NCBI GenBank assembly: GCA_030603805.1
Contig: JAUVXD010000001.1
Span: 377,518-441,517 of the forward strand
Reading direction: 5' to 3'
Length of the DNA stretch: 64,000 bases
DNA from: Acholeplasmataceae bacterium
Lineage (GTDB): Bacteria; Bacillota_I; Bacilli_A; Acholeplasmatales; Acholeplasmataceae
This document shows positions 1 to 64,000 of the stretch, one piece after another (the stretch's first letter is position 1; each line of letters begins with the position of its first letter). The position numbers were made by a program, and so were the translations under genes. Under the pieces are notes generated by a model that was given only the letters and a program-made list of their open reading frames with translations, had not been told where the DNA came from and ran no database searches.

Positions 1-236
1 ACAGTATAAAGTCCATCTTGTTCTGCCATTGCCTCGATTCTGCCAAAAGGCATAGGTTGAACTACAGCGATGTTCATTTCAATTAACTTTTTGTTGTTTA
101 AAATTTGAATAAAGTTATCGACAAAGGTTCTTAAGAAATTTCCTTCGCCAAATTGTAAAATACCAATAGGTCGGTCTAATGTTTGATAAAGTGCTCTTGA
201 TAGTTTTGGAATAGATTGATTGTTTATATGTTGCAT
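1..236 (-). CDS. uxaB: Tagaturonate reductase / mannitol dehydrogenase family, 5' part only
   Basis: Partial gene that runs off the left edge; only the first 78 or so codons are present. The start ATG is at 236. The N-terminus reads MQHINNQSIPKLSRALYQ and then has ILQFGEGNFLRTFVDNF, the typical opening of the NAD-binding domain of altronate oxidoreductases (UxaB) and related polyol dehydrogenases. UxaB interconverts tagaturonate and altronate with NAD in galacturonate breakdown. The start is preceded by GAGGAAACC on the minus strand. The upstream region carries a consensus promoter and several operator-like repeats, so it is probably induced by a sugar acid. UxuB or another mannitol-dehydrogenase relative cannot be excluded from this fragment. 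Confidence 0.72.
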   Translation of the reverse strand, partial: MQHINNQSIPKLSRALYQTLDRPIGILQFGEGNFLRTFVDNFIQILNNKKLIEMNIAVVQPMPFGRIEAMAEQDGLYT

Positions 237-272
237 AGTATAGGTTTCCTCATATAGATGAGTGGTTGTTTA

Positions 273-302
273 AACCGTCCATATATACGGACACCGTTTA
301 TA
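273..302. promoter_or_regulatory. Operator-like site over the uxaB transcription start
   Basis: GTCC-ATATATAC-GGAC at 278-293 is a 16-bp near-palindrome, and it overlaps ACACCGTTTATA at 291-302. The same 12-mer recurs exactly at 402-413, and the variant ACATCGTTTAT lies at 1890-1899 in the MATE gene leader. The position just downstream of the -10 suits a repressor. The AAACGGTGT half-site with a central CG resembles LacI-family operators (inference). Confidence 0.5.
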
Positions 303-311
303 TCCACTCTT

Positions 312-340
312 ATTTTACTCCTTTATGAAACCGTTGTCAA
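312..340 (-). promoter_or_regulatory. Promoter of the uxaB-like gene
   Basis: On the minus strand TTGACA (335-340) is followed after 17 bases by TAAAAT (312-317). Transcription would start near 305 and run into the operator-like repeats at 273-302. Confidence 0.7.
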
Positions 341-358
341 TAGGGACGAGGACAAGGC

Positions 359-378
359 TTCATAAGTATACTTATGAA
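359..378. promoter_or_regulatory. Perfect 20-bp palindrome upstream of the uxaB promoter
   Basis: TTCATAAGTATACTTATGAA is its own reverse complement. It lies about 20-40 bp upstream of the -35 element, a position that suits an activator or an auxiliary operator. It does not match the ACACCGTTTATA motif, so a second regulator is possible. Confidence 0.5.
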
Positions 379-401
379 AAGATAATGCTTTTTATTTTCA
401 T

Positions 402-413
402 ACACCGTTTATA
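402..413. repeat. Second copy of ACACCGTTTATA
   Basis: Exact repeat of 291-302, about 60 bp upstream of the -35 of the uxaB promoter and just downstream (minus strand) of the MATE gene's stop. It could be an auxiliary operator for looping. Confidence 0.45.
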
Positions 414-427
414 CTTTTTTTATGAAT

Positions 428-1840
428 TTATGTCTCTAATTGCATGTCCATATACCCATAATTTTTAATTTTATGATAGAAAAACAGTAACATAATGAAT
501 GCTACAACCATGGTTAGGAAGTTGCTAATAAACATCACATAACCGAGTGCAACATAGCCAACACCGACGCTTTGCAATAACCATAGCACAGGTAATCTAA
601 AAACAAAGAGTCTAACAATATTGATGAAAAGTGAAATCTTAGTAAACTTAAATCCGATAAAAAGTCCTGTGATAACTGCAATCGATGCCGAGGTCAATGT
701 TGAAAACTTTTCCCAGAAATAAATATCAATAATCATTTGTCTAAATATTGGATCAGTTGACTTTGTAAAAAGGGGTAAGAATAAATCTAGATAATGATTC
801 ACTATGACTAAGGCAAGCCCTCCAATAAGAAGTGCATATAAATGACTGACCACATAAGTTTTCATCGCTCTACTGAGGTTCTTATTGCCTAAGTTTTGAC
901 TGACAATGCTCGTTTCAGATTCTTCAAAGATAATAGAAATCGATCCTGGTCCACCACCAAGCTTCATCGCAATCCCGAAAGCAGCGACTGCTAAAGGTCC
1001 ATATAAAGCTGCCATACTATTGACTAGGACTTTCCCCATACTGAATAGAAATTTACCTGTAAAAACAGGGAGTGCTAAGCTAAGAATCGGCAGAACAAGT
1101 TTAGGATTAAGTCTAATTTCCTTAAGTTTCACCTGAAATGAGTTACTTGGATGAAACATAATATAAAGCGCGACACCCATTAATAAGGCTTGTGAAATCA
1201 AAGTTGATAATGCAACATAGGAAGCACCTTTATCTAGACCATAGACAAAAAGCGCAGACAAGGCGAGTTTAATGATCATCGCACAAATGTTTAATACCAA
1301 AATTCGTGTTGTATTACCCTTCGCTTTTTCCAATCCGATAAACACACTATTGACTGCAACAAGTGCTGTTGAGACCATTTGGACATTAAAATATCCATAG
1401 CCTGCATCAATGATTTCTTCCGGTGCATTTAAAAGTCTTAAGAGTGGCTTACCAAACAGCAGGGTAATCAAGACAACAGATGAGCTCACAATCAGTGCTA
1501 AACTTAAGGATGCTCCTGCATTTTTTCTTGCTTCTTCGATTTGGTTTGATCCATAGTGTCTTGCAACTATAACCGTACCTGCAGCAGCAATCCCACCACC
1601 AAAAGCCATAATGGCACTTTTGATTTCATCAATAAAAACAACAGATGCAACTTCATTGCCACCGATATGCGAAACCATGATTAAATCGAAAAATCCATAA
1701 AGATAATTAAAAAGTCCATAAATTGCAAGTGGCGCACTTAAAGAAAGAACAACTTTCCATAAATTCCCATTTAATATATAATCTCTTCTTTTATGTTCTT
1801 TTGGAGATAATGACTTATTCACTGGAGTACCTGATTTCAT
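428..1840 (-). CDS. MATE family multidrug/cation efflux transporter
   Basis: The 470-residue length and about 12 hydrophobic segments are typical of MATE (NorM/DinF-type) antiporters, which export cationic drugs or metabolites using Na+ or H+ gradients. After a basic N-terminus it has NGNLWKVVLSLSAPLAIYGLFN, the usual first helix with its conserved proline, then DLIMVSHIGG, matching the D-x-x-(M/F)-V-(G/S) loop of the family. Two homologous six-helix halves are visible. The ATG at 1840 lacks a clear Shine-Dalgarno sequence. A good promoter lies at 1913-1941. Its leader contains a near copy of the operator motif in front of uxaB, so it may be co-regulated with uronate use and its substrate could be related. 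The substrate cannot be told from sequence. Confidence 0.9.
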   Translation of the reverse strand: MKSGTPVNKSLSPKEHKRRDYILNGNLWKVVLSLSAPLAIYGLFNYLYGFFDLIMVSHIGGNEVASVVFIDEIKSAIMAFGGGIAAAGTVIVARHYGSNQIEEARKNAGASLSLALIVSSSVVLITLLFGKPLLRLLNAPEEIIDAGYGYFNVQMVSTALVAVNSVFIGLEKAKGNTTRILVLNICAMIIKLALSALFVYGLDKGASYVALSTLISQALLMGVALYIMFHPSNSFQVKLKEIRLNPKLVLPILSLALPVFTGKFLFSMGKVLVNSMAALYGPLAVAAFGIAMKLGGGPGSISIIFEESETSIVSQNLGNKNLSRAMKTYVVSHLYALLIGGLALVIVNHYLDLFLPLFTKSTDPIFRQMIIDIYFWEKFSTLTSASIAVITGLFIGFKFTKISLFINIVRLFVFRLPVLWLLQSVGVGYVALGYVMFISNFLTMVVAFIMLLFFYHKIKNYGYMDMQLET

Positions 1841-1885
1841 GATGAAAGATGAATTTATCCATTTCTTGTTGTGTGTCTATTATTT

Positions 1886-1899
1886 CGGACATCGTTTAT
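1886..1899. promoter_or_regulatory. Operator-like motif in the MATE gene leader
   Basis: CGGACATCGTTTAT differs at one base from CGGACACCGTTTAT at 288-301 in front of uxaB. It sits just downstream of the MATE -10, the same relative position as the uxaB site. Confidence 0.45.
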
Positions 1900-1912
1900 C
1901 ATTGCCAAAAAT

Positions 1913-1941
1913 ATTATAAATCAATCCGATTTGAAATACAA
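1913..1941 (-). promoter_or_regulatory. Promoter of the MATE gene
   Basis: TTGTAT (1936-1941), a 17-base spacer and TATAAT (1913-1918) on the minus strand. The start would be near 1906, giving a leader of about 65 nt that includes the operator-like motif at 1886-1899. Confidence 0.6.
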
Positions 1942-1961
1942 GTAGGTTTATCATCGAAAAT

Positions 1962-1990
1962 AAAAAAATGCCTGCCGAAGCAGACATTTT
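1962..1990 (-). terminator. Terminator of the pot operon
   Basis: On the minus strand AAAATGTCTGC, a TTCG loop and GCAGGCATTTT form an 11-bp stem with one U-G pair, followed by a T run. It begins right after the potD stop at 1993. Confidence 0.85.
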
Positions 1991-1992
1991 CA

Positions 1993-3051
1993 TTAGGAAG
2001 CTCGAACTCTAACCCAAGCTTCTTCTATTTTACGTTTTAGGTTGGTATCATATCTGAAGAACTCATCATTTTCAGTTAAGATGACACGATAAGCTTCAGC
2101 ATCATATTCCTCTTCTTCAAGGATATAGTCAATGACATCAGCTCTTGGTGATGTATAACCAATTTCTAAAGAATTATCTAGTGCAACATCATAAGATAAG
2201 AAATAATTGATAAACTCATAAGCCAAATCAACTTCAACAGCGTTTGCTGGAATCACGAATGCATCCACCCAAACATTAGTACCTTGTGAAGGTACATGAT
2301 ACTTCAAATCAGAGTTTTCACTCATGAGATAAACAGCATCACCTGAATAGGAAACCGCCATTGCAAATTGTGCGGGCTTTAACATAGCATCAAAGATTTC
2401 ATCGGATAAGAAACTAGTCTTTGGTCCTTTAGCATCCTTTAACCATTGTTCGGCTGCTGCAAGTTCACTATCTGTTGGACTATTAATTGATACTGTATTG
2501 CCATAAAGTGCCTTGAGGGCAATCATAAATGAATCTCTAGAAGAATCATAAATCATCACATCGTAAGTTTGATTTGCAAGTGCATTCCAACCTTCAGCTT
2601 CAACATATGCTGTAGAGACTTTAGTCGTATCATATAAGATACCAACATTGCCCCAAAAATAAGGCACACCATACTTGAGTAAATCAAATCCATCGGCTTC
2701 TAAAGCATCTAATACAGATGAAAGCGTCTCATCTAAATCTGATAAACTAAAATCTGTGATTTTGGAGTAATCAATTTCTTGAAGTAGGTTTTTACTAACC
2801 AATTCTTCAATGGCATAATCACTAGGAATCACTAAATCATAACTATTTGCCTCAATTTGAGGAACTGCAACTTCGTTTGAATCAAAGGTGATAATAGATA
2901 CTCTCACACCATATTCTCTTTCAAACGCACGCACTAAACTTTCATCAATATATTCATTTGGGATGAAAAGTTTTAAACTTTGTCTAGGTCCACAAGCTGC
3001 AACTAATGCAAGCAATAAAACCATAAAGACCGTTAAAATAACTTTTTTCAT
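1993..3051 (-). CDS. potD: Spermidine/putrescine-binding lipoprotein PotD
   Basis: 352 residues. The N-terminus MKKVILTVFMVLLLALVAAC has a lipobox (LVAAC) with the lipidated cysteine at about residue 20, as expected for a substrate-binding protein in a cell without an outer membrane. The mature part has family features of polyamine-binding proteins: an early KLFIPNEYI strand, SYDLVIPSDYAIEELV, and YGVPYFWGNVGILYDT before the ligand pocket. It delivers polyamine to the PotBC channel. It is the last gene of potABCD, starting 2 bases after potC ends and followed at once by a terminator. Confidence 0.93.
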   Translation of the reverse strand: MKKVILTVFMVLLLALVAACGPRQSLKLFIPNEYIDESLVRAFEREYGVRVSIITFDSNEVAVPQIEANSYDLVIPSDYAIEELVSKNLLQEIDYSKITDFSLSDLDETLSSVLDALEADGFDLLKYGVPYFWGNVGILYDTTKVSTAYVEAEGWNALANQTYDVMIYDSSRDSFMIALKALYGNTVSINSPTDSELAAAEQWLKDAKGPKTSFLSDEIFDAMLKPAQFAMAVSYSGDAVYLMSENSDLKYHVPSQGTNVWVDAFVIPANAVEVDLAYEFINYFLSYDVALDNSLEIGYTSPRADVIDYILEEEEYDAEAYRVILTENDEFFRYDTNLKRKIEEAWVRVRAS

Positions 3052-3053
3052 AC

Positions 3054-3836
3054 TTAATCCTCCACTTTCTTTTTTCCACTTTTTATATAATCATACGCAA
3101 TCTTGGTGCCAATGACTAAGATGATGAGCGTTGATAAAGCATTAATGGTTGGCTCTACACCACGTTTTAAGGTGTAAAGGTAAATCGAAATATTTTTAAT
3201 CGCACTGCCTGATACTGCAAAATAGGATATCACAAAATCATCAAAAGACATGGTAAAGGCAATCGCTGCACCAGCAATAATCCCAATTTTAATTTGAGGA
3301 ATAATCACTTTAAATAAAGCTTGAGCTGGGGTTGCGCCGAGATCATAGGCCGCATGGGCTAAGTTGGGATCTAAGTTTCTAACCTTTGGATAAACCGTAA
3401 TGACGACATAGGGTGTCGAAAAGGCAATGTGTGCTAAGATCATCGTAGTCATTCCACGTTCAATCGCAAAAGCTCCAAATAAGACAAAGAATGCAATCGC
3501 AGTGACTATTTCTGGGTTGACAATTGGAATATTGTTTGCAGATAGTGAAATCTCACGAAGCGACTTTCTGGTTTTGGTTAAAGATATGGCAGCAAATGTT
3601 CCAATAATCGTCGATATGATGGTTGAAATGATCGCAACTAAAAATGTGATCATCACAGCTGTCATAATTTCTCTACTCTCAAAAAGTTTAACATACCACT
3701 GCAAACTAAATCCAGTCCAACGCGTTAAGGATCTCCCTTCATTAAACGAAAACATGACTAAGGAAAGAATAGGGACATAGGTCAAAATAAAGACTAAAGT
3801 TAGAAATACTTTGCCAATCGGATTAGAGGTCTTCAT
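3054..3836 (-). CDS. potC: Spermidine/putrescine ABC transporter permease PotC
   Basis: 260 residues with six predicted membrane helices. It carries the EAA loop of binding-protein-dependent permeases (AAYDLGATPAQALFKVIIPQI, split here as AAYDLGATPAQ then ALFKVIIPQI), which docks on the ATPase PotA. The start SLVMFSFNEG and LQWYVKLF are typical of PotC. The start overlaps the end of potB by 14 bases, so the two are translationally coupled. Confidence 0.93.
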   Translation of the reverse strand: MKTSNPIGKVFLTLVFILTYVPILSLVMFSFNEGRSLTRWTGFSLQWYVKLFESREIMTAVMITFLVAIISTIISTIIGTFAAISLTKTRKSLREISLSANNIPIVNPEIVTAIAFFVLFGAFAIERGMTTMILAHIAFSTPYVVITVYPKVRNLDPNLAHAAYDLGATPAQALFKVIIPQIKIGIIAGAAIAFTMSFDDFVISYFAVSGSAIKNISIYLYTLKRGVEPTINALSTLIILVIGTKIAYDYIKSGKKKVED

Positions 3837-4677
3837 CTATAGCTACCCCCTGATAACGATCGACTTTCTTAATTAAGTAAACAAAACCCATGATCACTAA
3901 CGATAAAACAATGGCAATCGCAGAACCATAACCAAATCGTCCTTGTTGAATCATCGCATTTTCGATTAGATTACCAATTAAGTACCGGTTATTTCCTAAA
4001 TATTTAGGAATAACCAGTGTGGTTGCTGCTGGTAAAAATACCATCATAATCCCAGATAAGATACCTGATAAAGACAATGGAATGATGACCTTAGTGATCG
4101 TTTGGAATTTACTTGCTCCAAGGTCTGCTGCTGATTCGAAATAGGCTGGGTCTATCTTTGATAGAACCGCATAAATCGGTAAGACCATAAAGGGTAAGAA
4201 AATGTAGACCATTCCTAAAATAATGATAAGATCAGTGCCAATCATTTCTGGCGCTACCATTTCAATGACTTGTTGAAGTGCTCTTGTTCTTAATAGCATA
4301 TTGATCCACATGGGTGCATTAATGAGCAAAATAAGTAATAGCTGAATTCTTGGTTTACTTCTTGAAATGATGTAGGCGACAGGATAACCAATCATGAGTG
4401 TAATAAGTGTCGCGACACCAGCAAGATAAAGCGATGTAATCGTTAAATCAACAAACTGACGCTCACTTAAAAAACGTATATAATGCTCTAAAGTAAAAGC
4501 AATCGTAAAGATGCCTGAAGGTCTTTCCTTTTGCACGGAATATAAAACCATCATCACAATCGGAATGACAATTAAACCAATTAAAACAACATAATAAGGA
4601 ATTCCTAAAATGCCTTCCGTAGTGATTTTCTTTTTGCTTTTAATCTTTTTGGGTAAGAATGCATGTGACTTTTGCAT
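3823..4677 (-). CDS. potB: Spermidine/putrescine ABC transporter permease PotB
   Basis: 284 residues with six predicted helices after a basic, lysine-rich N-terminus. The EAA-like loop AADLGASKFQTITKVIIPLS near residue 190 is the contact with PotA. MLLRTRALQQ and PKYLGNN are recognisable PotB features. It starts 1 base after potA ends and overlaps potC, as expected for a polycistronic transporter operon. Confidence 0.93.
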   Translation of the reverse strand: MQKSHAFLPKKIKSKKKITTEGILGIPYYVVLIGLIVIPIVMMVLYSVQKERPSGIFTIAFTLEHYIRFLSERQFVDLTITSLYLAGVATLITLMIGYPVAYIISRSKPRIQLLLILLINAPMWINMLLRTRALQQVIEMVAPEMIGTDLIIILGMVYIFLPFMVLPIYAVLSKIDPAYFESAADLGASKFQTITKVIIPLSLSGILSGIMMVFLPAATTLVIPKYLGNNRYLIGNLIENAMIQQGRFGYGSAIAIVLSLVIMGFVYLIKKVDRYQGVAIDEDL

Positions 4678-4678
4678 A

Positions 4679-5977
4679 TTACCACCGTTCCATCACATGG
4701 ATGTCCTCGGGTCCAAATTTGATATCGACTGTTTCTCCTAAAGGATGGTGATCTGTGGTATGAATGGTAAAGATGCGCTTTTTAGTCTTCACGTCAATTT
4801 CGTAATGTACGCCTTTAAAAGCGATACTATCCACTACACCCGTAATCATGCCTTCACCTTGAGGCACAATATCAATATCCTCAGGACGAATAACGATATC
4901 AACAGGTTCATTTCGAGCAAACCCTTTATCAACACAGTCATAATCACGCCCATCAAATGAGACGAGAAAGTCATCTTTCATGATGCCATCGATGATGTTC
5001 GATTCTCCAATAAATTTAGCAACAAAAGTATTGGCTGGTTCATTATAAATATCTTCAGGCGTTCCAATTTGCAAGATTTCACCTTGATTCATGACAACTA
5101 TTTTATCAGACATGGTGAGTGCTTCTTCTTGATCGTGGGTGACAAATATAAAAGTAATCCCTGAATTTCTTTGGATTTCTTTAAGTTCATATTGCATTTC
5201 TTGACGAAGTTTCAAGTCAAGTGCTGCAAGTGGTTCATCCAAAAGCAAGACCATAGGTTCATTAATCAAGGCTCTTGCAATCGCGACTCTTTGTTGCTGT
5301 CCTCCTGAAAGTTTATGAACAGGTCTGTTTTCATAGCCTTCAAGATTGACCATCTTTAAGTATTTTTTGACTTTTTCTGTAATCTCTTTTTCTTTAGTCT
5401 TCCGATCAACAAAACTTTCTTTAATCTCAACCATTTGGTCTTTAAGCTGTTCTTTTCGAATATCATCTTGAGTTGATTTCAATTCTGCTTCTAGCTTTTT
5501 TATTTCTTTTTTCTTGTCAAAATTGGGATCTCTTAAATTTTTGATTTCAATTTTGAGCTCTTTTTTAAGTTGATGGATTTCATATTTATCCGTCATACCC
5601 TTCATTTTGTCTTGATAAAGATCTTGTAAATTTCTAATTTTAGATATGGTGGATAAAGAGTCGTTTTTAACTCTTAAACCAAAAGCTACATTCTCAAATA
5701 CATCTAAATGAGGAAAAAGGGCATACCGCTGAAAAACAGTATTGGTTGGTCTTTTATGAGCTGGGATATTTAAGATGCTTTTCCCATCAAAAAGGACCTC
5801 ACCTTGACTCGGATCCACAAAACCACCAATGATTCTTAAAGTGGTCGTTTTTCCACACCCCGAGGGTCCTAAAAGTGTAACAAATTCATTTTGTTCGATG
5901 GTTAAATCAATACCTCTTAATACCACTTGTCCATTAAATTCTTTAGTAATATCTTTTAATTCAATCAAAGCTGCCAT
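4679..5977 (-). CDS. potA: Polyamine ABC transporter ATPase PotA with coiled-coil insertion
   Basis: 432 residues, longer than the usual 360-380. Walker A is GPSGCGKTT (about 37-45), the Q-loop [10 protein letters not shown] (about 82-91), the ABC signature [15 protein letters not shown] (about 222), Walker [13 protein letters not shown], and the H-loop [10 protein letters not shown]-terminal TOBE-like regulatory domain follows (NIIDGIM to the end). Between Q-loop and signature, about residues 96-210 form a highly charged, coiled-coil-like insertion rich in K, E, D and R that normal PotA lacks. The ATG at 5977 has a good GAGGTGA ribosome site. First gene of potABCD, powering polyamine import. 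Confidence 0.93.
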
Positions 5978-6031
5978 AAGTCACCTCTTTGTTTACTCAT
6001 TTTAAACGATGCATCACATGTTTAATTTTTT

Positions 6032-6048
6032 GTTTACCAATTGTAAAC
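6032..6048. promoter_or_regulatory. Inverted repeat in the pot leader
   Basis: GTTTAC-CAATT-GTAAAC, perfect 6-bp arms about 30-45 nt downstream of the predicted potA start site. Possible operator; the regulator is unknown. Confidence 0.4.
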
Positions 6049-6082
6049 TAATTGTTCAATGATAATAAACCATAACACATAT

Positions 6083-6110
6083 ATTATATATATTATTGAA
6101 TGAATGTCAA
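6083..6110 (-). promoter_or_regulatory. Promoter of the potABCD operon
   Basis: TTGACA (6105-6110), a 16-base spacer and TATAAT (6083-6088) on the minus strand. The start would be near 6076, about 100 nt before potA. Confidence 0.65.
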
Positions 6111-6199
6111 TCTAAAAAGACGCTGTTGACAAGAAATCTCATACTCAAAGGGGATTTAAAACATAAAAAAGCATGAAATAACTTCAATTCTTTATCGTG

Positions 6200-6208
6200 T
6201 GATATACT
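6200..6208 (+). promoter_or_regulatory. Extended -10 promoter of the membrane protein gene
   Basis: TGATATACT is an extended -10 (TG-n-TATACT) about 35 bp before the ATG at 6243. No good -35 is visible. AGAGGTCC just before the ATG can serve as ribosome site. Confidence 0.4.
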
Positions 6209-6242
6209 TAAATTAATCAATAATCTAAATAAAGAGGTCCTT

Positions 6243-6713
6243 ATGTTTGAATTGGCATTTTCACTGCAAAAAAATAAAAAATATATGATCCAAGGCTTCA
6301 TTTTTCTTTTGTTATTTTTAATCATATTCTTTGTTGTTGATTCACTGAATATGTCTTATTCTGAGATGATCCAAGTTTATGGATTATATTTAGTCATCAT
6401 TAATATCGTTTTAAATATTGTGATGTCATTGCTTAGTGCCTTACTCATGAATTTATCAACCGCAATGGTTGAACTTAAAGGTAAAGAGGGTTTGAGTTCA
6501 AACCTTGGTTTCTTTTCAGTCTTATTTGGGATACTAACCTATGGATGCACATCATGTGTGATTGCTTTTTTTGCTGCAATAGGGATTACTTTTTCTGTTT
6601 TCGTCTTACCACTTGCTGGTCTACCTTATAAGCTTGTTTCGCTTCTTTTAATACTTTTGGGTCTATTTTTAATTCGTAGAGAACTGATGAAGGGAGCTTG
6701 CAAAATCGATTAA
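6243..6713 (+). CDS. Four-helix membrane protein, unknown function
   Basis: 156 residues, no family recognised. Hydrophobic segments near residues 17-35, 44-70, 85-108 and 113-143 suggest four membrane helices, with a short basic C-terminus (RRELMKGACKID). The third helix has the sequence YGCTSCVIAFFAAIG, with a Cys-x-x-Cys pair that could bind a metal or be redox-active (inference). Own promoter and ribosome site; it lies between the divergent pot operon and a small unknown gene with its own promoter. Start chosen because AGAGGTCC precedes the ATG. Confidence 0.7.
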   Translation: MFELAFSLQKNKKYMIQGFIFLLLFLIIFFVVDSLNMSYSEMIQVYGLYLVIINIVLNIVMSLLSALLMNLSTAMVELKGKEGLSSNLGFFSVLFGILTYGCTSCVIAFFAAIGITFSVFVLPLAGLPYKLVSLLLILLGLFLIRRELMKGACKID

Positions 6714-6718
6714 GTTTA

Positions 6719-6747
6719 TTGACACGCATGAATTCAAGGCTTAAAAT
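6719..6747 (+). promoter_or_regulatory. Promoter of the 85-residue protein gene
   Basis: TTGACA (6719-6724), 17-base spacer, TAAAAT (6742-6747). It starts immediately after the stop codon of the upstream membrane protein gene. Confidence 0.65.
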
Positions 6748-6787
6748 AAGGGTGTAGGTGTGCGTGTGAGAGAGAGAAAAAAATCAT

Positions 6788-7045
6788 ATGAAAGACTTTG
6801 AATTTAAGAAAGATCAATTTAGGGAGGCGTTTAGACACATGAATCAAAACACATTCGGCTTTGAACGCATGAGAAGATCGTCGCATAGCGATTTGACTTT
6901 TGAGGTCAAACTTTTCACCAATAAAGATCAAATGGTTGCTTATGTCAATAATTTAACTGGCATCGAAAATGTTGAAATCTTTAAAATTGAAGATGATTTA
7001 TACAAAGTTTTAGTTTCAAGAAAAAAAGCTAGTTCAGAAACATAA
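6788..7045 (+). CDS. Small soluble protein, unknown function
   Basis: 85 residues, not recognised. The first half is charged and basic (FKKDQFREAFRHMNQN, FERMRRSS). The second half alternates like a small alpha/beta fold (TFEVKLFTNKDQMVAYVNNLTGIENVEIFKIEDDLYKVLVSR). There is no signal peptide or membrane helix. Support for a real gene: a consensus promoter at 6719-6747, a strong terminator at 7067-7101, and amphipathic coding-like composition. The GA-rich stretch before the ATG is a weak ribosome site. Confidence 0.65.
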   Translation: MKDFEFKKDQFREAFRHMNQNTFGFERMRRSSHSDLTFEVKLFTNKDQMVAYVNNLTGIENVEIFKIEDDLYKVLVSRKKASSET

Positions 7046-7066
7046 AATAATAATAACCACACCTGC

Positions 7067-7101
7067 AAAGGAAAGACTCAACCACAGTCTTTCCTTTTTT
7101 T
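7067..7101 (+). terminator. Strong intrinsic terminator
   Basis: A 12-bp perfect stem, AAAGGAAAGACT (7067-7078) with AGTCTTTCCTTT (7086-7097), 7-base loop, then a T run. It ends the 85-residue protein transcript. Confidence 0.9.
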
Positions 7102-7102
7102 G

Positions 7103-7131
7103 TTGACAGAAGCAAAAAAAAGGCGTAAAAT
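7103..7131 (+). promoter_or_regulatory. Promoter of the TetR-ABC exporter operon
   Basis: TTGACA (7103-7108), 17-base spacer, TAAAAT (7126-7131). Confidence 0.8.
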
Positions 7132-7135
7132 GAAG

Positions 7136-7155
7136 ATATGACAGGGTTGTCATAT
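7136..7155. promoter_or_regulatory. TetR operator candidate
   Basis: ATATGACA-GGGT-TGTCATAT, two perfect 8-bp arms over the predicted transcription start, just before the ribosome site (GAGG, 7157-7160) of the TetR gene. Position and symmetry suit autorepression. Confidence 0.75.
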
Positions 7156-7166
7156 TGAGGTGAATC

Positions 7167-7790
7167 ATGCCCTATCCAACATATTTCAATCTTTCAGATG
7201 ATAAAAAAGAACGTATCATGAATGCAGCCATTAAAGAAATGTCACTACATGCCTATGAATATGTTAATCTTGCTAATATCATTAGAGACGCATCCATTCC
7301 AAGAGGATCTTTCTATCAGTATTTTAAAGACAAAAGAGATTTATGCGATTACGTCTATAGTTATATTGGCACACTCAAAGTATCTTATTTTGGAGATTTA
7401 CTCTTAGAAAGTTGTCCACTACCTTTCTTAGAAAGGTTTAGGCAAATCTATTTAAAAGGGATTGAATTTGCAAAGGATCGACCACTTTTGGTTAAAGCAG
7501 GACAGCATATGATTAAATCAGATACTTATATGCAATCCGATCAAGTAAAAGATGGTATTCAAGGGGTTATTCTACTTTTTAAGACTTTTATCCTTAAGGA
7601 TCAAGAAAAAGGATTGATTCATCCATCCATAGATAGTGAATTACTCGCAACACTCATGCTTGACTTTATGAACAAAATCTCGATTGATGCTTATTTAGAA
7701 GATGATGTAGATTTTGATCTTATCGAGTCCAAAGTGAATCAGGTCATAGACATCCTGAGGAAAGGAATTGAAGTTTATGTTTCAAGTTAA
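7167..7790 (+). CDS. TetR/AcrR family transcriptional repressor
   Basis: 207 residues. The N-terminal helix-turn-helix is clear: DDKKERIMNAAIKEMSLHAYEYVNLANIIRDASIPRGSFYQYFKDKRDLCDYVY has the family pattern ending G-S-F-Y-x-Y-F-x-x-K. The C-terminal helical part (about 70-207) would bind an unknown ligand. First gene of an operon with an ABC ATPase and two permeases, preceded by a consensus promoter and a perfect inverted repeat, so it most likely represses itself and the exporter until the exported compound binds. The ABC gene overlaps its end. Confidence 0.93.
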   Translation: MPYPTYFNLSDDKKERIMNAAIKEMSLHAYEYVNLANIIRDASIPRGSFYQYFKDKRDLCDYVYSYIGTLKVSYFGDLLLESCPLPFLERFRQIYLKGIEFAKDRPLLVKAGQHMIKSDTYMQSDQVKDGIQGVILLFKTFILKDQEKGLIHPSIDSELLATLMLDFMNKISIDAYLEDDVDFDLIESKVNQVIDILRKGIEVYVSS

Positions 7791-8637
7791 AGATTTAAGA
7801 TTTACCTATCCAAAGAACAAAGTAGAGACGATTAAAGGCATTTCTTTTGATATTGCCAAAGGTGAAATCTTTGGTTTCTTAGGACCAAGTGGTGCTGGAA
7901 AATCAACAACACAAAAAATTCTAATCAAACTATTAGAATCCTATCAAGGTGCCATCTATTATGATGGCAAGAGCATTGCTGAACTCGATGACTCATTTTA
8001 TGAAAAAATTGGAGTGAGTTTTGAAATGCCCATTCATTTTTCTAAAATGACTGCCATGGAAAACATCCAATTTTTCTTAAAGCTTTATCAAAAAAATGCA
8101 GATGTTGAAACTTTAATGAAGCGTGTCGGTCTTTGGGAAGATAAAGATAAGATGGTCTCAGAATACTCTAAAGGGATGAAAATCAGATTAAATATCGTCA
8201 GAGCCCTGCTCAATAGTCCTGAAATGCTTTTCTTAGATGAACCCACGAATGGACTTGATCCAACGAACGCGATGATTCTAAAAGATATGATTAAAGAATT
8301 CCGTGCTGCCGGAGGTACTGTTTTCATTACATCTCACATCATGAGTGACATTGATCAGCTCTGTGATCGGGTCGCATTTATCGTCGATGGTGAGATTAAA
8401 GAATTAGATAGTCCAAGAAACTTAAAAATTAAATACGGTAAAAGAACACTCAAACTTGAATATAAAGAAGCTGGAAAGACAGTGGCCAAAGAGTTTCCGA
8501 TGAATGATATTGGAAAAAATCAAGAGTTTTTAGACTTACTTTCCACCAAAGAAATTGAAACACTCCATTCTGGAGAAACAACACTCGAAGACATTTTTAT
8601 CATGGTCACAGGTGTAGGTTTAACCAATCATGAATAG
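7777..8637 (+). CDS. ABC exporter ATP-binding protein
   Basis: 286 residues from the ATG at 7777. I prefer it to the in-frame TTG at 7768 because the AGGAAAGGA ribosome site is only 1-2 bases from the TTG but 10 from the ATG. Walker A GPSGAGKST, Q-loop region GVSFEMPIHFSKMTAMENI, signature YSKGMKIRLNIVRAL, Walker B MLFLDEPTNGLDP, and the switch histidine ITSHIM are all present. It is in the drug-export (CcmA-like) group. The C-terminal 70 residues are a typical variable domain ending TTLEDIFIMVTG. It overlaps the TetR gene and the following permease gene by a few bases. Confidence 0.93.
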   Translation: MFQVKDLRFTYPKNKVETIKGISFDIAKGEIFGFLGPSGAGKSTTQKILIKLLESYQGAIYYDGKSIAELDDSFYEKIGVSFEMPIHFSKMTAMENIQFFLKLYQKNADVETLMKRVGLWEDKDKMVSEYSKGMKIRLNIVRALLNSPEMLFLDEPTNGLDPTNAMILKDMIKEFRAAGGTVFITSHIMSDIDQLCDRVAFIVDGEIKELDSPRNLKIKYGKRTLKLEYKEAGKTVAKEFPMNDIGKNQEFLDLLSTKEIETLHSGETTLEDIFIMVTGVGLTNHE

Positions 8638-9364
8638 ACTCATTGTTTTGATTCAAGGAGAACTTCAAAGATTGACCAAATATCATGTCACAACCATCAG
8701 CTTCTTAGTGACCATCATCTGGTTTCTTCTCCTTTATTTTATTGATGACTCCAATGTCTTGGCTATGCTTTTACCGTTTGTGATTATCATTGATGCAACG
8801 ATGATGAGCATCATTTTTATCGGATCGATTATGTTTTTTGAAAAAACAGAGTCAACATTTTCTACCATGCTTGTGACACCTGTGACCAATCAAGAAATGA
8901 TTTTATCTAAAACGATTGCAAACACCATCCATTCGTTTATTTCTTGTATGGCAATTATCATTATTTTTCATTTTGTCAAAGGTGTTGAGGTTGCTTGGAT
9001 TTATGTATCGATTGCCTTAATCCTCTCGATTGTGTTTCATAGTCTTTTAGGCTTTGCATTTGCATTTCATTCTAAGGATTTTACTTCGATGCTTGTGAAT
9101 GTGATGATCTATAACTTTTTATTCTTAATTCCAACAGCGCTTAACTTCTTCAATATTGTCCTTAAAGGGGAAATATGGGAACATGTTTTACTCATTGCAC
9201 CGACTCAAGCAGCTGTGAAGTTAATCGAAGTAGGCTTTGGTGAACCTTTAGCATTAAAATCAATCATTGCTTTTCTCGTCTTATTACTTGGTGCTATCTT
9301 TGGATATAAGTATTATATATTGCCTAAGTTCAAAGCTTATGCAGTGAAACAAAGTGGGGTGTAA
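8630..9364 (+). CDS. ABC-2 type exporter permease 1
   Basis: 244 residues with six predicted helices. FFEKTESTFSTMLVTPVTNQEMILSKTIANT is the conserved cytoplasmic stretch of ABC-2 permeases, followed by helices and a C-terminal GAIFGYKYYILPKFKAYA. It starts 8 bases inside the ATPase gene and probably forms a heterodimer with the next gene product. The substrate is unknown; fluoroquinolone-type exporters have the same ATPase plus two-permease layout. Confidence 0.88.
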   Translation: MNRLIVLIQGELQRLTKYHVTTISFLVTIIWFLLLYFIDDSNVLAMLLPFVIIIDATMMSIIFIGSIMFFEKTESTFSTMLVTPVTNQEMILSKTIANTIHSFISCMAIIIIFHFVKGVEVAWIYVSIALILSIVFHSLLGFAFAFHSKDFTSMLVNVMIYNFLFLIPTALNFFNIVLKGEIWEHVLLIAPTQAAVKLIEVGFGEPLALKSIIAFLVLLLGAIFGYKYYILPKFKAYAVKQSGV

Positions 9365-9366
9365 CC

Positions 9367-10083
9367 ATGTTTATGCGTGTTTTTAAACATGAACTCAAAA
9401 GTGTCTTTAGAGATAAAATGTATGCCTTTTTGATGCTTTATCCTGTGATGATGTCTGTTGTTGCGTACTTTTTGATTCCTTACTTAAGGGAAACTGCGAC
9501 ACCACTTGCAGGCAATATTGTCACCCTGATGTTTATTTTACTCAATAGCTTTATGTTTGGTGCGATCACTGGATTTACGCTTTTAGATGATCAAGATGAT
9601 AAGGTCTTGCTCTCACTTAGAATATCACCCATTAGAGTTCGAGACTATATTTTAATTAAACTCTTGATAAGTTATGTTTTAGGTTTACTCGCAACGCTAC
9701 TCATCATTTTTGTTAGTGGATTTATTACAGAAGTCAGTTTATTAGACCTCATTTTTATTCTGATTTTAACCCCTATGCAAGGCCCCATTTTTGCGCTCTT
9801 AATTAATTCATTTGCATCCAATAAAGTTGAAGGCTTCGTCATGATGAAAATGAGTGGTTTAATCTTGCTTATTCCAATTGCATCTTTGTTTTTAACCAAT
9901 TGGACAGAACTTTTTCTAGGCATTATCCCAGGATTTTGGCCAGCGAGAATTATATCAATGACATTACTTCCAATCGACTATTTATTTAGTCACAGTTTGA
10001 TTTACTTTATTTTAGGACTTGTGGTTAATAGCCTCATTGGGCTATTATTCTTCAAAACATATACGAGACGCATTACATTGTAA
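9367..10083 (+). CDS. ABC-2 type exporter permease 2
   Basis: 238 residues, six predicted helices, beginning VFKHELKSVFRDKMYAFLML, the usual ABC-2 N-terminus. LLDDQDDKVLLSLRISPIRVRDYILIKL matches the conserved cytoplasmic segment. It follows permease 1 after 2 bases. Partner of the ATPase at 7777. Confidence 0.88.
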   Translation: MFMRVFKHELKSVFRDKMYAFLMLYPVMMSVVAYFLIPYLRETATPLAGNIVTLMFILLNSFMFGAITGFTLLDDQDDKVLLSLRISPIRVRDYILIKLLISYVLGLLATLLIIFVSGFITEVSLLDLIFILILTPMQGPIFALLINSFASNKVEGFVMMKMSGLILLIPIASLFLTNWTELFLGIIPGFWPARIISMTLLPIDYLFSHSLIYFILGLVVNSLIGLLFFKTYTRRITL

Positions 10084-10094
10084 AGGAGGAAAAT

Positions 10095-10292
10095 ATGATT
10101 TATTTAAGCTGGTTTCTCATCATTTATGGCATCATTTTGTTAGTCGGATATTTGCTCAAATTTCCATTCTTGTACAACAACATGAAATCTGTTGCCTTAA
10201 TCAAACTCATGGGCAAAAAAGGATTTAACATCATGCTTGTCTTGGTTGGAATCGGATGCATCATCCTAGGCTTAGTTTTAATGCCAGCATAA
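10095..10292 (+). CDS. Small two-helix membrane protein
   Basis: 65 residues, function unknown. Two hydrophobic helices (about 3-23 and 45-63) are separated by a short basic loop (IKLMGKKG). A near-perfect ribosome site AAAGGAGG precedes the ATG by 6 bases, and the gene ends in a shared terminator, so it is very likely real. As last gene of the TetR-ABC operon it could be an accessory subunit of the exporter (inference). Confidence 0.75.
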   Translation: MIYLSWFLIIYGIILLVGYLLKFPFLYNNMKSVALIKLMGKKGFNIMLVLVGIGCIILGLVLMPA

Positions 10293-10295
10293 ATG

Positions 10296-10340
10296 AAAAA
10301 AGACTTGATTTCTTGCATTTGCAAGTTCAAGTCTTTTTTT
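10296..10340. terminator. Bidirectional terminator between convergent operons
   Basis: AAAAAGACTTGA (from 10296) pairs with TCAAGTCTTTTTT (from 10327), and inside it CTTGC-ATTT-GCAAG forms the tip. A and T runs flank both sides, so it can stop the exporter operon (+) and the surface-protein operon (-). Confidence 0.85.
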
Positions 10341-13300
10341 ATGGCTTAATCATCCAAGCTTCAAATTCACCTACATTTAAATCAGGAACAAGATTTTGAT
10401 TGACACTTTGTGCCACATATGTAACACCTAAGTATTGAATGATATCTCCTGGAGTATAGGTACTATACTGATTCCATAATGAACTGATATTTCTAACACC
10501 TAATAAGCCTAAAGTGCCTGGAGGTGTCATCATATCATAAAGATACGTATATCCTTCTTGTACAAGCCAAGTAATTCCATTATAGTTAAACATCATGCCC
10601 GCCTGATACGTATAACCTTCTTGAAGCATCTCAATCATGGGTCGATAAGGTTGAACACTTTCGTGACCCCAACTTGGAACATATCCTTCATACTCAATGT
10701 ATACGGTGACATAATATTTTCTTGGTAGCAAGGAGTCTTCGAGATAAAATGCACTACCATCAATGGTCACTTCTTGTACGGATAGATGGTATGTATACCC
10801 TCTTGGTAAGTCCACATGAACGATATAAGTGCCATAAGTTGATGTTTGGAATTGATTATTGGAATAGCTTGCAGTTAAACTTTGGTAATAAGAGAATACA
10901 GACATTTGTAACAAATAATCAGATAAGCCACATGTCATCCCTTCAGCAACCCGGCAAACGTTGACTTTCACATGAACTCGGTCAAAGATTTCTTCTGTGT
11001 TATTAATGACTGTCAAATTAAACTTAATGTTATTGGTTACGTCTTGAACAGCAATGTAATAATCTGTATAATTTGATGGATTCACATTATAGTCTTGTGC
11101 ATAAACACGGTATCTGACATAATTGAAAACACCATCAGCAACCGAGAAATCAGTAAATAAATTGGTCGACTGATATTCGGGTCCAATGTTATTGGGATCA
11201 ACAACACGGCGAATGATTGCGTTATCTGGTAAAACAAAAGTTGGAGCATAAATAGAGAGATTAGTTCGCTGAACTTGTCCGATAATCCAATAGGTTGGAT
11301 ATCCTGCGTAGTTGCCATAGAAAATACCTGTTGTAGGCAATACGCTCATTGGTCTTGTTTCGGGATTTTGAAGATAGCTCATATAACTCATTTCGGTCAG
11401 TTCTTGGACATCAACAATCGTATTAAACCCTGAAAATAAGGTATCAGATACGAATAAGACGTTTTGAATCAAACTTTGGCTATTTTGAACTTTTTCAACT
11501 TCAATGACATCAAAGGTAAACATCCAACTTAAGGTGTGACCCCATAGTGTGACTTCATTTTGATAAATCGCATTAAAATAATAGGTTCCAATAGGCGTTT
11601 GCTTAGCAAGATCTATTTGATAACCGACCTCATCGATATAGCTCAGGAAGTAATCTTGATTTAGTACAGGTATTCCGTAACCATTAAATTCTGTAAAATC
11701 AAATTCATAGAGTAAAACACTACCATTTGGTAAATAGACATAGTCTACATCAAGTTCGATACGAATGGTTGGTGATTCGAAATATTGAACAACAAGTTCA
11801 TCTATAGGTTGTTCAACTTCACCACCATCTTGATAAACCTTAACCGGAGCACTGCTGATTGCTGCTTCTTCTAAAATGTGTGTGTAGGTATATAAACTAC
11901 CATTTTCAGCTTGTATTTGATAGGTCAGTGTATAACGATGTCTATAGCCATCAAAGATTTGAATATTGGTCAGTGCAACCGATTGCAGGGTTGCAAACGG
12001 AGAAATATTAAATGCGTCTAAATAGCTTGGAAAGAGTCCAAGTTCGATATCATCTTGATAAACACCAACTAGCGATGTAAGATTGGTAAAATTCACAGGT
12101 TTGGTTTGCGCATCTAAGGCTTGATAGAATAAGCCGTATGGAATTATTGACGTAAAAGTCGTGCCTATTGGAGAAACGGTTCTACCTTGATGTTCTAAGA
12201 TAATGATGGCGCCATTCGCACTTTGCACCTTTTGGAAAGTCACTTGTGCGATTTCACCTGTTACAAGTTTGAGTTCAAGTCGATAAGTGCCACTCGGCAG
12301 TTTATCTGTGACTGCAAACTCAATGGTTCCAGAACCTAACCCCCAAACCCCAGTTAAGTTGTTGAAACTATTGTTATTTTCAATAATACCATTACTTAAC
12401 TCATACAGAGTTGGATTAATCTCAGTATTTAAATGATTATAAAGTTTAACCATCGGAAGCAGTGCGTAACCATCAGATGCGTTCATGATTGAATAATTGA
12501 TACGAAGCGTACCTAAATCGCCACTTTGTTCAAAATGAATCATTTGATTTAAGGTAATATCTCTAAAATTAGAATAACTTGGCATCGCACTACTACCATT
12601 TAAGATGACTGAATTTAAGCTCGATAAAAATTGATTAGCAGTTCTTACAATTCGAATTTGATAATCTTTATATGTGAGTGGATCTGATGCGTTATATTCA
12701 CTAGAAAAGACTCGAACTGTGCCGTGATGATAATCAAGTTTATCAATAATCGCACCTGAAGGTGATGCATAAATGACATCATATATACCAAGTGCTCGTG
12801 GGATGGTGATATTTGAGGTTAATCCACTACCGTTAAATTTAAATGATGATCCTTGTGCAGACAGATAAGAACCAGTTTCAGTATTGGCTCTAAAGAAAAT
12901 ATTTGCTTGATCATAAATTGTTTGTGCACCAGCAGGTGTTTGAACGTAGGTGACAGCTTCTTTACTTGGGCCTACATATTGATAAGTACCATTGATATAC
13001 CATGGAACTGTTTCATTATTAGGGTTGCTGTATGTAATTAAACGATATGGCGCATATCCTGCAGCGTGTGTTGTAAAGCTATTTACTTCATAGCCGTAAC
13101 CATTATAACGATAGTTACCAGATCCTTGGTTTCCTTGAATATAGTATTGATGATGAACATGTTGGAAAACAAAGTTTAAAGATAACGTACCTGCAGTATC
13201 AACCGTTAATCTATTATACGCAGCACGTGTAATTTGGTTGGTTCTACTATAACTTGAACTCACTGGTCCCGATGTGGTTGTAATGTTATAGGTACCTGCT

Positions 13301-16300
13301 AAATCATATGGCCCAATAGCTACATAATTATCGCCAACTTTTTTATGTGTCCCAACCCACTTATAAACCCATTGTTGAGCAACGGTGTCATAATAATCAG
13401 GAACTTTTCTAGCACCTGCAACACCAGGAGATACTTCAACGAAATTCACGGTTTGAAGTTGTTGAGATTGAACACCAGTTAAAATCGTTGCATTCGATGG
13501 CAGATAAAATGTAATTAAAGCGCGTTCATCATCGATGACTGGACGTGTGAGCTTTAAGCCATTTGTTATCGGATTACCCGAACTATCAGTTTGAATAATT
13601 TCCATATCATAAATGGTTGTTCCAAAGGTTGTCTCAAGCTGGTTCATTAATCGAACAAGTTTATATGAAATCGTACCTGGTATTGTCACAGATCCTATCC
13701 ATGAAGTATCCACACCAAGAATCAAATCATAAGGATTTAATGGTGCGAGCTCAAGATGATTTGGAATAAATATACCATTGTTAATCCCTTCACTAGATGA
13801 TAGTACATATAGTCCTGGATACTGATTGCCACGATAAGCTTCTAATGATTGAACTAAATTCAGATTCGTTTTATTTCTTGGAACATAGGAAAAATAACCT
13901 CTTAAATATTTATCTGTACCACTGGTTCTAATTGGAAGTCTTCTAAAAATGTAGTCATTTGAGAAAATGCCATCTAAGGTTTCATTAAACTGATAAGATC
14001 GAACACTCTTAGAATATCTTGGGTTTTGTGGTGGAGATCCAAAAGTTTTACCTGCAAAAGGTGATACCGATGTGTCTTGAGTCTTAACGGTTGCCATCTT
14101 GTCAACAATTTCCATAATCGCTGTGTTACCAGGTGCAGATGAATCAAAAAGACTAGGGTCTAGTGTGGTCACCGGATTATTTCCAATGACATCGACTAAA
14201 GGATCCATATTTGCATGATAACCAAAATTCATGTTATCCAGTGGATAAATGGCTGTCGGTGATATCGAAACAAATTCCCAAGTTTCACTGCCTGTATGAA
14301 ATTTGCCAATGAATGAACCATAAGCATTAAATATTTGTCTCGTGGGTACTTGATACATGTTAATACTAAATGAACCATCATAGCTTGATATGTTTCTGAT
14401 ATATCCATAATTAATGTTATTAGCAAAGTAAACCTGATTCTTTTGGATGGCACCAAAACGGTTCATATAAACAAAACCAATGATACCTGATGATAAATAC
14501 TTAGAATATACATTACCATAGTTAATCGTATTGATCACACTTGCGAGTCCCATACCAAAGATACCAGCAGCTTTTGATCGAGTTTCTGATTGATAGGTAT
14601 AAAGGCTCTCATCGGTACCACTAAAGGCATAAATCGAACCATAGTTAATACTGAATATGACTTTGGCATATTTACTCATCGAGCCTGATGTCACAGGAAC
14701 AAAACTTGAAGTTAAATCATTTCTAACTGCAATCCCTGCAGCATGAGCGAAACCTAAGGTTGTTGTGGATACAGAAGTGATATTGCCCTGATTTGCAGAG
14801 TCTTTCACTTGAGCAAATTGTCCTTGAAGAAGATATGCAATACCTGCACTGGCATTTTCACCGCTTGATAAATAAATATCTGCTTTATTTTCAATATTGC
14901 CTAAGTTGATGGCGGTTGTGACTAAAGATGAGTTGACTAAAACAATACCTGATGCACGAGATGATCCATTAAACTCTCCTTCAATTAAAATATTACCATC
15001 ATTTAAGAGGTTATCTATTGGACCATGGATGCCAGTAATATTTTCAATCGAGGTTGTACTGATATTATTTTGTTGATAATAATTGGTGTTTTGATTACTA
15101 TAAAGAATGCCTGAAACAAAGAGATTTAAAGTGACTGGGTTAAAAAGATTGGATGTAATCGTTAAATCTCCACCATTAAATAAATCTTCAGCAACACGAT
15201 TTTGATTGACTGTTTCAATGACGCCATACACATGAAGATTGTGAGTTGTTGAACTGGTTTGATGATTAATATCTACGGTTATATTGCCATCATTTCTTAA
15301 GTGTTTGTAATCGATGTTTTCTCCGAGCACGACACCTGAGAACTTCATTAATGGATGAATAATGGTATTTGCAGAAATGAATGAAAGATGCCCTGTATTA
15401 TATGCTTGAGTGACTTCAGAACCCGTTGTTTCAGACATATCTAAAACACCAGCAAATCTTTTAACTAAGCTTAAATCAAGCACAAAATCACGTTCATTAA
15501 ATAAGCCTTTGAACGTTGCGTTTATTTGAGTTGTTCTCATAACACCTGACATTTGAATATTAAATGTTGCAAGTTGTGCTGGCGTGTAATTATTAGTTGG
15601 AAGTAAGACTCTTAAGCGTCCGTCATTGGTGATACTTTGATACTGATAAGATGCATCGATTGATTTTGATGTGCCATCAACAAATCCATATCCTGATAGT
15701 GATAGACTCACGGGTTCATTGGCATAAATGTCAATATTGCCATCATTAAAGACTTGTTTGACTAAACCATATTGATTTTGTTGATAACCAATAATCCCAC
15801 CAGCAAACATTGTCTTAATAAATCCTAATGATTGCCCTGAATAAAGATATCCTGAATTCACAACTTTTTCCATCGTTGAGAGGTTACCTAATCCAACGAC
15901 TCCACCTAAATATAGTGTTGAAAGATTAGAACTTGTAAAAGATAATCCTGTAACATCCATTGCATTATGTGCATAATTGATTTCAAATAAATCAGATTTT
16001 GCAACAAGTCCTGCAGTAGCAGATAAACTCGCTCTTGCATCATAAACTTGTGTTGCTTGATGAATGGTGCCATTCGTCGATACATTTTGAAGTTTACCGC
16101 GACCTTCTGCAACCAGCCCAGCCACATAAAGTCTTGTCATTGGATTGGTTGTTCCAGTGACTAAAATATCACCATGAACATGAACGTTTTCAATTAAACC
16201 TGCACTCATTTGACCAGCGATTGCTGCAACCACAATTTTAGAACGGCTTGTATGAAGTTCAATACCTTCGGTGATAACTTCCAAGTTGACGAAATTGATA

Positions 16301-17703
16301 TTTTTAACTTGTCCAAATAATGCTGAGAAGAGTGCATAAGATGCATAGTTACCTAGCTGAGTAGGTGTCGTAATTTTAAGGTTTAATATCGTATGGTATA
16401 AAATATCTCCACCTTGTGAAATATGTCTGTTATAAAGTTTAGTCCCATTAATTGGAGCACTGGATAAGATGCCATCAAACCCGACTGGAGCTGCTTTGTA
16501 TGCAGTTCTAGCGACTTGATTCATATCAATATCATTGACAATTTGGTAGTGTGCTGATCTAAATGCACCAGAAACTTTCAGTAGTTCATTGAAATAAACA
16601 AAGTCTACTGCATTTTCAATTTCAAGTTTTCCTTGATTAACTTTTAAGCCTTGAAGGATTGGGTAGGTGTTATTTAAGCTTAACTGAGTTGTTGAACCAC
16701 CACCTGCAAGAAGATGATAATGGTTATTGAAGTAAAAATCTGTAGTACTAAATATGGCAGGATTTTGGAAGCCTGAAGTTACAAGCGGTGTGCCATATGT
16801 GAGGAGTGCATCTAAATCACTGTAAAGTGATGCATCATAATAAACATTTTGAAGTGTCCCTTGATTCAAATATGTCACAGGGCTTACAGATTCATTATCA
16901 ACAACTGCAACTGATTTCACGTGTGGTGCTGAAATGAAACTATTTCTAAATGTACCACGGTTAATTGAAACTAATCCAGAAAGTCTAAAAGACCCCTCGA
17001 CATTAAGTCCTGAAGTGCCTTGTCTTGTGTCTATCATATAAACATTTTCAATGGTACCAAAGTTTTCACCAGCAAGATAGGAAACATGTTCCATAATGCC
17101 CCATTCAATCGGTTGAATGATGATTGGATTAATAAGACCTAAATTCTTAACGACACCTGTGGAAGACACTCTTGAAAACATCGAAAAGAAACGCAAACCA
17201 GGATATGATTCATTATACTCATCTTCACTTAATATTGTTTGGAAAAAGAGGTTTGTAATCTCATATCCTTGTCCATCAAATGTGCCGCTGAAAGGCTCAA
17301 TAAAGCCAATCGGTATGAAACGTGAAGCAATGTTTTGTTGCACGATTTCATAGTAGTCAATGCTTCTACCAAGCACATAATTTAAGGACAAATAGGTAGA
17401 ACGATTGAGACCTCTAGAAAGTTCAGAGAGCATATATAAATCATAAGCAGATTCAATAACATAAGTCTTTGTTAAATCCATAGATGCATTCCAAACTGTG
17501 ATATCTGAGAAAGGTAAATAATTACTTTCATAGTTCACATCAACTTGTGGTGTGAATCCTAAATCATGGGCCTTCCAAGAGCTTGTATCTTGATAAGAGG
17601 TTGCTTTTAAACTACCTTTAAAATCAATACCATCTAAAGCAAAAAAAGAGATGACTAAAATGAAAAGAACAAGCACGAGCTTTTTAAGTATGTTACGATC
17701 CAT
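10339..17703 (-). CDS. Giant secreted GLUG/beta-helix surface protein (cassette 1, gene G)
   Basis: 2,454 residues from the ATG at 17703, chosen over an upstream GTG because AGAGGTGA sits correctly before it. A signal anchor (about 8-26) leads the protein. FSGTFDGQGYEITNLFF near residue 135 and many later G(G/A)(I/V)(V/I)G...NxGxI units up to about 1,100 are GLUG-type repeats forming a long beta-helix. Around 1,680, a segment like a cadherin-like beta-sandwich occurs (IVRTANQFLSSLNSVILNG). The last 100 residues hold two short repeats resembling carbohydrate-binding module family 5/12, the clearest being LWNQYSTYTPGDIIQYLGVTY split around residue 2,400. There is no LPXTG and no C-terminal membrane helix. 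Likely a secreted adhesin or matrix protein. Lies downstream of riboswitch 1 with genes E and F; paralogue at 28050-35048. Confidence 0.85.
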   Translation of the reverse strand: MDRNILKKLVLVLFILVISFFALDGIDFKGSLKATSYQDTSSWKAHDLGFTPQVDVNYESNYLPFSDITVWNASMDLTKTYVIESAYDLYMLSELSRGLNRSTYLSLNYVLGRSIDYYEIVQQNIASRFIPIGFIEPFSGTFDGQGYEITNLFFQTILSEDEYNESYPGLRFFSMFSRVSSTGVVKNLGLINPIIIQPIEWGIMEHVSYLAGENFGTIENVYMIDTRQGTSGLNVEGSFRLSGLVSINRGTFRNSFISAPHVKSVAVVDNESVSPVTYLNQGTLQNVYYDASLYSDLDALLTYGTPLVTSGFQNPAIFSTTDFYFNNHYHLLAGGGSTTQLSLNNTYPILQGLKVNQGKLEIENAVDFVYFNELLKVSGAFRSAHYQIVNDIDMNQVARTAYKAAPVGFDGILSSAPINGTKLYNRHISQGGDILYHTILNLKITTPTQLGNYASYALFSALFGQVKNINFVNLEVITEGIELHTSRSKIVVAAIAGQMSAGLIENVHVHGDILVTGTTNPMTRLYVAGLVAEGRGKLQNVSTNGTIHQATQVYDARASLSATAGLVAKSDLFEINYAHNAMDVTGLSFTSSNLSTLYLGGVVGLGNLSTMEKVVNSGYLYSGQSLGFIKTMFAGGIIGYQQNQYGLVKQVFNDGNIDIYANEPVSLSLSGYGFVDGTSKSIDASYQYQSITNDGRLRVLLPTNNYTPAQLATFNIQMSGVMRTTQINATFKGLFNERDFVLDLSLVKRFAGVLDMSETTGSEVTQAYNTGHLSFISANTIIHPLMKFSGVVLGENIDYKHLRNDGNITVDINHQTSSTTHNLHVYGVIETVNQNRVAEDLFNGGDLTITSNLFNPVTLNLFVSGILYSNQNTNYYQQNNISTTSIENITGIHGPIDNLLNDGNILIEGEFNGSSRASGIVLVNSSLVTTAINLGNIENKADIYLSSGENASAGIAYLLQGQFAQVKDSANQGNITSVSTTTLGFAHAAGIAVRNDLTSSFVPVTSGSMSKYAKVIFSINYGSIYAFSGTDESLYTYQSETRSKAAGIFGMGLASVINTINYGNVYSKYLSSGIIGFVYMNRFGAIQKNQVYFANNINYGYIRNISSYDGSFSINMYQVPTRQIFNAYGSFIGKFHTGSETWEFVSISPTAIYPLDNMNFGYHANMDPLVDVIGNNPVTTLDPSLFDSSAPGNTAIMEIVDKMATVKTQDTSVSPFAGKTFGSPPQNPRYSKSVRSYQFNETLDGIFSNDYIFRRLPIRTSGTDKYLRGYFSYVPRNKTNLNLVQSLEAYRGNQYPGLYVLSSSEGINNGIFIPNHLELAPLNPYDLILGVDTSWIGSVTIPGTISYKLVRLMNQLETTFGTTIYDMEIIQTDSSGNPITNGLKLTRPVIDDERALITFYLPSNATILTGVQSQQLQTVNFVEVSPGVAGARKVPDYYDTVAQQWVYKWVGTHKKVGDNYVAIGPYDLAGTYNITTTSGPVSSSYSRTNQITRAAYNRLTVDTAGTLSLNFVFQHVHHQYYIQGNQGSGNYRYNGYGYEVNSFTTHAAGYAPYRLITYSNPNNETVPWYINGTYQYVGPSKEAVTYVQTPAGAQTIYDQANIFFRANTETGSYLSAQGSSFKFNGSGLTSNITIPRALGIYDVIYASPSGAIIDKLDYHHGTVRVFSSEYNASDPLTYKDYQIRIVRTANQFLSSLNSVILNGSSAMPSYSNFRDITLNQMIHFEQSGDLGTLRINYSIMNASDGYALLPMVKLYNHLNTEINPTLYELSNGIIENNNSFNNLTGVWGLGSGTIEFAVTDKLPSGTYRLELKLVTGEIAQVTFQKVQSANGAIIILEHQGRTVSPIGTTFTSIIPYGLFYQALDAQTKPVNFTNLTSLVGVYQDDIELGLFPSYLDAFNISPFATLQSVALTNIQIFDGYRHRYTLTYQIQAENGSLYTYTHILEEAAISSAPVKVYQDGGEVEQPIDELVVQYFESPTIRIELDVDYVYLPNGSVLLYEFDFTEFNGYGIPVLNQDYFLSYIDEVGYQIDLAKQTPIGTYYFNAIYQNEVTLWGHTLSWMFTFDVIEVEKVQNSQSLIQNVLFVSDTLFSGFNTIVDVQELTEMSYMSYLQNPETRPMSVLPTTGIFYGNYAGYPTYWIIGQVQRTNLSIYAPTFVLPDNAIIRRVVDPNNIGPEYQSTNLFTDFSVADGVFNYVRYRVYAQDYNVNPSNYTDYYIAVQDVTNNIKFNLTVINNTEEIFDRVHVKVNVCRVAEGMTCGLSDYLLQMSVFSYYQSLTASYSNNQFQTSTYGTYIVHVDLPRGYTYHLSVQEVTIDGSAFYLEDSLLPRKYYVTVYIEYEGYVPSWGHESVQPYRPMIEMLQEGYTYQAGMMFNYNGITWLVQEGYTYLYDMMTPPGTLGLLGVRNISSLWNQYSTYTPGDIIQYLGVTYVAQSVNQNLVPDLNVGEFEAWMIKP

Positions 17704-17727
17704 GTTTGTCACCTCTTTTCTTTTTTC

Positions 17728-18411
17728 TTATGTATTGAAGAAGTTTGGGTCAATGCCCCATACTTCTGAAAATCTATTAGCTTGGACAACTTCGATGCGA
17801 AGGTCGATATAAACGAAGGCAGATTCGGTAAAGACATCATTGGTTCTCGTGATATAGCGATCGCCACCATCAATGAGTCTAATGACGGTTGTTTTGTTTT
17901 TTTCAAGCAGCATATCGAAGTATGCATATCCGTTCAAATCATAGATAGGGTTCCAAGTCGGATCTGTTTTGAGGAGTGAGAATGGGTAATACCCTGAACC
18001 CATATTGACATGATAGAGTGCTTCTTTCACTGGTGCAATTGGATACTGGGGATCTTGTTCGAGATACGTTCTGGTGAGTTCCCATTCGTCCATGAGCTTT
18101 AATCTACCTCTTGATGTGTTATACGGTGTGATGTAGATATCAATGGTGAGTTTTCCAATATAATTTTCACTATTTGGATCATAAGCATTCACGATAATGA
18201 CTTGTTTTTCAATATCATAGAAAGGACTCGTAAAGGATACAATGTCACCATCAAAAGCTGCAATAATTTCAATCTCATAATCACTAGTGACAATCACAAT
18301 GCCACGTTCATTACTTCGAATAAAGTAGGCATAAACTGAGATCAGTGATGCGATGAAAATCAAGATAAAGACAATCAATGATAAAGAAAATTTTTGTCTT
18401 AAGTGAATCAT
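17728..18411 (-). CDS. Exported/anchored small surface protein F (cassette 1)
   Basis: 227 residues. The N-terminal helix FSLSLIVFILIFIASLISVYAYFIRSNE has the Y-A-(W/Y)-F pattern shared by all small exported proteins of these cassettes; the YAYF ending is where SipW-type processing would be expected. The remaining part is beta-rich, with ...VNAYDPNSENYIGKLTIDIYI and VIRLIDGGDRYITRTNDVF. It lacks the IWxEGxDPD motif of A-C. The start ATG overlaps the stop of gene E (ATGA). Paralogue of the protein at 35065-35730 (shared EWELxRT, VIVNAYDP, VVQANR). Function unknown; probably a structural subunit or linker to giant protein G next door. Confidence 0.75.
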   Translation of the reverse strand: MIHLRQKFSLSLIVFILIFIASLISVYAYFIRSNERGIVIVTSDYEIEIIAAFDGDIVSFTSPFYDIEKQVIIVNAYDPNSENYIGKLTIDIYITPYNTSRGRLKLMDEWELTRTYLEQDPQYPIAPVKEALYHVNMGSGYYPFSLLKTDPTWNPIYDLNGYAYFDMLLEKNKTTVIRLIDGGDRYITRTNDVFTESAFVYIDLRIEVVQANRFSEVWGIDPNFFNT

Positions 18412-19067
18412 TCAATGGTCACCTCACCCTTAGCACTAATCGTATCAATGATGAGGGTAAGACTGTATGATTGGTCGAGATATCCTGATTGGTTACTTGC
18501 AAGATCATAATCTCCCCAGAAAATGATTCTAAAGCTTAAGACATCATTTTCTTTGATGATCGTTTGATAGATGGCATCTAAAATGGTTTGATTATATGTT
18601 TCGATCATTTCAAGCGCTTCTGTTTTAGATTGATGTCCATTGATAATAGAAAGGATCATTTGATGATAAGCTTTATCGACACTTGAAGAATCAATATTCA
18701 CACCATCTAAAACGATGAAATAGATTAATCCTTCTGGATTACCCTCAGCTAAAATTCTAATCATATTCTTAGTGAGAGGCGATCTTGGATTATTTCTAAT
18801 ACTAATGGATAGAGATGAAACCATATAATCAAAGGTCATGGATTGATTAAGTTCAACATCTTTATCAAAGTCTAAATAGGCTAAGTCAACTAAGTTGAAA
18901 TTATTGATGGTCATCGTATCATTCATATAGGTTGTGATTTGAATTTCACCAGCTTCAAAGATGGCAAGTGATTTTCTTTCAACATAAGTGAACCATGCAT
19001 AAGTGATGGATGTGATTGAAACGATGAGGATTAAAATGGTGATGATGGATAATGTATAACGCTTCAT
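18408..19067 (-). CDS. SipW-type exported protein E (cassette 1)
   Basis: 219 residues from the ATG at 19067. AAAGGAGG lies 7 bases upstream, so I reject the upstream ATG at 19085. The signal segment TLSIITILILIVSITSITYAWFTYVERKS carries the YAWFT motif. The mature part is beta-rich with VLDGVNIDSS and a C-terminal IIFWGDYD, which sits where A-C have IWxEGxDPD. First gene after riboswitch 1, so expression of E, F and G depends on that switch. Paralogue at 35735-36379 (shared YAWFT, WGDY). TasA/camelysin-like by layout; no specific function known. Confidence 0.78.
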   Translation of the reverse strand: MKRYTLSIITILILIVSITSITYAWFTYVERKSLAIFEAGEIQITTYMNDTMTINNFNLVDLAYLDFDKDVELNQSMTFDYMVSSLSISIRNNPRSPLTKNMIRILAEGNPEGLIYFIVLDGVNIDSSSVDKAYHQMILSIINGHQSKTEALEMIETYNQTILDAIYQTIIKENDVLSFRIIFWGDYDLASNQSGYLDQSYSLTLIIDTISAKGEVTIE

Positions 19068-19097
19068 CGACTTGCCTCCTTTCATCGGTTTTTAAGC

Positions 19098-19190
19098 AAA
19101 AAAGCCAGTCGATCTCAAATGAGAGCAACTGGCTACCTATGAAAGGCCCTATAGCTTTGCGTCACTAGGTTACCCTAGTTTTGCCAAATT
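19098..19190 (-). promoter_or_regulatory. c-di-GMP-I (GEMM-I) riboswitch 1 with terminator
   Basis: On the minus strand, GGCAAAACTAGG (from 19185), a GUAA tetraloop hairpin (CUAGG/CCUAG), then GACGCAAAGC, a P3 arm starting CTATAGGGCC, and AGGTAGCC: the conserved GEMM-I order. The guanines before CAAA and the GACGCAAAGC block match c-di-GMP-binding members. Directly downstream, GCCAGT (19128-19133) pairs with ACTGGC (19102-19107), with an inner stem, followed by a T run: an intrinsic terminator used as expression platform. It controls genes E, F and G. Whether ligand turns expression on or off is not clear from sequence. Confidence 0.92.
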
Positions 19191-19228
19191 TTAGTATATA
19201 TAATATATTATATATATTTCCTGATATA

Positions 19229-19257
19229 ATTATATGCCTTTTGTCAAAAAATGTCAA
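19229..19257 (-). promoter_or_regulatory. Promoter of riboswitch 1 / E-F-G operon
   Basis: Perfect consensus on the minus strand: TTGACA (19252-19257), exactly 17 bases, TATAAT (19229-19234). The -35 overlaps the stop codon of the signal peptidase gene that ends at 19254. A 22-bp A/T-only perfect palindrome (19195-19216) lies in the leader between start site and aptamer. Confidence 0.85.
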
Positions 19258-19952
19258 TCTTTTGGACTCTGTTTTGACTCAATTTTCGCCTTTTCTTCTT
19301 CTAAAATCTCTTGATAAAGTTTTTCTTTATCTAAGGCTTTAATTTCTTCAATTTTTTCTTGATGCTGTGCTTGAAGTTCCTTCTCTTTTTCTATTTTAAG
19401 TGTCTTGATGATATGGGTAGCTTCCCATGCAATCATCCCAACTAAGAGAATGCTTAAGATGCCAAAAATTAAGTTTTTTTGTGTAGCAGCAATATTCGCC
19501 AGCGGTTTTAAGAAGGTGATTTTAGAGACCATGACACCTTGATAGTTTTCTTCAGTGATTGGTTCTTGTCTTCGCTGTGGATCAGCAACTTCTTGATCAA
19601 TGGTGTTGTTATTATCACCTTTGGTGAGTAGGCGTCCTTGATCGTCAATATCAATGACTCTATGGATAATCAGACTAGGTCTCCCTAAAACAATGCCTTG
19701 AAAAACGATGACATCACCAATCTCAATTTCACTAAAGTTTCCTTTTTTAATAATTGCGATATCATTGACATCGAGTGAGTCTGTTTCATTACCCACCATG
19801 GAATCTGTTGGAATAATTGAAAATGAGTAACCAAACAAATAGAGAGGTTCATTGTTTTTGATAGCTCTTGATCCAATAAACATGATGCTGATGGCAGATG
19901 CAAAGATGATAAGTGCAATTGCAGTTAGAGTATACGCAAGTATTTTTTTCAA
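19254..19952 (-). CDS. SipW-like signal peptidase I, second copy of cassette 1
   Basis: 232 residues. It belongs to the Ser/His (ER-type, S26B) class: serine in PTDSM, histidine in IIHRVIDI, and the LLTKGDNNN aspartate motif. Membrane helices near 5-27 and about 160-180 flank the catalytic domain. A highly charged coiled-coil tail of about 45 residues follows (KTLKIEKEKELQAQHQEKIE...). It starts with TTG at 19952, with AGAGG 8 bases upstream; no ATG fits. It likely cleaves YAWFT-type precursors of this cassette. No counterpart in cassette 2. Confidence 0.88.
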   Translation of the reverse strand: MKKILAYTLTAIALIIFASAISIMFIGSRAIKNNEPLYLFGYSFSIIPTDSMVGNETDSLDVNDIAIIKKGNFSEIEIGDVIVFQGIVLGRPSLIIHRVIDIDDQGRLLTKGDNNNTIDQEVADPQRRQEPITEENYQGVMVSKITFLKPLANIAATQKNLIFGILSILLVGMIAWEATHIIKTLKIEKEKELQAQHQEKIEEIKALDKEKLYQEILEEEKAKIESKQSPKD

Positions 19953-19964
19953 TGGGATTACCTC

Positions 19965-20723
19965 TTATGGATAAACTGTCATAAATATGTGTTGTACAGT
20001 GAATATCTGATTCATAAAAATGTTAGAATTCTCATAGGGATTGCCTTCAGAATCAAAGCCAAAAACTGTTGGATCAAAGAAAATATCAAAGAATATGATG
20101 ACAATTGAATTTATTCCATTTTCAGATCCCATTGGGACATCCTCAATTAATTGATATGGGCCATTATTTGAGTGAGTAAAATGTTGATTATAATAGGTTG
20201 CATCAATCAAATCTTTCATATCCTCCGATTCAACACCCATCTCGATATATGAAATTTTTGTTACTTCATAACCAAATGCACTTTGAATCTTATTTACTGG
20301 TAAATCAAATCCGGTTGAAATCAAACCACCTAAGTCTAGTTTAAGTCTCCCACTTGAGGACCCAACGCTTACAATTCTTATCGCAAATGAAAATCTTTCA
20401 CCTGGTGCAACATATCCATTTATTAATGTCGGAATCGTTGGATTACTAACTAAATGATAACATTGATCCGTTATAGATGTTGTACATACATTATTCATCA
20501 ATGTCATATGATTACTACCTGACTTAGTGCTATCTTCATATATATAGAATTGATACTCTGCTTCAACGCCTGAAATACCTGCTACCAAACTCGCACTGTT
20601 TGTATTGGTTATCGTAAACCATGCATAAATGACTGCTGAAAGTACAAAAAAGGCTAAAACAAAGTAAGTCACTGAAACCATGACCAGTCGATTCAATGTT
20701 TGAACAGATTGAGTTTTCGCCAT
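19965..20723 (-). CDS. SipW-type exported protein D (cassette 1)
   Basis: 252 residues. The signal segment LVMVSVTYFVLAFFVLSAVIYAWFTITN shows the YAWFT motif at the processing site. The mature part contains two cysteines, in CTTSITDQCYHL, which could form a disulphide. It ends FFDIFFDPTVFGFDSEGNPYENSNIFMNQ, a motif shared nearly unchanged with its paralogue at 36385-37152 (FDPSIYGRDLEGNPYPNSNIFMNQ, given in part). It is a TasA/camelysin-like candidate structural protein. AAGGAAG ribosome site; the second signal peptidase gene follows after 12 bases. Confidence 0.8.
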   Translation of the reverse strand: MAKTQSVQTLNRLVMVSVTYFVLAFFVLSAVIYAWFTITNTNSASLVAGISGVEAEYQFYIYEDSTKSGSNHMTLMNNVCTTSITDQCYHLVSNPTIPTLINGYVAPGERFSFAIRIVSVGSSSGRLKLDLGGLISTGFDLPVNKIQSAFGYEVTKISYIEMGVESEDMKDLIDATYYNQHFTHSNNGPYQLIEDVPMGSENGINSIVIIFFDIFFDPTVFGFDSEGNPYENSNIFMNQIFTVQHIFMTVYP

Positions 20724-20743
20724 GATTCCACTTCCTTTCTAAA

Positions 20744-22579
20744 TTATGCCTTTTCAACTACTTTTTCATTAATCCTAGTTTTTGCTTTTTTAATACGTTC
20801 TTTTGATTTCTTTTGAAGTTCTAATGTTGCAAGTTCAAGCTTTTTCTTTTCAGCACGCATTTTCTTTCGAGTATCGATTGCAATGCGCTCTTTATCTTGC
20901 TTTTGCTTAGATTTAAGTCTCTTCATTTCTAAGTTATACTTATCAATGGCTTTCTTCTTCTCAAGTTCAATAATCCGTTTTTCTTCTTGTTTGATTCTTA
21001 ATTCTTCTTTTTTGAGTTTTTCTTGAGTATTTTTAGCTTCTTCAGCTAAAATTCTCTTTTGCTCACTGACAAATTCTAAATACTCAGATAATGCTTCCTG
21101 GTTTTTATCCAGATTTTGTCTTTCAAGTTTGATACGTTCTTCAATGGCTTTTTTCTTACCTTCTTCAAGAGATCTTCTCTTAAGCCCTTTAGAAATTTCT
21201 TTATTGATACGCTCTATTTCTCTAAGCATTCTCTTCTCAAGACGAATGGTGTTATTATAATCAACTTCTTTAGTTTCACGAATAATTCTTGCAACCCTTG
21301 CTTTTTCTTTAGCTTTAAGAAGCTCTTGATCCAAGTCTTCTTTCACCATTCTTGCAAAAAACATATCTTCATTTTCATCTTCTTCAAGATTAAAATACTG
21401 TGAGAATAATGCATTCGAAATTCCAATCGTATCTCTAAGTGCCTTTCTTAATGCAACATCATAACTTGAAGATTCACCCATGTGCTTGTTTAAATTTTCT
21501 TGAAGCAGTTTTTTATTTTGCTCAAGGAAATATTCATTAATGGCTGTATCTTGAAGCACATATGGGTCTGGTGAAGTGAGAAGTTCTTCTAAACTCTTTT
21601 TAACAAATTTAGGACTCTTTCTCTTATATTCTTGAGTATCAAGGTACTGGTAATGATCTTCTAATGCTTTTTGATTTCCATAGACGGTTGTAAATGCGGT
21701 GAGTGCAGTTTGATAAATATTTCTCATGTAATATTTATCAAAAGTTAAGTTCTTTTCTTGGACATCAACATCGAAATTTAGAGTTGTAAACTTATCGAGG
21801 TATAACCAAAGGTTATAACAGTTTTTATAATCCACGTTTTTAAGTAAAATTGAAGTCTTCATAATAGGTGGAATTACAGGTTTTGCGTTCTTTAAACCTT
21901 CCATAAAAGGAGAAACCCGGATCCCGTTGACTTGCTTTAATAATACTTGAATTCGATTGAGTAAGTCGTGATTATATCTGCCTTTAGCATCATCTTCTAA
22001 GTTTTCTTTAATTTTTAAATCAATGGTTAAATTAACTTCTGATTCTCTCATTTCAAACTTCGATTTTAAGTTAAAATACTTATTTTGGAAGTTATCGACA
22101 TTGTTTTTTACAATGTTATATCGTTGATTCACAAATTCAAAAAGACGATCAACAAGCGTCTTGATAAATCTATTTTCATAGATTGCATAATCAATTTCTG
22201 CTTGAGTCGTTAAAATCTTTTTGGGAATCACATTGCCTTCTCTAAATTCTTTAATCAAATGTGTATTTGCAGCAAGATGACGGATGGAATCACTATTGGT
22301 CTTTTTTGCTTTTTCAATGGCTTCTACTTCTTGTAAGTACTTAAGTCCGGATTTTGGATCTTTTGTTATTTTATCTAAGCTATTGAAATAAGATTCAATC
22401 GTTCCAATCCATTCCTCATGGAATGTCTTGGTTTCACTGATGATTTTTTGATAAATTTCGTTTTCTCCAGAGAGTAGTGCTTGATAAAAGTGATTGGGAA
22501 ATTCTTCAACTTTCTCGAGTTCATAAAAAGCTTGATTAAGCTCTTCATGGAATTTTCTTAAATCACTTGTTTTTTTCAT
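20744..22579 (-). CDS. Large coiled-coil protein, found only in cassette 1
   Basis: 611 residues, very rich in K and E, with no signal peptide and no membrane helix, so probably cytoplasmic. Residues about 1-380 are helical with aromatic-rich stretches (YNIVKNNVDNFQNKYFNLKSKF; NCYNLWLYLDKF). From about 400 to the end a long coiled coil of heptad-like K/E repeats is obvious (...EEKRIIELEKKKAIDKY...). No family recognised. It sits between the AAA+ ATPase and exported protein D, with a GAGGTAG ribosome site. It could be a scaffold linking the ATPase and the coiled-coil tails of the signal peptidases (inference). Confidence 0.8.
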   Translation of the reverse strand: MKKTSDLRKFHEELNQAFYELEKVEEFPNHFYQALLSGENEIYQKIISETKTFHEEWIGTIESYFNSLDKITKDPKSGLKYLQEVEAIEKAKKTNSDSIRHLAANTHLIKEFREGNVIPKKILTTQAEIDYAIYENRFIKTLVDRLFEFVNQRYNIVKNNVDNFQNKYFNLKSKFEMRESEVNLTIDLKIKENLEDDAKGRYNHDLLNRIQVLLKQVNGIRVSPFMEGLKNAKPVIPPIMKTSILLKNVDYKNCYNLWLYLDKFTTLNFDVDVQEKNLTFDKYYMRNIYQTALTAFTTVYGNQKALEDHYQYLDTQEYKRKSPKFVKKSLEELLTSPDPYVLQDTAINEYFLEQNKKLLQENLNKHMGESSSYDVALRKALRDTIGISNALFSQYFNLEEDENEDMFFARMVKEDLDQELLKAKEKARVARIIRETKEVDYNNTIRLEKRMLREIERINKEISKGLKRRSLEEGKKKAIEERIKLERQNLDKNQEALSEYLEFVSEQKRILAEEAKNTQEKLKKEELRIKQEEKRIIELEKKKAIDKYNLEMKRLKSKQKQDKERIAIDTRKKMRAEKKKLELATLELQKKSKERIKKAKTRINEKVVEKA

Positions 22580-22593
22580 GCTTCTACCTCATA

Positions 22594-24129
22594 TTAGAAC
22601 TGCTTCTTAATGTTATTTAAGAATGCTTGACATTCAACGAAAACACCTTTACCAAATAAACGATCAAGTAAGACAGATAGTTCATTAATTTCATCTTGCA
22701 AAAATGGCAAGTTTAAGCTTTCAAACTTTCTAAAAATCTTTCTGGCAACCATGTAATCTAAACCTTCATACTCAGTGTTGCCACACGCAACATAAACCGG
22801 TACGAATGCTCTAATTTGCTTCATAATACGGTTACCAAAGGTTACCTTAAATGATTTTGTGATAAAGTTATCCAGTTTTTCTAAATTTTCTAATGCTTTA
22901 ATCGACATGGCGTGATCTTTAAGCGCTTGTCTAAATAAATCTGTTAAATAATCATAACTAAATACGACGCCACTCGTGTCAGGTGCATCAATATAAGATG
23001 ATTTGGTATTAATTTCAATTGGTGTTGCACGGTCATAGACCTTATCTGTAATGGTAAATGTGGAGTCATCTTTATTGGCTGTTCCAATAAACCACACATT
23101 TTGTGGGAGTAATATTTTCCCATTTTTAAAATGCTTAGGATCCCCTGGCTGTGAATCTGGGACAATATCAATGGTCCAGGCATCAGGGTCTGGCATTTCA
23201 AGTAGGGATAATAATTCTGCGAAATAATACTCAACACGTGCTAAGTTCATTTCATCGAGTACGATAATGCAAATATCATCACGGTAAGTCGTTTCATAAA
23301 TCGCTTCAAGAAAGTCTGTTTCATTAAAGCGTTTGGTAAATTCATTTAAGTATCCAATCATTTCAGCACGATCTCTCCAAGATGGTTGAACTGCAATAAT
23401 CTTTGAATCATTGTTAAAAAATTTGCCCATCGCATAAGGTAGAGAAGTTTTACCAGTACCAGAAATACCTTCAAGAATCATGGTTTTAGATGCTGCCATA
23501 CCAGCAAAGAAAGCAGAGATAATTTTTTTATCATAAAATAAGCCAAGTCTAGATGCTGAGAAGTTAATGAAACGTTTGACAAGATCGTTTAAATTAATCA
23601 TGTCTTCGTCTTTCATATGGACAGAGGTTACAGTATTTTCATAATTCTTATCCACTTGAATCAGTTTAACAAATCGAGAAGGTCCTGTATATTCCTCTTG
23701 GTCTTCTTCTTTTCCTGTAAGTCTTTTCTCATCTTCAGGGGTTAATCCTAAATTAGAAACTTTAAGTGCAAGGATCTTATTCTTTTCTTCAATCAGTTCC
23801 ACTGTTTTTTGGTTTAAAAATGAGATTTCTTCGAGGAGCTCATCTTTCTCAAGTTCAGTACGCGCAAATTTTAAGTAGCGTCTAATCCATTGATAAAGCT
23901 TTAAAATCAAAAAAGTGATAAAGGCAAAATTAACAACAATAACTAAAAAAGCCATGACCCAGTCGAGTAATGTAAAGTTTGCACTAGCGCTGATGAACAT
24001 GTTCACATAACCTGCAACTCCAGTAAATAATAAACCGGCAAATGCTTCAAATAGATTTTTGAAAAATTCACCGATATTTGCAAAGAATTCTCTAATGAAG
24101 TTGATATAGTAACGAGCAAACTCTACCAT
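22594..24129 (-). CDS. Membrane-anchored McrB-like AAA+ ATPase (cassette 1)
   Basis: 511 residues. Two hydrophobic segments (about 27-49 and 55-80) anchor it, followed by a coiled coil (about 88-125, ELLEEISFLNQKTVELIEEK) and an acidic linker. The AAA+ domain (about 175-400) has Walker A GISGTGKTS, Walker B IIVLDEMNLARVEYYFAEL, and sensor region FIGTANKDDSTFTITDKVYDRA, the pattern of the McrB/MoxR (AAA_5) group. There is no endonuclease or DNA-binding domain. It probably remodels or drives assembly of cassette proteins at the membrane (inference). 24129 start has AAGGAGA. Closely similar to the ATPase at 37174-38703. Confidence 0.88.
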   Translation of the reverse strand: MVEFARYYINFIREFFANIGEFFKNLFEAFAGLLFTGVAGYVNMFISASANFTLLDWVMAFLVIVVNFAFITFLILKLYQWIRRYLKFARTELEKDELLEEISFLNQKTVELIEEKNKILALKVSNLGLTPEDEKRLTGKEEDQEEYTGPSRFVKLIQVDKNYENTVTSVHMKDEDMINLNDLVKRFINFSASRLGLFYDKKIISAFFAGMAASKTMILEGISGTGKTSLPYAMGKFFNNDSKIIAVQPSWRDRAEMIGYLNEFTKRFNETDFLEAIYETTYRDDICIIVLDEMNLARVEYYFAELLSLLEMPDPDAWTIDIVPDSQPGDPKHFKNGKILLPQNVWFIGTANKDDSTFTITDKVYDRATPIEINTKSSYIDAPDTSGVVFSYDYLTDLFRQALKDHAMSIKALENLEKLDNFITKSFKVTFGNRIMKQIRAFVPVYVACGNTEYEGLDYMVARKIFRKFESLNLPFLQDEINELSVLLDRLFGKGVFVECQAFLNNIKKQF

Positions 24130-24161
24130 ATGTTCTCCTTATGTTGAGATATGCGATTAGA

Positions 24162-24860
24162 TTATTTGTTGTTCGCTTGCTTAGCAGTGAGCTCTGCAAG
24201 GATTTGCTGTCTCATTTTTTCTTTTTCGGCTTCGAGATCCAGTTGTGCTTTTTCTTTTTCTAAAGAAAACTTCTCTTCTATTTTAGCACGATTTAATGCT
24301 AAAACGTTACGTGAAAGTACGATGCCTTCAAAAATTAACAAAATAGCTACAGGCAGTATGACAAATAACGCAAATCCAGTTGGCTTTTGCAAATCGTCAA
24401 GTGTATTGCCTAATCCAGATACTTGTGATTGATAAATCGCAAGCGCTTGTTCAAGAAGAATGGGATTATCAAAACCACTGGTATTATCACCTTTAGTTTG
24501 AATATAAACTTCTCCACTAATTTCTTCTATATCTACGATTCTGTGGGTATTAAATGCCTTAATATTGTAATCATAAAATGTTATAATGTCTCCAACTTTA
24601 AGGTTTGTTCTTGATTGTTCATTTAACATACGAACAAAAATTATGTCACCTTTATTGAAATTATCTTTAGCTGATCCTTGCATTGAATTAGATTGAACAG
24701 ATAGAAACCCAGTACCTAAGACGTTAGCAATGTTATCTTCTCTTTTAATTTGCATGGTTGCGAATGAGAAGAGTACAAGAAAAACAATTACAAAGTAAAA
24801 AAATGTGTTTCCTAGGATCTTGATTGACTTTTTGATTACTTTTTTGTTGCTTTCCAACAT
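24162..24860 (-). CDS. SipW-like signal peptidase I (cassette 1)
   Basis: 232 residues. TM helix at about 17-37, then catalytic serine in SVQSNSMQG, FNKGDIIFVRML, histidine in FNTHRIVDI, and TKGDNTSG: the Ser/His dyad plus Asp motif of SipW/ER-type signal peptidases. A second helix (about 168-188) leads to a charged coiled-coil cytoplasmic tail (KIEEKFSLEKEKAQLDLEAE...). SipW processes biofilm matrix proteins TasA and TapA in Bacillus; here the substrates are most likely proteins A-F around it. AGAGGTGA precedes the ATG. It lies between protein C and the AAA+ ATPase in both cassettes. Confidence 0.93.
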   Translation of the reverse strand: MLESNKKVIKKSIKILGNTFFYFVIVFLVLFSFATMQIKREDNIANVLGTGFLSVQSNSMQGSAKDNFNKGDIIFVRMLNEQSRTNLKVGDIITFYDYNIKAFNTHRIVDIEEISGEVYIQTKGDNTSGFDNPILLEQALAIYQSQVSGLGNTLDDLQKPTGFALFVILPVAILLIFEGIVLSRNVLALNRAKIEEKFSLEKEKAQLDLEAEKEKMRQQILAELTAKQANNK

Positions 24861-24972
24861 GATGTCACCTCTGATTCATAATTCATGTGGGTGTGCAAGT
24901 GCACTGAGACGTGCACTTGCATTCCCAAAGAGACTATGAATTTATGTTACAATTCAAACTTACTAAATACTA

Positions 24973-25929
24973 TTATGGTTTTTCAACACCAACAAATGTG
25001 AAGGATGAGTTAATCATACCATTTAATGCTGCATTAAATGCATTTGGATCCCAGCCTTCAAACCAAATTCTAATGACAACCGACCCAAAGAATGCTGCAC
25101 CAGCATCTTGTACAACACCATCGCCTAAATCAACGATTGGAATATATGTTGCTGGAACACCTTCTGTATATGTGATGGATTGAATTGTTGTTACTAATGA
25201 AATGATTGATGATTCATCTAAACCACCTGGAAGTTCACCAGATTTTTCAAAGTAATAATTGTGTGCACCGTTGTATCCTACGCCACCATTATATAAATCA
25301 GTAGCTGTTAAACCATTGAGCACGATATTATTGTAAGCACCTGGACCTGGTTTTTCATAAGCAACAGTATTTGAAATTTCATTAACTAAGCCAGTAATCG
25401 ATATTCTCATGCTGTTTGATGGATCAACATCAATAAAACTGCCAACTGATTTAACCAATCCATCAACATGGGTGAATTGTTGATCAACTCTCCAACTAAT
25501 TACTGAAGGTGTTGATAAAGTTACTGCAGTCCAAATAATACGATCTGCTGAGTTTGAACGGAAATGTAATGGGATTTCTAACCAACCACCTGTAGCAGGA
25601 ATGATACCTGAAGTACCAATTGTGTCAAAGGTAACACCATTGCTTGATGTTAGATGATTGAATCTAAATGCTCCAGCATATTTTGTTTCAATGAATGTAT
25701 TCATTTCAGCTGTAGTTAAGGTTGTTCTCCATGCTAATTCTTGTGGAGAATCTACATATGTACCAACAGCGATTTCAATCCCGGTGTCAGCAATAATTTG
25801 TGCTTGGAATGGTTGAACTTGAGCTGTATTGGTCAATGTAAACCATGCAAATGTTGTCGTTCCAAGTGCGAACACTGTGAGGACAACCGTGACAATGGAT
25901 AATACTAACTTTCTTGCGATTTTACTCAT
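24973..25929 (-). CDS. SipW-type exported protein C (cassette 1)
   Basis: 318 residues. The signal segment LVLSIVTVVLTVFALGTTTFAWFTLTNTA carries the FAWFT motif. The beta-rich mature part begins QPFQAQIIADTGIEIAVG and ends VVIRIWFEGWDPNAFNAALNGM..FTFVG, the IWxEGWDP signature shared by A-C proteins of both cassettes. TasA/camelysin-like; probably an assembled surface fibre subunit (inference). Strongly similar to the protein at 39515-40549, including the opening MSK(I/V)(A/T)RKLVLS. A GGAG ribosome site lies 10 bases upstream of the ATG. Confidence 0.82.
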   Translation of the reverse strand: MSKIARKLVLSIVTVVLTVFALGTTTFAWFTLTNTAQVQPFQAQIIADTGIEIAVGTYVDSPQELAWRTTLTTAEMNTFIETKYAGAFRFNHLTSSNGVTFDTIGTSGIIPATGGWLEIPLHFRSNSADRIIWTAVTLSTPSVISWRVDQQFTHVDGLVKSVGSFIDVDPSNSMRISITGLVNEISNTVAYEKPGPGAYNNIVLNGLTATDLYNGGVGYNGAHNYYFEKSGELPGGLDESSIISLVTTIQSITYTEGVPATYIPIVDLGDGVVQDAGAAFFGSVVIRIWFEGWDPNAFNAALNGMINSSFTFVGVEKP

Positions 25930-25999
25930 TTTTCTAGTCTCCTTAAATATTTCTCTCTTTTTTTTATTTTTATTAACTTTCGTTAAGTTAATCCTTGTT

Positions 26000-26965
26000 T
26001 TATACTGCTGGGTTTAATGCTTTAAATTGAAGTTGAATTTTGACCATATCTTTGTGAATGGCATCGAATGCATCTGCATCCCATCCTTCAATCCATATAT
26101 TGACTCTGATTTTTGCTCTGTAATAGGTTCTACCTAAACTATCTACTTCATCAGTTTCTTGCAAAGTTGCAACGTGTGATTCATTATCTAATGCCTGATA
26201 GGGATCAAATCGATCAACTTGAGACAACCTGTAGCTTGTATTTGGTCTATCTTCTGGTATAGTAAGGAATAATCCTGCTTGATTTGTAAAGTAACTATAT
26301 GCACCAATTCCAACACCAAATCCTCTATAAGGATTGCCAGATGGATCATAGATAAATCTTTTCAAACTTTCTGGATTTCTAATATCTAAGCTATTCATGT
26401 CATCAATAAGTTCTACCACACTAATTCTAATTGCCTCAGTTGCATAATATCTGGCTGTAGTATTTGGTTGGACAAAATCATCAAGGGTTGGCCCATTAAA
26501 GAATCCAATTCGGTTTGTCCAAACAACACCTTGTGAAATAAAGTAAGTACCTTCCATGTTGTCATCAAAAGTCATAAGATTACTTACATCGTTGATGAGA
26601 TAAACACTGTGTTCTTGTCTAATGGTCCTTAGCCATAAGTCAAATGATAGATAATGTTCTCCAGGATGTGCCGGTGCTATTGGTCTTAATCCACCAGTGT
26701 AGAAGTTTACACCATCCATTGAAGTGACATCATAGAGTCTAATATCTCTAAATAATTCTTCGATTTCAACAGCTGGAAGTCTATTTGCAAAATGAATCCC
26801 ATCAATTGAAATCTGTAATTCATTCCCTGAGGATGCTTGAATACTTAATCCATCAATGTTATATGTGGTTGCAACACTGATCCAAGCATAGGATACGGTG
26901 CCAAACACGATGATGGTGACGATAAATGATAGAATCGATATATAAAGCTTCTTAATGCTTTTCAT
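26000..26965 (-). CDS. SipW-type exported protein B (cassette 1)
   Basis: 321 residues from the ATG at 26965; AGGTG lies 6 bases upstream and overlaps the stop of gene A, so the in-frame GTG at 26974 is not preferred. The signal segment SILSFIVTIIVFGTVSYAWISVAT has the SYAW variant of the motif. SIQASSGNELQISIDG opens the mature part, a common start in camelysin-like proteins. It ends KIRVNIWIEGWDADAFDAIHKDM, the shared C-terminal motif. Paralogue at 40608-41570. Candidate surface fibre subunit. Confidence 0.8.
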   Translation of the reverse strand: MKSIKKLYISILSFIVTIIVFGTVSYAWISVATTYNIDGLSIQASSGNELQISIDGIHFANRLPAVEIEELFRDIRLYDVTSMDGVNFYTGGLRPIAPAHPGEHYLSFDLWLRTIRQEHSVYLINDVSNLMTFDDNMEGTYFISQGVVWTNRIGFFNGPTLDDFVQPNTTARYYATEAIRISVVELIDDMNSLDIRNPESLKRFIYDPSGNPYRGFGVGIGAYSYFTNQAGLFLTIPEDRPNTSYRLSQVDRFDPYQALDNESHVATLQETDEVDSLGRTYYRAKIRVNIWIEGWDADAFDAIHKDMVKIQLQFKALNPAV

Positions 26966-26974
26966 ATCAATCAC

Positions 26975-27682
26975 CTAGTTTAATCCGTTGTTGTTAACAG
27001 TGAAGTTCATCGTCATTTTAATCATGCCACCTAAGATTTCATCATTACAATCCGGATCATTTCCTTCTAACCAGATCACAACCGTAAACTTTCTCACTTG
27101 ATTGGGTCTAAAGTTTGGAATGATTCTTCTGGTGACTGTATTACTTGAGATGAAGTGTTCTCCAACAGGCATCCCTGGTGGGTAAGTGTTATCATCAGAG
27201 GTGTCTGGTTTCATATACATGGTTTCTACACCGTTATCAATTACAAGAATTCTAATCGCTTCATCTAAGTTCTTATAAATCTCTGTGATACGAATGTAGT
27301 AACTTAAATCAACTGTTTCAGATCCTTCATTTTTAACATAGAAGGTAAATGCAACATAATCATGGTCGATATCGACATAGTTGCCATTGGTGTTTTGGAT
27401 TTCATCGAGTTTTAACCAACTGTATGTGACATCTCTAGCATCTTGAATCGGTTCACTCATTAATCTTGTTGAACTGGTTAGAAAGTTTTCATCTGTTGAG
27501 AGCGTGATGCCTCTAAGTCTTGCTGCTGTATCGACTGACATGACGAAGTTTCCTGCACTTTGTCCATAAAAGGTAATGATACCAAATGCAATCGAAAGCA
27601 TGCCTGTGATGATGATACCGAGTGTGAAGATTCGATTTCTAATTTTGATTTTTCTAACGCCTAGAATTTTAGATAATCTCAT
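26975..27682 (-). CDS. Exported protein A (cassette 1), first gene after riboswitch 2
   Basis: 235 residues. After a basic start (LSKILGVRKIKIRNR) a helix GIIITGMLSIAFGIITFYGQSAGNFVMSV acts as signal or anchor; unlike B-E it has FYGQSAGNF rather than YAWF. The beta-rich remainder has SYSWLKLDEIQNTNGNYVDIDHDYVAFTFYVKN and ends FTVVIWLEGNDPDCNDEILGGMIKM, the EGxDPD motif typical of TasA/camelysin-like proteins. AAGGAGTG ribosome site. Its expression depends on riboswitch 2. Close paralogue at 41576-42286 (shared SAGNF/NAGNF, SWLKLDE/AWLKLDE). Confidence 0.82.
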   Translation of the reverse strand: MRLSKILGVRKIKIRNRIFTLGIIITGMLSIAFGIITFYGQSAGNFVMSVDTAARLRGITLSTDENFLTSSTRLMSEPIQDARDVTYSWLKLDEIQNTNGNYVDIDHDYVAFTFYVKNEGSETVDLSYYIRITEIYKNLDEAIRILVIDNGVETMYMKPDTSDDNTYPPGMPVGEHFISSNTVTRRIIPNFRPNQVRKFTVVIWLEGNDPDCNDEILGGMIKMTMNFTVNNNGLN

Positions 27683-27731
27683 CGCTACTCACTCCTTTAT
27701 CCACAGTTTTTTTAATGCTTTTTATGGAAAC

Positions 27732-27825
27732 AAAAAAGCCAGTGTCACGTTAATGACAACTGGCTACCTTTACAATTAGGCCCTTTAGCTTTGCGTCACT
27801 AGGTTTCCCTAGTTTTGCCTTTTTA
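27732..27825 (-). promoter_or_regulatory. c-di-GMP-I (GEMM-I) riboswitch 2 with terminator
   Basis: Minus strand: AGGCAAAACTAGG, GAAA tetraloop, CCTAG, GTGACGCAAAGC, AGGGCC, then AGGTAGCC, all in GEMM-I order and nearly identical in core to riboswitch 1 (which has a GUAA loop). The terminator follows: AGCCAGTTGTCA pairs with TGACACTGGCT and is followed by six T (27732-27764). It precedes gene A of cassette 1 and so governs A-B-C-signal peptidase-ATPase-coiled coil-D-second signal peptidase. Confidence 0.92.
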
Positions 27826-27856
27826 CATTATGGTATCCTTTTCGAGATACACTTTG

Positions 27857-27885
27857 ATTATAGTTCATGTCAATTGTGGTGTCAA
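27857..27885 (-). promoter_or_regulatory. Promoter of riboswitch 2 / cassette 1
   Basis: Perfect consensus: TTGACA (27880-27885), exactly 17 bases, TATAAT (27857-27862) on the minus strand; start near 27850, about 25 nt before the aptamer. Confidence 0.88.
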
Positions 27886-28049
27886 TAGTTTCAACTCATT
27901 TTTTCACACATTTTAATTTAAATTTTTCTTCGTTTTTTTATAAAGTATTAATACTTTAGCCAATTTCCTCTTTTTAACATTTTTTTTATTTTGATTGAAA
28001 TTTGTTGAAATTTTTGATTTTTTTTGATTTTTTTTGATTTTTTTACGTT
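27886..28049. other. A/T-rich spacer between the two cassettes
   Basis: No coding signal. It contains a perfect 18-bp palindrome TAAAGTATTAATACTTTA (27941-27958), about 55 bp upstream of the riboswitch 2 promoter, and three exact tandem copies of TTTTTGATTT (28011-28040). There is no GC-rich hairpin, so no ordinary terminator for the upstream giant gene is visible; read-through into cassette 1 is possible. Confidence 0.6.
28011..28040. repeat. Tandem 10-bp repeat, three copies
   Basis: TTTTTGATTT three times without a mismatch, immediately beyond the stop of giant gene G2 (28050). Slippage-prone tract. Confidence 0.85.
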
Positions 28050-31000
28050 TTATTCTGGTAAAACAGGGATTTCTGTTGTCACCCATTCTCCCCAAGGTCT
28101 CGTCTCATTTCGATCAACAATCACGACCGTAATGAAATATTTTTTAGGGAGCAGTGCATTTTCTAACACAAAAGAATTTCCAGATATGACTTGACTTTGA
28201 ACAATGACATAATAAGACAAATCTTTCCCTATACTAGGTAGCACTTGATACATCCCACTCATCGTCGTTTGGAAAGCATGGTTCTTAAAGGTATCCGTTA
28301 ATACATCATAGGTAGCATGAACTCCCATCTCTAAGACTGGCAAACTGCTACATCCAAATATCAAATCACACACGCGTACCTTGACAAAGAGTGCATCTAT
28401 AGATTGTGAGGACTGATTAGAGATAGTTAGGTTAAATCTGATATTATTTGAAATATCTTGAACAGCAATATAGTAATTCGTGTAGTTCAATGGATTGATA
28501 TCAGGATCATAGTCATGTGCATAGACGCGATATAAGATAAAGTTGAATGTATCACCGATGGGAGAAAAATCTGCATTTAAAACATCCGATTGATATTCAG
28601 GACCGATATTGAGATAATCAATGACCCGACGAATCGTTCCACCATGAGGGAGTGTGAAGGTGGGTTGATAAAAGGTTAGATTAGTTTTTTGAACTTGGCC
28701 TACGATCCAAAAAGCTGGCTCTTCTGCATAATTACCATAATAAATACCTTTTGTGGGGAGGACAGTAATACTTCTAAGTTCTGGGTTTTCATATAAGAAT
28801 GTATACGTGTTTTCAGTAAGTGCTTGATAATGAACAATGGTATTAAACCCAGAATAGATGGTATCTGAAATAAACTGAATGTCTGAGATTAAACTGTTAT
28901 TATTTTGAACCTTTTCAAAGATGACAGGTTCAAAATCAAATGTCCAACTGAGTTGTTCTCCCCAGATGAAAACTTCTTGTTCATATCTTGCATTAAACTG
29001 GTACACCCCAAGTGGAATAAAGCGATTGAAATCAACTTCAAAACCAACCCCTGCTAAGAGATTAATAAAATAATCTTGATGAAGTATAGCCTGATCATGA
29101 CCAGCAGGTATCATCAGCGATGTCATAGATATGGTCTGTTGATTTTTTACAAAAACATGCTTTAAATCAAACTCAATGCGAACGGTTGGTGCTTCTGTAT
29201 AAGCGATGATAGTTGGTTCACTGGTATATTCAATTAAACTACCGTTCATATAAATGGATTCTGGAATGACAACATATGGATGTTCTCTTAAGATATGTGT
29301 GAATATGGACTCAGTTCCATTTTCGGCTTCAATACGATATAAAATTTTATATTGATATCGATTTACTGCGTAGGTTTCAATCATCAGTTCGATATCTTTA
29401 AGGGTTGCGAAATTTGAAATTTCTAAACCTGATAGATAACTTGGAAGATTTTGATCCATTTCATCGAATGAAATATTTTCTAGTAATGATAAATTGGAAA
29501 AATTCACATGAGATGTTCTTAAGTCATCTGGATCATAATATATACCATAATCAATCATATGAACTTCTGATTGTGTATTGGGTATAAACGTTTTCCCATC
29601 AAAGGTATAAGATTTAATTTGTGCTTCAGGACTTTTCATTTTCTCAAACCTAATAATTGCAACCTCACCTGTAATCATCAAAATTTCAATGCGATAAGCA
29701 CCTGAAGGGAGTAGGTCATCTACTTTAAACAAAAGATTCACTGTACCACTGCCAAGAACACCTGAAAAATGATAGTTAATGTTCGTGTTGCTCACAATAC
29801 CGTTTTCTAGTTGATAAAAATTAGGGTCTAAAAGTTCATCTTCATGACCAGGTTCATCGTAATAAACTTTAACTTGTGGTTTTAAATCATATTGATGTGG
29901 CAAGTTTAAAGTTTGATATGTCACATTGAGTATGCCTTCTTGTTGGTAAAGTCTATAACTTATGGGTGTGTTTGCTGTCACATCTCTAAAGTTAGAAAAT
30001 GATGGTAATGCATGTTGTCCATTCACATGAAGACTTAATAGATTGCTCAGTCCAGCATCTTCTGTTCGAACTATTCGGATATTGTAGTCTTGATATGTGT
30101 TTGGGTCATCTTCATGATAGTTTGAGGCTTTAACTCTAATTGAACCATAATAATCGGAAATGGCATCAATCTTCTCACCTGTCGTCGGATTAGAAATCAG
30201 ATCATAAGTTCCCAGTGACTTAGGTACCTTTGTTAAATCATTTTCCACAAGGGTTGCCCCTTCTGATATGTTATATGCGTTTTCTCTATTGGAAATGCCA
30301 AAATAAAGATCATTTCCAGCATAGATTTTCACCTGTTGTTCGACACGGTCATAAGTCATGAGTTCTTGTGAGGGTCCTGCATACGTATAAATAGGTCCAT
30401 AATTGGGTGGAAAGGGGAATGTTGTTGCTTTATAAGGACCATACCCTGGCTGAACTAAAGTTTGGGATAAAACTTGGTATCCAGGTTCATTCACCCACCA
30501 TGCATTACCACTAATAAAATTTTTAACATGTGGACGGTGAATGTATAGCATGCTTAAATGAGATTGTGCACCACTTAAGTCAGTTTGGGCATAGATAGCA
30601 CTACCAACCAAATCATCTGTATCTTTAACCGATTTGGGGTTACTGGTGTATTGAAAAGTAACGTTATAAATACCATCCGTATGATAAGGACCAATGGCAT
30701 CATAACTTGAACCACTCTTTTTATATGCACCGACAATTTTATAGGTCCAAGTGCCTGCTTCATTGATATATGGAACTTTTCGACCTTTACCCACACCAAA
30801 AGATGTTTCATAATATCCAACGACATGTTGAGTCGATACGCTTTGATGACTTAAGATACTTGCATTGGTAGGTAAATAATATGTAATCAGTTTTCTTGCT
30901 TCATTGATTTCTGGTTTCGAAAGTGTTAGTCCCTGTTCTATGGGTTCTCCTTCACTATTTGTTTGAACGATTTCAAGATCGTATAGATAGCTAGCTGAAG

Positions 31001-34000
31001 CTGGACTCACCTGCTTCATTTTGTTTTTTAAAAAATACAGAGGGGAGCCGATATCTTGCTCACTACCTTGCCAAATTGTACTAGGCTGACTCGATGTTTT
31101 GGGACTTAATCGATTTAAATCCAGTGCATCTGGTAAATAGTGGCCATGATGAATGGACTTGCTATCGGTCATTGCATAAATGCCTATATAGGGTTCGCCT
31201 AAATTTTGATCGAGCTTAGCTAAGAGGGTTTCTCCGATATCGATTCTTCTTGTATAAATCAAATATTTAGACAAATATTGTTCGGATCCTGTCGTTTTAT
31301 TGACTAAAGGCAGATAAAACATCCCCCCAGGATTTTCACTCATCGTATATGCAGAAACAACCTTACCATAAAGGGTTGTTTTGGAGTTATACGATAATGG
31401 GAAATGATTAAAAGGTTCTTTGGATTGATCGACAGGTTTGATGGTCTTCATTTCGTTAATGATATCTAATAATGTTTGATTACCTAAACCATATTGAATC
31501 ATATCATTAGATAAAGAGACTGTAGGTGCATTGCCTAAGATGTCATTTTTAGGATCAAAATTGATGATGTTTCTAAAATTGATTAGATCAATTGGAAACT
31601 TATTGGATGAGGTTGATTGATTTAAAAATGTCCAAGACTCAGTCCCTGTATGAAACTTACCAAAAATGGCACCAAAGGCGTTTAATAAGGTGCGTGTGGG
31701 ATTTGAGTTCAACTCAAGTTCATAAGTGCTACTATAGCTTGAAATCGCTCTAATACGCCCATAATTGATGATATTGCCTAAATAGATTTCATTGGATTGA
31801 ACGAGTGCCCCAAATCGGTTTAATGGAATGAATCCGATGATACCACTACTTAAATATTTGCTGTAAACATCGCCATAGTTCATGACACTGATGATCGATG
31901 ATAAACCAAGTGTTAGTATACCGGAAGCTTTAGATCTTGTTTCTTGTGAGATGGTGAGTGATTCTTGGTGGTTACTCCATGCGTAGATTTCTCCATAGTT
32001 AATGGCAAACATGATCTTTTGAAAGCGATGGTTTGAACCTGTTTGAATGAGATTGCCATTTTCAAGTCGATCATTTCTTAAGACGATGCCAGATGCATGT
32101 GAAAACCCTGAACCTAAATTTAAAGCTTCAACAGTTCCAGCATTTGATGCATCTCTTAAAAATGCATACTGGCCAAGCTGAGCATAGATTAGTCCAGCTG
32201 CTTCATTGTCTAAGGGTGTTTGATGATAGTTTTTAATATGGCCTGTATTGTACGCATTGGTTAAGAGTGATTCATTATAAATTGCGACACCTGAAAGTTT
32301 GGATGAGCCTGTAAAATTGCCACTTAGTGTGAGATAACCATGATTTAAAATGTGATCAAGTGGGCTTGTGTATTCTGTCAGAAAATTAACACTTGAATGC
32401 ACATAATTTTGTGAGATCAAATGATTTGAATTCGCATTCTTATATAATATACCTGACATGAAAATATTCATTAAAACGGATGCTTCGGTTTGTTTAAAAA
32501 TACTCAGATGACCACCATTATATAGATCAAAGGCAGTTTTATCTTGATTGAGTGTCTCTAATAAGCCTAAAACATAAAGATTGCCTTGAGTTAATCCTGA
32601 TCCATGATTGAATATGACTTCGATATTGCCATCATTTCTTAAATGACGATAATCTAAATGATTACCTAGTGCATTACCAGAAATTTTAAGATGAGGTTGA
32701 GTGACTAAATGACTCGATGTAAAATTGAAATTTCCTGTGTTATAAGATTGGGTAAGACGACCTGAAGATTCACCTCTTTGGTTTAAGTTTGCAGCAAAAC
32801 TATCGATTAAACTTAAATTGAGTGCACTATGACTTTCGTTAAATAAGCCTTGATAGGTCGCATTTAAGTTTTCTGCAACCATCACTCCAGATCCATGGAT
32901 GGTGATGTCACTGAGATCAGCTTCAGATAGATAGATGTTTTCTAAAAGATCAATTTTGAGTATACCCTGATTCGATAGATTGGTAAATGAAGCAATGGAA
33001 TCTTCACTATAGCCACTACCGTCAACATTCATGACTCCTGAAAAGTTAGAACTTAATTTCGAGGATAGGTTTAGCGTGAGATCGCCTTGATTGAATAAAC
33101 CTGAGATCATATTTTTTTGATCAACGATTAATCCAAAAATGCCACCAACATAACTCATCCCTAAATGTGATCCAAGATTATGAGAAACAATATCACCTAA
33201 ATTCATCAATTTTTCTGCAGTGATGATTTTACCGTGACCTAAAATACCTGCAACATAAGTTGTTTGATTTTGGTAAGATGCATAGCCAACGCCTAAAACA
33301 TCAACATCACTTTTGATATAAGATAACGATATGCCTTCAGAATATCCAAGTATACCTGCAGTTGCACTATGATTGCTATCTAATCGAAAAGATTGAATAT
33401 TTTGGTGGATGGCTCCAACTGCAGAAATGTTTGTTAAATTTCCGGTTCCCTCTCCTACCAAACCACCGACTAAAAGTTTTGATATAGGTGTTATTGACGA
33501 ACGAATATTCACATGTAAATTTAAATGAACATCATCAATCAACCCTTGATTCATTTGTCCGGCAATCGCACCAACTAAGATTTTAGTTCGGTGTGCATGG
33601 TTGATAATGTCGGTTGTATCAATGGATAATCCTACAAAATTTAGATGTCTGACTTGACCAAAAAGTAAAGCAAACAATCCATATGATGCAAAATTACCTA
33701 ATGCCGTTCCTTTTCTAATTCTAAGATCGATAATACTATGATAATCTTTGGTTCCACCTGATAAGGATGTTCTTTCATAAAGTATGGTCTCTTCTGAAAT
33801 TAAACTCGAAGATAATTGACCTGAAAATGCCACAGGTGCAGCAACATATGCATCTATCGATACTTGATTCATATCAATATCATGAATGATTTGATAATGT
33901 GCGGATCTAAAATAACCAGAAACTAAAAAAAGTTCATTCATATAAAGAAGATCTAACGCATCTTTAATGAATAAAATACCATCTTGATAAGCTAATCCTC

Positions 34001-35048
34001 TTAAGATTGGATAATGATGATATAAGGTGAGCTGACCTAAAAAATTAAGATCTGTTGTCAACCCATGGTATGAATGATTAAAATACCAATCACTAGAAAA
34101 ATAGGAAGCATTTTGAAAATCATCTTTTGTAAGTCCTATGGCAAATGATGTTGAAGCATTGCGATCAACATAAATACTTTGATCATAATAAACTTGATCC
34201 AGTGTTCCGGTATTTTCTCTTAAGAAAACAGATGTCGATAAAATATTAAACACAGAAAGTGCTTTGACATGTGGGGTTGCAACATAGGCATTTGAGATAT
34301 GTCCTTTATTAACCGAGACTAAACCTGATAAGTGCATATCACCTTCAATGTGTAATCCTGATGTTTCTCTTCTCGTATCTACATAATAAACATTTTGAAT
34401 CAGACCGTTGTTTTCTCCAACTAATGGTGCAACATGCGCCATAAGTCCCCAATCAATGGGTTGAATCATAATGGGGTTAATTAATCCGAAATTTTTAATT
34501 TCAGCAGAGGAACTGATGACTGAAAACATCGAAAAATAACGCATACCAAAATAGAGTTGGTCATACGTGTTCTGATCAAGTATGGTTTGAAAATATAGGT
34601 TTGAGATTTCAAAACCTTGACCATCAAATGTGCCTGTGAAAGGCTCTGCAAAGCCAATGGGATGAAATCTATAAGCAACCGATGTTAAGACTGCATCATA
34701 GTAATCGATATGATTGCCAAGTACATAATCCAAGGACAAAAAGAGTGTTTTATGTTCACCCATTGAGGCAACAGAAAAATGGTATAAGTCCATCGCATTT
34801 TCAATAACAACCTTTTTTTCGACATCGATTAAGTGGGGTTGTTGATAAATTGAACTAAAGGGTACATAAGGGCTGTCAATAGAAACTTCTCTTAAGACCT
34901 CGTGTGTCATGTCTAGACCTTTCCATTGTTCAATCAGATCATAATCTGCTGCAATCACGTCACTTGGGTGTTCAAATCTAAAAAAAAGGAGCAATGTGAT
35001 GATCACAAGACATAGGAAAGTAACTTTCTTAAGTAGACTTCTGATCAT
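28050..35048 (-). CDS. Giant secreted GLUG/beta-helix surface protein (cassette 2, gene G)
   Basis: 2,332 residues from the ATG at 35048, chosen because AAAGGAG lies 8 bases upstream; the ATG at 35072 lacks a ribosome site. Signal segment about 6-25 (KVTFLCLVIITLLLFF). FTGTFDGQGFEISNLYF near 135 and repeated GLUG-like units to about 1,100 indicate a beta-helix. Around 1,660 a cadherin-like sandwich pattern (IVRTEDAGLSNLLSLHVNG) is visible. Colinear with the giant protein at 10339-17703 over nearly all its length, but it stops at WGEWVTTEIPVLPE and lacks the carbohydrate-binding-like tail. No sorting signal or C-terminal helix. Likely a secreted matrix/adhesion protein. Confidence 0.85.
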   Translation of the reverse strand: MIRSLLKKVTFLCLVIITLLLFFRFEHPSDVIAADYDLIEQWKGLDMTHEVLREVSIDSPYVPFSSIYQQPHLIDVEKKVVIENAMDLYHFSVASMGEHKTLFLSLDYVLGNHIDYYDAVLTSVAYRFHPIGFAEPFTGTFDGQGFEISNLYFQTILDQNTYDQLYFGMRYFSMFSVISSSAEIKNFGLINPIMIQPIDWGLMAHVAPLVGENNGLIQNVYYVDTRRETSGLHIEGDMHLSGLVSVNKGHISNAYVATPHVKALSVFNILSTSVFLRENTGTLDQVYYDQSIYVDRNASTSFAIGLTKDDFQNASYFSSDWYFNHSYHGLTTDLNFLGQLTLYHHYPILRGLAYQDGILFIKDALDLLYMNELFLVSGYFRSAHYQIIHDIDMNQVSIDAYVAAPVAFSGQLSSSLISEETILYERTSLSGGTKDYHSIIDLRIRKGTALGNFASYGLFALLFGQVRHLNFVGLSIDTTDIINHAHRTKILVGAIAGQMNQGLIDDVHLNLHVNIRSSITPISKLLVGGLVGEGTGNLTNISAVGAIHQNIQSFRLDSNHSATAGILGYSEGISLSYIKSDVDVLGVGYASYQNQTTYVAGILGHGKIITAEKLMNLGDIVSHNLGSHLGMSYVGGIFGLIVDQKNMISGLFNQGDLTLNLSSKLSSNFSGVMNVDGSGYSEDSIASFTNLSNQGILKIDLLENIYLSEADLSDITIHGSGVMVAENLNATYQGLFNESHSALNLSLIDSFAANLNQRGESSGRLTQSYNTGNFNFTSSHLVTQPHLKISGNALGNHLDYRHLRNDGNIEVIFNHGSGLTQGNLYVLGLLETLNQDKTAFDLYNGGHLSIFKQTEASVLMNIFMSGILYKNANSNHLISQNYVHSSVNFLTEYTSPLDHILNHGYLTLSGNFTGSSKLSGVAIYNESLLTNAYNTGHIKNYHQTPLDNEAAGLIYAQLGQYAFLRDASNAGTVEALNLGSGFSHASGIVLRNDRLENGNLIQTGSNHRFQKIMFAINYGEIYAWSNHQESLTISQETRSKASGILTLGLSSIISVMNYGDVYSKYLSSGIIGFIPLNRFGALVQSNEIYLGNIINYGRIRAISSYSSTYELELNSNPTRTLLNAFGAIFGKFHTGTESWTFLNQSTSSNKFPIDLINFRNIINFDPKNDILGNAPTVSLSNDMIQYGLGNQTLLDIINEMKTIKPVDQSKEPFNHFPLSYNSKTTLYGKVVSAYTMSENPGGMFYLPLVNKTTGSEQYLSKYLIYTRRIDIGETLLAKLDQNLGEPYIGIYAMTDSKSIHHGHYLPDALDLNRLSPKTSSQPSTIWQGSEQDIGSPLYFLKNKMKQVSPASASYLYDLEIVQTNSEGEPIEQGLTLSKPEINEARKLITYYLPTNASILSHQSVSTQHVVGYYETSFGVGKGRKVPYINEAGTWTYKIVGAYKKSGSSYDAIGPYHTDGIYNVTFQYTSNPKSVKDTDDLVGSAIYAQTDLSGAQSHLSMLYIHRPHVKNFISGNAWWVNEPGYQVLSQTLVQPGYGPYKATTFPFPPNYGPIYTYAGPSQELMTYDRVEQQVKIYAGNDLYFGISNRENAYNISEGATLVENDLTKVPKSLGTYDLISNPTTGEKIDAISDYYGSIRVKASNYHEDDPNTYQDYNIRIVRTEDAGLSNLLSLHVNGQHALPSFSNFRDVTANTPISYRLYQQEGILNVTYQTLNLPHQYDLKPQVKVYYDEPGHEDELLDPNFYQLENGIVSNTNINYHFSGVLGSGTVNLLFKVDDLLPSGAYRIEILMITGEVAIIRFEKMKSPEAQIKSYTFDGKTFIPNTQSEVHMIDYGIYYDPDDLRTSHVNFSNLSLLENISFDEMDQNLPSYLSGLEISNFATLKDIELMIETYAVNRYQYKILYRIEAENGTESIFTHILREHPYVVIPESIYMNGSLIEYTSEPTIIAYTEAPTVRIEFDLKHVFVKNQQTISMTSLMIPAGHDQAILHQDYFINLLAGVGFEVDFNRFIPLGVYQFNARYEQEVFIWGEQLSWTFDFEPVIFEKVQNNNSLISDIQFISDTIYSGFNTIVHYQALTENTYTFLYENPELRSITVLPTKGIYYGNYAEEPAFWIVGQVQKTNLTFYQPTFTLPHGGTIRRVIDYLNIGPEYQSDVLNADFSPIGDTFNFILYRVYAHDYDPDINPLNYTNYYIAVQDISNNIRFNLTISNQSSQSIDALFVKVRVCDLIFGCSSLPVLEMGVHATYDVLTDTFKNHAFQTTMSGMYQVLPSIGKDLSYYVIVQSQVISGNSFVLENALLPKKYFITVVIVDRNETRPWGEWVTTEIPVLPE

Positions 35049-35064
35049 AATATCGCTCCTTTCT

Positions 35065-35730
35065 TCATTCAAAAAAATTAGTATTTAAGCCCCATAAAGC
35101 ATAGAGTCTATTGGCTTGAATCACTTCGACTTTAATGCCAAGTTTTAAGGTACATGTTTCTTCATAGATGTCATTTTCTCTGACTGGATATGCATCTCCA
35201 CCTGAAATTAAGTGAATTTGAGTCACCCCAGGTTCTAATATGACTGGATGATAGCTATATCGATCGAGTCCAAATTTTGGTTGATAATCTTGTGCAAGTT
35301 TAAGTAAAGTATAAGGGTAGTATAAGCTTGATTTTTGTCCGATATAGATCGATTCATACACGGGGTCCATGGGATAAAGTCCATCAGGATTGAAAGTACG
35401 TTTGAGTTCCCATTCATCTTTAAGTTCAATGCGTGCATAGGCTAAAATCTTTGTTTGAATTAAAATGACGACATTCAGTTTACCGATGAAATTTGGACTA
35501 TCTGGATCATAGGCATTGACAATAATCGTTTGGTTTTCTTGATCATAATAAATACTTTCTTGATCAATTGATAAATCATCAAATGAAACCAAAAGCATAA
35601 TATCAAAAGTGCCTTTTTCAAGAATAATCGTTTTGATGTGCGTCTGGGTAAAGTAAGCATATGTCCATGTTAAAAGACTGAGTAAAAAAAAGATGATAAC
35701 ACTATAGATAATGATAATTTTTTTTCTCAA
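35065..35730 (-). CDS. Exported/anchored small surface protein F (cassette 2)
   Basis: About 221 residues if it starts at the TTG at 35730, which has GGAGGTT 7-8 bases upstream and aligns with the start of its paralogue at 18411; an in-frame ATG at 35748 and GTG at 35760 lie inside gene E without a ribosome site. The N-terminal helix IIIIYSVIIFFLLSLLTWTYAYFTQ ends in YAYFT. Shared with the paralogue: IIVNAYDPDSPNFIGKLNVVI, DEWELKRTF, HLISGGDAYPVRENDIYEE, VEVIQANR. No IWxEGxDPD. Function unknown; next to giant protein G in both cassettes. Confidence 0.72.
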   Translation of the reverse strand: MRKKIIIIYSVIIFFLLSLLTWTYAYFTQTHIKTIILEKGTFDIMLLVSFDDLSIDQESIYYDQENQTIIVNAYDPDSPNFIGKLNVVILIQTKILAYARIELKDEWELKRTFNPDGLYPMDPVYESIYIGQKSSLYYPYTLLKLAQDYQPKFGLDRYSYHPVILEPGVTQIHLISGGDAYPVRENDIYEETCTLKLGIKVEVIQANRLYALWGLNTNFFE

Positions 35731-35734
35731 ATCA

Positions 35735-36379
35735 CTAACCTCCAACATTACTTTGAGCACGAATCGTTATCTTAAATTGTGCGATAAAGCTATGATACTC
35801 AACTGGGTCATTTAATGAGTTATAATCGCCCCATAAAGCGATTTTTATAGTCATATTGTCTAATGGATAAATGGTTAAAGATGCGACATAATCAAGGATG
35901 GATTGATTATATTGATTGATGGCAAGTCTTTGTTCATTTTTAGTCGAATGTGGGTCAATGATAGTTAATATAAGCTCATGAAATGATATTGCGTCATCTG
36001 AATCTTGTTCAGCATCAATACCTTCAAATAATAGGATGTAAATTAAGGCATCATCTGAAGATTCTAGTTCGATATTATAAAATGAAACCGGTGACTTTTG
36101 ATCCAGTTTGATATCTAATCGAATGATAGATGCCATTTCATCAAGTAAACCAGAGTGATTTAAGATGAAATCATCCTCATAATCGATAAAGACAAGATTA
36201 TCTATGTCAAATAATCCCTGATAAGTATCTTGATTGATTAATACTTCAAATTTTAGTTCACTTGCAGTAAGGGTTGCAACACTTCTTCTTTGAATGAAGG
36301 TAAACCATGCATAAGTGGTTGCAAATAATGACATCATCAGTAGAATAATCATCAAACAAATGATAAGATGTTTTCTCAT
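35735..36379 (-). CDS. SipW-type exported protein E (cassette 2)
   Basis: 214 residues. Signal segment HLIICLMIILLMMSLFATTYAWFTFIQRRS with the YAWFT motif. Acidic mature domain with LLFEGIDAEQDSDDA, and IALWGDYN near the C-terminus, as in the paralogue at 18408-19067. AAGGAG ribosome site. In this cassette it follows D after 5 bases with no room for a riboswitch, unlike cassette 1. Confidence 0.78.
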   Translation of the reverse strand: MRKHLIICLMIILLMMSLFATTYAWFTFIQRRSVATLTASELKFEVLINQDTYQGLFDIDNLVFIDYEDDFILNHSGLLDEMASIIRLDIKLDQKSPVSFYNIELESSDDALIYILLFEGIDAEQDSDDAISFHELILTIIDPHSTKNEQRLAINQYNQSILDYVASLTIYPLDNMTIKIALWGDYNSLNDPVEYHSFIAQFKITIRAQSNVGG

Positions 36380-36384
36380 ATGAT

Positions 36385-37152
36385 TTACGCTCCTTCTTCA
36401 GGATGAATCGTAATCATCATATAAAGATGCTCAATCCATAATGTTTGATTCATAAAGATATTACTATTTGGATACGGATTTCCCTCTAGATCCCTCCCAT
36501 AAATACTTGGATCAAAATAGAGTTCAAAATAAACGATTAACTCATTACTACCTGTATAAATATCAAGTGTAGGTACATTTTTAACAATTGGATAGAGTTC
36601 ATTTGAACTTAATCCAAAATGATTTTGATACCGGATGATAGGATGATACGTGCTTCGATCAGGAGTTTCTACACCTTCATTCATGTAGCTGATTTTTGTC
36701 ACTTGATATTCAAACGCAATTTGAATTAAATTATAAGCATCAGGTGCCTGTGTGGATCTAATACCGCCAAAATCTAATTTGAGATAAGCTTGTTTATCCG
36801 TAAGATTCGTGATTACTAAGGCAAAACTAAATCTAGATCCTGGAGCAATACTTCCATTAAATAGATGATTGATTGTTGGTTCTTCGATTTCTTTGTAACA
36901 AAAGACTTCAGTATCTAAACATAACTGATTGTATAAATCTTTCAACTGATCGCCTTGGTTGTAATGATCTTGATAGACATAAAACTGGTAAGATGTTTCA
37001 ATTTCAGTGAGATCGGAAATAAGTCTAGCATCGTTTTGATTGGTAATGGTAAACCAAGCATATGCAGTGATTGCAAGCGCAAAGAAACTAAAACATAGAT
37101 AAAAGGTAATAGAAATGACGGTTCGATAACAGATGTGTTTAGATGATGTCAT
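36385..37152 (-). CDS. SipW-type exported protein D (cassette 2)
   Basis: 255 residues from the ATG at 37152; GAAGGGG fits this start, while the ATG at 37170 lacks a ribosome site. Signal segment VISITFYLCFSFFALAITAYAWFTITNQ with YAWFT. Two cysteines (LCLDTEVFCYKE) correspond to those in the cassette 1 paralogue, and the C-terminal DLEGNPYPNSNIFMNQ motif is conserved. Candidate surface fibre subunit. Confidence 0.8.
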   Translation of the reverse strand: MTSSKHICYRTVISITFYLCFSFFALAITAYAWFTITNQNDARLISDLTEIETSYQFYVYQDHYNQGDQLKDLYNQLCLDTEVFCYKEIEEPTINHLFNGSIAPGSRFSFALVITNLTDKQAYLKLDFGGIRSTQAPDAYNLIQIAFEYQVTKISYMNEGVETPDRSTYHPIIRYQNHFGLSSNELYPIVKNVPTLDIYTGSNELIVYFELYFDPSIYGRDLEGNPYPNSNIFMNQTLWIEHLYMMITIHPEEGA

Positions 37153-37173
37153 GCCATCCCCTTCTTTCATTAT

Positions 37174-38703
37174 TTAAAACATTTTCTTAATATTATTCAA
37201 GAATGCTTGGCATTCAGTAAATGCATCACGACCGAAAAGTTTAACTAAAAGCTTAGATAAATCATCGATTTCTGTTCTTAAGAATGGCAAGTTTAACCCT
37301 TCAAATTTTCTAAATATTTTGCGTGCAACCATATAATCAAGAGCATCGGATTCACTACCACCGGATGCAACATACACTGGAACAAACGCACGAATTTGCT
37401 TCATAATACGGTTACCAAAGGTTACTTTAAAGTTTTTGGTGATGAAATGATCTAGTTTTTCTAAGTTTTCAACTGCACCAAGACTCATCGGATGTTCTTT
37501 ATAAGCTGTTCTAAATAAATCTTCTAGGTATTCATAGGGTATTCTGACACCATTTGTTGGTTTGGCATCAATGTAATCTGCTTTTGTATTAATTTCAATA
37601 GGTGTTGCACGGTCATATACTTTATCGGTTACGATAAATGTAGAATCATCTTTATTGGCAGTACCAATAAACCAAACGTTTTGAGGTAACAAAATCTTTC
37701 CACCTTGAAGATGCTTGGGATCTCCTGGAATACTATCTGCAACAATATCAACAAGCCATTGATCATGATCTGGAAGTTCAAGCAATGATAAAAGCTCTGC
37801 AAAATAATACTCAACACGTGCAAGGTTCATTTCATCTAAAACAATAATATTAATATCGTCTCGATATGTCGTTTCATAAATAGCCTTTAAAAAGTCTGTT
37901 TCATTGAACTTTTTAGTAAATTCATTTAAGTAACCGAGCATTTCAGCACGATCACGCCATGAGGGTTGAACAGCAATGATTTTCGCATCAAATCCGAAAA
38001 ATTTACCCATCGCATAGGGCAGTGATGTTTTACCTGTACCTGAAATACCTTCAAGAATCATGGTTTTTGAAGCTGCCATACCTGCAATAAAAGCTCGAAT
38101 AATTTTATGATTATAATATAATCCAAGTTTGGATGCTGCAAAATTGATAAATCGATCCACAAGTTGTGAAAGTGGGATCATATCCTCTTCTTTCATGACT
38201 GTCTTGATGATGCCATCAGGATATTTTAAATCAACTTTGTTGAGCTTAATAAATCTAAGATGACTTGTTTCATCATCTAGGTCATCTTCAACATCATCCA
38301 CGCTTTGATCTGGATTAATGCCGAGATTTGAAACTTTGAGTGCTAAAATCTTATTTTTCTCATCAAGAAGTTCTACAACTTTATCATTGAGAAATGCAAT
38401 TTCTGTCACAAGTTCTTCTTTATGAAGCTCAGATTTAACAAATTTAATATATTTCTTGAGCCATTGTGTAAGCTTTAAAACAATCACACCAATAAAGATG
38501 AGATTTACAATTAAAACAACAACAGCCATCAGCCAATCTAAAAGAGTGAATCTGGTGCTTGAGACGATGAAATTTTCGAAGATTCTACCAAGATCCGTTG
38601 AAAACAAGGTGACAAAGACATAAAACATGTCTTTAAAAAACTCACCTATGACTTCAAAGAGATCTCGTAGAAAACTAATATAGTATCTACCGAACTCAAC
38701 CAT
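37174..38703 (-). CDS. Membrane-anchored McrB-like AAA+ ATPase (cassette 2)
   Basis: 509 residues, colinear with the ATPase at 22594-24129 and highly similar across the whole AAA+ domain. Two N-terminal hydrophobic segments, coiled coil (VTEIAFLNDKVVELLDEK), acidic linker, then Walker A GISGTGKTS, Walker B IIVLDEMNLARVEYYFAEL, and FIGTANKDDSTFIVTDKVYDRA. The linker between coiled coil and AAA+ is the most divergent part. Function inferred as for its paralogue: an ATP-driven step of export or assembly at the membrane. AGGAG ribosome site. Confidence 0.88.
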   Translation of the reverse strand: MVEFGRYYISFLRDLFEVIGEFFKDMFYVFVTLFSTDLGRIFENFIVSSTRFTLLDWLMAVVVLIVNLIFIGVIVLKLTQWLKKYIKFVKSELHKEELVTEIAFLNDKVVELLDEKNKILALKVSNLGINPDQSVDDVEDDLDDETSHLRFIKLNKVDLKYPDGIIKTVMKEEDMIPLSQLVDRFINFAASKLGLYYNHKIIRAFIAGMAASKTMILEGISGTGKTSLPYAMGKFFGFDAKIIAVQPSWRDRAEMLGYLNEFTKKFNETDFLKAIYETTYRDDINIIVLDEMNLARVEYYFAELLSLLELPDHDQWLVDIVADSIPGDPKHLQGGKILLPQNVWFIGTANKDDSTFIVTDKVYDRATPIEINTKADYIDAKPTNGVRIPYEYLEDLFRTAYKEHPMSLGAVENLEKLDHFITKNFKVTFGNRIMKQIRAFVPVYVASGGSESDALDYMVARKIFRKFEGLNLPFLRTEIDDLSKLLVKLFGRDAFTECQAFLNNIKKMF

Positions 38704-38722
38704 AATAAACTCCTATAAAATT

Positions 38723-39418
38723 TTAAGCAGACTTGGGGTCTTGGCCAATCTTTAATTCTGCTAAAATTTGCTTTCTAATTTTTTCTTTTTCAATTTCAAG
38801 TTCTGACATCGCTTTTTGCTCAATGATCTTAAACTCTTTTTCAAACTTAACCTTGTTTGAATGCATGATGTTTTTAATTAACACAATACCTTCAATGATT
38901 AAAATAATGACCACGGGTAAAATAATCATGAGTGCAAAACCACCTGCAGATTGTAAGTAGTCGAGCGTAGTACCAAGTCCAGCTACACTACTATGATATG
39001 TAGCAAGCACTTGTGTGTAATGAAGTGGTTGTGCATCTGGTTCAGCCACGTTATCACCTTGCGTGATGAAATAGAGTTCACCATCAACAGTGAAAAGGTC
39101 AACAATTCTGTGGGTATTAAAAGATTTAATACTGTGATCAAAATAGGTAACAACTGATCCAATCTCTAAACTCGATTTTTGAGATTCACTAAGCATCCTA
39201 ACAAAAATTAAATCACCTTGGCTAAATGAGCTTGATTCAGTACCAGCCATGGAATTGGATTGGACAGATAGAAAACCTGTACCAAAAACATTAGCAATGT
39301 CATTTTCTTTCTTAACTCTAATATTGGCTGCTGAAAAGATCAGTAGGGTAATGATAAACATGTAGAAAAGAACATTGAGCGTCGCTTTAGCAGCATTGCT
39401 TAAGACGTTTTTTTTCAT
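38723..39418 (-). CDS. SipW-like signal peptidase I (cassette 2)
   Basis: 231 residues, with two membrane helices (about 12-32, 165-188). Catalytic serine in SVQSNSMAG, histidine in FNTHRIVDL, FITQGDN: the Ser/His class. The charged coiled-coil tail after the second helix (KVKFEKEFKIIEQKAMSELEIEKEKIRKQILAEL, given in part) ends QILAEL, exactly as in the copy at 24162-24860. AAGGAGA ribosome site. Expected to process exported proteins of cassette 2. Confidence 0.93.
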   Translation of the reverse strand: MKKNVLSNAAKATLNVLFYMFIITLLIFSAANIRVKKENDIANVFGTGFLSVQSNSMAGTESSSFSQGDLIFVRMLSESQKSSLEIGSVVTYFDHSIKSFNTHRIVDLFTVDGELYFITQGDNVAEPDAQPLHYTQVLATYHSSVAGLGTTLDYLQSAGGFALMIILPVVIILIIEGIVLIKNIMHSNKVKFEKEFKIIEQKAMSELEIEKEKIRKQILAELKIGQDPKSA

Positions 39419-39514
39419 GGAAAATTCTCCTTATGAGACATTTTTAGATCCAAAGAGGATGGGAAGTGCAAGGGTGCACTTCCCTGACTAAAAACGAATG
39501 ATATAATACGTTCT

Positions 39515-40549
39515 TTAACCTTGAACGACTGGTGCTCTACCTGTGAAGCTCATTGATACAGTAAGTCTAGAACCTAAAATGGCATTGTATGCGTTGGCAT
39601 CCCAACCTTCAACCCAAATTCTAAGCGTCACTTTACCATAGTAATTCGCACCTGGATCGTAACCTGCATATAATAGTTCGCCTTCAGCGTCTCTATAAGA
39701 TGTCATGACAAGAATATCATCGTTATTGATGATTTGTCTGGATGTTGGAACGACAACAGCACTTGAACCTTCTGGTAAAATATTATTCTTTGCATAGAAA
39801 TAGTTCATTGCACCTGGAACACCATTTAAACCAAGGAGTGAACCTGTTAAATCAAGTGTGCCACCACCTAAAACCATGTTAGATGTTGAAGCTGGTTTTT
39901 CAAAAACAACAGTTCTTAACGCCTCATCAAATGATTCATTACCTGCATTCCATGTAAGTTCATGTGCAGTATAAGAAATTCTAATGGCATCATGCGCATA
40001 GGCATTAATGGAGGAACCTGTTAAAGATTGAACTGGATCAGATCCATCAAAATGGGAATAGAAAGGTACATCCACACGCCATGAAATCAGTGGTGAATTG
40101 AATTGAAGAATGCTTAAATCAATACCTTCAGCTGTATCTGATCTAAAATGTAGGGGAATTTCAATATAACCCGAACCAGCTCTTGTTACTGGAACAAAGT
40201 TGAATCCATCAACAGTGGGTTGAATTTTAGAAAATGTACGACCGTTTTCTGATGTTACATGGTCAAACTCAAATCGTGTTTGTCCTTGAACTAAATGTGT
40301 TGATGTGATGTAACCTAAAACTGCTTCAGCAGTCAAATTGGTTACCCAGTTTAAATCATTGAAACCACCAGTGTCCATATCACCAATCGCGATTTCAATC
40401 CCTTGGTTCGCCTTAAAATCTGCATCAAACGCTTGAACGCTTGCTATATTCGTAATGGTAAACCATGCAAATGTCGTTGCACCGAGTGCGATGACAGTCA
40501 AAACAACTGATAAAACCGATAATACTAACTTTCTTGTGACTTTACTCAT
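39515..40549 (-). CDS. SipW-type exported protein C (cassette 2)
   Basis: 344 residues. Signal segment LVLSVLSVVLTVIALGATTFAWFTITNIA with FAWFT, nearly identical to its cassette 1 paralogue. Beta-rich mature part with FRSDTAEGIDLSILQF and a C-terminal VTLRIWVEGWDANAYNAILGSR, the shared motif. AGGAG ribosome site 10 bases before the ATG. Largest of the small exported proteins in this cassette. Confidence 0.82.
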   Translation of the reverse strand: MSKVTRKLVLSVLSVVLTVIALGATTFAWFTITNIASVQAFDADFKANQGIEIAIGDMDTGGFNDLNWVTNLTAEAVLGYITSTHLVQGQTRFEFDHVTSENGRTFSKIQPTVDGFNFVPVTRAGSGYIEIPLHFRSDTAEGIDLSILQFNSPLISWRVDVPFYSHFDGSDPVQSLTGSSINAYAHDAIRISYTAHELTWNAGNESFDEALRTVVFEKPASTSNMVLGGGTLDLTGSLLGLNGVPGAMNYFYAKNNILPEGSSAVVVPTSRQIINNDDILVMTSYRDAEGELLYAGYDPGANYYGKVTLRIWVEGWDANAYNAILGSRLTVSMSFTGRAPVVQG

Positions 40550-40607
40550 TTTTTTAGTCTCCTTATATATTTTTTTCTATTTTTAATAACCTGCGTTATT
40601 TAAAACC

Positions 40608-41570
40608 TTAAGTGATTGCCGCTCTAGCGACTTTAAACTGCAATTGGATTTTTATTCTGTCTTCCAAGATACAATCAAATGTATCTGGATCCCAGCCTTC
40701 AACCCAAATGTTGATTCTTACCTTGCCGGTGTAATACTCTCTTTGCCTAGAATCATATGTTCCAGAAGGCTGAAGTTCAGCAATCAAGGAATGATTATCT
40801 AAGGCTTGGTAAGGGTTAAGCTCATGAAATTCTGTAAGTTTGTAAATCGTTTCTGGTTTGGTTTGAGGAACTTCAAGTTTTGTTCCTGTGATTAACTCAA
40901 AGTAGTGATAAGCACCAAATGGCATTGCATAACCTCTTGCCTCATTTTCAGAAGGATCATAAATCATGCTCACAAATGCACTTTCGGGTCTTAAATCTAA
41001 AGGGTTTCGATCATTTTTCAGTTCAATAGCTGAAATTCTTACAGCATCTGCAGCATAGAACATCGTCGGTATTCCCGCATAAGCGATATCATTTGGATCT
41101 AAACCGTTTTGAAAATCAAATCTAGGTGACCAGCTCACACCTCTGGAAACAACGAAGGTTCCAGGGACCGATGTATCATATTGAACTCGGTTGTTGACAT
41201 TGTTAACTAAATACACATGATGTTCGGGTCGTGTGGTTCGAAAATAAATGTCAAATGATAAATACTCAAGATTTCTTACCGCTAATCCAGGTGACCTAAT
41301 CCCACCACGTTCGAAATTGATACCATCAGTTGATGTGACATCATCGAGTCTAATTTGTCTAAGTAATTGCTCCATCACCACATGCGGTAAAGTTGAATCA
41401 AATGTTTCACCATCTAATGAGAGTTCAAGTTCATTGCCTGCAGTCGCTGTGATGGTGATGTTTTCAAGATTATTGATCATCGACATCGATAGCCATGCAT
41501 ACGATACCGTTCCAAACAAGATGAGTACAGTTAAGAGTGACAATACAGAAAAGTTGAGTTTCTTAAACAT
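40608..41570 (-). CDS. SipW-type exported protein B (cassette 2)
   Basis: 320 residues. Signal segment SVLSLLTVLILFGTVSYAWLSMSM with the SYAW motif and mature start TATAGNELELSLDGETF. C-terminal VRINIWVEGWDPDTFDCILEDR is the clearest example of the IWxEGWDPD signature. The ribosome site is weak (AGGCAG). Paralogue at 26000-26965, sharing DVTSxDGxNF, YLSFD and PYQALDN. Confidence 0.8.
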   Translation of the reverse strand: MFKKLNFSVLSLLTVLILFGTVSYAWLSMSMINNLENITITATAGNELELSLDGETFDSTLPHVVMEQLLRQIRLDDVTSTDGINFERGGIRSPGLAVRNLEYLSFDIYFRTTRPEHHVYLVNNVNNRVQYDTSVPGTFVVSRGVSWSPRFDFQNGLDPNDIAYAGIPTMFYAADAVRISAIELKNDRNPLDLRPESAFVSMIYDPSENEARGYAMPFGAYHYFELITGTKLEVPQTKPETIYKLTEFHELNPYQALDNHSLIAELQPSGTYDSRQREYYTGKVRINIWVEGWDPDTFDCILEDRIKIQLQFKVARAAIT

Positions 41571-41575
41571 TGTAT

Positions 41576-42286
41576 TTAACTGCCTGTATCAATGGCGAAA
41601 GTCATTTGCAACTTCACCATGCCACCTAAGATGTCATCGACTGTATCTGGATCTGTACCCTCAATCCAAATCACGATACTGAACTTTCTAACATCACCTG
41701 GTTTAAAATTAGGAATCCTTTTTCTTGTGACGATGGTATCTGTTAGAAAATGAACAGGCTTGATATTGTTTGGAATTTCTGCAACAGGCGTGCCACTACT
41801 TGAGGATTCTGGTTTTTTATAGACAGTTTCTACGTCATCTTCGATCACTAATATCCGAATGGCTGCATCCATGTTCTTGTAAACATCGGTAATCCTAATA
41901 TGATATCCAATATCGACAGTCTCACTGCCATTATTTTTTAAATGGAACGTGTACGCGATGTAATCGAAATCAGGATCTATATAATTACCTTGAGCAAGTT
42001 TAACCTCATCAAGTTTTAACCAGGCGTAATTCATATCAATGGCTTCATCAACTGCACGTGTCATTAATCTTGCCTGCGGGTTTGAGAATGTATCATCCTT
42101 AGAAAGTATAATGCCACGTTTATAGGCTTCATAATCAACGGTCATTAAGAAGTTTCCTGCATTTTGCCCATAGAAAGTAATGAGAACAAAAATGATAGAA
42201 AGCATGCCGCTTGCAAGGAAAATCATATGATAAAGTCTACTTTTTTTCTGTCTTTTCTTGACTTGTAAAACACTTGAAAGCTTCAT
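41576..42286 (-). CDS. Exported protein A (cassette 2), first gene of the cassette
   Basis: 236 residues. Basic N-terminus, then MIFLASGMLSIIFVLITFYGQNAGNFLMTV as signal or anchor. YAWLKLDEVKLAQGNYIDPDFDYIAYTFHLKN and the C-terminal FSIVIWIEGTDPDTVDDILGGM match the cassette 1 paralogue closely. GAAGGTG ribosome site. It follows an extended -10 promoter; no riboswitch is found upstream. Confidence 0.82.
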   Translation of the reverse strand: MKLSSVLQVKKRQKKSRLYHMIFLASGMLSIIFVLITFYGQNAGNFLMTVDYEAYKRGIILSKDDTFSNPQARLMTRAVDEAIDMNYAWLKLDEVKLAQGNYIDPDFDYIAYTFHLKNNGSETVDIGYHIRITDVYKNMDAAIRILVIEDDVETVYKKPESSSSGTPVAEIPNNIKPVHFLTDTIVTRKRIPNFKPGDVRKFSIVIWIEGTDPDTVDDILGGMVKLQMTFAIDTGS

Positions 42287-42317
42287 TTTTTCACCTTCTT
42301 CCCCTTATGACACCGTG

Positions 42318-42326
42318 ATTATATCA
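42318..42326 (-). promoter_or_regulatory. Extended -10 promoter of cassette 2
   Basis: TGATATAAT on the minus strand, an extended -10 with a perfect TATAAT; start near 42311, a leader of only about 25 nt. No convincing -35. The short leader leaves no room for a riboswitch. Confidence 0.55.
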
Positions 42327-42489
42327 TTTGAACTTTTGAAATAAAATAACGAATCCTTTAAGTTTCTATTAAGTTTATTTCACTTTTCTTAACAAACATT
42401 AATTAATTCTTTAATGTCAAATTTTTATTGTTTTATCCATGATTTTTGTATATTTTTATTAATTTATTCAAATATGTTTCAAGCAAGTC

Positions 42490-42517
42490 AAAAAAAACCA
42501 CACGGTTGTCGTGTGGT
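42490..42517 (-). terminator. Terminator of the GGDEF/EAL operon
   Basis: ACCACACG, a 5-base loop and CGTGTGGT form a perfect 8-bp stem on the minus strand, then a run of T. It separates the GGDEF/EAL genes from cassette 2. Confidence 0.88.
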
Positions 42518-42543
42518 CTTGTAAGTATTTATGAAGTAATTAT

Positions 42544-43986
42544 CTAGTTTTTAGTCAGTAAATCCTTCCATGATTCCGTACCGATATATCCTCTAAGTGC
42601 TTCAGCAGAAAGTGGTTTAGTGAAGTAGAAACCTTGCATCGTATCGATGTGATACTTTTTAGCTTCTTCCATCATATCTTCATCTTCAATCGCTTCACAA
42701 ATAACCATATACTGATTCTTTTCCGCAAATTCAACGAGTAGTGATGCAAACTTCGCTTTCATGTAAGATTCTTCTTCTTTTAAAAATTCGTTATCAAGTT
42801 TAATGATATCAATATCTAAGGCTTGTGCTTGAGATAATGTTGCATAATCTAAACCAAATCCATCAATTGCAATTTTAAATCCCATTTTTTTGAGTGCTTG
42901 TAAATTGGTGTGAATTTGCAGGGGTCTGTCAAAAACAGCAAACTCAATAATTTCAAGAATAATATGTTCAGCATTCATTCTATACTTCTTAAGCAGTTTT
43001 TGAAACTCCATGGGTAAGGCATCGCTCATCAACTGCTTAGGACTTAAGTTGATGGAAAAGCAAATATCTTTTTTGGGAAATTCTTGTTTTAGCTCTTGAT
43101 AAGTTTTAATACAGGTCTCAAGTCCCCACAAGCCAATCCAGTTAATGTCTCCAGACTGTTCCATGATACCTAGGAACTTAAAGGGTGACAAGAGTCCATG
43201 CTCAGGATGGTTCCATCTAATCAAAGCTTCAACACCAAAGATACTTTTATTACGCACATTTATCATTGGATGATAAAAGAGTTGGAACTCTTTATGCTGA
43301 ATCGCATGCTTGATTTGATAATAATATTCAACGTGTTCTCCACCTTGATTATCCATCTCATCGGAGTAGACTCTCACCGCATTACCTCCATTACGTTTGA
43401 TAATGTAGGTTGCCAGTTTGAGTGAGTTTTGAAGATCTTTAAGTGTTGCCCCGTGGATGGGATAAAAGCAAATAGCAATCGATCCTGTCGCATTAATGGA
43501 AGTATCACCAAAGAGTTTAATCGGTCTATTAATGGCTTGTTTAATCTTATTAGCAAGGTCAACAGCTTCTGTACGGTCATAGTCCATTGATAAGAAAATT
43601 AAAAACTCGTCATTTTGAATTCTCGCAATTTTAACACCTTTAGGGAGAACATACTCCATATTTTTAACTATTTTTTCAAGTATTTTCTCACTTTCGGCCT
43701 GACCAAATGCATTAATAAAATCAGAAAACTTATCTAAGTCTAAATAAATCAATGAAAACTGACCATCTTTACCGGTACGCGCAATGTGTGATGTAATAAT
43801 TGAAGAAATTTCATTTCTCGTCATAACCCCTTCAATGGTTAGAGCCTTTTCTTCTTTGATTCGTTGATGCTCATTGAAAAACGATTTCGCCAAAAAGTAG
43901 ATGCCTGCAGATAAAACAAGCATCACAATGATGGTCAAGATGATGGTAAATTGATCGCTTAATTGATTGTATATCGTGACATTCAT
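42544..43986 (-). CDS. Membrane GGDEF-EAL protein with degenerate active sites
   Basis: 480 residues. N-terminal helix (about 13-35), a GGDEF domain (about 60-215) whose signature reads RIQNDEF instead of GGDEF, and an EAL domain (about 225-475). EAL itself is intact (FGVEALIRW) and INLSP, KLD and QGF are present, but LEIIE replaces LEITE and DGFGLDY replaces the metal-binding DDFGTGY. It is probably not a diguanylate cyclase and a weak or inactive phosphodiesterase, perhaps a c-di-GMP sensor or partner of the protein upstream. Its start overlaps that gene's stop (ATGA). Confidence 0.88.
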   Translation of the reverse strand: MNVTIYNQLSDQFTIILTIIVMLVLSAGIYFLAKSFFNEHQRIKEEKALTIEGVMTRNEISSIITSHIARTGKDGQFSLIYLDLDKFSDFINAFGQAESEKILEKIVKNMEYVLPKGVKIARIQNDEFLIFLSMDYDRTEAVDLANKIKQAINRPIKLFGDTSINATGSIAICFYPIHGATLKDLQNSLKLATYIIKRNGGNAVRVYSDEMDNQGGEHVEYYYQIKHAIQHKEFQLFYHPMINVRNKSIFGVEALIRWNHPEHGLLSPFKFLGIMEQSGDINWIGLWGLETCIKTYQELKQEFPKKDICFSINLSPKQLMSDALPMEFQKLLKKYRMNAEHIILEIIEFAVFDRPLQIHTNLQALKKMGFKIAIDGFGLDYATLSQAQALDIDIIKLDNEFLKEEESYMKAKFASLLVEFAEKNQYMVICEAIEDEDMMEEAKKYHIDTMQGFYFTKPLSAEALRGYIGTESWKDLLTKN

Positions 43987-46580
43987 CGTTTGACCTCCTT
44001 GGGTTTGATTTGCTTCATGAGACTGACAGTCTTCGTCTTATTTATATTATAATCCTCAATGAGCTTAATTGCTTCACTTTTTACAACAGGTTTTGAAATC
44101 ATATACCCTTGAATAACATTACACCCACATTTATAGGCAATCATATTTTGCCGATCATTTTCGATCCCTTCAGCAATAACCTCGAGTCCAACGTTTTTTG
44201 CAAGTGATGCAATCATTGTGACGATGGCTTTTGAATGGGCATCGGTTTCTAGATCAATGATGAATGCTCTATCAATTTTGATTGTATTAATGGGTAAATC
44301 TTTTAAGTATTGTAAGGATGAATACCCTGTACCAAAGTCATCCAAATGAATGTCAAATCCATATTTTTGAAGCAGCTTTAACTTATTAATAACCAAATCA
44401 AAGGATCCAATTAAAAATGTTTCAGTAATTTCTAGGCTGACAGAATGTTTTTTGAGTTCATACTGTTCAAATACGGAAATAATTTCATTAACAAACCCTG
44501 CTTGCAAGATTTGAACAGGAGAAATGTTTAATGAGATATGAACATTATATTTTTCAAGTTCTTTCGCAATTTGAAATGTCTCATGGAGTGCAATACGCCC
44601 AATATCGATAATCATATTGTTACGTTCTGCCATCTGAATGAATTTAAGCGGTGATTCTGAGATGTATTTTGGATTATTCCATCTGATTAAAGCTTCAAAT
44701 CCTGTAATCTTTTCTTGCTGATTATCAAATTGTGGCTGAAGTGCCATATAAAACTCTTGATTCTTAATCGCATTGGCTAAATCCGCTTCCATTCGTTGCT
44801 CACGAGATGCAATCAAACTTAGACTGACATCATAGAAAAAATACTTATGCGTGGTTGACTCTTTGGCGTGGTTTAACGCAAGCATCATATTGTCATAGGC
44901 AACTTCAGCATTTAAGATTTCATAGCGTTCTTTTTCAATCGTAAAGACACCGATTCTAAGATCAATATTAATAAAGTTTTTGTCAATGGTAATCGGTTTT
45001 TCAAAGATGGATGTAATTTTTGTAATCCAACGATTGACCCAGTTTAAGTTTTCAATATCCTTAAAGAAAACAACAAAACTATCGGCAACCGTATTATAGA
45101 GGGATGCTGGATACCCTTCGAGTGATTCATCAATTAGTTCAGAGACAATCACTAAAAATCGGTCAGCACTCTTTTCACCAAGTAATAGATTAATACTCGA
45201 AAATGAAACAACATCAAGAGCAAGTAAAGCATTTTTCTTTTCTAAAAGATCTACATCGGCAAAAAATGCACTTAAATCTTGTTTCAAACTATTGTAGTTG
45301 GGTAAGTGGGTGACTTTATTAAATAGGGCAAGATTTCGATATTCATCAAAGCGACCTTCAATATTGGTAATATCATCACCAATCAATAAATAGCCGCCTG
45401 AAGATCTGACTGGGACGAATCTAATATAGACGATACGTTGCATACCAAGTTCAAAAAGTACTGTAAATGCTCTTTGTCTCCTGATAACATCTTCAATAAC
45501 TTCCATATCAAAGTCTTTCTTAATATTGAAATCTTTAATATCATCATAAATGTCATAATCGCCAAGTAGTTTTTTAAAACTTTGATTGTAAGACTTAATC
45601 TTACCTTTTGCAGTAATTCTAACGATATAAGGTTTTGCATAATAATGGGTGATTCTCGCATTCTCAATATCATTAACTTTGGATTCTAAGATTTTATAAA
45701 GCAAAATCATCGCGCCAGCAAAAAGGACAAAGATGACAAAAAACAATGCCCATAAGATATTGGTTAAATAAGCCATCGATTCAATGACTTCTAATTCATT
45801 ATATGTTTGAACAATATAAAATTCCTTGACAGAATGATTGGGGCTTAAAGGATTGAAGGTAATAAAAGAGCGTGTCCCTAAAAATCGATGTTCAGCAATG
45901 CCGCGTTCTCTATCTAAAAGAAAATCTTTAATACGATCGATATCGGATTCAAGAACATTTTCACTTCTTAAATACTCAAAAAAGAATTGTGAAATATGTT
46001 GAGGAAAATTCTTATAATGGATTCTATTATCAGCACTCATGATGATGTAATTGGTCATCATGTTCGATAGTTCAAAAAGTTGATCAAAATAGGGTTCTGC
46101 TTCAAAATATCCGATAATCGAGCCAACTCTTAAAAAAACATAGATTGTAGAATCTGATGTATCGAAAGCCTGTTGGAATGAATAGATGGAAATCTTTTGA
46201 TCAAAGTCATCGAGGTCAAATAACGAACTATACGTATAGGGTATACCTTCGATGGTTAAAGTTCTTTCATCAAGAACACCAAACCCAGTAAAATGTCCAT
46301 CCATAACCGTGATTTGATCGATATTAGCATAAAGATATGGGATAGGGTCTATGGATAGATTATTCAAATAATCAATTAAGTCTTTAAGCTTTTGGTGATC
46401 AAGTTCTAATTGTGCATCAATTCTTTTCGCAATAACATCCCCTGCATTCAGCAAGTTTTGAGAGGCTTGTCTGTGAATAAAGTTCGTTGATATTTGCGTA
46501 TACGCAAAAACAACGACCACCATGAGTAGTACGTAAGATATGATAAATGCGAGGGCCAGTTTCCAGGTATATCTTTTCAT
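43983..46580 (-). CDS. Membrane sensor with GGDEF-like and intact EAL domain, c-di-GMP phosphodiesterase
   Basis: 865 residues from the ATG at 46580; a TTG 42 bases upstream has no ribosome site. TM1 (about 4-26), an outside sensor region of about 240 residues (Cache-like by layout), TM2 (about 270-296), a PAS-like segment, a GGDEF-like domain with the site degraded to TVADSF, and a C-terminal EAL domain. All main EAL motifs are intact: FEALIRW, LNISP, LEITE, LDDFGTGYSSL, IKIDRAF, IAEGIE, QGY. It should hydrolyse c-di-GMP in response to an outside signal. Two c-di-GMP riboswitches lie 15-27 kb away. Confidence 0.92.
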   Translation of the reverse strand: MKRYTWKLALAFIISYVLLMVVVVFAYTQISTNFIHRQASQNLLNAGDVIAKRIDAQLELDHQKLKDLIDYLNNLSIDPIPYLYANIDQITVMDGHFTGFGVLDERTLTIEGIPYTYSSLFDLDDFDQKISIYSFQQAFDTSDSTIYVFLRVGSIIGYFEAEPYFDQLFELSNMMTNYIIMSADNRIHYKNFPQHISQFFFEYLRSENVLESDIDRIKDFLLDRERGIAEHRFLGTRSFITFNPLSPNHSVKEFYIVQTYNELEVIESMAYLTNILWALFFVIFVLFAGAMILLYKILESKVNDIENARITHYYAKPYIVRITAKGKIKSYNQSFKKLLGDYDIYDDIKDFNIKKDFDMEVIEDVIRRQRAFTVLFELGMQRIVYIRFVPVRSSGGYLLIGDDITNIEGRFDEYRNLALFNKVTHLPNYNSLKQDLSAFFADVDLLEKKNALLALDVVSFSSINLLLGEKSADRFLVIVSELIDESLEGYPASLYNTVADSFVVFFKDIENLNWVNRWITKITSIFEKPITIDKNFINIDLRIGVFTIEKERYEILNAEVAYDNMMLALNHAKESTTHKYFFYDVSLSLIASREQRMEADLANAIKNQEFYMALQPQFDNQQEKITGFEALIRWNNPKYISESPLKFIQMAERNNMIIDIGRIALHETFQIAKELEKYNVHISLNISPVQILQAGFVNEIISVFEQYELKKHSVSLEITETFLIGSFDLVINKLKLLQKYGFDIHLDDFGTGYSSLQYLKDLPINTIKIDRAFIIDLETDAHSKAIVTMIASLAKNVGLEVIAEGIENDRQNMIAYKCGCNVIQGYMISKPVVKSEAIKLIEDYNINKTKTVSLMKQIKPKEVKR

Positions 46581-46688
46581 CAATGTCCCACTTTCACCAA
46601 ATAAGATGTGTTTTTCTTGCAATAAAAGCGATTCCTATGGATTGACTATAGACACTCATGATGATAAATCATCCATGCCTATGTATTT

Positions 46689-46694
46689 ATTATA
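46689..46694 (-). promoter_or_regulatory. -10 element of the GGDEF/EAL operon
   Basis: TATAAT on the minus strand about 110 bp before the ATG. The -35 region overlaps the dap operon's terminator and matches poorly. Confidence 0.35.
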
Positions 46695-46704
46695 CCTTAG
46701 AAAC

Positions 46705-46734
46705 AAAAAATGGGTAAGTCCGTTTACCCATTTT
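46705..46734 (-). terminator. Terminator of the lysine operon
   Basis: AAAATGGGTAA and TTACCCATTTT form an 11-bp stem with a 6-base loop directly after the last gene's stop at 46737, with a T run on the minus strand. Confidence 0.88.
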
Positions 46735-46736
46735 AG

Positions 46737-47927
46737 TTATTTGTTTATTTGTTCTAATTTTAAAAGGTCCTCAAAGATTTCTAGGAACGCTTTGATTTCT
46801 TTATCTTTAATGTTTAATGGCGGTAGCAAGCGAATGACAGTTTGATGTGTCACATTAAGGAGAACCCCACGTTTAAGAGCATTTTCTTGTATCGATTGAG
46901 CATGTTTGCCTAAATCAATACCAATCATCAGTCCCTTACCTCTGACATCTTGAATCACATCATACTTGGATTTTAGTGATTTGAGTGCTTCAAGCAAATA
47001 TGATGAGGTGTGTGCTACTTTATGAGCCATATCAGTTGATGATAAGAGATTAAAAGATGCTAATCCCATCGCACATGCCAGTGGATTACCCCCAAAGGTT
47101 GATCCATGATCACCTGGTTGTAAGACTTTTGAGAGATTATTTGCAACAAGCATTGCACCGAGTGGAATACCTCCCCCCAGTGATTTAGCAAGTGTTAAGA
47201 TATCAGGTGTCAATCTTGTATGTTGATACGCAAAAAGCTTTCCTGTACGCATTAACCCAGTTTGTATTTCATCTGCTACAATTAAAAAATTATAGCGCTT
47301 CGATAATTTCATGACTTCTTCGATGTACTCGAAATGTAGGGGCTCTATGCCAGATTCACCTTGGATGAGTTCAAGATAGATGGCACATGTTTTTTCTGAA
47401 ACAGCTGATCTTAACTGATTGATATTGTTTCTTTCGATGTGCTTAACACCAGAGAGTAAAGGGGCAAACGCTTGCTGGTATTTTGGTTGACCTGTTAACG
47501 ATAACCCACCCATGGTACGTCCATGAAAGGATTCATGGAGTGCAATCATCTCTTGTTTTTCAGGATCTAACGATTTACCCCATTTTCTGACGAGTTTAAT
47601 CGATGCTTCAATCGCTTCAGTTCCTGAATTCGTAAAAAAGACTTGCGATGGAAACGCATGTTCAACAAGCTTTTGAGCAAGCGATACCACAGGTTCTGAA
47701 ACGAAATAATTAGAAAGATGCAAATGCTTATTCATTTGTTTTTTAATCGCTTTTAAGATTGTTTTGTTAGAATGTCCTAAACTTGAAACAGCGATACCGG
47801 CATACATGTCTAAATATTTTTTGCCCGATTGATCATAAAGATAACTTCCCTTAGCTTTCGTTATGGTTAAAGGCAGTCTTTTATAAGTATTTAAGATATA
47901 GGTTTGATCCCGTTCATGAAGCGTCAT
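46737..47927 (-). CDS. Class III aminotransferase, probable N-acetyl-LL-DAP aminotransferase
   Basis: 396 residues, PLP-dependent, in the acetylornithine aminotransferase (ArgD) family: FFTNSGTEAIEASIKLVRKWG, HESFHGRTMGGLSLTG, VADEIQTGLMRTGKLFA, and the PLP lysine in LTLAKSLGGGIPLGA. No arginine genes are present. As last gene of a complete lysine operon next to dapH, it most likely transaminates N-acetyl-2-amino-6-oxopimelate to N-acetyl-LL-DAP. Classical PatA enzymes are class I, so this would be a recruited ArgD-type enzyme. ArgD itself can act on DAP intermediates in Enterobacteria. Confidence 0.85.
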   Translation of the reverse strand: MTLHERDQTYILNTYKRLPLTITKAKGSYLYDQSGKKYLDMYAGIAVSSLGHSNKTILKAIKKQMNKHLHLSNYFVSEPVVSLAQKLVEHAFPSQVFFTNSGTEAIEASIKLVRKWGKSLDPEKQEMIALHESFHGRTMGGLSLTGQPKYQQAFAPLLSGVKHIERNNINQLRSAVSEKTCAIYLELIQGESGIEPLHFEYIEEVMKLSKRYNFLIVADEIQTGLMRTGKLFAYQHTRLTPDILTLAKSLGGGIPLGAMLVANNLSKVLQPGDHGSTFGGNPLACAMGLASFNLLSSTDMAHKVAHTSSYLLEALKSLKSKYDVIQDVRGKGLMIGIDLGKHAQSIQENALKRGVLLNVTHQTVIRLLPPLNIKDKEIKAFLEIFEDLLKLEQINK

Positions 47928-47932
47928 AAGAC

Positions 47933-48643
47933 CTACTTTCTGAGATCATCCAATATTTTGGTTTTCTCAATTGTTTTTTCGTCCTTCATTTTAATAATTT
48001 TAGCTGGTGAACCTGCAACAACCGCATTTTCAGGAACATCTTGTGTGACCACAGCAAGTGCGGCAACCACACTACCTTGACCGACTTTCACGCCCTCAAG
48101 AATGACAGCATTTGCACCAACTAAGACGTCATCTTCAATAATGACTGGCAGTTTTGAAGGTGGTTCTAAAACACCTGCAACAACTGCACCCGCACCAATA
48201 TGACAGTTCTTGCCAATAATTGCACGAGCACCAACGACTGCGTTCATATCAATCATCGTTCGATCTCCGATGACGGCACCAATATTGATGGTTGCATTCA
48301 TCATAATGACTGCATCTAAACCAATACTTGCATATTCTCTAATGATTGCACCTGGTTCAATTCTTGCTTTAACTTGAGTCAAATCAAGTAATGGAATTGC
48401 TGAATTTCTACGATCGTGCTCTAAAACACTTTCAACGATGTGTGATTGATAGGTTTCAAGAAGATGTGAGATATCCTTAAATTCTCCAAAAACGACTCTG
48501 TGATGATCATCTCCAAAAGATTTAAGTCCTTCAAAATTGATTTTTGTCATATCTCCATTGATATAAAGCTTGCATGGTGTTTTTTTCGTTGCATTTTTAA
48601 TATAGGCTGCGATTTCATACGCATCTAGTAAGAATTCACTCAC
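47933..48643 (-). CDS. dapH: Tetrahydrodipicolinate N-acetyltransferase DapH
   Basis: 236 residues with a short N-terminal helical domain ([19 protein letters not shown]) followed by left-handed beta-helix hexapeptide repeats ([34 protein letters not shown]..., given in part), typical of DapH. It acetylates tetrahydrodipicolinate using acetyl-CoA. The start is a GTG (GTGAGTGAATTC) with AAGGAGG 8 bases upstream. Lies between dapB and the aminotransferase. Confidence 0.95.
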
Positions 48644-49384
48644 TTAAATATCCTCCTTGATTAAATCGTTCATGGTATAAAAACCCTTTTTTTGATTGAT
48701 GATAAACTTTGCTGCTTTCATTGCACCATGAGCAAAAATGGATTTTGATTGTGCACTGTGAGTAATTTCAATGACTTCATCTAATCCTGCAAAAATCACT
48801 TGGTGTTCACCAACTATCGAGCCACCCCTCACCGCATGAATGGCAAGTTCTTGAGGCTTTCTTTGACCTTGATGTCCATTGACGATTTCCTTTTTTGATT
48901 GAAGACTTGAATTGATGGCATGTGCAAGATGAAGGGAGGTGCCACTCGGTGCATCGAGTTTATGATGATGATGTTTTTCAACAATCTCAATATCGAAATC
49001 ACGCTCTAATTTTGCACTGACTTGCTTTAAAACTTCGGTGATGATGGCGACTCCATATGAATAATTGGCACTATAGAATATCGGGATGGTTTGAGAAGTT
49101 TCTTCAATAAGCTTTTTTTGTATCTCAGTATACCCCGTGGTTGCAATCACTAATGGGATATGATTTTTACTTGAATACTTAATCAGTTCATCCAGTAAAA
49201 GAGGTGTCGAAAAATCAATGATGACATTGACTTTCGGTATGTGTGATAAGTTTGAAAAAATGTTTTCTTCTTTGTTTTCCACCCGATCAAATCCATAAAC
49301 TTCATTAAAAAACATATCTTTTTCAAGTAAGCCTTTAACCAAAGAACCCATTTTTCCAGAAGCGCCAGTAATCAAAACGTTCAT
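48644..49384 (-). CDS. dapB: 4-hydroxy-tetrahydrodipicolinate reductase DapB
   Basis: 246 residues. NAD(P)-binding N-terminus ITGASGKMG, IIDFSTP, ATTGYTEIQ, catalytic EKHHHHKLDAPSGTS, and HAVRGGSIVGEH are the family hallmarks. Reduces hydroxy-tetrahydrodipicolinate to tetrahydrodipicolinate. Its ATG overlaps the stop of dapA (ATGA); the dapH GTG follows directly. Confidence 0.96.
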   Translation of the reverse strand: MNVLITGASGKMGSLVKGLLEKDMFFNEVYGFDRVENKEENIFSNLSHIPKVNVIIDFSTPLLLDELIKYSSKNHIPLVIATTGYTEIQKKLIEETSQTIPIFYSANYSYGVAIITEVLKQVSAKLERDFDIEIVEKHHHHKLDAPSGTSLHLAHAINSSLQSKKEIVNGHQGQRKPQELAIHAVRGGSIVGEHQVIFAGLDEVIEITHSAQSKSIFAHGAMKAAKFIINQKKGFYTMNDLIKEDI

Positions 49385-50268
49385 GATAAGTCACCTAAGA
49401 CCTTATATTTGTTTAACACAGCTTTTAAAGTCTTTACATGCGCTTCTTCCATACCAACTAAAGGTAATCTGACATCATCATTCATCTTACCCATCAAACT
49501 AAGTGCCTTCTTTGCTGGAACAGGATTGGACTCAATAAACATCACCTGATGAAGTTCTCTTAAACGCAGTGCTTTTTCAACAACACTTGAATCTCCATTT
49601 AAATAGGCCATCACTTGATCATGAATGATTCCTGGGATAATATTTGCAGTCACTGAAATGACACCTTGTCCGCCTAAGGCGAGAATAGGCATCGTTTGAT
49701 CATCATTACCGGAATAAGTGATAAAATCTTTCGAACATAGTTCAATCACTTTCGCGATTTGCGAAATATCACCTGAAGCCTCTTTAATCGCTTCAATATG
49801 TTGGACTAAAGATAGCATCGCAACCGTTTCAGGGAGCATGTTAACACCAGTTCTAGATGGCACATTATATAAAATGATGGGAATGCTTACCACATCCGCA
49901 ATTGCTTTAAAATGGCTATATAAACCTCTTTGAGTCGGTTTATTATAGTAAGGTGTAATCAGCAATAAACCATCAGCACCCACAGACTCAGCATATTTAG
50001 ATAATTCAATGGATTGTGCTGTATTATTCGTCCCTGTGCCACAAATGATTTGAGTTCTACCTCTAGCAACTTCTACAGAAAATTTATATAATGCTTTCTT
50101 TTCATCATCGGATAGTGTTGCAGATTCCCCTGTAGTACCACTGACGATGATTGCATCTGTTTTTTCTTGAATATGCCACTCAATTAAATCTCGGTATGCC
50201 TCATAATCCACTTGATTGTTTCTAAAGGGTGTGACAATAGCCACACCAGACCCTTTAAATAATGCCAT
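49381..50268 (-). CDS. dapA: 4-hydroxy-tetrahydrodipicolinate synthase DapA
   Basis: 295 residues, TIM barrel. GTTGESATLSDDEK, the tyrosine of YNVPSRTG, Schiff-base lysine in IKEASGDI, and YSGNDDQTMP are all present. It condenses pyruvate with aspartate semialdehyde, the first committed step to lysine. Starts inside the asd stop (TAATG). Part of the lysine-riboswitch operon. Confidence 0.97.
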   Translation of the reverse strand: MALFKGSGVAIVTPFRNNQVDYEAYRDLIEWHIQEKTDAIIVSGTTGESATLSDDEKKALYKFSVEVARGRTQIICGTGTNNTAQSIELSKYAESVGADGLLLITPYYNKPTQRGLYSHFKAIADVVSIPIILYNVPSRTGVNMLPETVAMLSLVQHIEAIKEASGDISQIAKVIELCSKDFITYSGNDDQTMPILALGGQGVISVTANIIPGIIHDQVMAYLNGDSSVVEKALRLRELHQVMFIESNPVPAKKALSLMGKMNDDVRLPLVGMEEAHVKTLKAVLNKYKVLGDLS

Positions 50269-51257
50269 TATTTTAAACCCTCCTTAATCAGGTATTCTGC
50301 AATCTCTATTGCATTGGTTGCAGCACCTTTTCTAATGTTGTCAGCCACAACCCAAAGATTTAGTCCATTGGTTACACTGTCATCTAATCTCAGTCTACCC
50401 ACATAAATTTGATCACGACCTGAGACATCTTTAGGTGTTGGATAATTATTTTTTTCAAAGACACGAATGCCTATGCTTTTGAGTTCTTCTCTTAAAAGTG
50501 ATAAATCAATTCTTTTTTCACATTCTACATTGATAGAAACACTATGACCATTTAAAACAGGAACTCTGACACAAGTTGCTGTAACTTTTAGATCATTCAT
50601 ACCTAAAATCTTTCTCGTTTCATCAATCATCTTTTTTTCTTCTTTGGTATAACCTGATTCTAAAAAATCATCGATATGAGGTAATACATTCTCATAAATG
50701 GGTTTAGCATAAAACTGTGGATCTTGATTGTTTTTACCACGTTCTAAATCAAAAACCCCTTTATATCCTGAACCTGAGACTGCTTGATACGTACTATAGA
50801 CAACTCTTTTTAAGTGAAATAGATCATGAATCACTTTAAGTGGAACCACAGATTGAATCGTTGAACAGTTTGGATTTGCAATGATTCTATCTTTTGAAGT
50901 CAATACTTGTCCGTTGACTTCAGGAACAATTAAAGGATACCCTGATTTCATGCGCCAGGCACTTGAATTATCAATGACGGTTGCACCTTGCTCAGCTGCG
51001 TAAGGTGCATAATTTAAACTGGTTTCTCCGCCTGCAGAGAAAAGTGCAAAATCGAAGCCTTCATTAAACGAGGTTGTTGTAAGTTCTCTAACAATGTGTG
51101 GTAACCCTTGAAACGTGATTTCTTGACCGGCAGATCTTTTGGATGCAAAAAAGACAATCTTTGAAATCGGAAAATTTCTTTCTTCTAATACTTTAATAAA
51201 TGTCTGTCCAACCATGCCGGTTGCGCCGACGACTGCGACTCGATATGTTTTTTTCAT
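50268..51257 (-). CDS. asd: Aspartate-semialdehyde dehydrogenase
   Basis: 329 residues. N-terminal VVGATGMVGQTFIKVLEER binds NADP; the catalytic cysteine is in NPNCSTIQ; SGSGYKGV and VPVLNGHS are family motifs. Reduces aspartyl phosphate to aspartate semialdehyde. Start overlaps the dapF stop (ATGA), so translation is coupled. Confidence 0.96.
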   Translation of the reverse strand: MKKTYRVAVVGATGMVGQTFIKVLEERNFPISKIVFFASKRSAGQEITFQGLPHIVRELTTTSFNEGFDFALFSAGGETSLNYAPYAAEQGATVIDNSSAWRMKSGYPLIVPEVNGQVLTSKDRIIANPNCSTIQSVVPLKVIHDLFHLKRVVYSTYQAVSGSGYKGVFDLERGKNNQDPQFYAKPIYENVLPHIDDFLESGYTKEEKKMIDETRKILGMNDLKVTATCVRVPVLNGHSVSINVECEKRIDLSLLREELKSIGIRVFEKNNYPTPKDVSGRDQIYVGRLRLDDSVTNGLNLWVVADNIRKGAATNAIEIAEYLIKEGLK

Positions 51258-52057
51258 ATAACCTCAAATGTTCCGCTTGCGATTTTGACTGCAGGTCCCT
51301 CTAGATAAATCTCACGTTCCACATAAACTTTGATTTTACCGCCTGGAACTAGCGTATCGACTTTAGAACTTGTTTTCCCTAATTTAAAGGACACACATGC
51401 ACTTGCTGCAACACCTGTGCCGCAAGATAAAGTCCAACCAGCACCTCTTTCAAAGGTTCTCACTTCTTGTAAATGATGATTTTTGACATGAACGAAGTTC
51501 ACATTCGTAAATTTCGGAAAAAAGGGATGATTGGATAATGCTGGGCCTATTGTTTTAACTTGTTCATAATCATCCACATAAACGACTGTATGTAGGGTTC
51601 CCAAATTGATGGTATAAAAATAGATCATGCCTTCATCTAATAATAGCGCTTGTTCTTCCATGCGAAAGATCGGTTCACTTACATGAGGCAATCCTAAATC
51701 AAACTCTGGTTCACCTAAATTAATTTTAACATTCTGTGTTCCGGGATGATAAGTTACTTGAATGATTCCTGCCAGTGTTTCTACATCAAATTCATGTTTA
51801 AGGACTAACTTTTGATCTAAAACATATCGAACAAAGCATCTCATACCATTACCACACATAGGTGCTATCGAACCATCACTGTTGAAATAGTTAAATTTAA
51901 TGTCAGCAATTTTCGAAGGCTCTGGATATATTAGACCATCCGCGCCAATACCAAAATGTCTATCACAGATTTTTTTTGCGAGTTTACTGGGATCAGTTGG
52001 CACAAAATCAATCATTATAAAATCATTACCTGTACCATGATATTTTTCAAATTTCAT
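51254..52057 (-). CDS. dapF: Diaminopimelate epimerase DapF
   Basis: 267 residues from the ATG at 52057, with AAGGAGG 5 bases upstream; the longer in-frame start at 52078 is inside lysC. KYHGTGNDFIMID at the N-terminus, first active cysteine in MCGNGMRCF, second in LSCGTGVAAS. Interconverts LL- and meso-DAP, directly before decarboxylation by LysA. Confidence 0.96.
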   Translation of the reverse strand: MKFEKYHGTGNDFIMIDFVPTDPSKLAKKICDRHFGIGADGLIYPEPSKIADIKFNYFNSDGSIAPMCGNGMRCFVRYVLDQKLVLKHEFDVETLAGIIQVTYHPGTQNVKINLGEPEFDLGLPHVSEPIFRMEEQALLLDEGMIYFYTINLGTLHTVVYVDDYEQVKTIGPALSNHPFFPKFTNVNFVHVKNHHLQEVRTFERGAGWTLSCGTGVAASACVSFKLGKTSSKVDTLVPGGKIKVYVEREIYLEGPAVKIASGTFEVI

Positions 52058-52067
52058 AGAAGCCTCC

Positions 52068-53273
52068 TTACAAACCAAAGTGAGATGAAATGACCTCTAC
52101 TGTCTTTTTCATATGCTTCTTATCAATTGTATAAGAAATACTAATTTCAGAGGTTGTGACTAATCTAAATTCGATTTGATGATCTGCTAACAACTTAAAT
52201 AGCTCAGCAGCAACACCAGATTGTGTTCTCATGCCTGTGCCAACCACAGAAATTTTGACAACATTCATATTTTTGATGACATCAAGTCCTTCATAACGTG
52301 CTGTAATTTTTTCTAACACTTCATTAATCGCTTCTAAATCATCCGCACCTGCAGTGAAAGCTAAGTTTATTAAACCTTCTCCAGCTGGTGTTTGTGAAAT
52401 CATATCTACGTTCACTTCATTTTCAGCGAGCGCGACGAAAAGTGTTGCAATATCTGATGAGCGTGCAGAAAAGTTCATGATGGTCACCATCATCACTTTT
52501 TCACTAATCGATAACCCTGTTATACTTTTTTCTTCCACTTTTGTATACTCCTTAATTAATGTCCCTGTATGATTATTTTGTGAAGATGCCACATAAATGG
52601 GCACCTTATATCGTTGTCCTATTTCAATCGATCTTGGTTCCATAACCTTAGCTCCAAGAAATGCCATCTCTTTCATTTCTTCATAAGTGATGACATCGAG
52701 TTTTTTAGCTTCTGGATATAGTCTTGGATCAACACCATAAATCCCATCAACATCGGTATATATTTCTGCTGTGCATCCAAGTTTAGCAGCCAAAGCAACG
52801 GCTGTTGTATCAGAACCACCACGACCAAGTGTCGTGATATCACCTTGTTCATTTAATCCTTGAAAACCAGCAACAACCACCAAATGATTGGTATTTAAAT
52901 AATTTTCTATTTTACTGATGTCAATATCGAGAATCTTATTTTTCGTGTGTAATCCTGAGGTTTTAATGCCTGCTTGAAATCCTGTCAATGCAATGGCTTG
53001 TTCACCTAATTCATTAAGGATCATCGTTAGAAGTGAGATAGAAACTTGTTCTCCTGTAGAGATCAACATATCAATTTCTCGTTTTGATGGATATTTGGCT
53101 GCTTGTTTTGCAAGTGCCAAGAGTTGATTGGTTGTTTTACCCATGGCAGAAACAACAACAACAACATGTCTAAACTCCGATTTTTTTTTGATAATTCTTT
53201 GTGCAATGGCTTGCATTTTTTCGATGGATTCAACGGATGAACCCCCAAACTTCATGACGACGCTATGTTCCAT
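52068..53273 (-). CDS. lysC: Aspartate kinase
   Basis: 401 residues, monofunctional: VMKFGGSSVES, ISTGEQVSISLL, TLGRGGSDTTAVALA, TDVDGIY, then two ACT domains (VTIMNFSARSSDIATLF and KISVVGTGMRTQSGVA) that usually bind the inhibitor lysine. Phosphorylates aspartate, the entry step. Second gene of the operon, 7 bases after lysA. Feedback at the enzyme (ACT) and RNA (riboswitch) levels are both likely. Confidence 0.95.
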   Translation of the reverse strand: MEHSVVMKFGGSSVESIEKMQAIAQRIIKKKSEFRHVVVVVSAMGKTTNQLLALAKQAAKYPSKREIDMLISTGEQVSISLLTMILNELGEQAIALTGFQAGIKTSGLHTKNKILDIDISKIENYLNTNHLVVVAGFQGLNEQGDITTLGRGGSDTTAVALAAKLGCTAEIYTDVDGIYGVDPRLYPEAKKLDVITYEEMKEMAFLGAKVMEPRSIEIGQRYKVPIYVASSQNNHTGTLIKEYTKVEEKSITGLSISEKVMMVTIMNFSARSSDIATLFVALAENEVNVDMISQTPAGEGLINLAFTAGADDLEAINEVLEKITARYEGLDVIKNMNVVKISVVGTGMRTQSGVAAELFKLLADHQIEFRLVTTSEISISYTIDKKHMKKTVEVISSHFGL

Positions 53274-53280
53274 TTTTATG

Positions 53281-54555
53281 TTATCTTCCTAATTCTAAGT
53301 CATTTCTAAGTAAGTCCTGATAGGTTTCTCTCTTGACGACTAATCTTGATTGCCCATCTTTAACAAAGACAACGGCGGGTTTTAATAGACGGTTATAATT
53401 TGAGCTCATGCTATAGTGATATGCACCAGTTGAATAAACAACCAGTAAATCATTTGCAAGAGGGTTTGGAAGCTTGATATCTTTGATGATAATATCTCCA
53501 GATTCACAAGCTTTTCCTGTCACAGTGTACTGTGTGACACATGCACTATTCAATCTGTTTCCAATCACTGCATGATACTTTGCTTGATAGAGCGCTGTTC
53601 TGATGTGATCCGCCATCGAACCATCAACAAATACATAGTTTTTTCCACCAAAAGTTGTTTTTGTGCCACTAATCGTATATAGCGTATACCCAGCTTCAGC
53701 AACAACCCCACGACCGGGTTCAATCATGACTTTCGGTGTTTTGATGTTTAAAGACTGAGATAATTGATAGATATGGTCTAATAATCTTGGAAAAAAGACA
53801 TTTAAGTCAAAGGGATGATCTTCAGAGGTATAGGTAGCACCAAATCCACCACCAAGATTGATTTCATGAATCATTAAACCTATCTTCGATTGTATCATTT
53901 GACAATATTTTAAGATTTCTGTTGCAGTCTCAATAAAGGCATTTTCTTCAAATATTTGAGAACCAATATGTGTATGAAATCCTTGAAATGAAAATCTAGA
54001 ATCTGAAGTGATTGCTTGAATTAAATCTAGAGTTTCTGGGCTAAAAATACTCATTCCAAATTTTGAGGTGTGATTGGTTGTTTTAATATACTCATGAGTA
54101 TGTGCTTCAATTCCAGGATTGATTCTTAATAATAAATGTGGTTTATAATCTTCTTTAACAAGTGTTTGGAGTCGTTTAAACTCATCAGGATTATCAATGA
54201 CAATGCGACCTACTTTATACTCTAAAGCCATGTAGAGTTCATCTATGGATTTATTATTGCCATGCATATAAACTTTATCCATTGGAAACAAAGCTTTGAC
54301 AGCAGTATAAAGCTCACCACCAGATACAACATCTAAAGATAACCCTTCTTGATGAATCAATTGACACATCGCTAAATTTAAAAAAGCTTTAGATGCATAA
54401 ATGACTTCAGTGGAAACATTTGGATGTTTAAAAGAGGTTAACATCAAATTACAGTTTGCTCTAATTTTTGATTCATCCATGACATATAATGGGGTTTGAT
54501 ATTTATCTTTTAATTCAGTAACTAATACGCCACCGATACTTAAAATGTCTTGCAT
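53281..54555 (-). CDS. lysA: Diaminopimelate decarboxylase
   Basis: 424 residues. PLP lysine in YASKAFLN, HIGSQIFE, GGGFGATY, EPGRGVVAEAG, ACESGD and the C-terminal STGAYHYSMSSNYN are all diagnostic. Makes lysine from meso-DAP. First gene behind the lysine riboswitch; AAGGAG precedes the ATG. Confidence 0.97.
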   Translation of the reverse strand: MQDILSIGGVLVTELKDKYQTPLYVMDESKIRANCNLMLTSFKHPNVSTEVIYASKAFLNLAMCQLIHQEGLSLDVVSGGELYTAVKALFPMDKVYMHGNNKSIDELYMALEYKVGRIVIDNPDEFKRLQTLVKEDYKPHLLLRINPGIEAHTHEYIKTTNHTSKFGMSIFSPETLDLIQAITSDSRFSFQGFHTHIGSQIFEENAFIETATEILKYCQMIQSKIGLMIHEINLGGGFGATYTSEDHPFDLNVFFPRLLDHIYQLSQSLNIKTPKVMIEPGRGVVAEAGYTLYTISGTKTTFGGKNYVFVDGSMADHIRTALYQAKYHAVIGNRLNSACVTQYTVTGKACESGDIIIKDIKLPNPLANDLLVVYSTGAYHYSMSSNYNRLLKPAVVFVKDGQSRLVVKRETYQDLLRNDLELGR

Positions 54556-54572
54556 AATTCATTTCTCCTTTG

Positions 54573-54608
54573 TATAAAAAACAAAAACCACGGCAAAAGC
54601 CAGTGGTT
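54573..54608 (-). terminator. Riboswitch-controlled terminator of the lysine operon
   Basis: AACCACTGGC, TTTT and GCCGTGGT pair (one G-U) and are followed by a long T run on the minus strand, between the L-box aptamer and lysA. Confidence 0.88.
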
Positions 54609-54635
54609 CAATTGAACTATGCTTTCGCCCCTCCA

Positions 54636-54785
54636 CGTAAAAGCGCAATCCTCATGGGTTGGGCAACCCAAGGGAACAGTCATATATTTGTTCAATATAT
54701 GCCCAGCATGGTTTCACATGCTTCGGCGTTCTTCCCTTTCCCTTGTGTGGTACTTTTGAATGAACGCAGCCTCTTCTATCGTAGT
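54636..54785 (-). promoter_or_regulatory. Lysine riboswitch (L-box)
   Basis: Minus-strand leader of lysA with the L-box order: CTACGATAGAAGAGGCTGCG, then CAAAAGTACC, GGGAAAGG, ACGCCGAAGC, CTGGGC, a long hairpin and GACTGTTCCC, closing with CGTGG, which pairs with the opening CTACG (P1). A terminator follows at 54573-54608. Lysine binding should favour termination of the whole lysA-lysC-dapF-asd-dapA-dapB-dapH-aminotransferase operon. Genes are all in the lysine pathway, which supports the call. Confidence 0.93.
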
Positions 54786-54791
54786 GATTTA

Positions 54792-54797
54792 ATTATA
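54792..54797 (-). promoter_or_regulatory. -10 element of the lysine operon
   Basis: TATAAT on the minus strand just upstream of the L-box (start near 54785). No clear -35. The remaining stretch to 54910 is A/T-rich with no other feature seen. Confidence 0.45.
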
Positions 54798-54910
54798 AAA
54801 AAAGAATAACACAATAAATTGAAAATGTCTATGATTTTGTTTCATTTTTTTTCATTTTATCTTTCGTGATGAAATCACTGTGATTTATCCTTAAAAATTA
54901 AAGTTTAAAA

Positions 54911-54919
54911 TGGTATACT
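54911..54919 (+). promoter_or_regulatory. Extended -10 promoter of the hybrid histidine kinase gene
   Basis: TGGTATACT, an extended -10 about 35 bp before the ATG at 54953. Confidence 0.5.
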
Positions 54920-54952
54920 ATGCATAAGCAAACTTTATGAATGGAGTCTCCT

Positions 54953-56584
54953 ATGGATACATATGGCTATCTCAAAAAAGTTAAAACCTTAATTGAATCT
55001 CAACACATGGATAAAATAGATTTAAGTCACTCCAAAGAGAATATTGATGAATTTTATGGCTATTATTACATCCCTAAAAAAGATCAAGTCTTCCTATGTT
55101 CAAATGAATTTTGGGAGATGATTCAGCTTAAACCCAATGCGTTTTTATCTATTGATCAATTTCTTGACCAACTGCATCCAGATGACAAAGATTCATGGAT
55201 GACTCATCACCATCGTGCCATGCATTTGGGAAAACCTTTTAAATTGATTTTTAGACTGCTAATCAAAGACAATTATCTATGGCATGAATGGACATCAAAG
55301 ATTGATAACGAGGATCAAATCATTCATGGACTTTTTGGGACTTTAAGAAATGTCGATCAACTTGTGACACTCAAGGAAAGAGCAAAAGCACTAGAATTAA
55401 AACTCGTGGATTTAGAAACTAAGCAAAACGAAACTTTAGAACAACTACGTTTAGAAGAAACCAAGAAGTCACAATCAAAAATGATGTTTTTATCCAATAT
55501 GAGTCATGAGATTAGAACACCGATGAATGCCATCATCGGATTTGCCAATCTTTTAAACCAAAAAGCATCCCCAATTGAACAAAAAGAATACATTGAACGC
55601 ATTAAGGATGCTTCAAATCATTTATTAGAGATTATTAATGATATCTTGGATTACTCTAAAATAGAATCAGGCAAAATCACGATTGAACATGAGACTTTTA
55701 AACTCGATAAACTCTTTGAAGATGTCAAATCGATGGTCATTGAGCATGTGAAGAAAAAGAATTTATATTTTGATATCGAAACCATACAATGTCCTAATTT
55801 ACTTAAAGGTGATGTGGGTCGCATCAGACAAATCTTAATCAATTTAGTATCTAATGCAGTTAAATTTACAGATCATGGTGGTATGAGTGTTGTCGCTTAT
55901 GTTGAAGATCAAATAGATGAAAATCATTTGAGACTTGCAATCAAGGTTAAAGACACAGGGATTGGGATGACATTAGAACAACAAAAAAAGATCTTTAATG
56001 ATTTTGAACAAGCAGATATTGCAACCACAAGATTATATGGTGGCACTGGTTTGGGGTTATCCATTAGTAAAAGACTTGCTGAACTTATGGGTGGTACGAT
56101 TTTATTGGAAAGCAAACTTAACGAAGGTAGTGAATTTACACTCATCATTCCTCTAGAACTTTCGCAAGATGAAGATACCAACGTCGATGATGACCTATTT
56201 TTGAATAAGCCAATGGAAGGTGCACACATCTTAGTTGCAGAAGATAATTTTTTAAGCCAAAAACTAGCCCACCGAATTTTAACTAATTTAGGCATGAATG
56301 TCACACTTGCAAATCATGGAAAAATCGCATGTGATCTTGCAAAATCTTCTCATTTTGATTTAATCATCTTAGATGTAATGATGCCTGTGATGGATGGCAT
56401 TGAAGCTGCTAAAGAAATTCGTAAATATGATTCTAAAACACCGATTCTTGCAATGACTGCAAGTGTGTTTGAAGAAGATATTAGAAAGTGTCTTGAAGCA
56501 GGAATGAACGATCATATTTCTAAGCCTATTGATCCGAAATCGCTTTATAAGGCTCTTTCAATATGGATTCCCTCTCATCATTAA
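54953..56584 (+). CDS. Hybrid sensor histidine kinase/response regulator
   Basis: 543 residues from the ATG at 54953: GGAG sits 6 bases before it, while the ATG at 54941 has no ribosome site. Soluble. PAS-like domain (about 25-130), coiled linker, HisKA with phospho-His in MSHEIRTPMN (about 184), HATPase (NLVSNAVKFT, DTGIGM, GGTGLGLSIS), and a REC domain with phospho-Asp in LILDVMMPVMDG (about 474). A cytoplasmic phosphorelay; no HPt or output regulator is seen nearby, so the target is unknown. Divergent from the lysine operon, with its own terminator. Confidence 0.93.
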   Translation: MDTYGYLKKVKTLIESQHMDKIDLSHSKENIDEFYGYYYIPKKDQVFLCSNEFWEMIQLKPNAFLSIDQFLDQLHPDDKDSWMTHHHRAMHLGKPFKLIFRLLIKDNYLWHEWTSKIDNEDQIIHGLFGTLRNVDQLVTLKERAKALELKLVDLETKQNETLEQLRLEETKKSQSKMMFLSNMSHEIRTPMNAIIGFANLLNQKASPIEQKEYIERIKDASNHLLEIINDILDYSKIESGKITIEHETFKLDKLFEDVKSMVIEHVKKKNLYFDIETIQCPNLLKGDVGRIRQILINLVSNAVKFTDHGGMSVVAYVEDQIDENHLRLAIKVKDTGIGMTLEQQKKIFNDFEQADIATTRLYGGTGLGLSISKRLAELMGGTILLESKLNEGSEFTLIIPLELSQDEDTNVDDDLFLNKPMEGAHILVAEDNFLSQKLAHRILTNLGMNVTLANHGKIACDLAKSSHFDLIILDVMMPVMDGIEAAKEIRKYDSKTPILAMTASVFEEDIRKCLEAGMNDHISKPIDPKSLYKALSIWIPSHH

Positions 56585-56585
56585 G

Positions 56586-56610
56586 AAAAGCGACACGATG
56601 TCGCTTTTTT
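56586..56610 (+). terminator. Terminator of the histidine kinase gene
   Basis: GCGACA-CGA-TGTCGC followed by a run of T; AAAA before the stem makes it partly usable for the convergent gene as well. Confidence 0.82.
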
Positions 56611-56617
56611 CATTGAA

Positions 56618-57745
56618 TTAGAAGATATGATGAATTTTAGCAAGCTTGATATAGAGTTCTACCCCTTTAATTAAGACAGACTCATCAAAATTGAAAAAAC
56701 AGCTATGGAGTGGATGTGTCCACCCTCTATCTTCATTTTTTGTTCCAAGCATGACAAACATGCCAGGAACTTTTTGTTGATAGAATGCGAAATCTTCAGC
56801 GAACATCATCGGCTTTAAAATCTGATATTCTTGTGGTTTTAATGCATGTTTAAGTTCAGTAAAAAGTGTGTGGTCATTGATGACTGGTGGATAATAATCG
56901 ATGATTTCATTATCGACTTCGACCTCAAAACTTTGTGAAATACCTTGATCGATATGTCTCATTCTTTGCTTAATGGTATCATAAACATGAGGACTAAATG
57001 CGCGAATGGTTCCTGTAAGTTTGACTTCTTTTGCAATAATATTTCTAGCCTCTCCACCAGAAACTGTCCCTATAGTGACTACTGCTGGATCGAGTGGATC
57101 TATACTTCTTGAGACGATGGAATGATATGCTGTTACCAGATGACTTGCAGCTAAAATAGCATCTTTTCCTAAATGTGGTTGTGCACCATGCGCTGATGTC
57201 CCCTGAACGCTTAAGTTAAACTCACCATTTTGAGCCATCATCGGACCATCTGTTAAACCGTATATTCCCTCATCTAAACCTGGATATAAATGAATCCCAA
57301 AAATATGTTTGATTGGATACTTTTCAAATAAACCTTCTTCAATGATCACTTTTGCGCCACCAGGTCCTTCTTCTGCAGGCTGAAAAATGAAGACCACTGT
57401 TTTTTCTAGAGTCTTAAGGTTTTGTATATATTCTGCAAAGCCTAAAAGCATCGCCATGTGTCCATCATGTCCACAGGCATGCATTTTTCCAATGTGTTTG
57501 GACTTAAAATCAGCCTCAGTCATTTCATGAACAGGTAGTGCATCCATATCACTACGAAAAGCGATAGCTTCATCACTTTTTCCTTTTTTAACTGCAATTA
57601 ATCCTGTTTTTGCTGTGGATTCTGTTTGATAACCTAAGGATTCAAGTACTTTTTTAACATAATCTCTAGTTAAATAAAGATCAAACCCGAGTTCTGGAAT
57701 TTGATGCAAATCTCTTCTATATTTCTTGAGTTTTTCTTGATTCAT
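56618..57745 (-). CDS. M20 family metallopeptidase, probable N-acetyl-DAP deacetylase
   Basis: 375 residues. RRDLHQIPELGF, RSDMDALPV, MHACGHDGHMAMLLG and EEGPGGAKV carry the metal-binding His, Asp, Glu residues of the M20D amidohydrolases (DapL/YkuR, HipO relatives). A deacetylase acting on N-acetyl-LL-DAP is the only step missing from the nearby lysine operon with its DapH, and this gene lies 2 kb beyond lysA. The role is therefore likely but inferred; other M20 enzymes share these motifs. Its start overlaps the end of ogt by about 29 bases. Confidence 0.85.
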   Translation of the reverse strand: MNQEKLKKYRRDLHQIPELGFDLYLTRDYVKKVLESLGYQTESTAKTGLIAVKKGKSDEAIAFRSDMDALPVHEMTEADFKSKHIGKMHACGHDGHMAMLLGFAEYIQNLKTLEKTVVFIFQPAEEGPGGAKVIIEEGLFEKYPIKHIFGIHLYPGLDEGIYGLTDGPMMAQNGEFNLSVQGTSAHGAQPHLGKDAILAASHLVTAYHSIVSRSIDPLDPAVVTIGTVSGGEARNIIAKEVKLTGTIRAFSPHVYDTIKQRMRHIDQGISQSFEVEVDNEIIDYYPPVINDHTLFTELKHALKPQEYQILKPMMFAEDFAFYQQKVPGMFVMLGTKNEDRGWTHPLHSCFFNFDESVLIKGVELYIKLAKIHHIF

Positions 57746-58205
57746 TTGTGCTCATCCTCTCATGCTCAAGTAGTTTTTTCTTTAAATCAATATAATTTTT
57801 TCCTGAATAGCCAGTAAGACTTCCATCCTTACCAATCACTCGATGACATGGGACGATGATGCCAATCGGATTTTTTTTACATGCTTGTCCCACTGCTCTA
57901 ACGGCTTTAGGTCGACCAATCATTTCTGCAATCTCTTGATATGACTTGGTCGATCCATAAGGAATACTGAGTAATGCTTTCCAGACTTCTTTTTGGAAGG
58001 GTGTTCCAGAATTAAAATGAAGCGGACATTCAAAAACATATGATTTTTTCTTAAAATAGAGATCTAAAGACTTTTGAATCTTAAGAACCATTGGGCTTTG
58101 TTGATTATCTAGATCTTTTTCATCTGAAAACATCATACCATAAAGACCTTCTTCATCACAAATAAAGGAAATCAATCCGAGTGGACTTTCATAATAGCCT
58201 TTCAT
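57717..58205 (-). CDS. ogt: Methylated-DNA-protein cysteine methyltransferase
   Basis: 162 residues. The alkyl-acceptor site IIVPCHRVIGKDGSLTGYSG is complete, with PFQKEVWKALLSIPYGSTKSYQEIA and RAVGQACKKNP upstream as in Ogt/MGMT proteins. Repairs O6-methylguanine by a suicide reaction. It starts 3 bases after the LURP-one-like gene ends and its last codons overlap the M20 gene. Confidence 0.95.
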   Translation of the reverse strand: MKGYYESPLGLISFICDEEGLYGMMFSDEKDLDNQQSPMVLKIQKSLDLYFKKKSYVFECPLHFNSGTPFQKEVWKALLSIPYGSTKSYQEIAEMIGRPKAVRAVGQACKKNPIGIIVPCHRVIGKDGSLTGYSGKNYIDLKKKLLEHERMSTNESRKTQEI

Positions 58206-58208
58206 ATC

Positions 58209-58709
58209 TTAGTGATGACGATGCTTAGACTCGTTATGAAAAATGCTATCGATTAAGATGACTAAAGCGAGCATAAATGCTTCTTTTACCTCATCAGAGA
58301 TGCTAATTTCATAGGAATCACCCCAAGAAAAGTACTTTTTTCTAATACTTGCAAGTTCAGTTTGACCCTCAAGAACGCCAAATGAGTGTGCATAGAAGTT
58401 TCCTTCAACTTGGTAGTTAATTTGATTGCCTGTGACATGAAGCTTCTTACTTAACAATGTAAATTGCTTCTTAACGGTTGCAACTAACACGTCTTTGTCA
58501 TCATAAATGTGATACTCAGGCATGAATGTAAACAGCTTCTTTTGAAAACGATAAATAACTTGATCTGTTTTCCCAGATAAAAAGTTCATTTTATGCGTAA
58601 GTGAAAACATCTTACCTTGACAGTAATAAGCAATTTGTTGTTTGTCATCATAAACTTTATACTTGTCCGCAAATGAGAATACCTTTTGTTTTAAATAGAA
58701 ATATTTCAT
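58209..58709 (-). CDS. LURP-one-related (YxjI-like) protein
   Basis: 166 residues of regular beta-strand repeats (KQKVFSFADKYKVYDD, KKLFTFMPEYHIYDD, KKQFTLLSKKLHVTG, KKYFSWGDSYEIS), the LOR/tubby-like barrel pattern, with a C-terminal hydrophobic helix region and a histidine-rich end. Molecular role unknown; relatives are proposed to bind phospholipids or act as scaffolds. GAGGTG ribosome site; TATAAT at 58739-58744 about 30 bp before the ATG. Confidence 0.78.
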   Translation of the reverse strand: MKYFYLKQKVFSFADKYKVYDDKQQIAYYCQGKMFSLTHKMNFLSGKTDQVIYRFQKKLFTFMPEYHIYDDKDVLVATVKKQFTLLSKKLHVTGNQINYQVEGNFYAHSFGVLEGQTELASIRKKYFSWGDSYEISISDEVKEAFMLALVILIDSIFHNESKHRHH

Positions 58710-58796
58710 CAGTTCACCTCGTTTTAAAGATTAATTTTATTATACATGAATTTGAGTCGTTTGTGATTTTGGTCCAATCAAACTCTATCCTTAAAT

Positions 58797-58827
58797 AATA
58801 AAAGACATGGCGAACATGTCTTTTATT
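58797..58827 (-). terminator. Terminator after pckG
   Basis: AATAAAAGACATG and CATGTCTTTTATT form a 13-bp stem around GCGAA, right after the PEPCK stop at 58833. Confidence 0.85.
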
Positions 58828-58832
58828 TCATT

Positions 58833-60653
58833 TTATAGATTTCTTTCTTCTTTTTCCTTTTCAAACATGAGTCTTTGCTCTTGTTTTTCTAATTCCTGTT
58901 TAAGTCTTTCTGGTAGTTTATCACCGATGCTTTGATAGTAAACCTTGATCGATTCAATTTCGTTTAACCATCCTGTTGTATCAACTGTTAACAGTTGAGC
59001 GAGTGCATCTGCTTTCATTGGTAATCCTCTGACGTCAATGGATTCTTCTTTAGGGAGATAACCAATCGGTGTTGCATCTGCAGAAACTGTACCTTCACAT
59101 CGTTCAAAAATCCATTTGAGAACGCGCGAATTGTGTCCAAATCCTGGCCATAAAAAATCACCATGTTCGTCTTTTCTAAACCAATTGACATAAAAGATTT
59201 TGGGTAATAAGGCATCATTTGATTTCTTGCCCATATCCAACCAATGTCTTAAGTAATCTCCTACATGATATCCAATAAACGGTAACATGGCAAAAGGATC
59301 TCTCCTCACTTGACCGATTTGATCTGAAATCGCTGCTGCAGTGACTTCAGAACCCATCATTGAGCCCATAAACACGCCATGACTCCATGAAAGTGCTTCG
59401 TGCACTAAGGGTATGGTTGAAGGTCTTCTACCACCAACTAAGATTGCTGATATCAAAACACCTTCAGGGTTTTCCCATTCTTCTGCTAAAACTGGACATT
59501 GTTTCGCACTGACTGTAAATCTACAATTAGGATGTGCAGCAGGTGTGCCTTTAGTTGGAGACCAATCTTCTCTTTTCCAATCCATTAAGTGTTGAGGCAT
59601 AGGTCCGTCAATGCCTTCCCACCAAACATCACCATCATCGGTAATTGCAACATTCGTAAAAATGGTATCTTTTCTAATGGACATCATTGCATTCGGATTG
59701 GATTGATAAGATGTTCCTTTAGCAACCCCAAAAAATCCTGATTCTGGGTTAATGGCATATAATCTACCATCATCTTTCATCCAAATCCAGGCAATATCGT
59801 CCCCAATCGTTTCAACTTTCCAACCGGGTAGCGTTGGAACCATCATGGCGAGATTGGTTTTGCCACATGCACTTGGGAAAGCTGCTAAAACATATTTGGA
59901 TATCCCTTCTGGATTAGTGAGTTTTAAAATCAGCATGTGTTCTGCCATCCAGCCTTCTTCCTTGGCGATGACAGATGCGATTCTTAAAGCAAGACATTTT
60001 TTGCCGAGTAGTGCATTACCACCATAACCAGATCCATAAGACCAAATGAGTTTTTCCTTTGGAAAATGTGAGATATATTTATGATCAATCGGTGCAGATG
60101 GCCAAAGCAAATCCATCTGATCCTTTTCTAAAGGATACCCAATTGAATGTAAACATGGGACGAATTGATTTTGTGTTTCAAGAGCTTTTAAAACATCACG
60201 ACCCATTCTGGTCATGATCCGCATATTGATGACGACATATTCACTATCAGTCAGTTGAATCCCTATTTTTGATAGTGGAGAACCAAAAGGACCCATCATA
60301 AAAGGAATGACATACATCGTTCTGCCTTTCATGGATCCAAAGTATAACTTTTTCATTGTTTCTTTAAGTGCTTTAGGTTCAGCCCAATTGTTGGTTGGAC
60401 CAGCATCTTCTTCTAAATCAGATGCGATAAATGTTCTATTTTCAACGCGTGCAACATCTGATGGATCACTGAAAAACGCATATGAACCTGGTCTTTTTGT
60501 AGGATTTAACTCTAAAGCTTTCCCTAAATCCACCAATTTCTTGATCAGTTTTATGTTTTCTTCTTCCGTGCCATCACACCAATAAATCTCCTCAGGTTGG
60601 CAGAGTTCTGCCATCTCTTTAACCCAACCTTCTAATGCTTGATAAGATAACAT
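58833..60653 (-). CDS. pckG: Phosphoenolpyruvate carboxykinase (GTP)
   Basis: 606 residues, the size of the GTP-dependent family. FPSACGKTNLAMM contains the P-loop with the reactive cysteine, KVETIGDDIAWI the metal-binding aspartates, and GGRRPSTIPLVHEALSW and NWFRKDEHGDFLWPGFG are family motifs. Interconverts oxaloacetate and PEP with GDP/GTP. AAGGGAG ribosome site. Last gene of a run of minus-strand genes that includes three of unrelated function. Confidence 0.97.
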   Translation of the reverse strand: MLSYQALEGWVKEMAELCQPEEIYWCDGTEEENIKLIKKLVDLGKALELNPTKRPGSYAFFSDPSDVARVENRTFIASDLEEDAGPTNNWAEPKALKETMKKLYFGSMKGRTMYVIPFMMGPFGSPLSKIGIQLTDSEYVVINMRIMTRMGRDVLKALETQNQFVPCLHSIGYPLEKDQMDLLWPSAPIDHKYISHFPKEKLIWSYGSGYGGNALLGKKCLALRIASVIAKEEGWMAEHMLILKLTNPEGISKYVLAAFPSACGKTNLAMMVPTLPGWKVETIGDDIAWIWMKDDGRLYAINPESGFFGVAKGTSYQSNPNAMMSIRKDTIFTNVAITDDGDVWWEGIDGPMPQHLMDWKREDWSPTKGTPAAHPNCRFTVSAKQCPVLAEEWENPEGVLISAILVGGRRPSTIPLVHEALSWSHGVFMGSMMGSEVTAAAISDQIGQVRRDPFAMLPFIGYHVGDYLRHWLDMGKKSNDALLPKIFYVNWFRKDEHGDFLWPGFGHNSRVLKWIFERCEGTVSADATPIGYLPKEESIDVRGLPMKADALAQLLTVDTTGWLNEIESIKVYYQSIGDKLPERLKQELEKQEQRLMFEKEKEERNL

Positions 60654-60689
60654 GTTTTTCTCCCTTATGTCGTTTTTACTTATCTATTT

Positions 60690-61151
60690 CTAGACTTCAA
60701 TGAGTCTATTTAAAGCTTTAAGTTTTTTGATATCCTCTTGATGTTTTAACATTGATCTCGAACGATCTTTATAAAGATAATGATAGAGCTTAAGCAAGTT
60801 ATGCTTCCCCATTAAGATGTAGGTCGCTTCACCTGTTTTTATGATGCGATTTTGAGTTTGTTTAAACTCACATAAAAAATCCCATTTATCATAATCTGCG
60901 AGTTCAACATCAATTGCATCTTTTCTAAATGTTAAAACCTCTTTTTGAATATACTCAAATCCATGTGTGGTAAATAACAAAATCAGTTGTTTTTTACGTT
61001 CAAGCAAATAACTTGGTATTAAAAGATCGATATCTTTTGCTTGAAAAGATGTTTGAGTCACCTTCTCTAAAGCAAAAGATCCATATAAAACAGGTTGGAT
61101 ATTATATTTTTGATTTAATAATAGTGCTGCTTCTTTTAAGATATGATCCAT
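60690..61151 (-). CDS. Nucleotidyltransferase-fold protein, unknown role
   Basis: 153 residues. VLYGSFALEKVTQTSFQAKDIDLLIPSYLL fits the GS...DxD motif of the pol-beta nucleotidyltransferase superfamily, and IDVELADYDKW may give the third acidic residue. The C-terminal KLYHYLYKDRSRSMLKHQEDIKKLKAL is helical. Substrate unknown; small members transfer nucleotides to drugs or RNA or act as toxin-like MNT proteins, but no HEPN partner is present. Starts 3 bases after the MBL-fold gene. Confidence 0.72.
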   Translation of the reverse strand: MDHILKEAALLLNQKYNIQPVLYGSFALEKVTQTSFQAKDIDLLIPSYLLERKKQLILLFTTHGFEYIQKEVLTFRKDAIDVELADYDKWDFLCEFKQTQNRIIKTGEATYILMGKHNLLKLYHYLYKDRSRSMLKHQEDIKKLKALNRLIEV

Positions 61152-61154
61152 AGG

Positions 61155-61829
61155 TCACCTATAAAAGCTATAAGAGTCACCATTGTCTAAAACAATTGGT
61201 GTTGAAGCAGTCAATGTGATGACTTTTTTCTTAAACTCTTTTAAATCAGCAAGACCTTGATGCATTGGAATCACGTAAGTTGGTTTAATGATGTGTGTTG
61301 CTTCAACTGCTTCATCTAAGTCCATCACATAAGTACCACTGATGGGTAACATGGCAAGATCAATATCTTTAAGTTCTTTCATTTCATGAATGATATCCGT
61401 GTCGCCTGCAAAGTAAACTTTAAAATCATCAAAATATAGAATAAACCCTAAAAAGTCGTCTTTAGGATGATATTTTCTTGTCGATCTGCCTGCTTCAGTA
61501 TTATAAGCGTGAAGTGATTGAATGGTCAATCCATGTGTTTGTAGTGTCGTCATTGGTAGAAAAATTTCCATAGGAACATCCATATGACCTAAACAACTTT
61601 TGGATGCATAAATTTTAGTCTCAGTTTTCCAGATGAGATCAAGTGCTTCTTTTTTTAAATGATCCATATGGACATGCGACACTAAAATGAGATCTGCATC
61701 CGTGAGTTCTTTATAAGGAATTTTTTGATTGGCGATTTCACCAGCATACCCAGGATCGATATATAAGGTGACCCCTTTATAGACAAACTTAAACCAGGAT
61801 GATTTTGAAATACGTGTTACCTTAAGCAT
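61155..61829 (-). CDS. MBL-fold metal-dependent hydrolase (UlaG/YtkL-like)
   Basis: 224 residues. LVSHVHMDHLKKEALDLI is the HxHxDH metal motif, and YFAGDTDIIHEM and YVIPMHQGLADL supply the further Asp and His ligands. Layout fits the UPF0173/UlaG branch of metallo-beta-lactamase fold hydrolases. Substrate unknown. Located between the GrpB-GNAT-NUDIX and nucleotidyltransferase genes. Confidence 0.85.
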   Translation of the reverse strand: MLKVTRISKSSWFKFVYKGVTLYIDPGYAGEIANQKIPYKELTDADLILVSHVHMDHLKKEALDLIWKTETKIYASKSCLGHMDVPMEIFLPMTTLQTHGLTIQSLHAYNTEAGRSTRKYHPKDDFLGFILYFDDFKVYFAGDTDIIHEMKELKDIDLAMLPISGTYVMDLDEAVEATHIIKPTYVIPMHQGLADLKEFKKKVITLTASTPIVLDNGDSYSFYR

Positions 61830-61868
61830 TGTTTCAAACCCCCATTTGATTCAACTTTAAAGACGTAA

Positions 61869-63470
61869 CTATAAATTCATTATACCCTTTTTTCTGATAT
61901 TCTTTATTTCATCAAACGCTTTTTTATAGACAGGTATCATTCTTTTTTCTGTCACATGATTAAAAACATCATCTAAATCAAACCATTTCACATCTTTATG
62001 TTCTTTTGGATTGACGAAAATCTCTTGATCTTCATCCGCGATGAAAAGAAAGGTCGCATTTAAGTGCAAATGGTCTGGAATATAAGCACCATGCTTAAGA
62101 TGGTTTGTAACTTGAATCACATCAATGGTGAAAATATCATGAGAATAAGGATGTATCTCTTTTAACCCTGTTTCTTCCATCGCTTCTTTCATCGCAACTT
62201 CTAAAAGATTAGGGTTTCCATCATTATGTCCACCGACCCAAGCCCAAGAATCATAGATATGATGATAGGCAAACAAAATCTTGGTCATTTTAGGATTAAT
62301 AATAAAGGCTGATGAGGTGACATGAGCCGCTAAATTGGTTCGTAAAAGACAATCGGAATTGTGTTTGATAAACTGTAAGATGAGTGCTTGATCTTTTGAT
62401 TCTTGTTCATTTTTTGGTAGATATGATCCAAACGCTTCTTGATAACTCACGGATAAAACCTCTTTTTCTAATTGATAATAAAGATAATTTTTTTGTGGAT
62501 TGCCTTCACTTAATGTATAGGTTTTGATGACTCTCGAAAAGCCGGATTGCTTCCAGAAATGGCGTCCTCTTTCATTTTTAGCTGAAACGCCTAAACCCAT
62601 TTTTTTCATAAGATTTCGTTTTGTATAATCCGTGAGATGTTCGATAGTTTTATATCCATATCCCTGATTTCTTAAGTTGGAATCAATGATCATCAGAGAT
62701 ATCCAAAATGTGTCCTTTGTAGGGTATCCTCGATATCCCATCACAAATCCAAGAATACTCCCAAGATAATCTTTAATGGATAGTAAATCAAAATGGTCTT
62801 TTGTTGCACCTTCAATCGGTGGTAAATCTCCCTCAATAAAACATTTTTTAATAAAATCGGGCTCTGGTTGAACACCATTATGAACCTTCAAATCCTGATA
62901 TGAAAGATTGATTTCTTCTAAACGATCTAAATCCATCATATCTGCTTTTTCTAAATAGATACTCGATTTTGCCTTTTTGTAAATATCCTCGATCAGTTTG
63001 GATTTTCCGTCTATATAGGCATCAATATCATAGCGATGTTTTTCTGCTAATTCTTTTTTTAACGCTTCATATTTTAATCGATCATCGACGTTTTGTCTTA
63101 ACCAGTTTCTAAGATATAGATGATTTTTAAAGGCTTCAGCATCGTTAAAGGTGACATAAAGATGATACTTAAACCCTAAATCTGGTCCTGAAAATGCATA
63201 TCGATCTTGAATACCTAAATCACCACGATTAACAAATCCTTGTTTGATTAAAACTTCTTCAATTTTTAGGAAATCTTTTCTTTCAATGACGATATCACAA
63301 TCAATGATTGGTTTTGATGCAAGACCAAAAACCGATGTTGACCCTACGTGTTCAATTGTTACATTAAATGCTTTTAAAATCTCTAAAAGTTCTCTTTTGA
63401 GTTTAAGAAAATCATCTTGCCATGATGCTTGATAATCTAAAATAATAACTTCTTTTGTCAAAAATGACAT
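61869..63470 (-). CDS. GrpB - GNAT acetyltransferase - NUDIX fusion protein
   Basis: 533 residues, three modules. Residues about 1-165 are GrpB/UPF0157-like (YQASWQDDFLKLKRELLEIL, IEHVGSTSVFGLASKPIIDCDIVI). About 175-330 is a GNAT domain (SLMIIDSNLRNQGYGYKTIEHL, GVSAKNERGRHFWKQSGF). About 345-530 is a NUDIX hydrolase with GGHNDGNPNLLEVAMKEAMEETGL, a K in place of the usual R of the Nudix box. Substrates unknown; such a fusion may join nucleotide, CoA or antibiotic detoxifying activities. GAGGTTT ribosome site overlaps the previous stop region. Confidence 0.85.
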   Translation of the reverse strand: MSFLTKEVIILDYQASWQDDFLKLKRELLEILKAFNVTIEHVGSTSVFGLASKPIIDCDIVIERKDFLKIEEVLIKQGFVNRGDLGIQDRYAFSGPDLGFKYHLYVTFNDAEAFKNHLYLRNWLRQNVDDRLKYEALKKELAEKHRYDIDAYIDGKSKLIEDIYKKAKSSIYLEKADMMDLDRLEEINLSYQDLKVHNGVQPEPDFIKKCFIEGDLPPIEGATKDHFDLLSIKDYLGSILGFVMGYRGYPTKDTFWISLMIIDSNLRNQGYGYKTIEHLTDYTKRNLMKKMGLGVSAKNERGRHFWKQSGFSRVIKTYTLSEGNPQKNYLYYQLEKEVLSVSYQEAFGSYLPKNEQESKDQALILQFIKHNSDCLLRTNLAAHVTSSAFIINPKMTKILFAYHHIYDSWAWVGGHNDGNPNLLEVAMKEAMEETGLKEIHPYSHDIFTIDVIQVTNHLKHGAYIPDHLHLNATFLFIADEDQEIFVNPKEHKDVKWFDLDDVFNHVTEKRMIPVYKKAFDEIKNIRKKGIMNL

Positions 63471-63479
63471 AAATAAACC

Positions 63480-64000
63480 TCAACTAACTGAAGATTCTAG
63501 TATTTCAAATGTCTGATTGGTTGGATCAATTGAAGCCATAGCACCATAAGGTATGGTCATCATAGGTTCTGTATGACCAAAGGGACAATTATATAAAATG
63601 GGGATCTCTGTTAAGCTAAATTCTTTAAATATTTTGATGATGCTCACCTGATATTCATTAAAGTAAATATTTTGGTAAGGTTTTCCAAATAACACACCTC
63701 GTGCCTGTTGTAAGATACCTAAAATGCCATAACTTCTTAACATATATTCAAGTTGAGATGGTGTGATTTGGTCTTCTGAAGTTTCAAAGAACAAAATTGA
63801 GTTCTCTAAGTCCTTAAGAGATGGCATGAGTTTTGTGCCTTTGGCAAACTCTAAAACTTCTATACACCCACCAAATAATTTCCCAAAAACTTTCTTTTTA
63901 CCTTGAAGGGTTAAGATACCCTCGTGAGGTACCATGGTTTTTCTTAAATGCTTATGTGTTTCTAACCACTCGATTCGATCACCTGTCCATGTACTTGGCG
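63480..64000 (-). CDS. S66 family peptidase (LD-carboxypeptidase/MccF-like), C-terminal part
   Basis: Partial; the frame is open to the right edge (PSTWTGDRIEWLETHKHLRK precedes the internal Met at 63935), so the true start is outside. MVPHEGILTLQGKKKVFGKLFGGCIEVLEF, ILFFETSEDQ with the catalytic glutamate, QARGVLFGKPY, and PILYNCPFGHTEPMMTIPYGA with the catalytic histidine are S66 motifs. Such enzymes trim peptidoglycan tetrapeptides (LdcA) or degrade microcin C-type compounds (MccF). Which of the two cannot be decided from this part. Confidence 0.85.
   Translation of the reverse strand, partial: PSTWTGDRIEWLETHKHLRKTMVPHEGILTLQGKKKVFGKLFGGCIEVLEFAKGTKLMPSLKDLENSILFFETSEDQITPSQLEYMLRSYGILGILQQARGVLFGKPYQNIYFNEYQVSIIKIFKEFSLTEIPILYNCPFGHTEPMMTIPYGAMASIDPTNQTFEILESSVS

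Follow-up and report, generated by a model that had tools for sequence, protein, structure and literature searches.

Two tandem paralogous gene clusters with SipW-type signal peptidases, McrB-like AAA+ proteins and c-di-GMP-I riboswitches in an Acholeplasmataceae bacterium

Gene content of the two clusters

The window, the whole 64,000-nt stretch of Acholeplasmataceae DNA that we analysed, carries two tightly packed blocks of genes on the same strand (minus, as for all features below), at positions 42286-28050 (copy 1) and 27682-10339 (copy 2), with 20 genes in total. The gene order A-B-C-SipW-AAA-D-E-F-G is common to both copies, the intergenic gaps within them range from -26 to 168 bp, and the reading frames of all genes are open. 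When all proteins were compared with each other by BLASTP, the best match of every one was its counterpart in the other copy (31-69% identity), with values of 51% for A, 46% for B, 40% for C, 51-52% for SipW, 69% for AAA, 41-42% for D, 31-33% for E, 39% for F and 41% over 2370 aa for G. A preliminary description had reported two tandem paralogous clusters whose genes match one by one in the same order, and these results bear it out; its gene count and some of its identities had to be corrected. The nine genes it gave to each cassette are the shared subset. Copy 1 has nine genes and copy 2 has 11, and the two that had been omitted lie on either side of D2: a gene for a DUF2357/McrC-like protein between it and AAA2, and one for a second SipW-type peptidase between it and E2.

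AAA1 (37174-38703) and its paralogue AAA2 (22594-24129) are membrane-anchored AAA+ proteins with a Walker A motif (GISGTGKT), a Walker B motif (LDE, in AAA1 within IIVLDEM), the sequence GTANKDD and an N-terminal membrane segment. The N and both D residues of GTANKDD are invariant across 28 homologues, and a D following the NxD motif is described for the NxD branch of McrB-like proteins in the main text of Bell et al. (PMC11090510). By sequence profile, the only good PDB matches of the AAA proteins were to E. coli McrB (E 7e-4). Their N-terminal hydrophobic segment is followed by a charged, helix-like stretch, with no FtsB/DivIC match in Pfam. The "membrane AAA+ ATPase" of the first account can accordingly be kept and named more exactly as a McrB-like protein of the NxD type. 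The McrBC nature of the motor was absent from that account, as was the c-di-GMP control treated below.

The McrC-like protein of copy 2 (20744-22579; 611 aa) consists of a DUF2357 domain (Pfam E 2.1e-10), which is the N-terminal domain of McrC, and a long charged C-terminal stretch, apparently a coiled coil. Pfam returned only DUF2357 and no nuclease domain, and a profile search against PDB sequences gave only weak matches, mostly to coiled-coil proteins or apolipoproteins, so its likeness to McrC is taken from the Pfam match. The gene is the only one of its kind in the genome, against two AAA genes, and no McrC-like gene adjoins AAA1. In a set of 61 genomes, a McrC-like gene is present in all 37 that have a strong AAA match, and 22 have neither gene. 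Some members of the class carry AAA-McrC-AAA triplets (loci L147, L150 and L158), a precedent for two AAA proteins sharing one McrC-like protein. The lack of a neighbouring McrC-like gene at AAA1 means that the motor might not always need such a partner. AAA1 may either borrow the single McrC-like protein of copy 2 or work without one.

Each copy encodes an ER/archaeal-type signal peptidase after gene C: Sip1 (38723-39418; TIGR02228 68.7 bits) in copy 1, and Sip2a (24162-24860; 63.4 bits) in copy 2, both above the cut-off of 51.85 bits. The second peptidase of copy 2, Sip2b (19254-19952), scored just below it (49.1 bits). All three carry the Ser, His and GDN motifs and have membrane segments close to either end as well as a charged tail, which in Sip1 follows the C-terminal membrane segment and is cytosolic. 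Against the Bacillus SipW equivalog NF046067, which needs at least 190 bits, the three scored 68.8, 75.3 and 43.9 bits.

A SipW-type motif, [Y/F]A[W/Y][F/I/L], follows the first hydrophobic segment in B-F of both copies. It occurs in B1 (40608-41570; SYAWL) and B2 (26000-26974; SYAWI), C1 (39515-40549) and C2 (24973-25929; both TFAWF), D1 (36385-37170; AYAWF) and D2 (19965-20723; IYAWF), E1 (35735-36379) and E2 (18408-19085; both TYAWF), and F1 (35065-35760; TYAYF) and F2 (17728-18411; VYAYF). The motif is absent from G and from the small exported or membrane proteins A1 (41576-42286) and A2 (26975-27682), so that five of the six small proteins previously proposed as exported carry it. Among homologues it was found in 54/71 of B, 53/61 of C, 23/28 of D, 14/26 of E, 19/37 of F and 0/60 of A; the background was 10 of 140 further ORFs with a hydrophobic N-terminus, several of them in fact SipW-type proteins belonging to these loci. 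The predicted structure of C2 is confident and beta-rich (pLDDT 87), with a disordered stretch directly after the motif. Pfam and NCBIfam profiles gave no TasA/camelysin match for A-F, and the C2 model had no PDB match at E ≤ 0.001, with TasA outside the top 50, so that neither profile nor fold links A-F to that family, which speaks against the fibre reading proposed below. A Sulfolobus filament (7pnb; rank 8, E 0.21) was dismissed as a fold relative of C2 for lack of significance. LPXTG sorting signals, as in sortase-assembled pili, are absent from the C-termini of A-F and G1, and G2 has one internal LPTTG.

The last genes encode the giant exported proteins G1 (28050-35072; 2340 aa) and G2 (10339-17712; 2457 aa). 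The N-terminal 750 residues of G1 gave a strand-rich AlphaFold2 model (pLDDT 88.8) consistent with a beta-helix. Many beta-helix proteins lead its Foldseek matches, none at E ≤ 0.001. The earlier label of giant beta-helix protein is backed for these residues of G1 only. At its C-terminus G2 has an additional segment similar to a CBM5/12 chitin-binding module, a weak match (CBM_5_12, E 0.004) below the curated cut-off.

These proteins could also be exported without polymerising, as an S-layer-like coat of the wall-less cell or as separately anchored receptors, with the AAA pair acting as a MoxR-like membrane-protein chaperone. For the C2 model, no solved filament subunit gave a confident match, the small proteins are six different ones and not one major subunit, and A lacks the SipW motif, all of which would suit such a reading. 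We nevertheless consider it unlikely, since the SipW peptidases of Bacillus (in the TasA literature) and Clostridium perfringens (PMC7395162) serve proteins that polymerise and the disordered segment of the C2 model, just after the cleavage motif, is donor-strand-like.

Riboswitches and EAL proteins

Two c-di-GMP-I riboswitches (RF01051; gathering threshold 35 bits) lie in copy 2, each with its own promoter and terminator. Riboswitch 1 (27752-27829; 66.2 bits) forms the leader of the copy, before A2, behind a TTGACA-17-TATAAT promoter that matches the consensus at 12/12 positions (27857-27885). Riboswitch 2 (19121-19195; 55.1 bits) forms the leader of E2-F2-G2, and direct reading of the sequence places a promoter of the same form before it (19229-19257). 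A hairpin followed by a T run overlaps the end of each aptamer (27737-27765, -15.7 kcal/mol, z -5.1; and 19103-19134, -19.1 kcal/mol, z -5.9), and in both cases the last 14 nt of the aptamer are the 5' arm of the terminator hairpin. Ligand binding should therefore block termination, and this architecture predicts both to be ON switches. The regulatory architecture of copy 2 is well supported. Before copy 1, no riboswitch was detected at the gathering threshold or at a relaxed one, and this copy is probably expressed independently of c-di-GMP. The relaxed scan also returned miRNA matches, which are due to chance.

The arrangement recurs in related genomes. Twelve relatives with a full copy all have riboswitches before A, and 11 of them have another further down, in the SipB-E/F region, often in tandem; a terminator overlap like that of the window was present in 34 of their 36 riboswitches. 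Riboswitches at the two fixed offsets were found at 31/44 loci with a McrC-like gene versus 0/17 loci without one, some of the latter lying near contig ends. In 61 genomes, 73 of the 147 c-di-GMP-I riboswitches sit at these two locus positions. Six reduced copies were scanned, and riboswitches occurred only downstream of G, where they are part of the next copy; no reduced copy among the loci scanned has its own. Riboswitches before A were also seen in Acholeplasma oculi, A. granularum and more distant bins. Of the two riboswitches elsewhere in the genome of the window, one (C20) leads a small locus that encodes a pair of SipW-signal proteins together with SipW-type peptidases, and the other (C11) leads a SipW-signal protein with GLUG-like repeats. 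All four c-di-GMP-I riboswitches of the genome serve SipW-type export. Among the papers searched, none links c-di-GMP, riboswitch and Acholeplasma.

Two GGDEF-EAL proteins are encoded directly upstream of copy 1. The 879-aa protein (43983-46622; Pfam EAL E 1.4e-63) keeps all EAL catalytic motifs beside a degenerate GGDEF motif and is a predicted c-di-GMP phosphodiesterase; its EAL motifs are intact in most rows of a 26-row alignment. In the 480-aa protein (42544-43986; EAL E 3.6e-57), DDFG is changed to DGFG and GGDEF is again degenerate, which makes it a predicted inactive c-di-GMP receptor; DG replaces DD in the commonest sequences of its 29 homologues. In 28 of the 39 informative loci, a GGDEF-EAL pair immediately precedes A. 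The functional unit thus reaches beyond the interval 10339-42286 first proposed for it, with the pair at 42544-46622. The genome encodes 22 GGDEF domains, at least 14 of them with the canonical motif.

Distribution and history of the two copies

Judged by these loci, the nearest relative with a name is Peloplasma aerotolerans M4Ah (Acholeplasmataceae), apparently a member of the same genus as the window and a species of wall-less cocci (PMC11122141). No fibres are reported in Peloplasma, and its paper describes a plain three-layered membrane (PMC11122141), a point against the fibre reading given below. We mapped the neighbourhoods of 80 related loci from named genomes. The usual set, seen in Acholeplasma, Paracholeplasma, Anaeroplasma-like and other MAGs, is A, B/C (one to several), SipW, AAA, McrC-like, (D) and the second SipW, followed in nearer relatives by E/F/G-type genes. 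The relatives' loci, with the McrC-like gene and the second SipW, show the larger, 11-gene set to be ancestral; the maps led us to drop a reading of the unit as nine genes, the nine-gene copy being a derived, reduced form.

The AAA proteins of the lineage fall in one clade of 38 rows (100/100), comprising 15 reduced and 23 full copies. The reduced-copy clade (n=15; 97/96) holds all loci without a McrC-like gene, bar one row at a contig end. Support for the full-copy clade was 100/97, and the sister relation between the reduced clade and the nearest full-copy clade was weak (84/65). In the trees of A, B, Sip, D, E and F, the copy types separate in one to three changes, and in that of C in four, with some mixing. 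The preliminary description had made duplication turn on the two copies being each other's closest relatives. The nearest relatives of each copy are the same copy in other species, so the duplication is ancient, and the copy clades are sisters at the weak support just given. Its idea of a surface-assembly cassette duplicated as a unit is supported by the AAA clade and by the other gene trees, apart from the mixing in C. The simplest account is a single ancient duplication, after which copy 1 lost the McrC-like gene and the second peptidase.

Copy 1 has neither of these genes nor any riboswitch, and could for that reason be taken for a duplicate that is decaying or redundant and has no role of its own. 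All its genes are open, AAA1 shares 69% identity with AAA2, and the reduced copy has been kept as a separate clade at 15 loci of related species, which makes this reading very improbable.

In a sample of the class, the AAA family was found in 101 of 296 genomes (E ≤ 1e-40, a cut-off that also admits other McrB relatives). In a sample of the phylum it was found in 75 of 392 (E ≤ 1e-90), and among the matches listed all belong to the same class. In other orders of the class, AAA and McrC-like genes still neighbour SipW-type peptidases and YAWF proteins, joined in several by EAL genes. In another reading of the locus, the McrB/McrC-like pair forms a defence module bound to the membrane and the exported and giant proteins are a surface barrier or phage sensor. 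The DUF2357 partner speaks for it, as do the CoCoNuT relatives, predicted to be defence systems in the main text of Bell et al. (PMC11090510). Yet the McrC-like protein has no detected nuclease domain, the synteny of the locus is kept across the genus and the wider order and tracks the c-di-GMP riboswitches, and no defence genes were seen beside the locus among the neighbours scanned. We regard a defence role as quite improbable.

Proposed function and comparison with known systems

We think it fairly probable that the locus directs c-di-GMP-controlled, SipW-dependent export and assembly of surface fibres or adhesins, helped by a McrBC-type motor, in a wall-less acholeplasma. c-di-GMP would be synthesised by diguanylate cyclases encoded in the genome, and the EAL pair upstream would degrade or sense it. 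By binding the two riboswitches it would hold the aptamer 3' strand and keep the terminator from forming, which would switch on A2-Sip2b and E2-F2-G2. The SipW-type peptidases, with their catalytic motifs and those of their substrates in place, would cleave the signal segments of B-F, and the processed beta-rich proteins may then form polymers on the outer face of the membrane, together with the beta-helix G as a putative far-reaching adhesin. The membrane-anchored McrB-like ring, stimulated by its nuclease-less McrC-like coiled-coil partner, would use NTP energy, perhaps for clustering the peptidases or for driving or gating export and assembly. Processing, fibre formation and the motor role are what we infer from these genes; the fibre idea comes from analogy with the SipW systems of Bacillus and Clostridium perfringens (PMC7395162), and a literature search found no direct evidence of fibres in these organisms.

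More tentatively, a McrBC-family NTPase motor may have been recruited from nucleic-acid defence and, with a SipW peptidase, six small subunits and a giant adhesin, may build the surface fibres of wall-less bacteria; a c-di-GMP RNA switch would turn it on, and a second copy would have been freed from this switch while sharing one activator. To our knowledge, proteins of the McrB family are otherwise associated with restriction, and using one for assembly would lack a direct precedent, which counts against the motor role in either form of the proposal. If true, an AAA+ family known for the restriction of foreign DNA also serves as a surface-assembly motor, and wall-less bacteria possess a regulated fibre or adhesin programme. 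The full locus is present in the culturable relatives Peloplasma aerotolerans, Acholeplasma oculi, A. granularum and Paracholeplasma vituli, which makes these ideas testable.

The system had been thought undescribed, but its core was named CoCoPALM by Bell et al. in 2024, in a few sentences and with no anatomy or further description in the main text (PMC11090510). That core comprises an NxD McrB-like GTPase fused to an FtsB-like part that supplies a membrane segment and coiled coil, a coiled-coil protein related to McrC, and a signal peptidase (main text, PMC11090510). The NxD McrB-like GTPase, the coiled-coil McrC homologue (copy 2 only) and the linked signal peptidase have counterparts here; where the FtsB-like part would lie, the AAA proteins have the hydrophobic segment and charged stretch noted above. 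The six candidate substrates, the giant beta-helix protein, the second peptidase, the EAL pair and control by c-di-GMP riboswitches go beyond that main text, and part of the claim of novelty holds in this respect. Searches for CoCoPALM beyond that paper and its preprint returned unrelated matches only, none of the papers searched mentions SipW together with Acholeplasma, and no description was found of a SipW/McrBC-motor cluster led by c-di-GMP riboswitches. Ours is the first detailed anatomy that we have found of systems barely described in that main text; it links a CoCoPALM-type locus with c-di-GMP by way of riboswitches and EAL proteins, and it puts forward candidate substrates.

As in SipW-TasA-TapA of Bacillus subtilis and CalY-TasA of B. 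cereus, a dedicated ER-type signal peptidase adjoins small YAWF-type exported proteins, but the locus here has no recognisable TasA/camelysin domain and adds the McrBC-type motor, the giant protein and c-di-GMP control. The sipW-bsaABCRSD operon of Clostridium perfringens likewise joins SipW to several exported proteins, of which BsaA forms filaments (PMC7395162). That operon is under two-component control and, as described, lacks both an AAA/McrC-like pair and a giant protein, unlike the present locus (PMC7395162). The E. coli McrBC type IV restriction system has an AAA+ domain and a DUF2357 activator homologous to those here, whereas the proteins here are membrane-anchored, have NxD in place of NxxD, and have no detected methylcytosine-binding or nuclease domain. 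In the Lap system of Pseudomonas, c-di-GMP reportedly governs a giant adhesin, with an inactive EAL protein as receptor. The present locus resembles it in placing a putative giant adhesin under c-di-GMP beside an inactive EAL protein that is a likely receptor; unlike Lap, control here is transcriptional, through riboswitches, and operates in a wall-less Gram-positive lineage.

Ends of the giant proteins and a lysine riboswitch

G2, the giant exported protein of copy 2, ends in CBM5/12-like segments (10342-11262, minus strand), which are absent from the end of its copy 1 counterpart, G1; the two may therefore have different binding targets. Elsewhere in the window, a lysine riboswitch (54633-54783, minus strand, 68 bits) leads an operon for lysine/diaminopimelate biosynthesis (dapB, dapH and an aminotransferase); the lineage that carries them is wall-less.

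c-di-GMP-I riboswitches at further loci

Three or four c-di-GMP-I aptamers stand in tandem ahead of gene A at loci L027 (6113-6439) and L026 (6053-6368) and on contig G033:C2 (259425-259876). Most of those checked have their own terminator, and the tandem arrangement possibly acts as a sharpened or AND-type switch.

In G000, the genome of the window, a c-di-GMP-I riboswitch heads a second SipW locus (L164, G000:C20:6000-24000, at about 10284-13592). It encodes three peptidase-like proteins along with two SipW-signal proteins, both small, and several relatives have comparable pairs of riboswitch and SipW on one and the same contig. Another precedes a SipW-signal protein with GLUG-like repeats (L165, G000:C11, 209-1581), whose mechanically listed TTG start codon falls inside the leader; the true start is probably further downstream.

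Other AAA and McrC-like arrangements

A different type of AAA and McrC-like pair adjoins a 2500-2900-aa protein at loci L082, L143 and L161, with no SipW gene found beside the pair at any of them and an EAL protein next to it in L143 and L161. Other families of the class have AAA-McrC-AAA triplets (L147, L150 and L158), in which a single McrC-like gene lies between two AAA genes.
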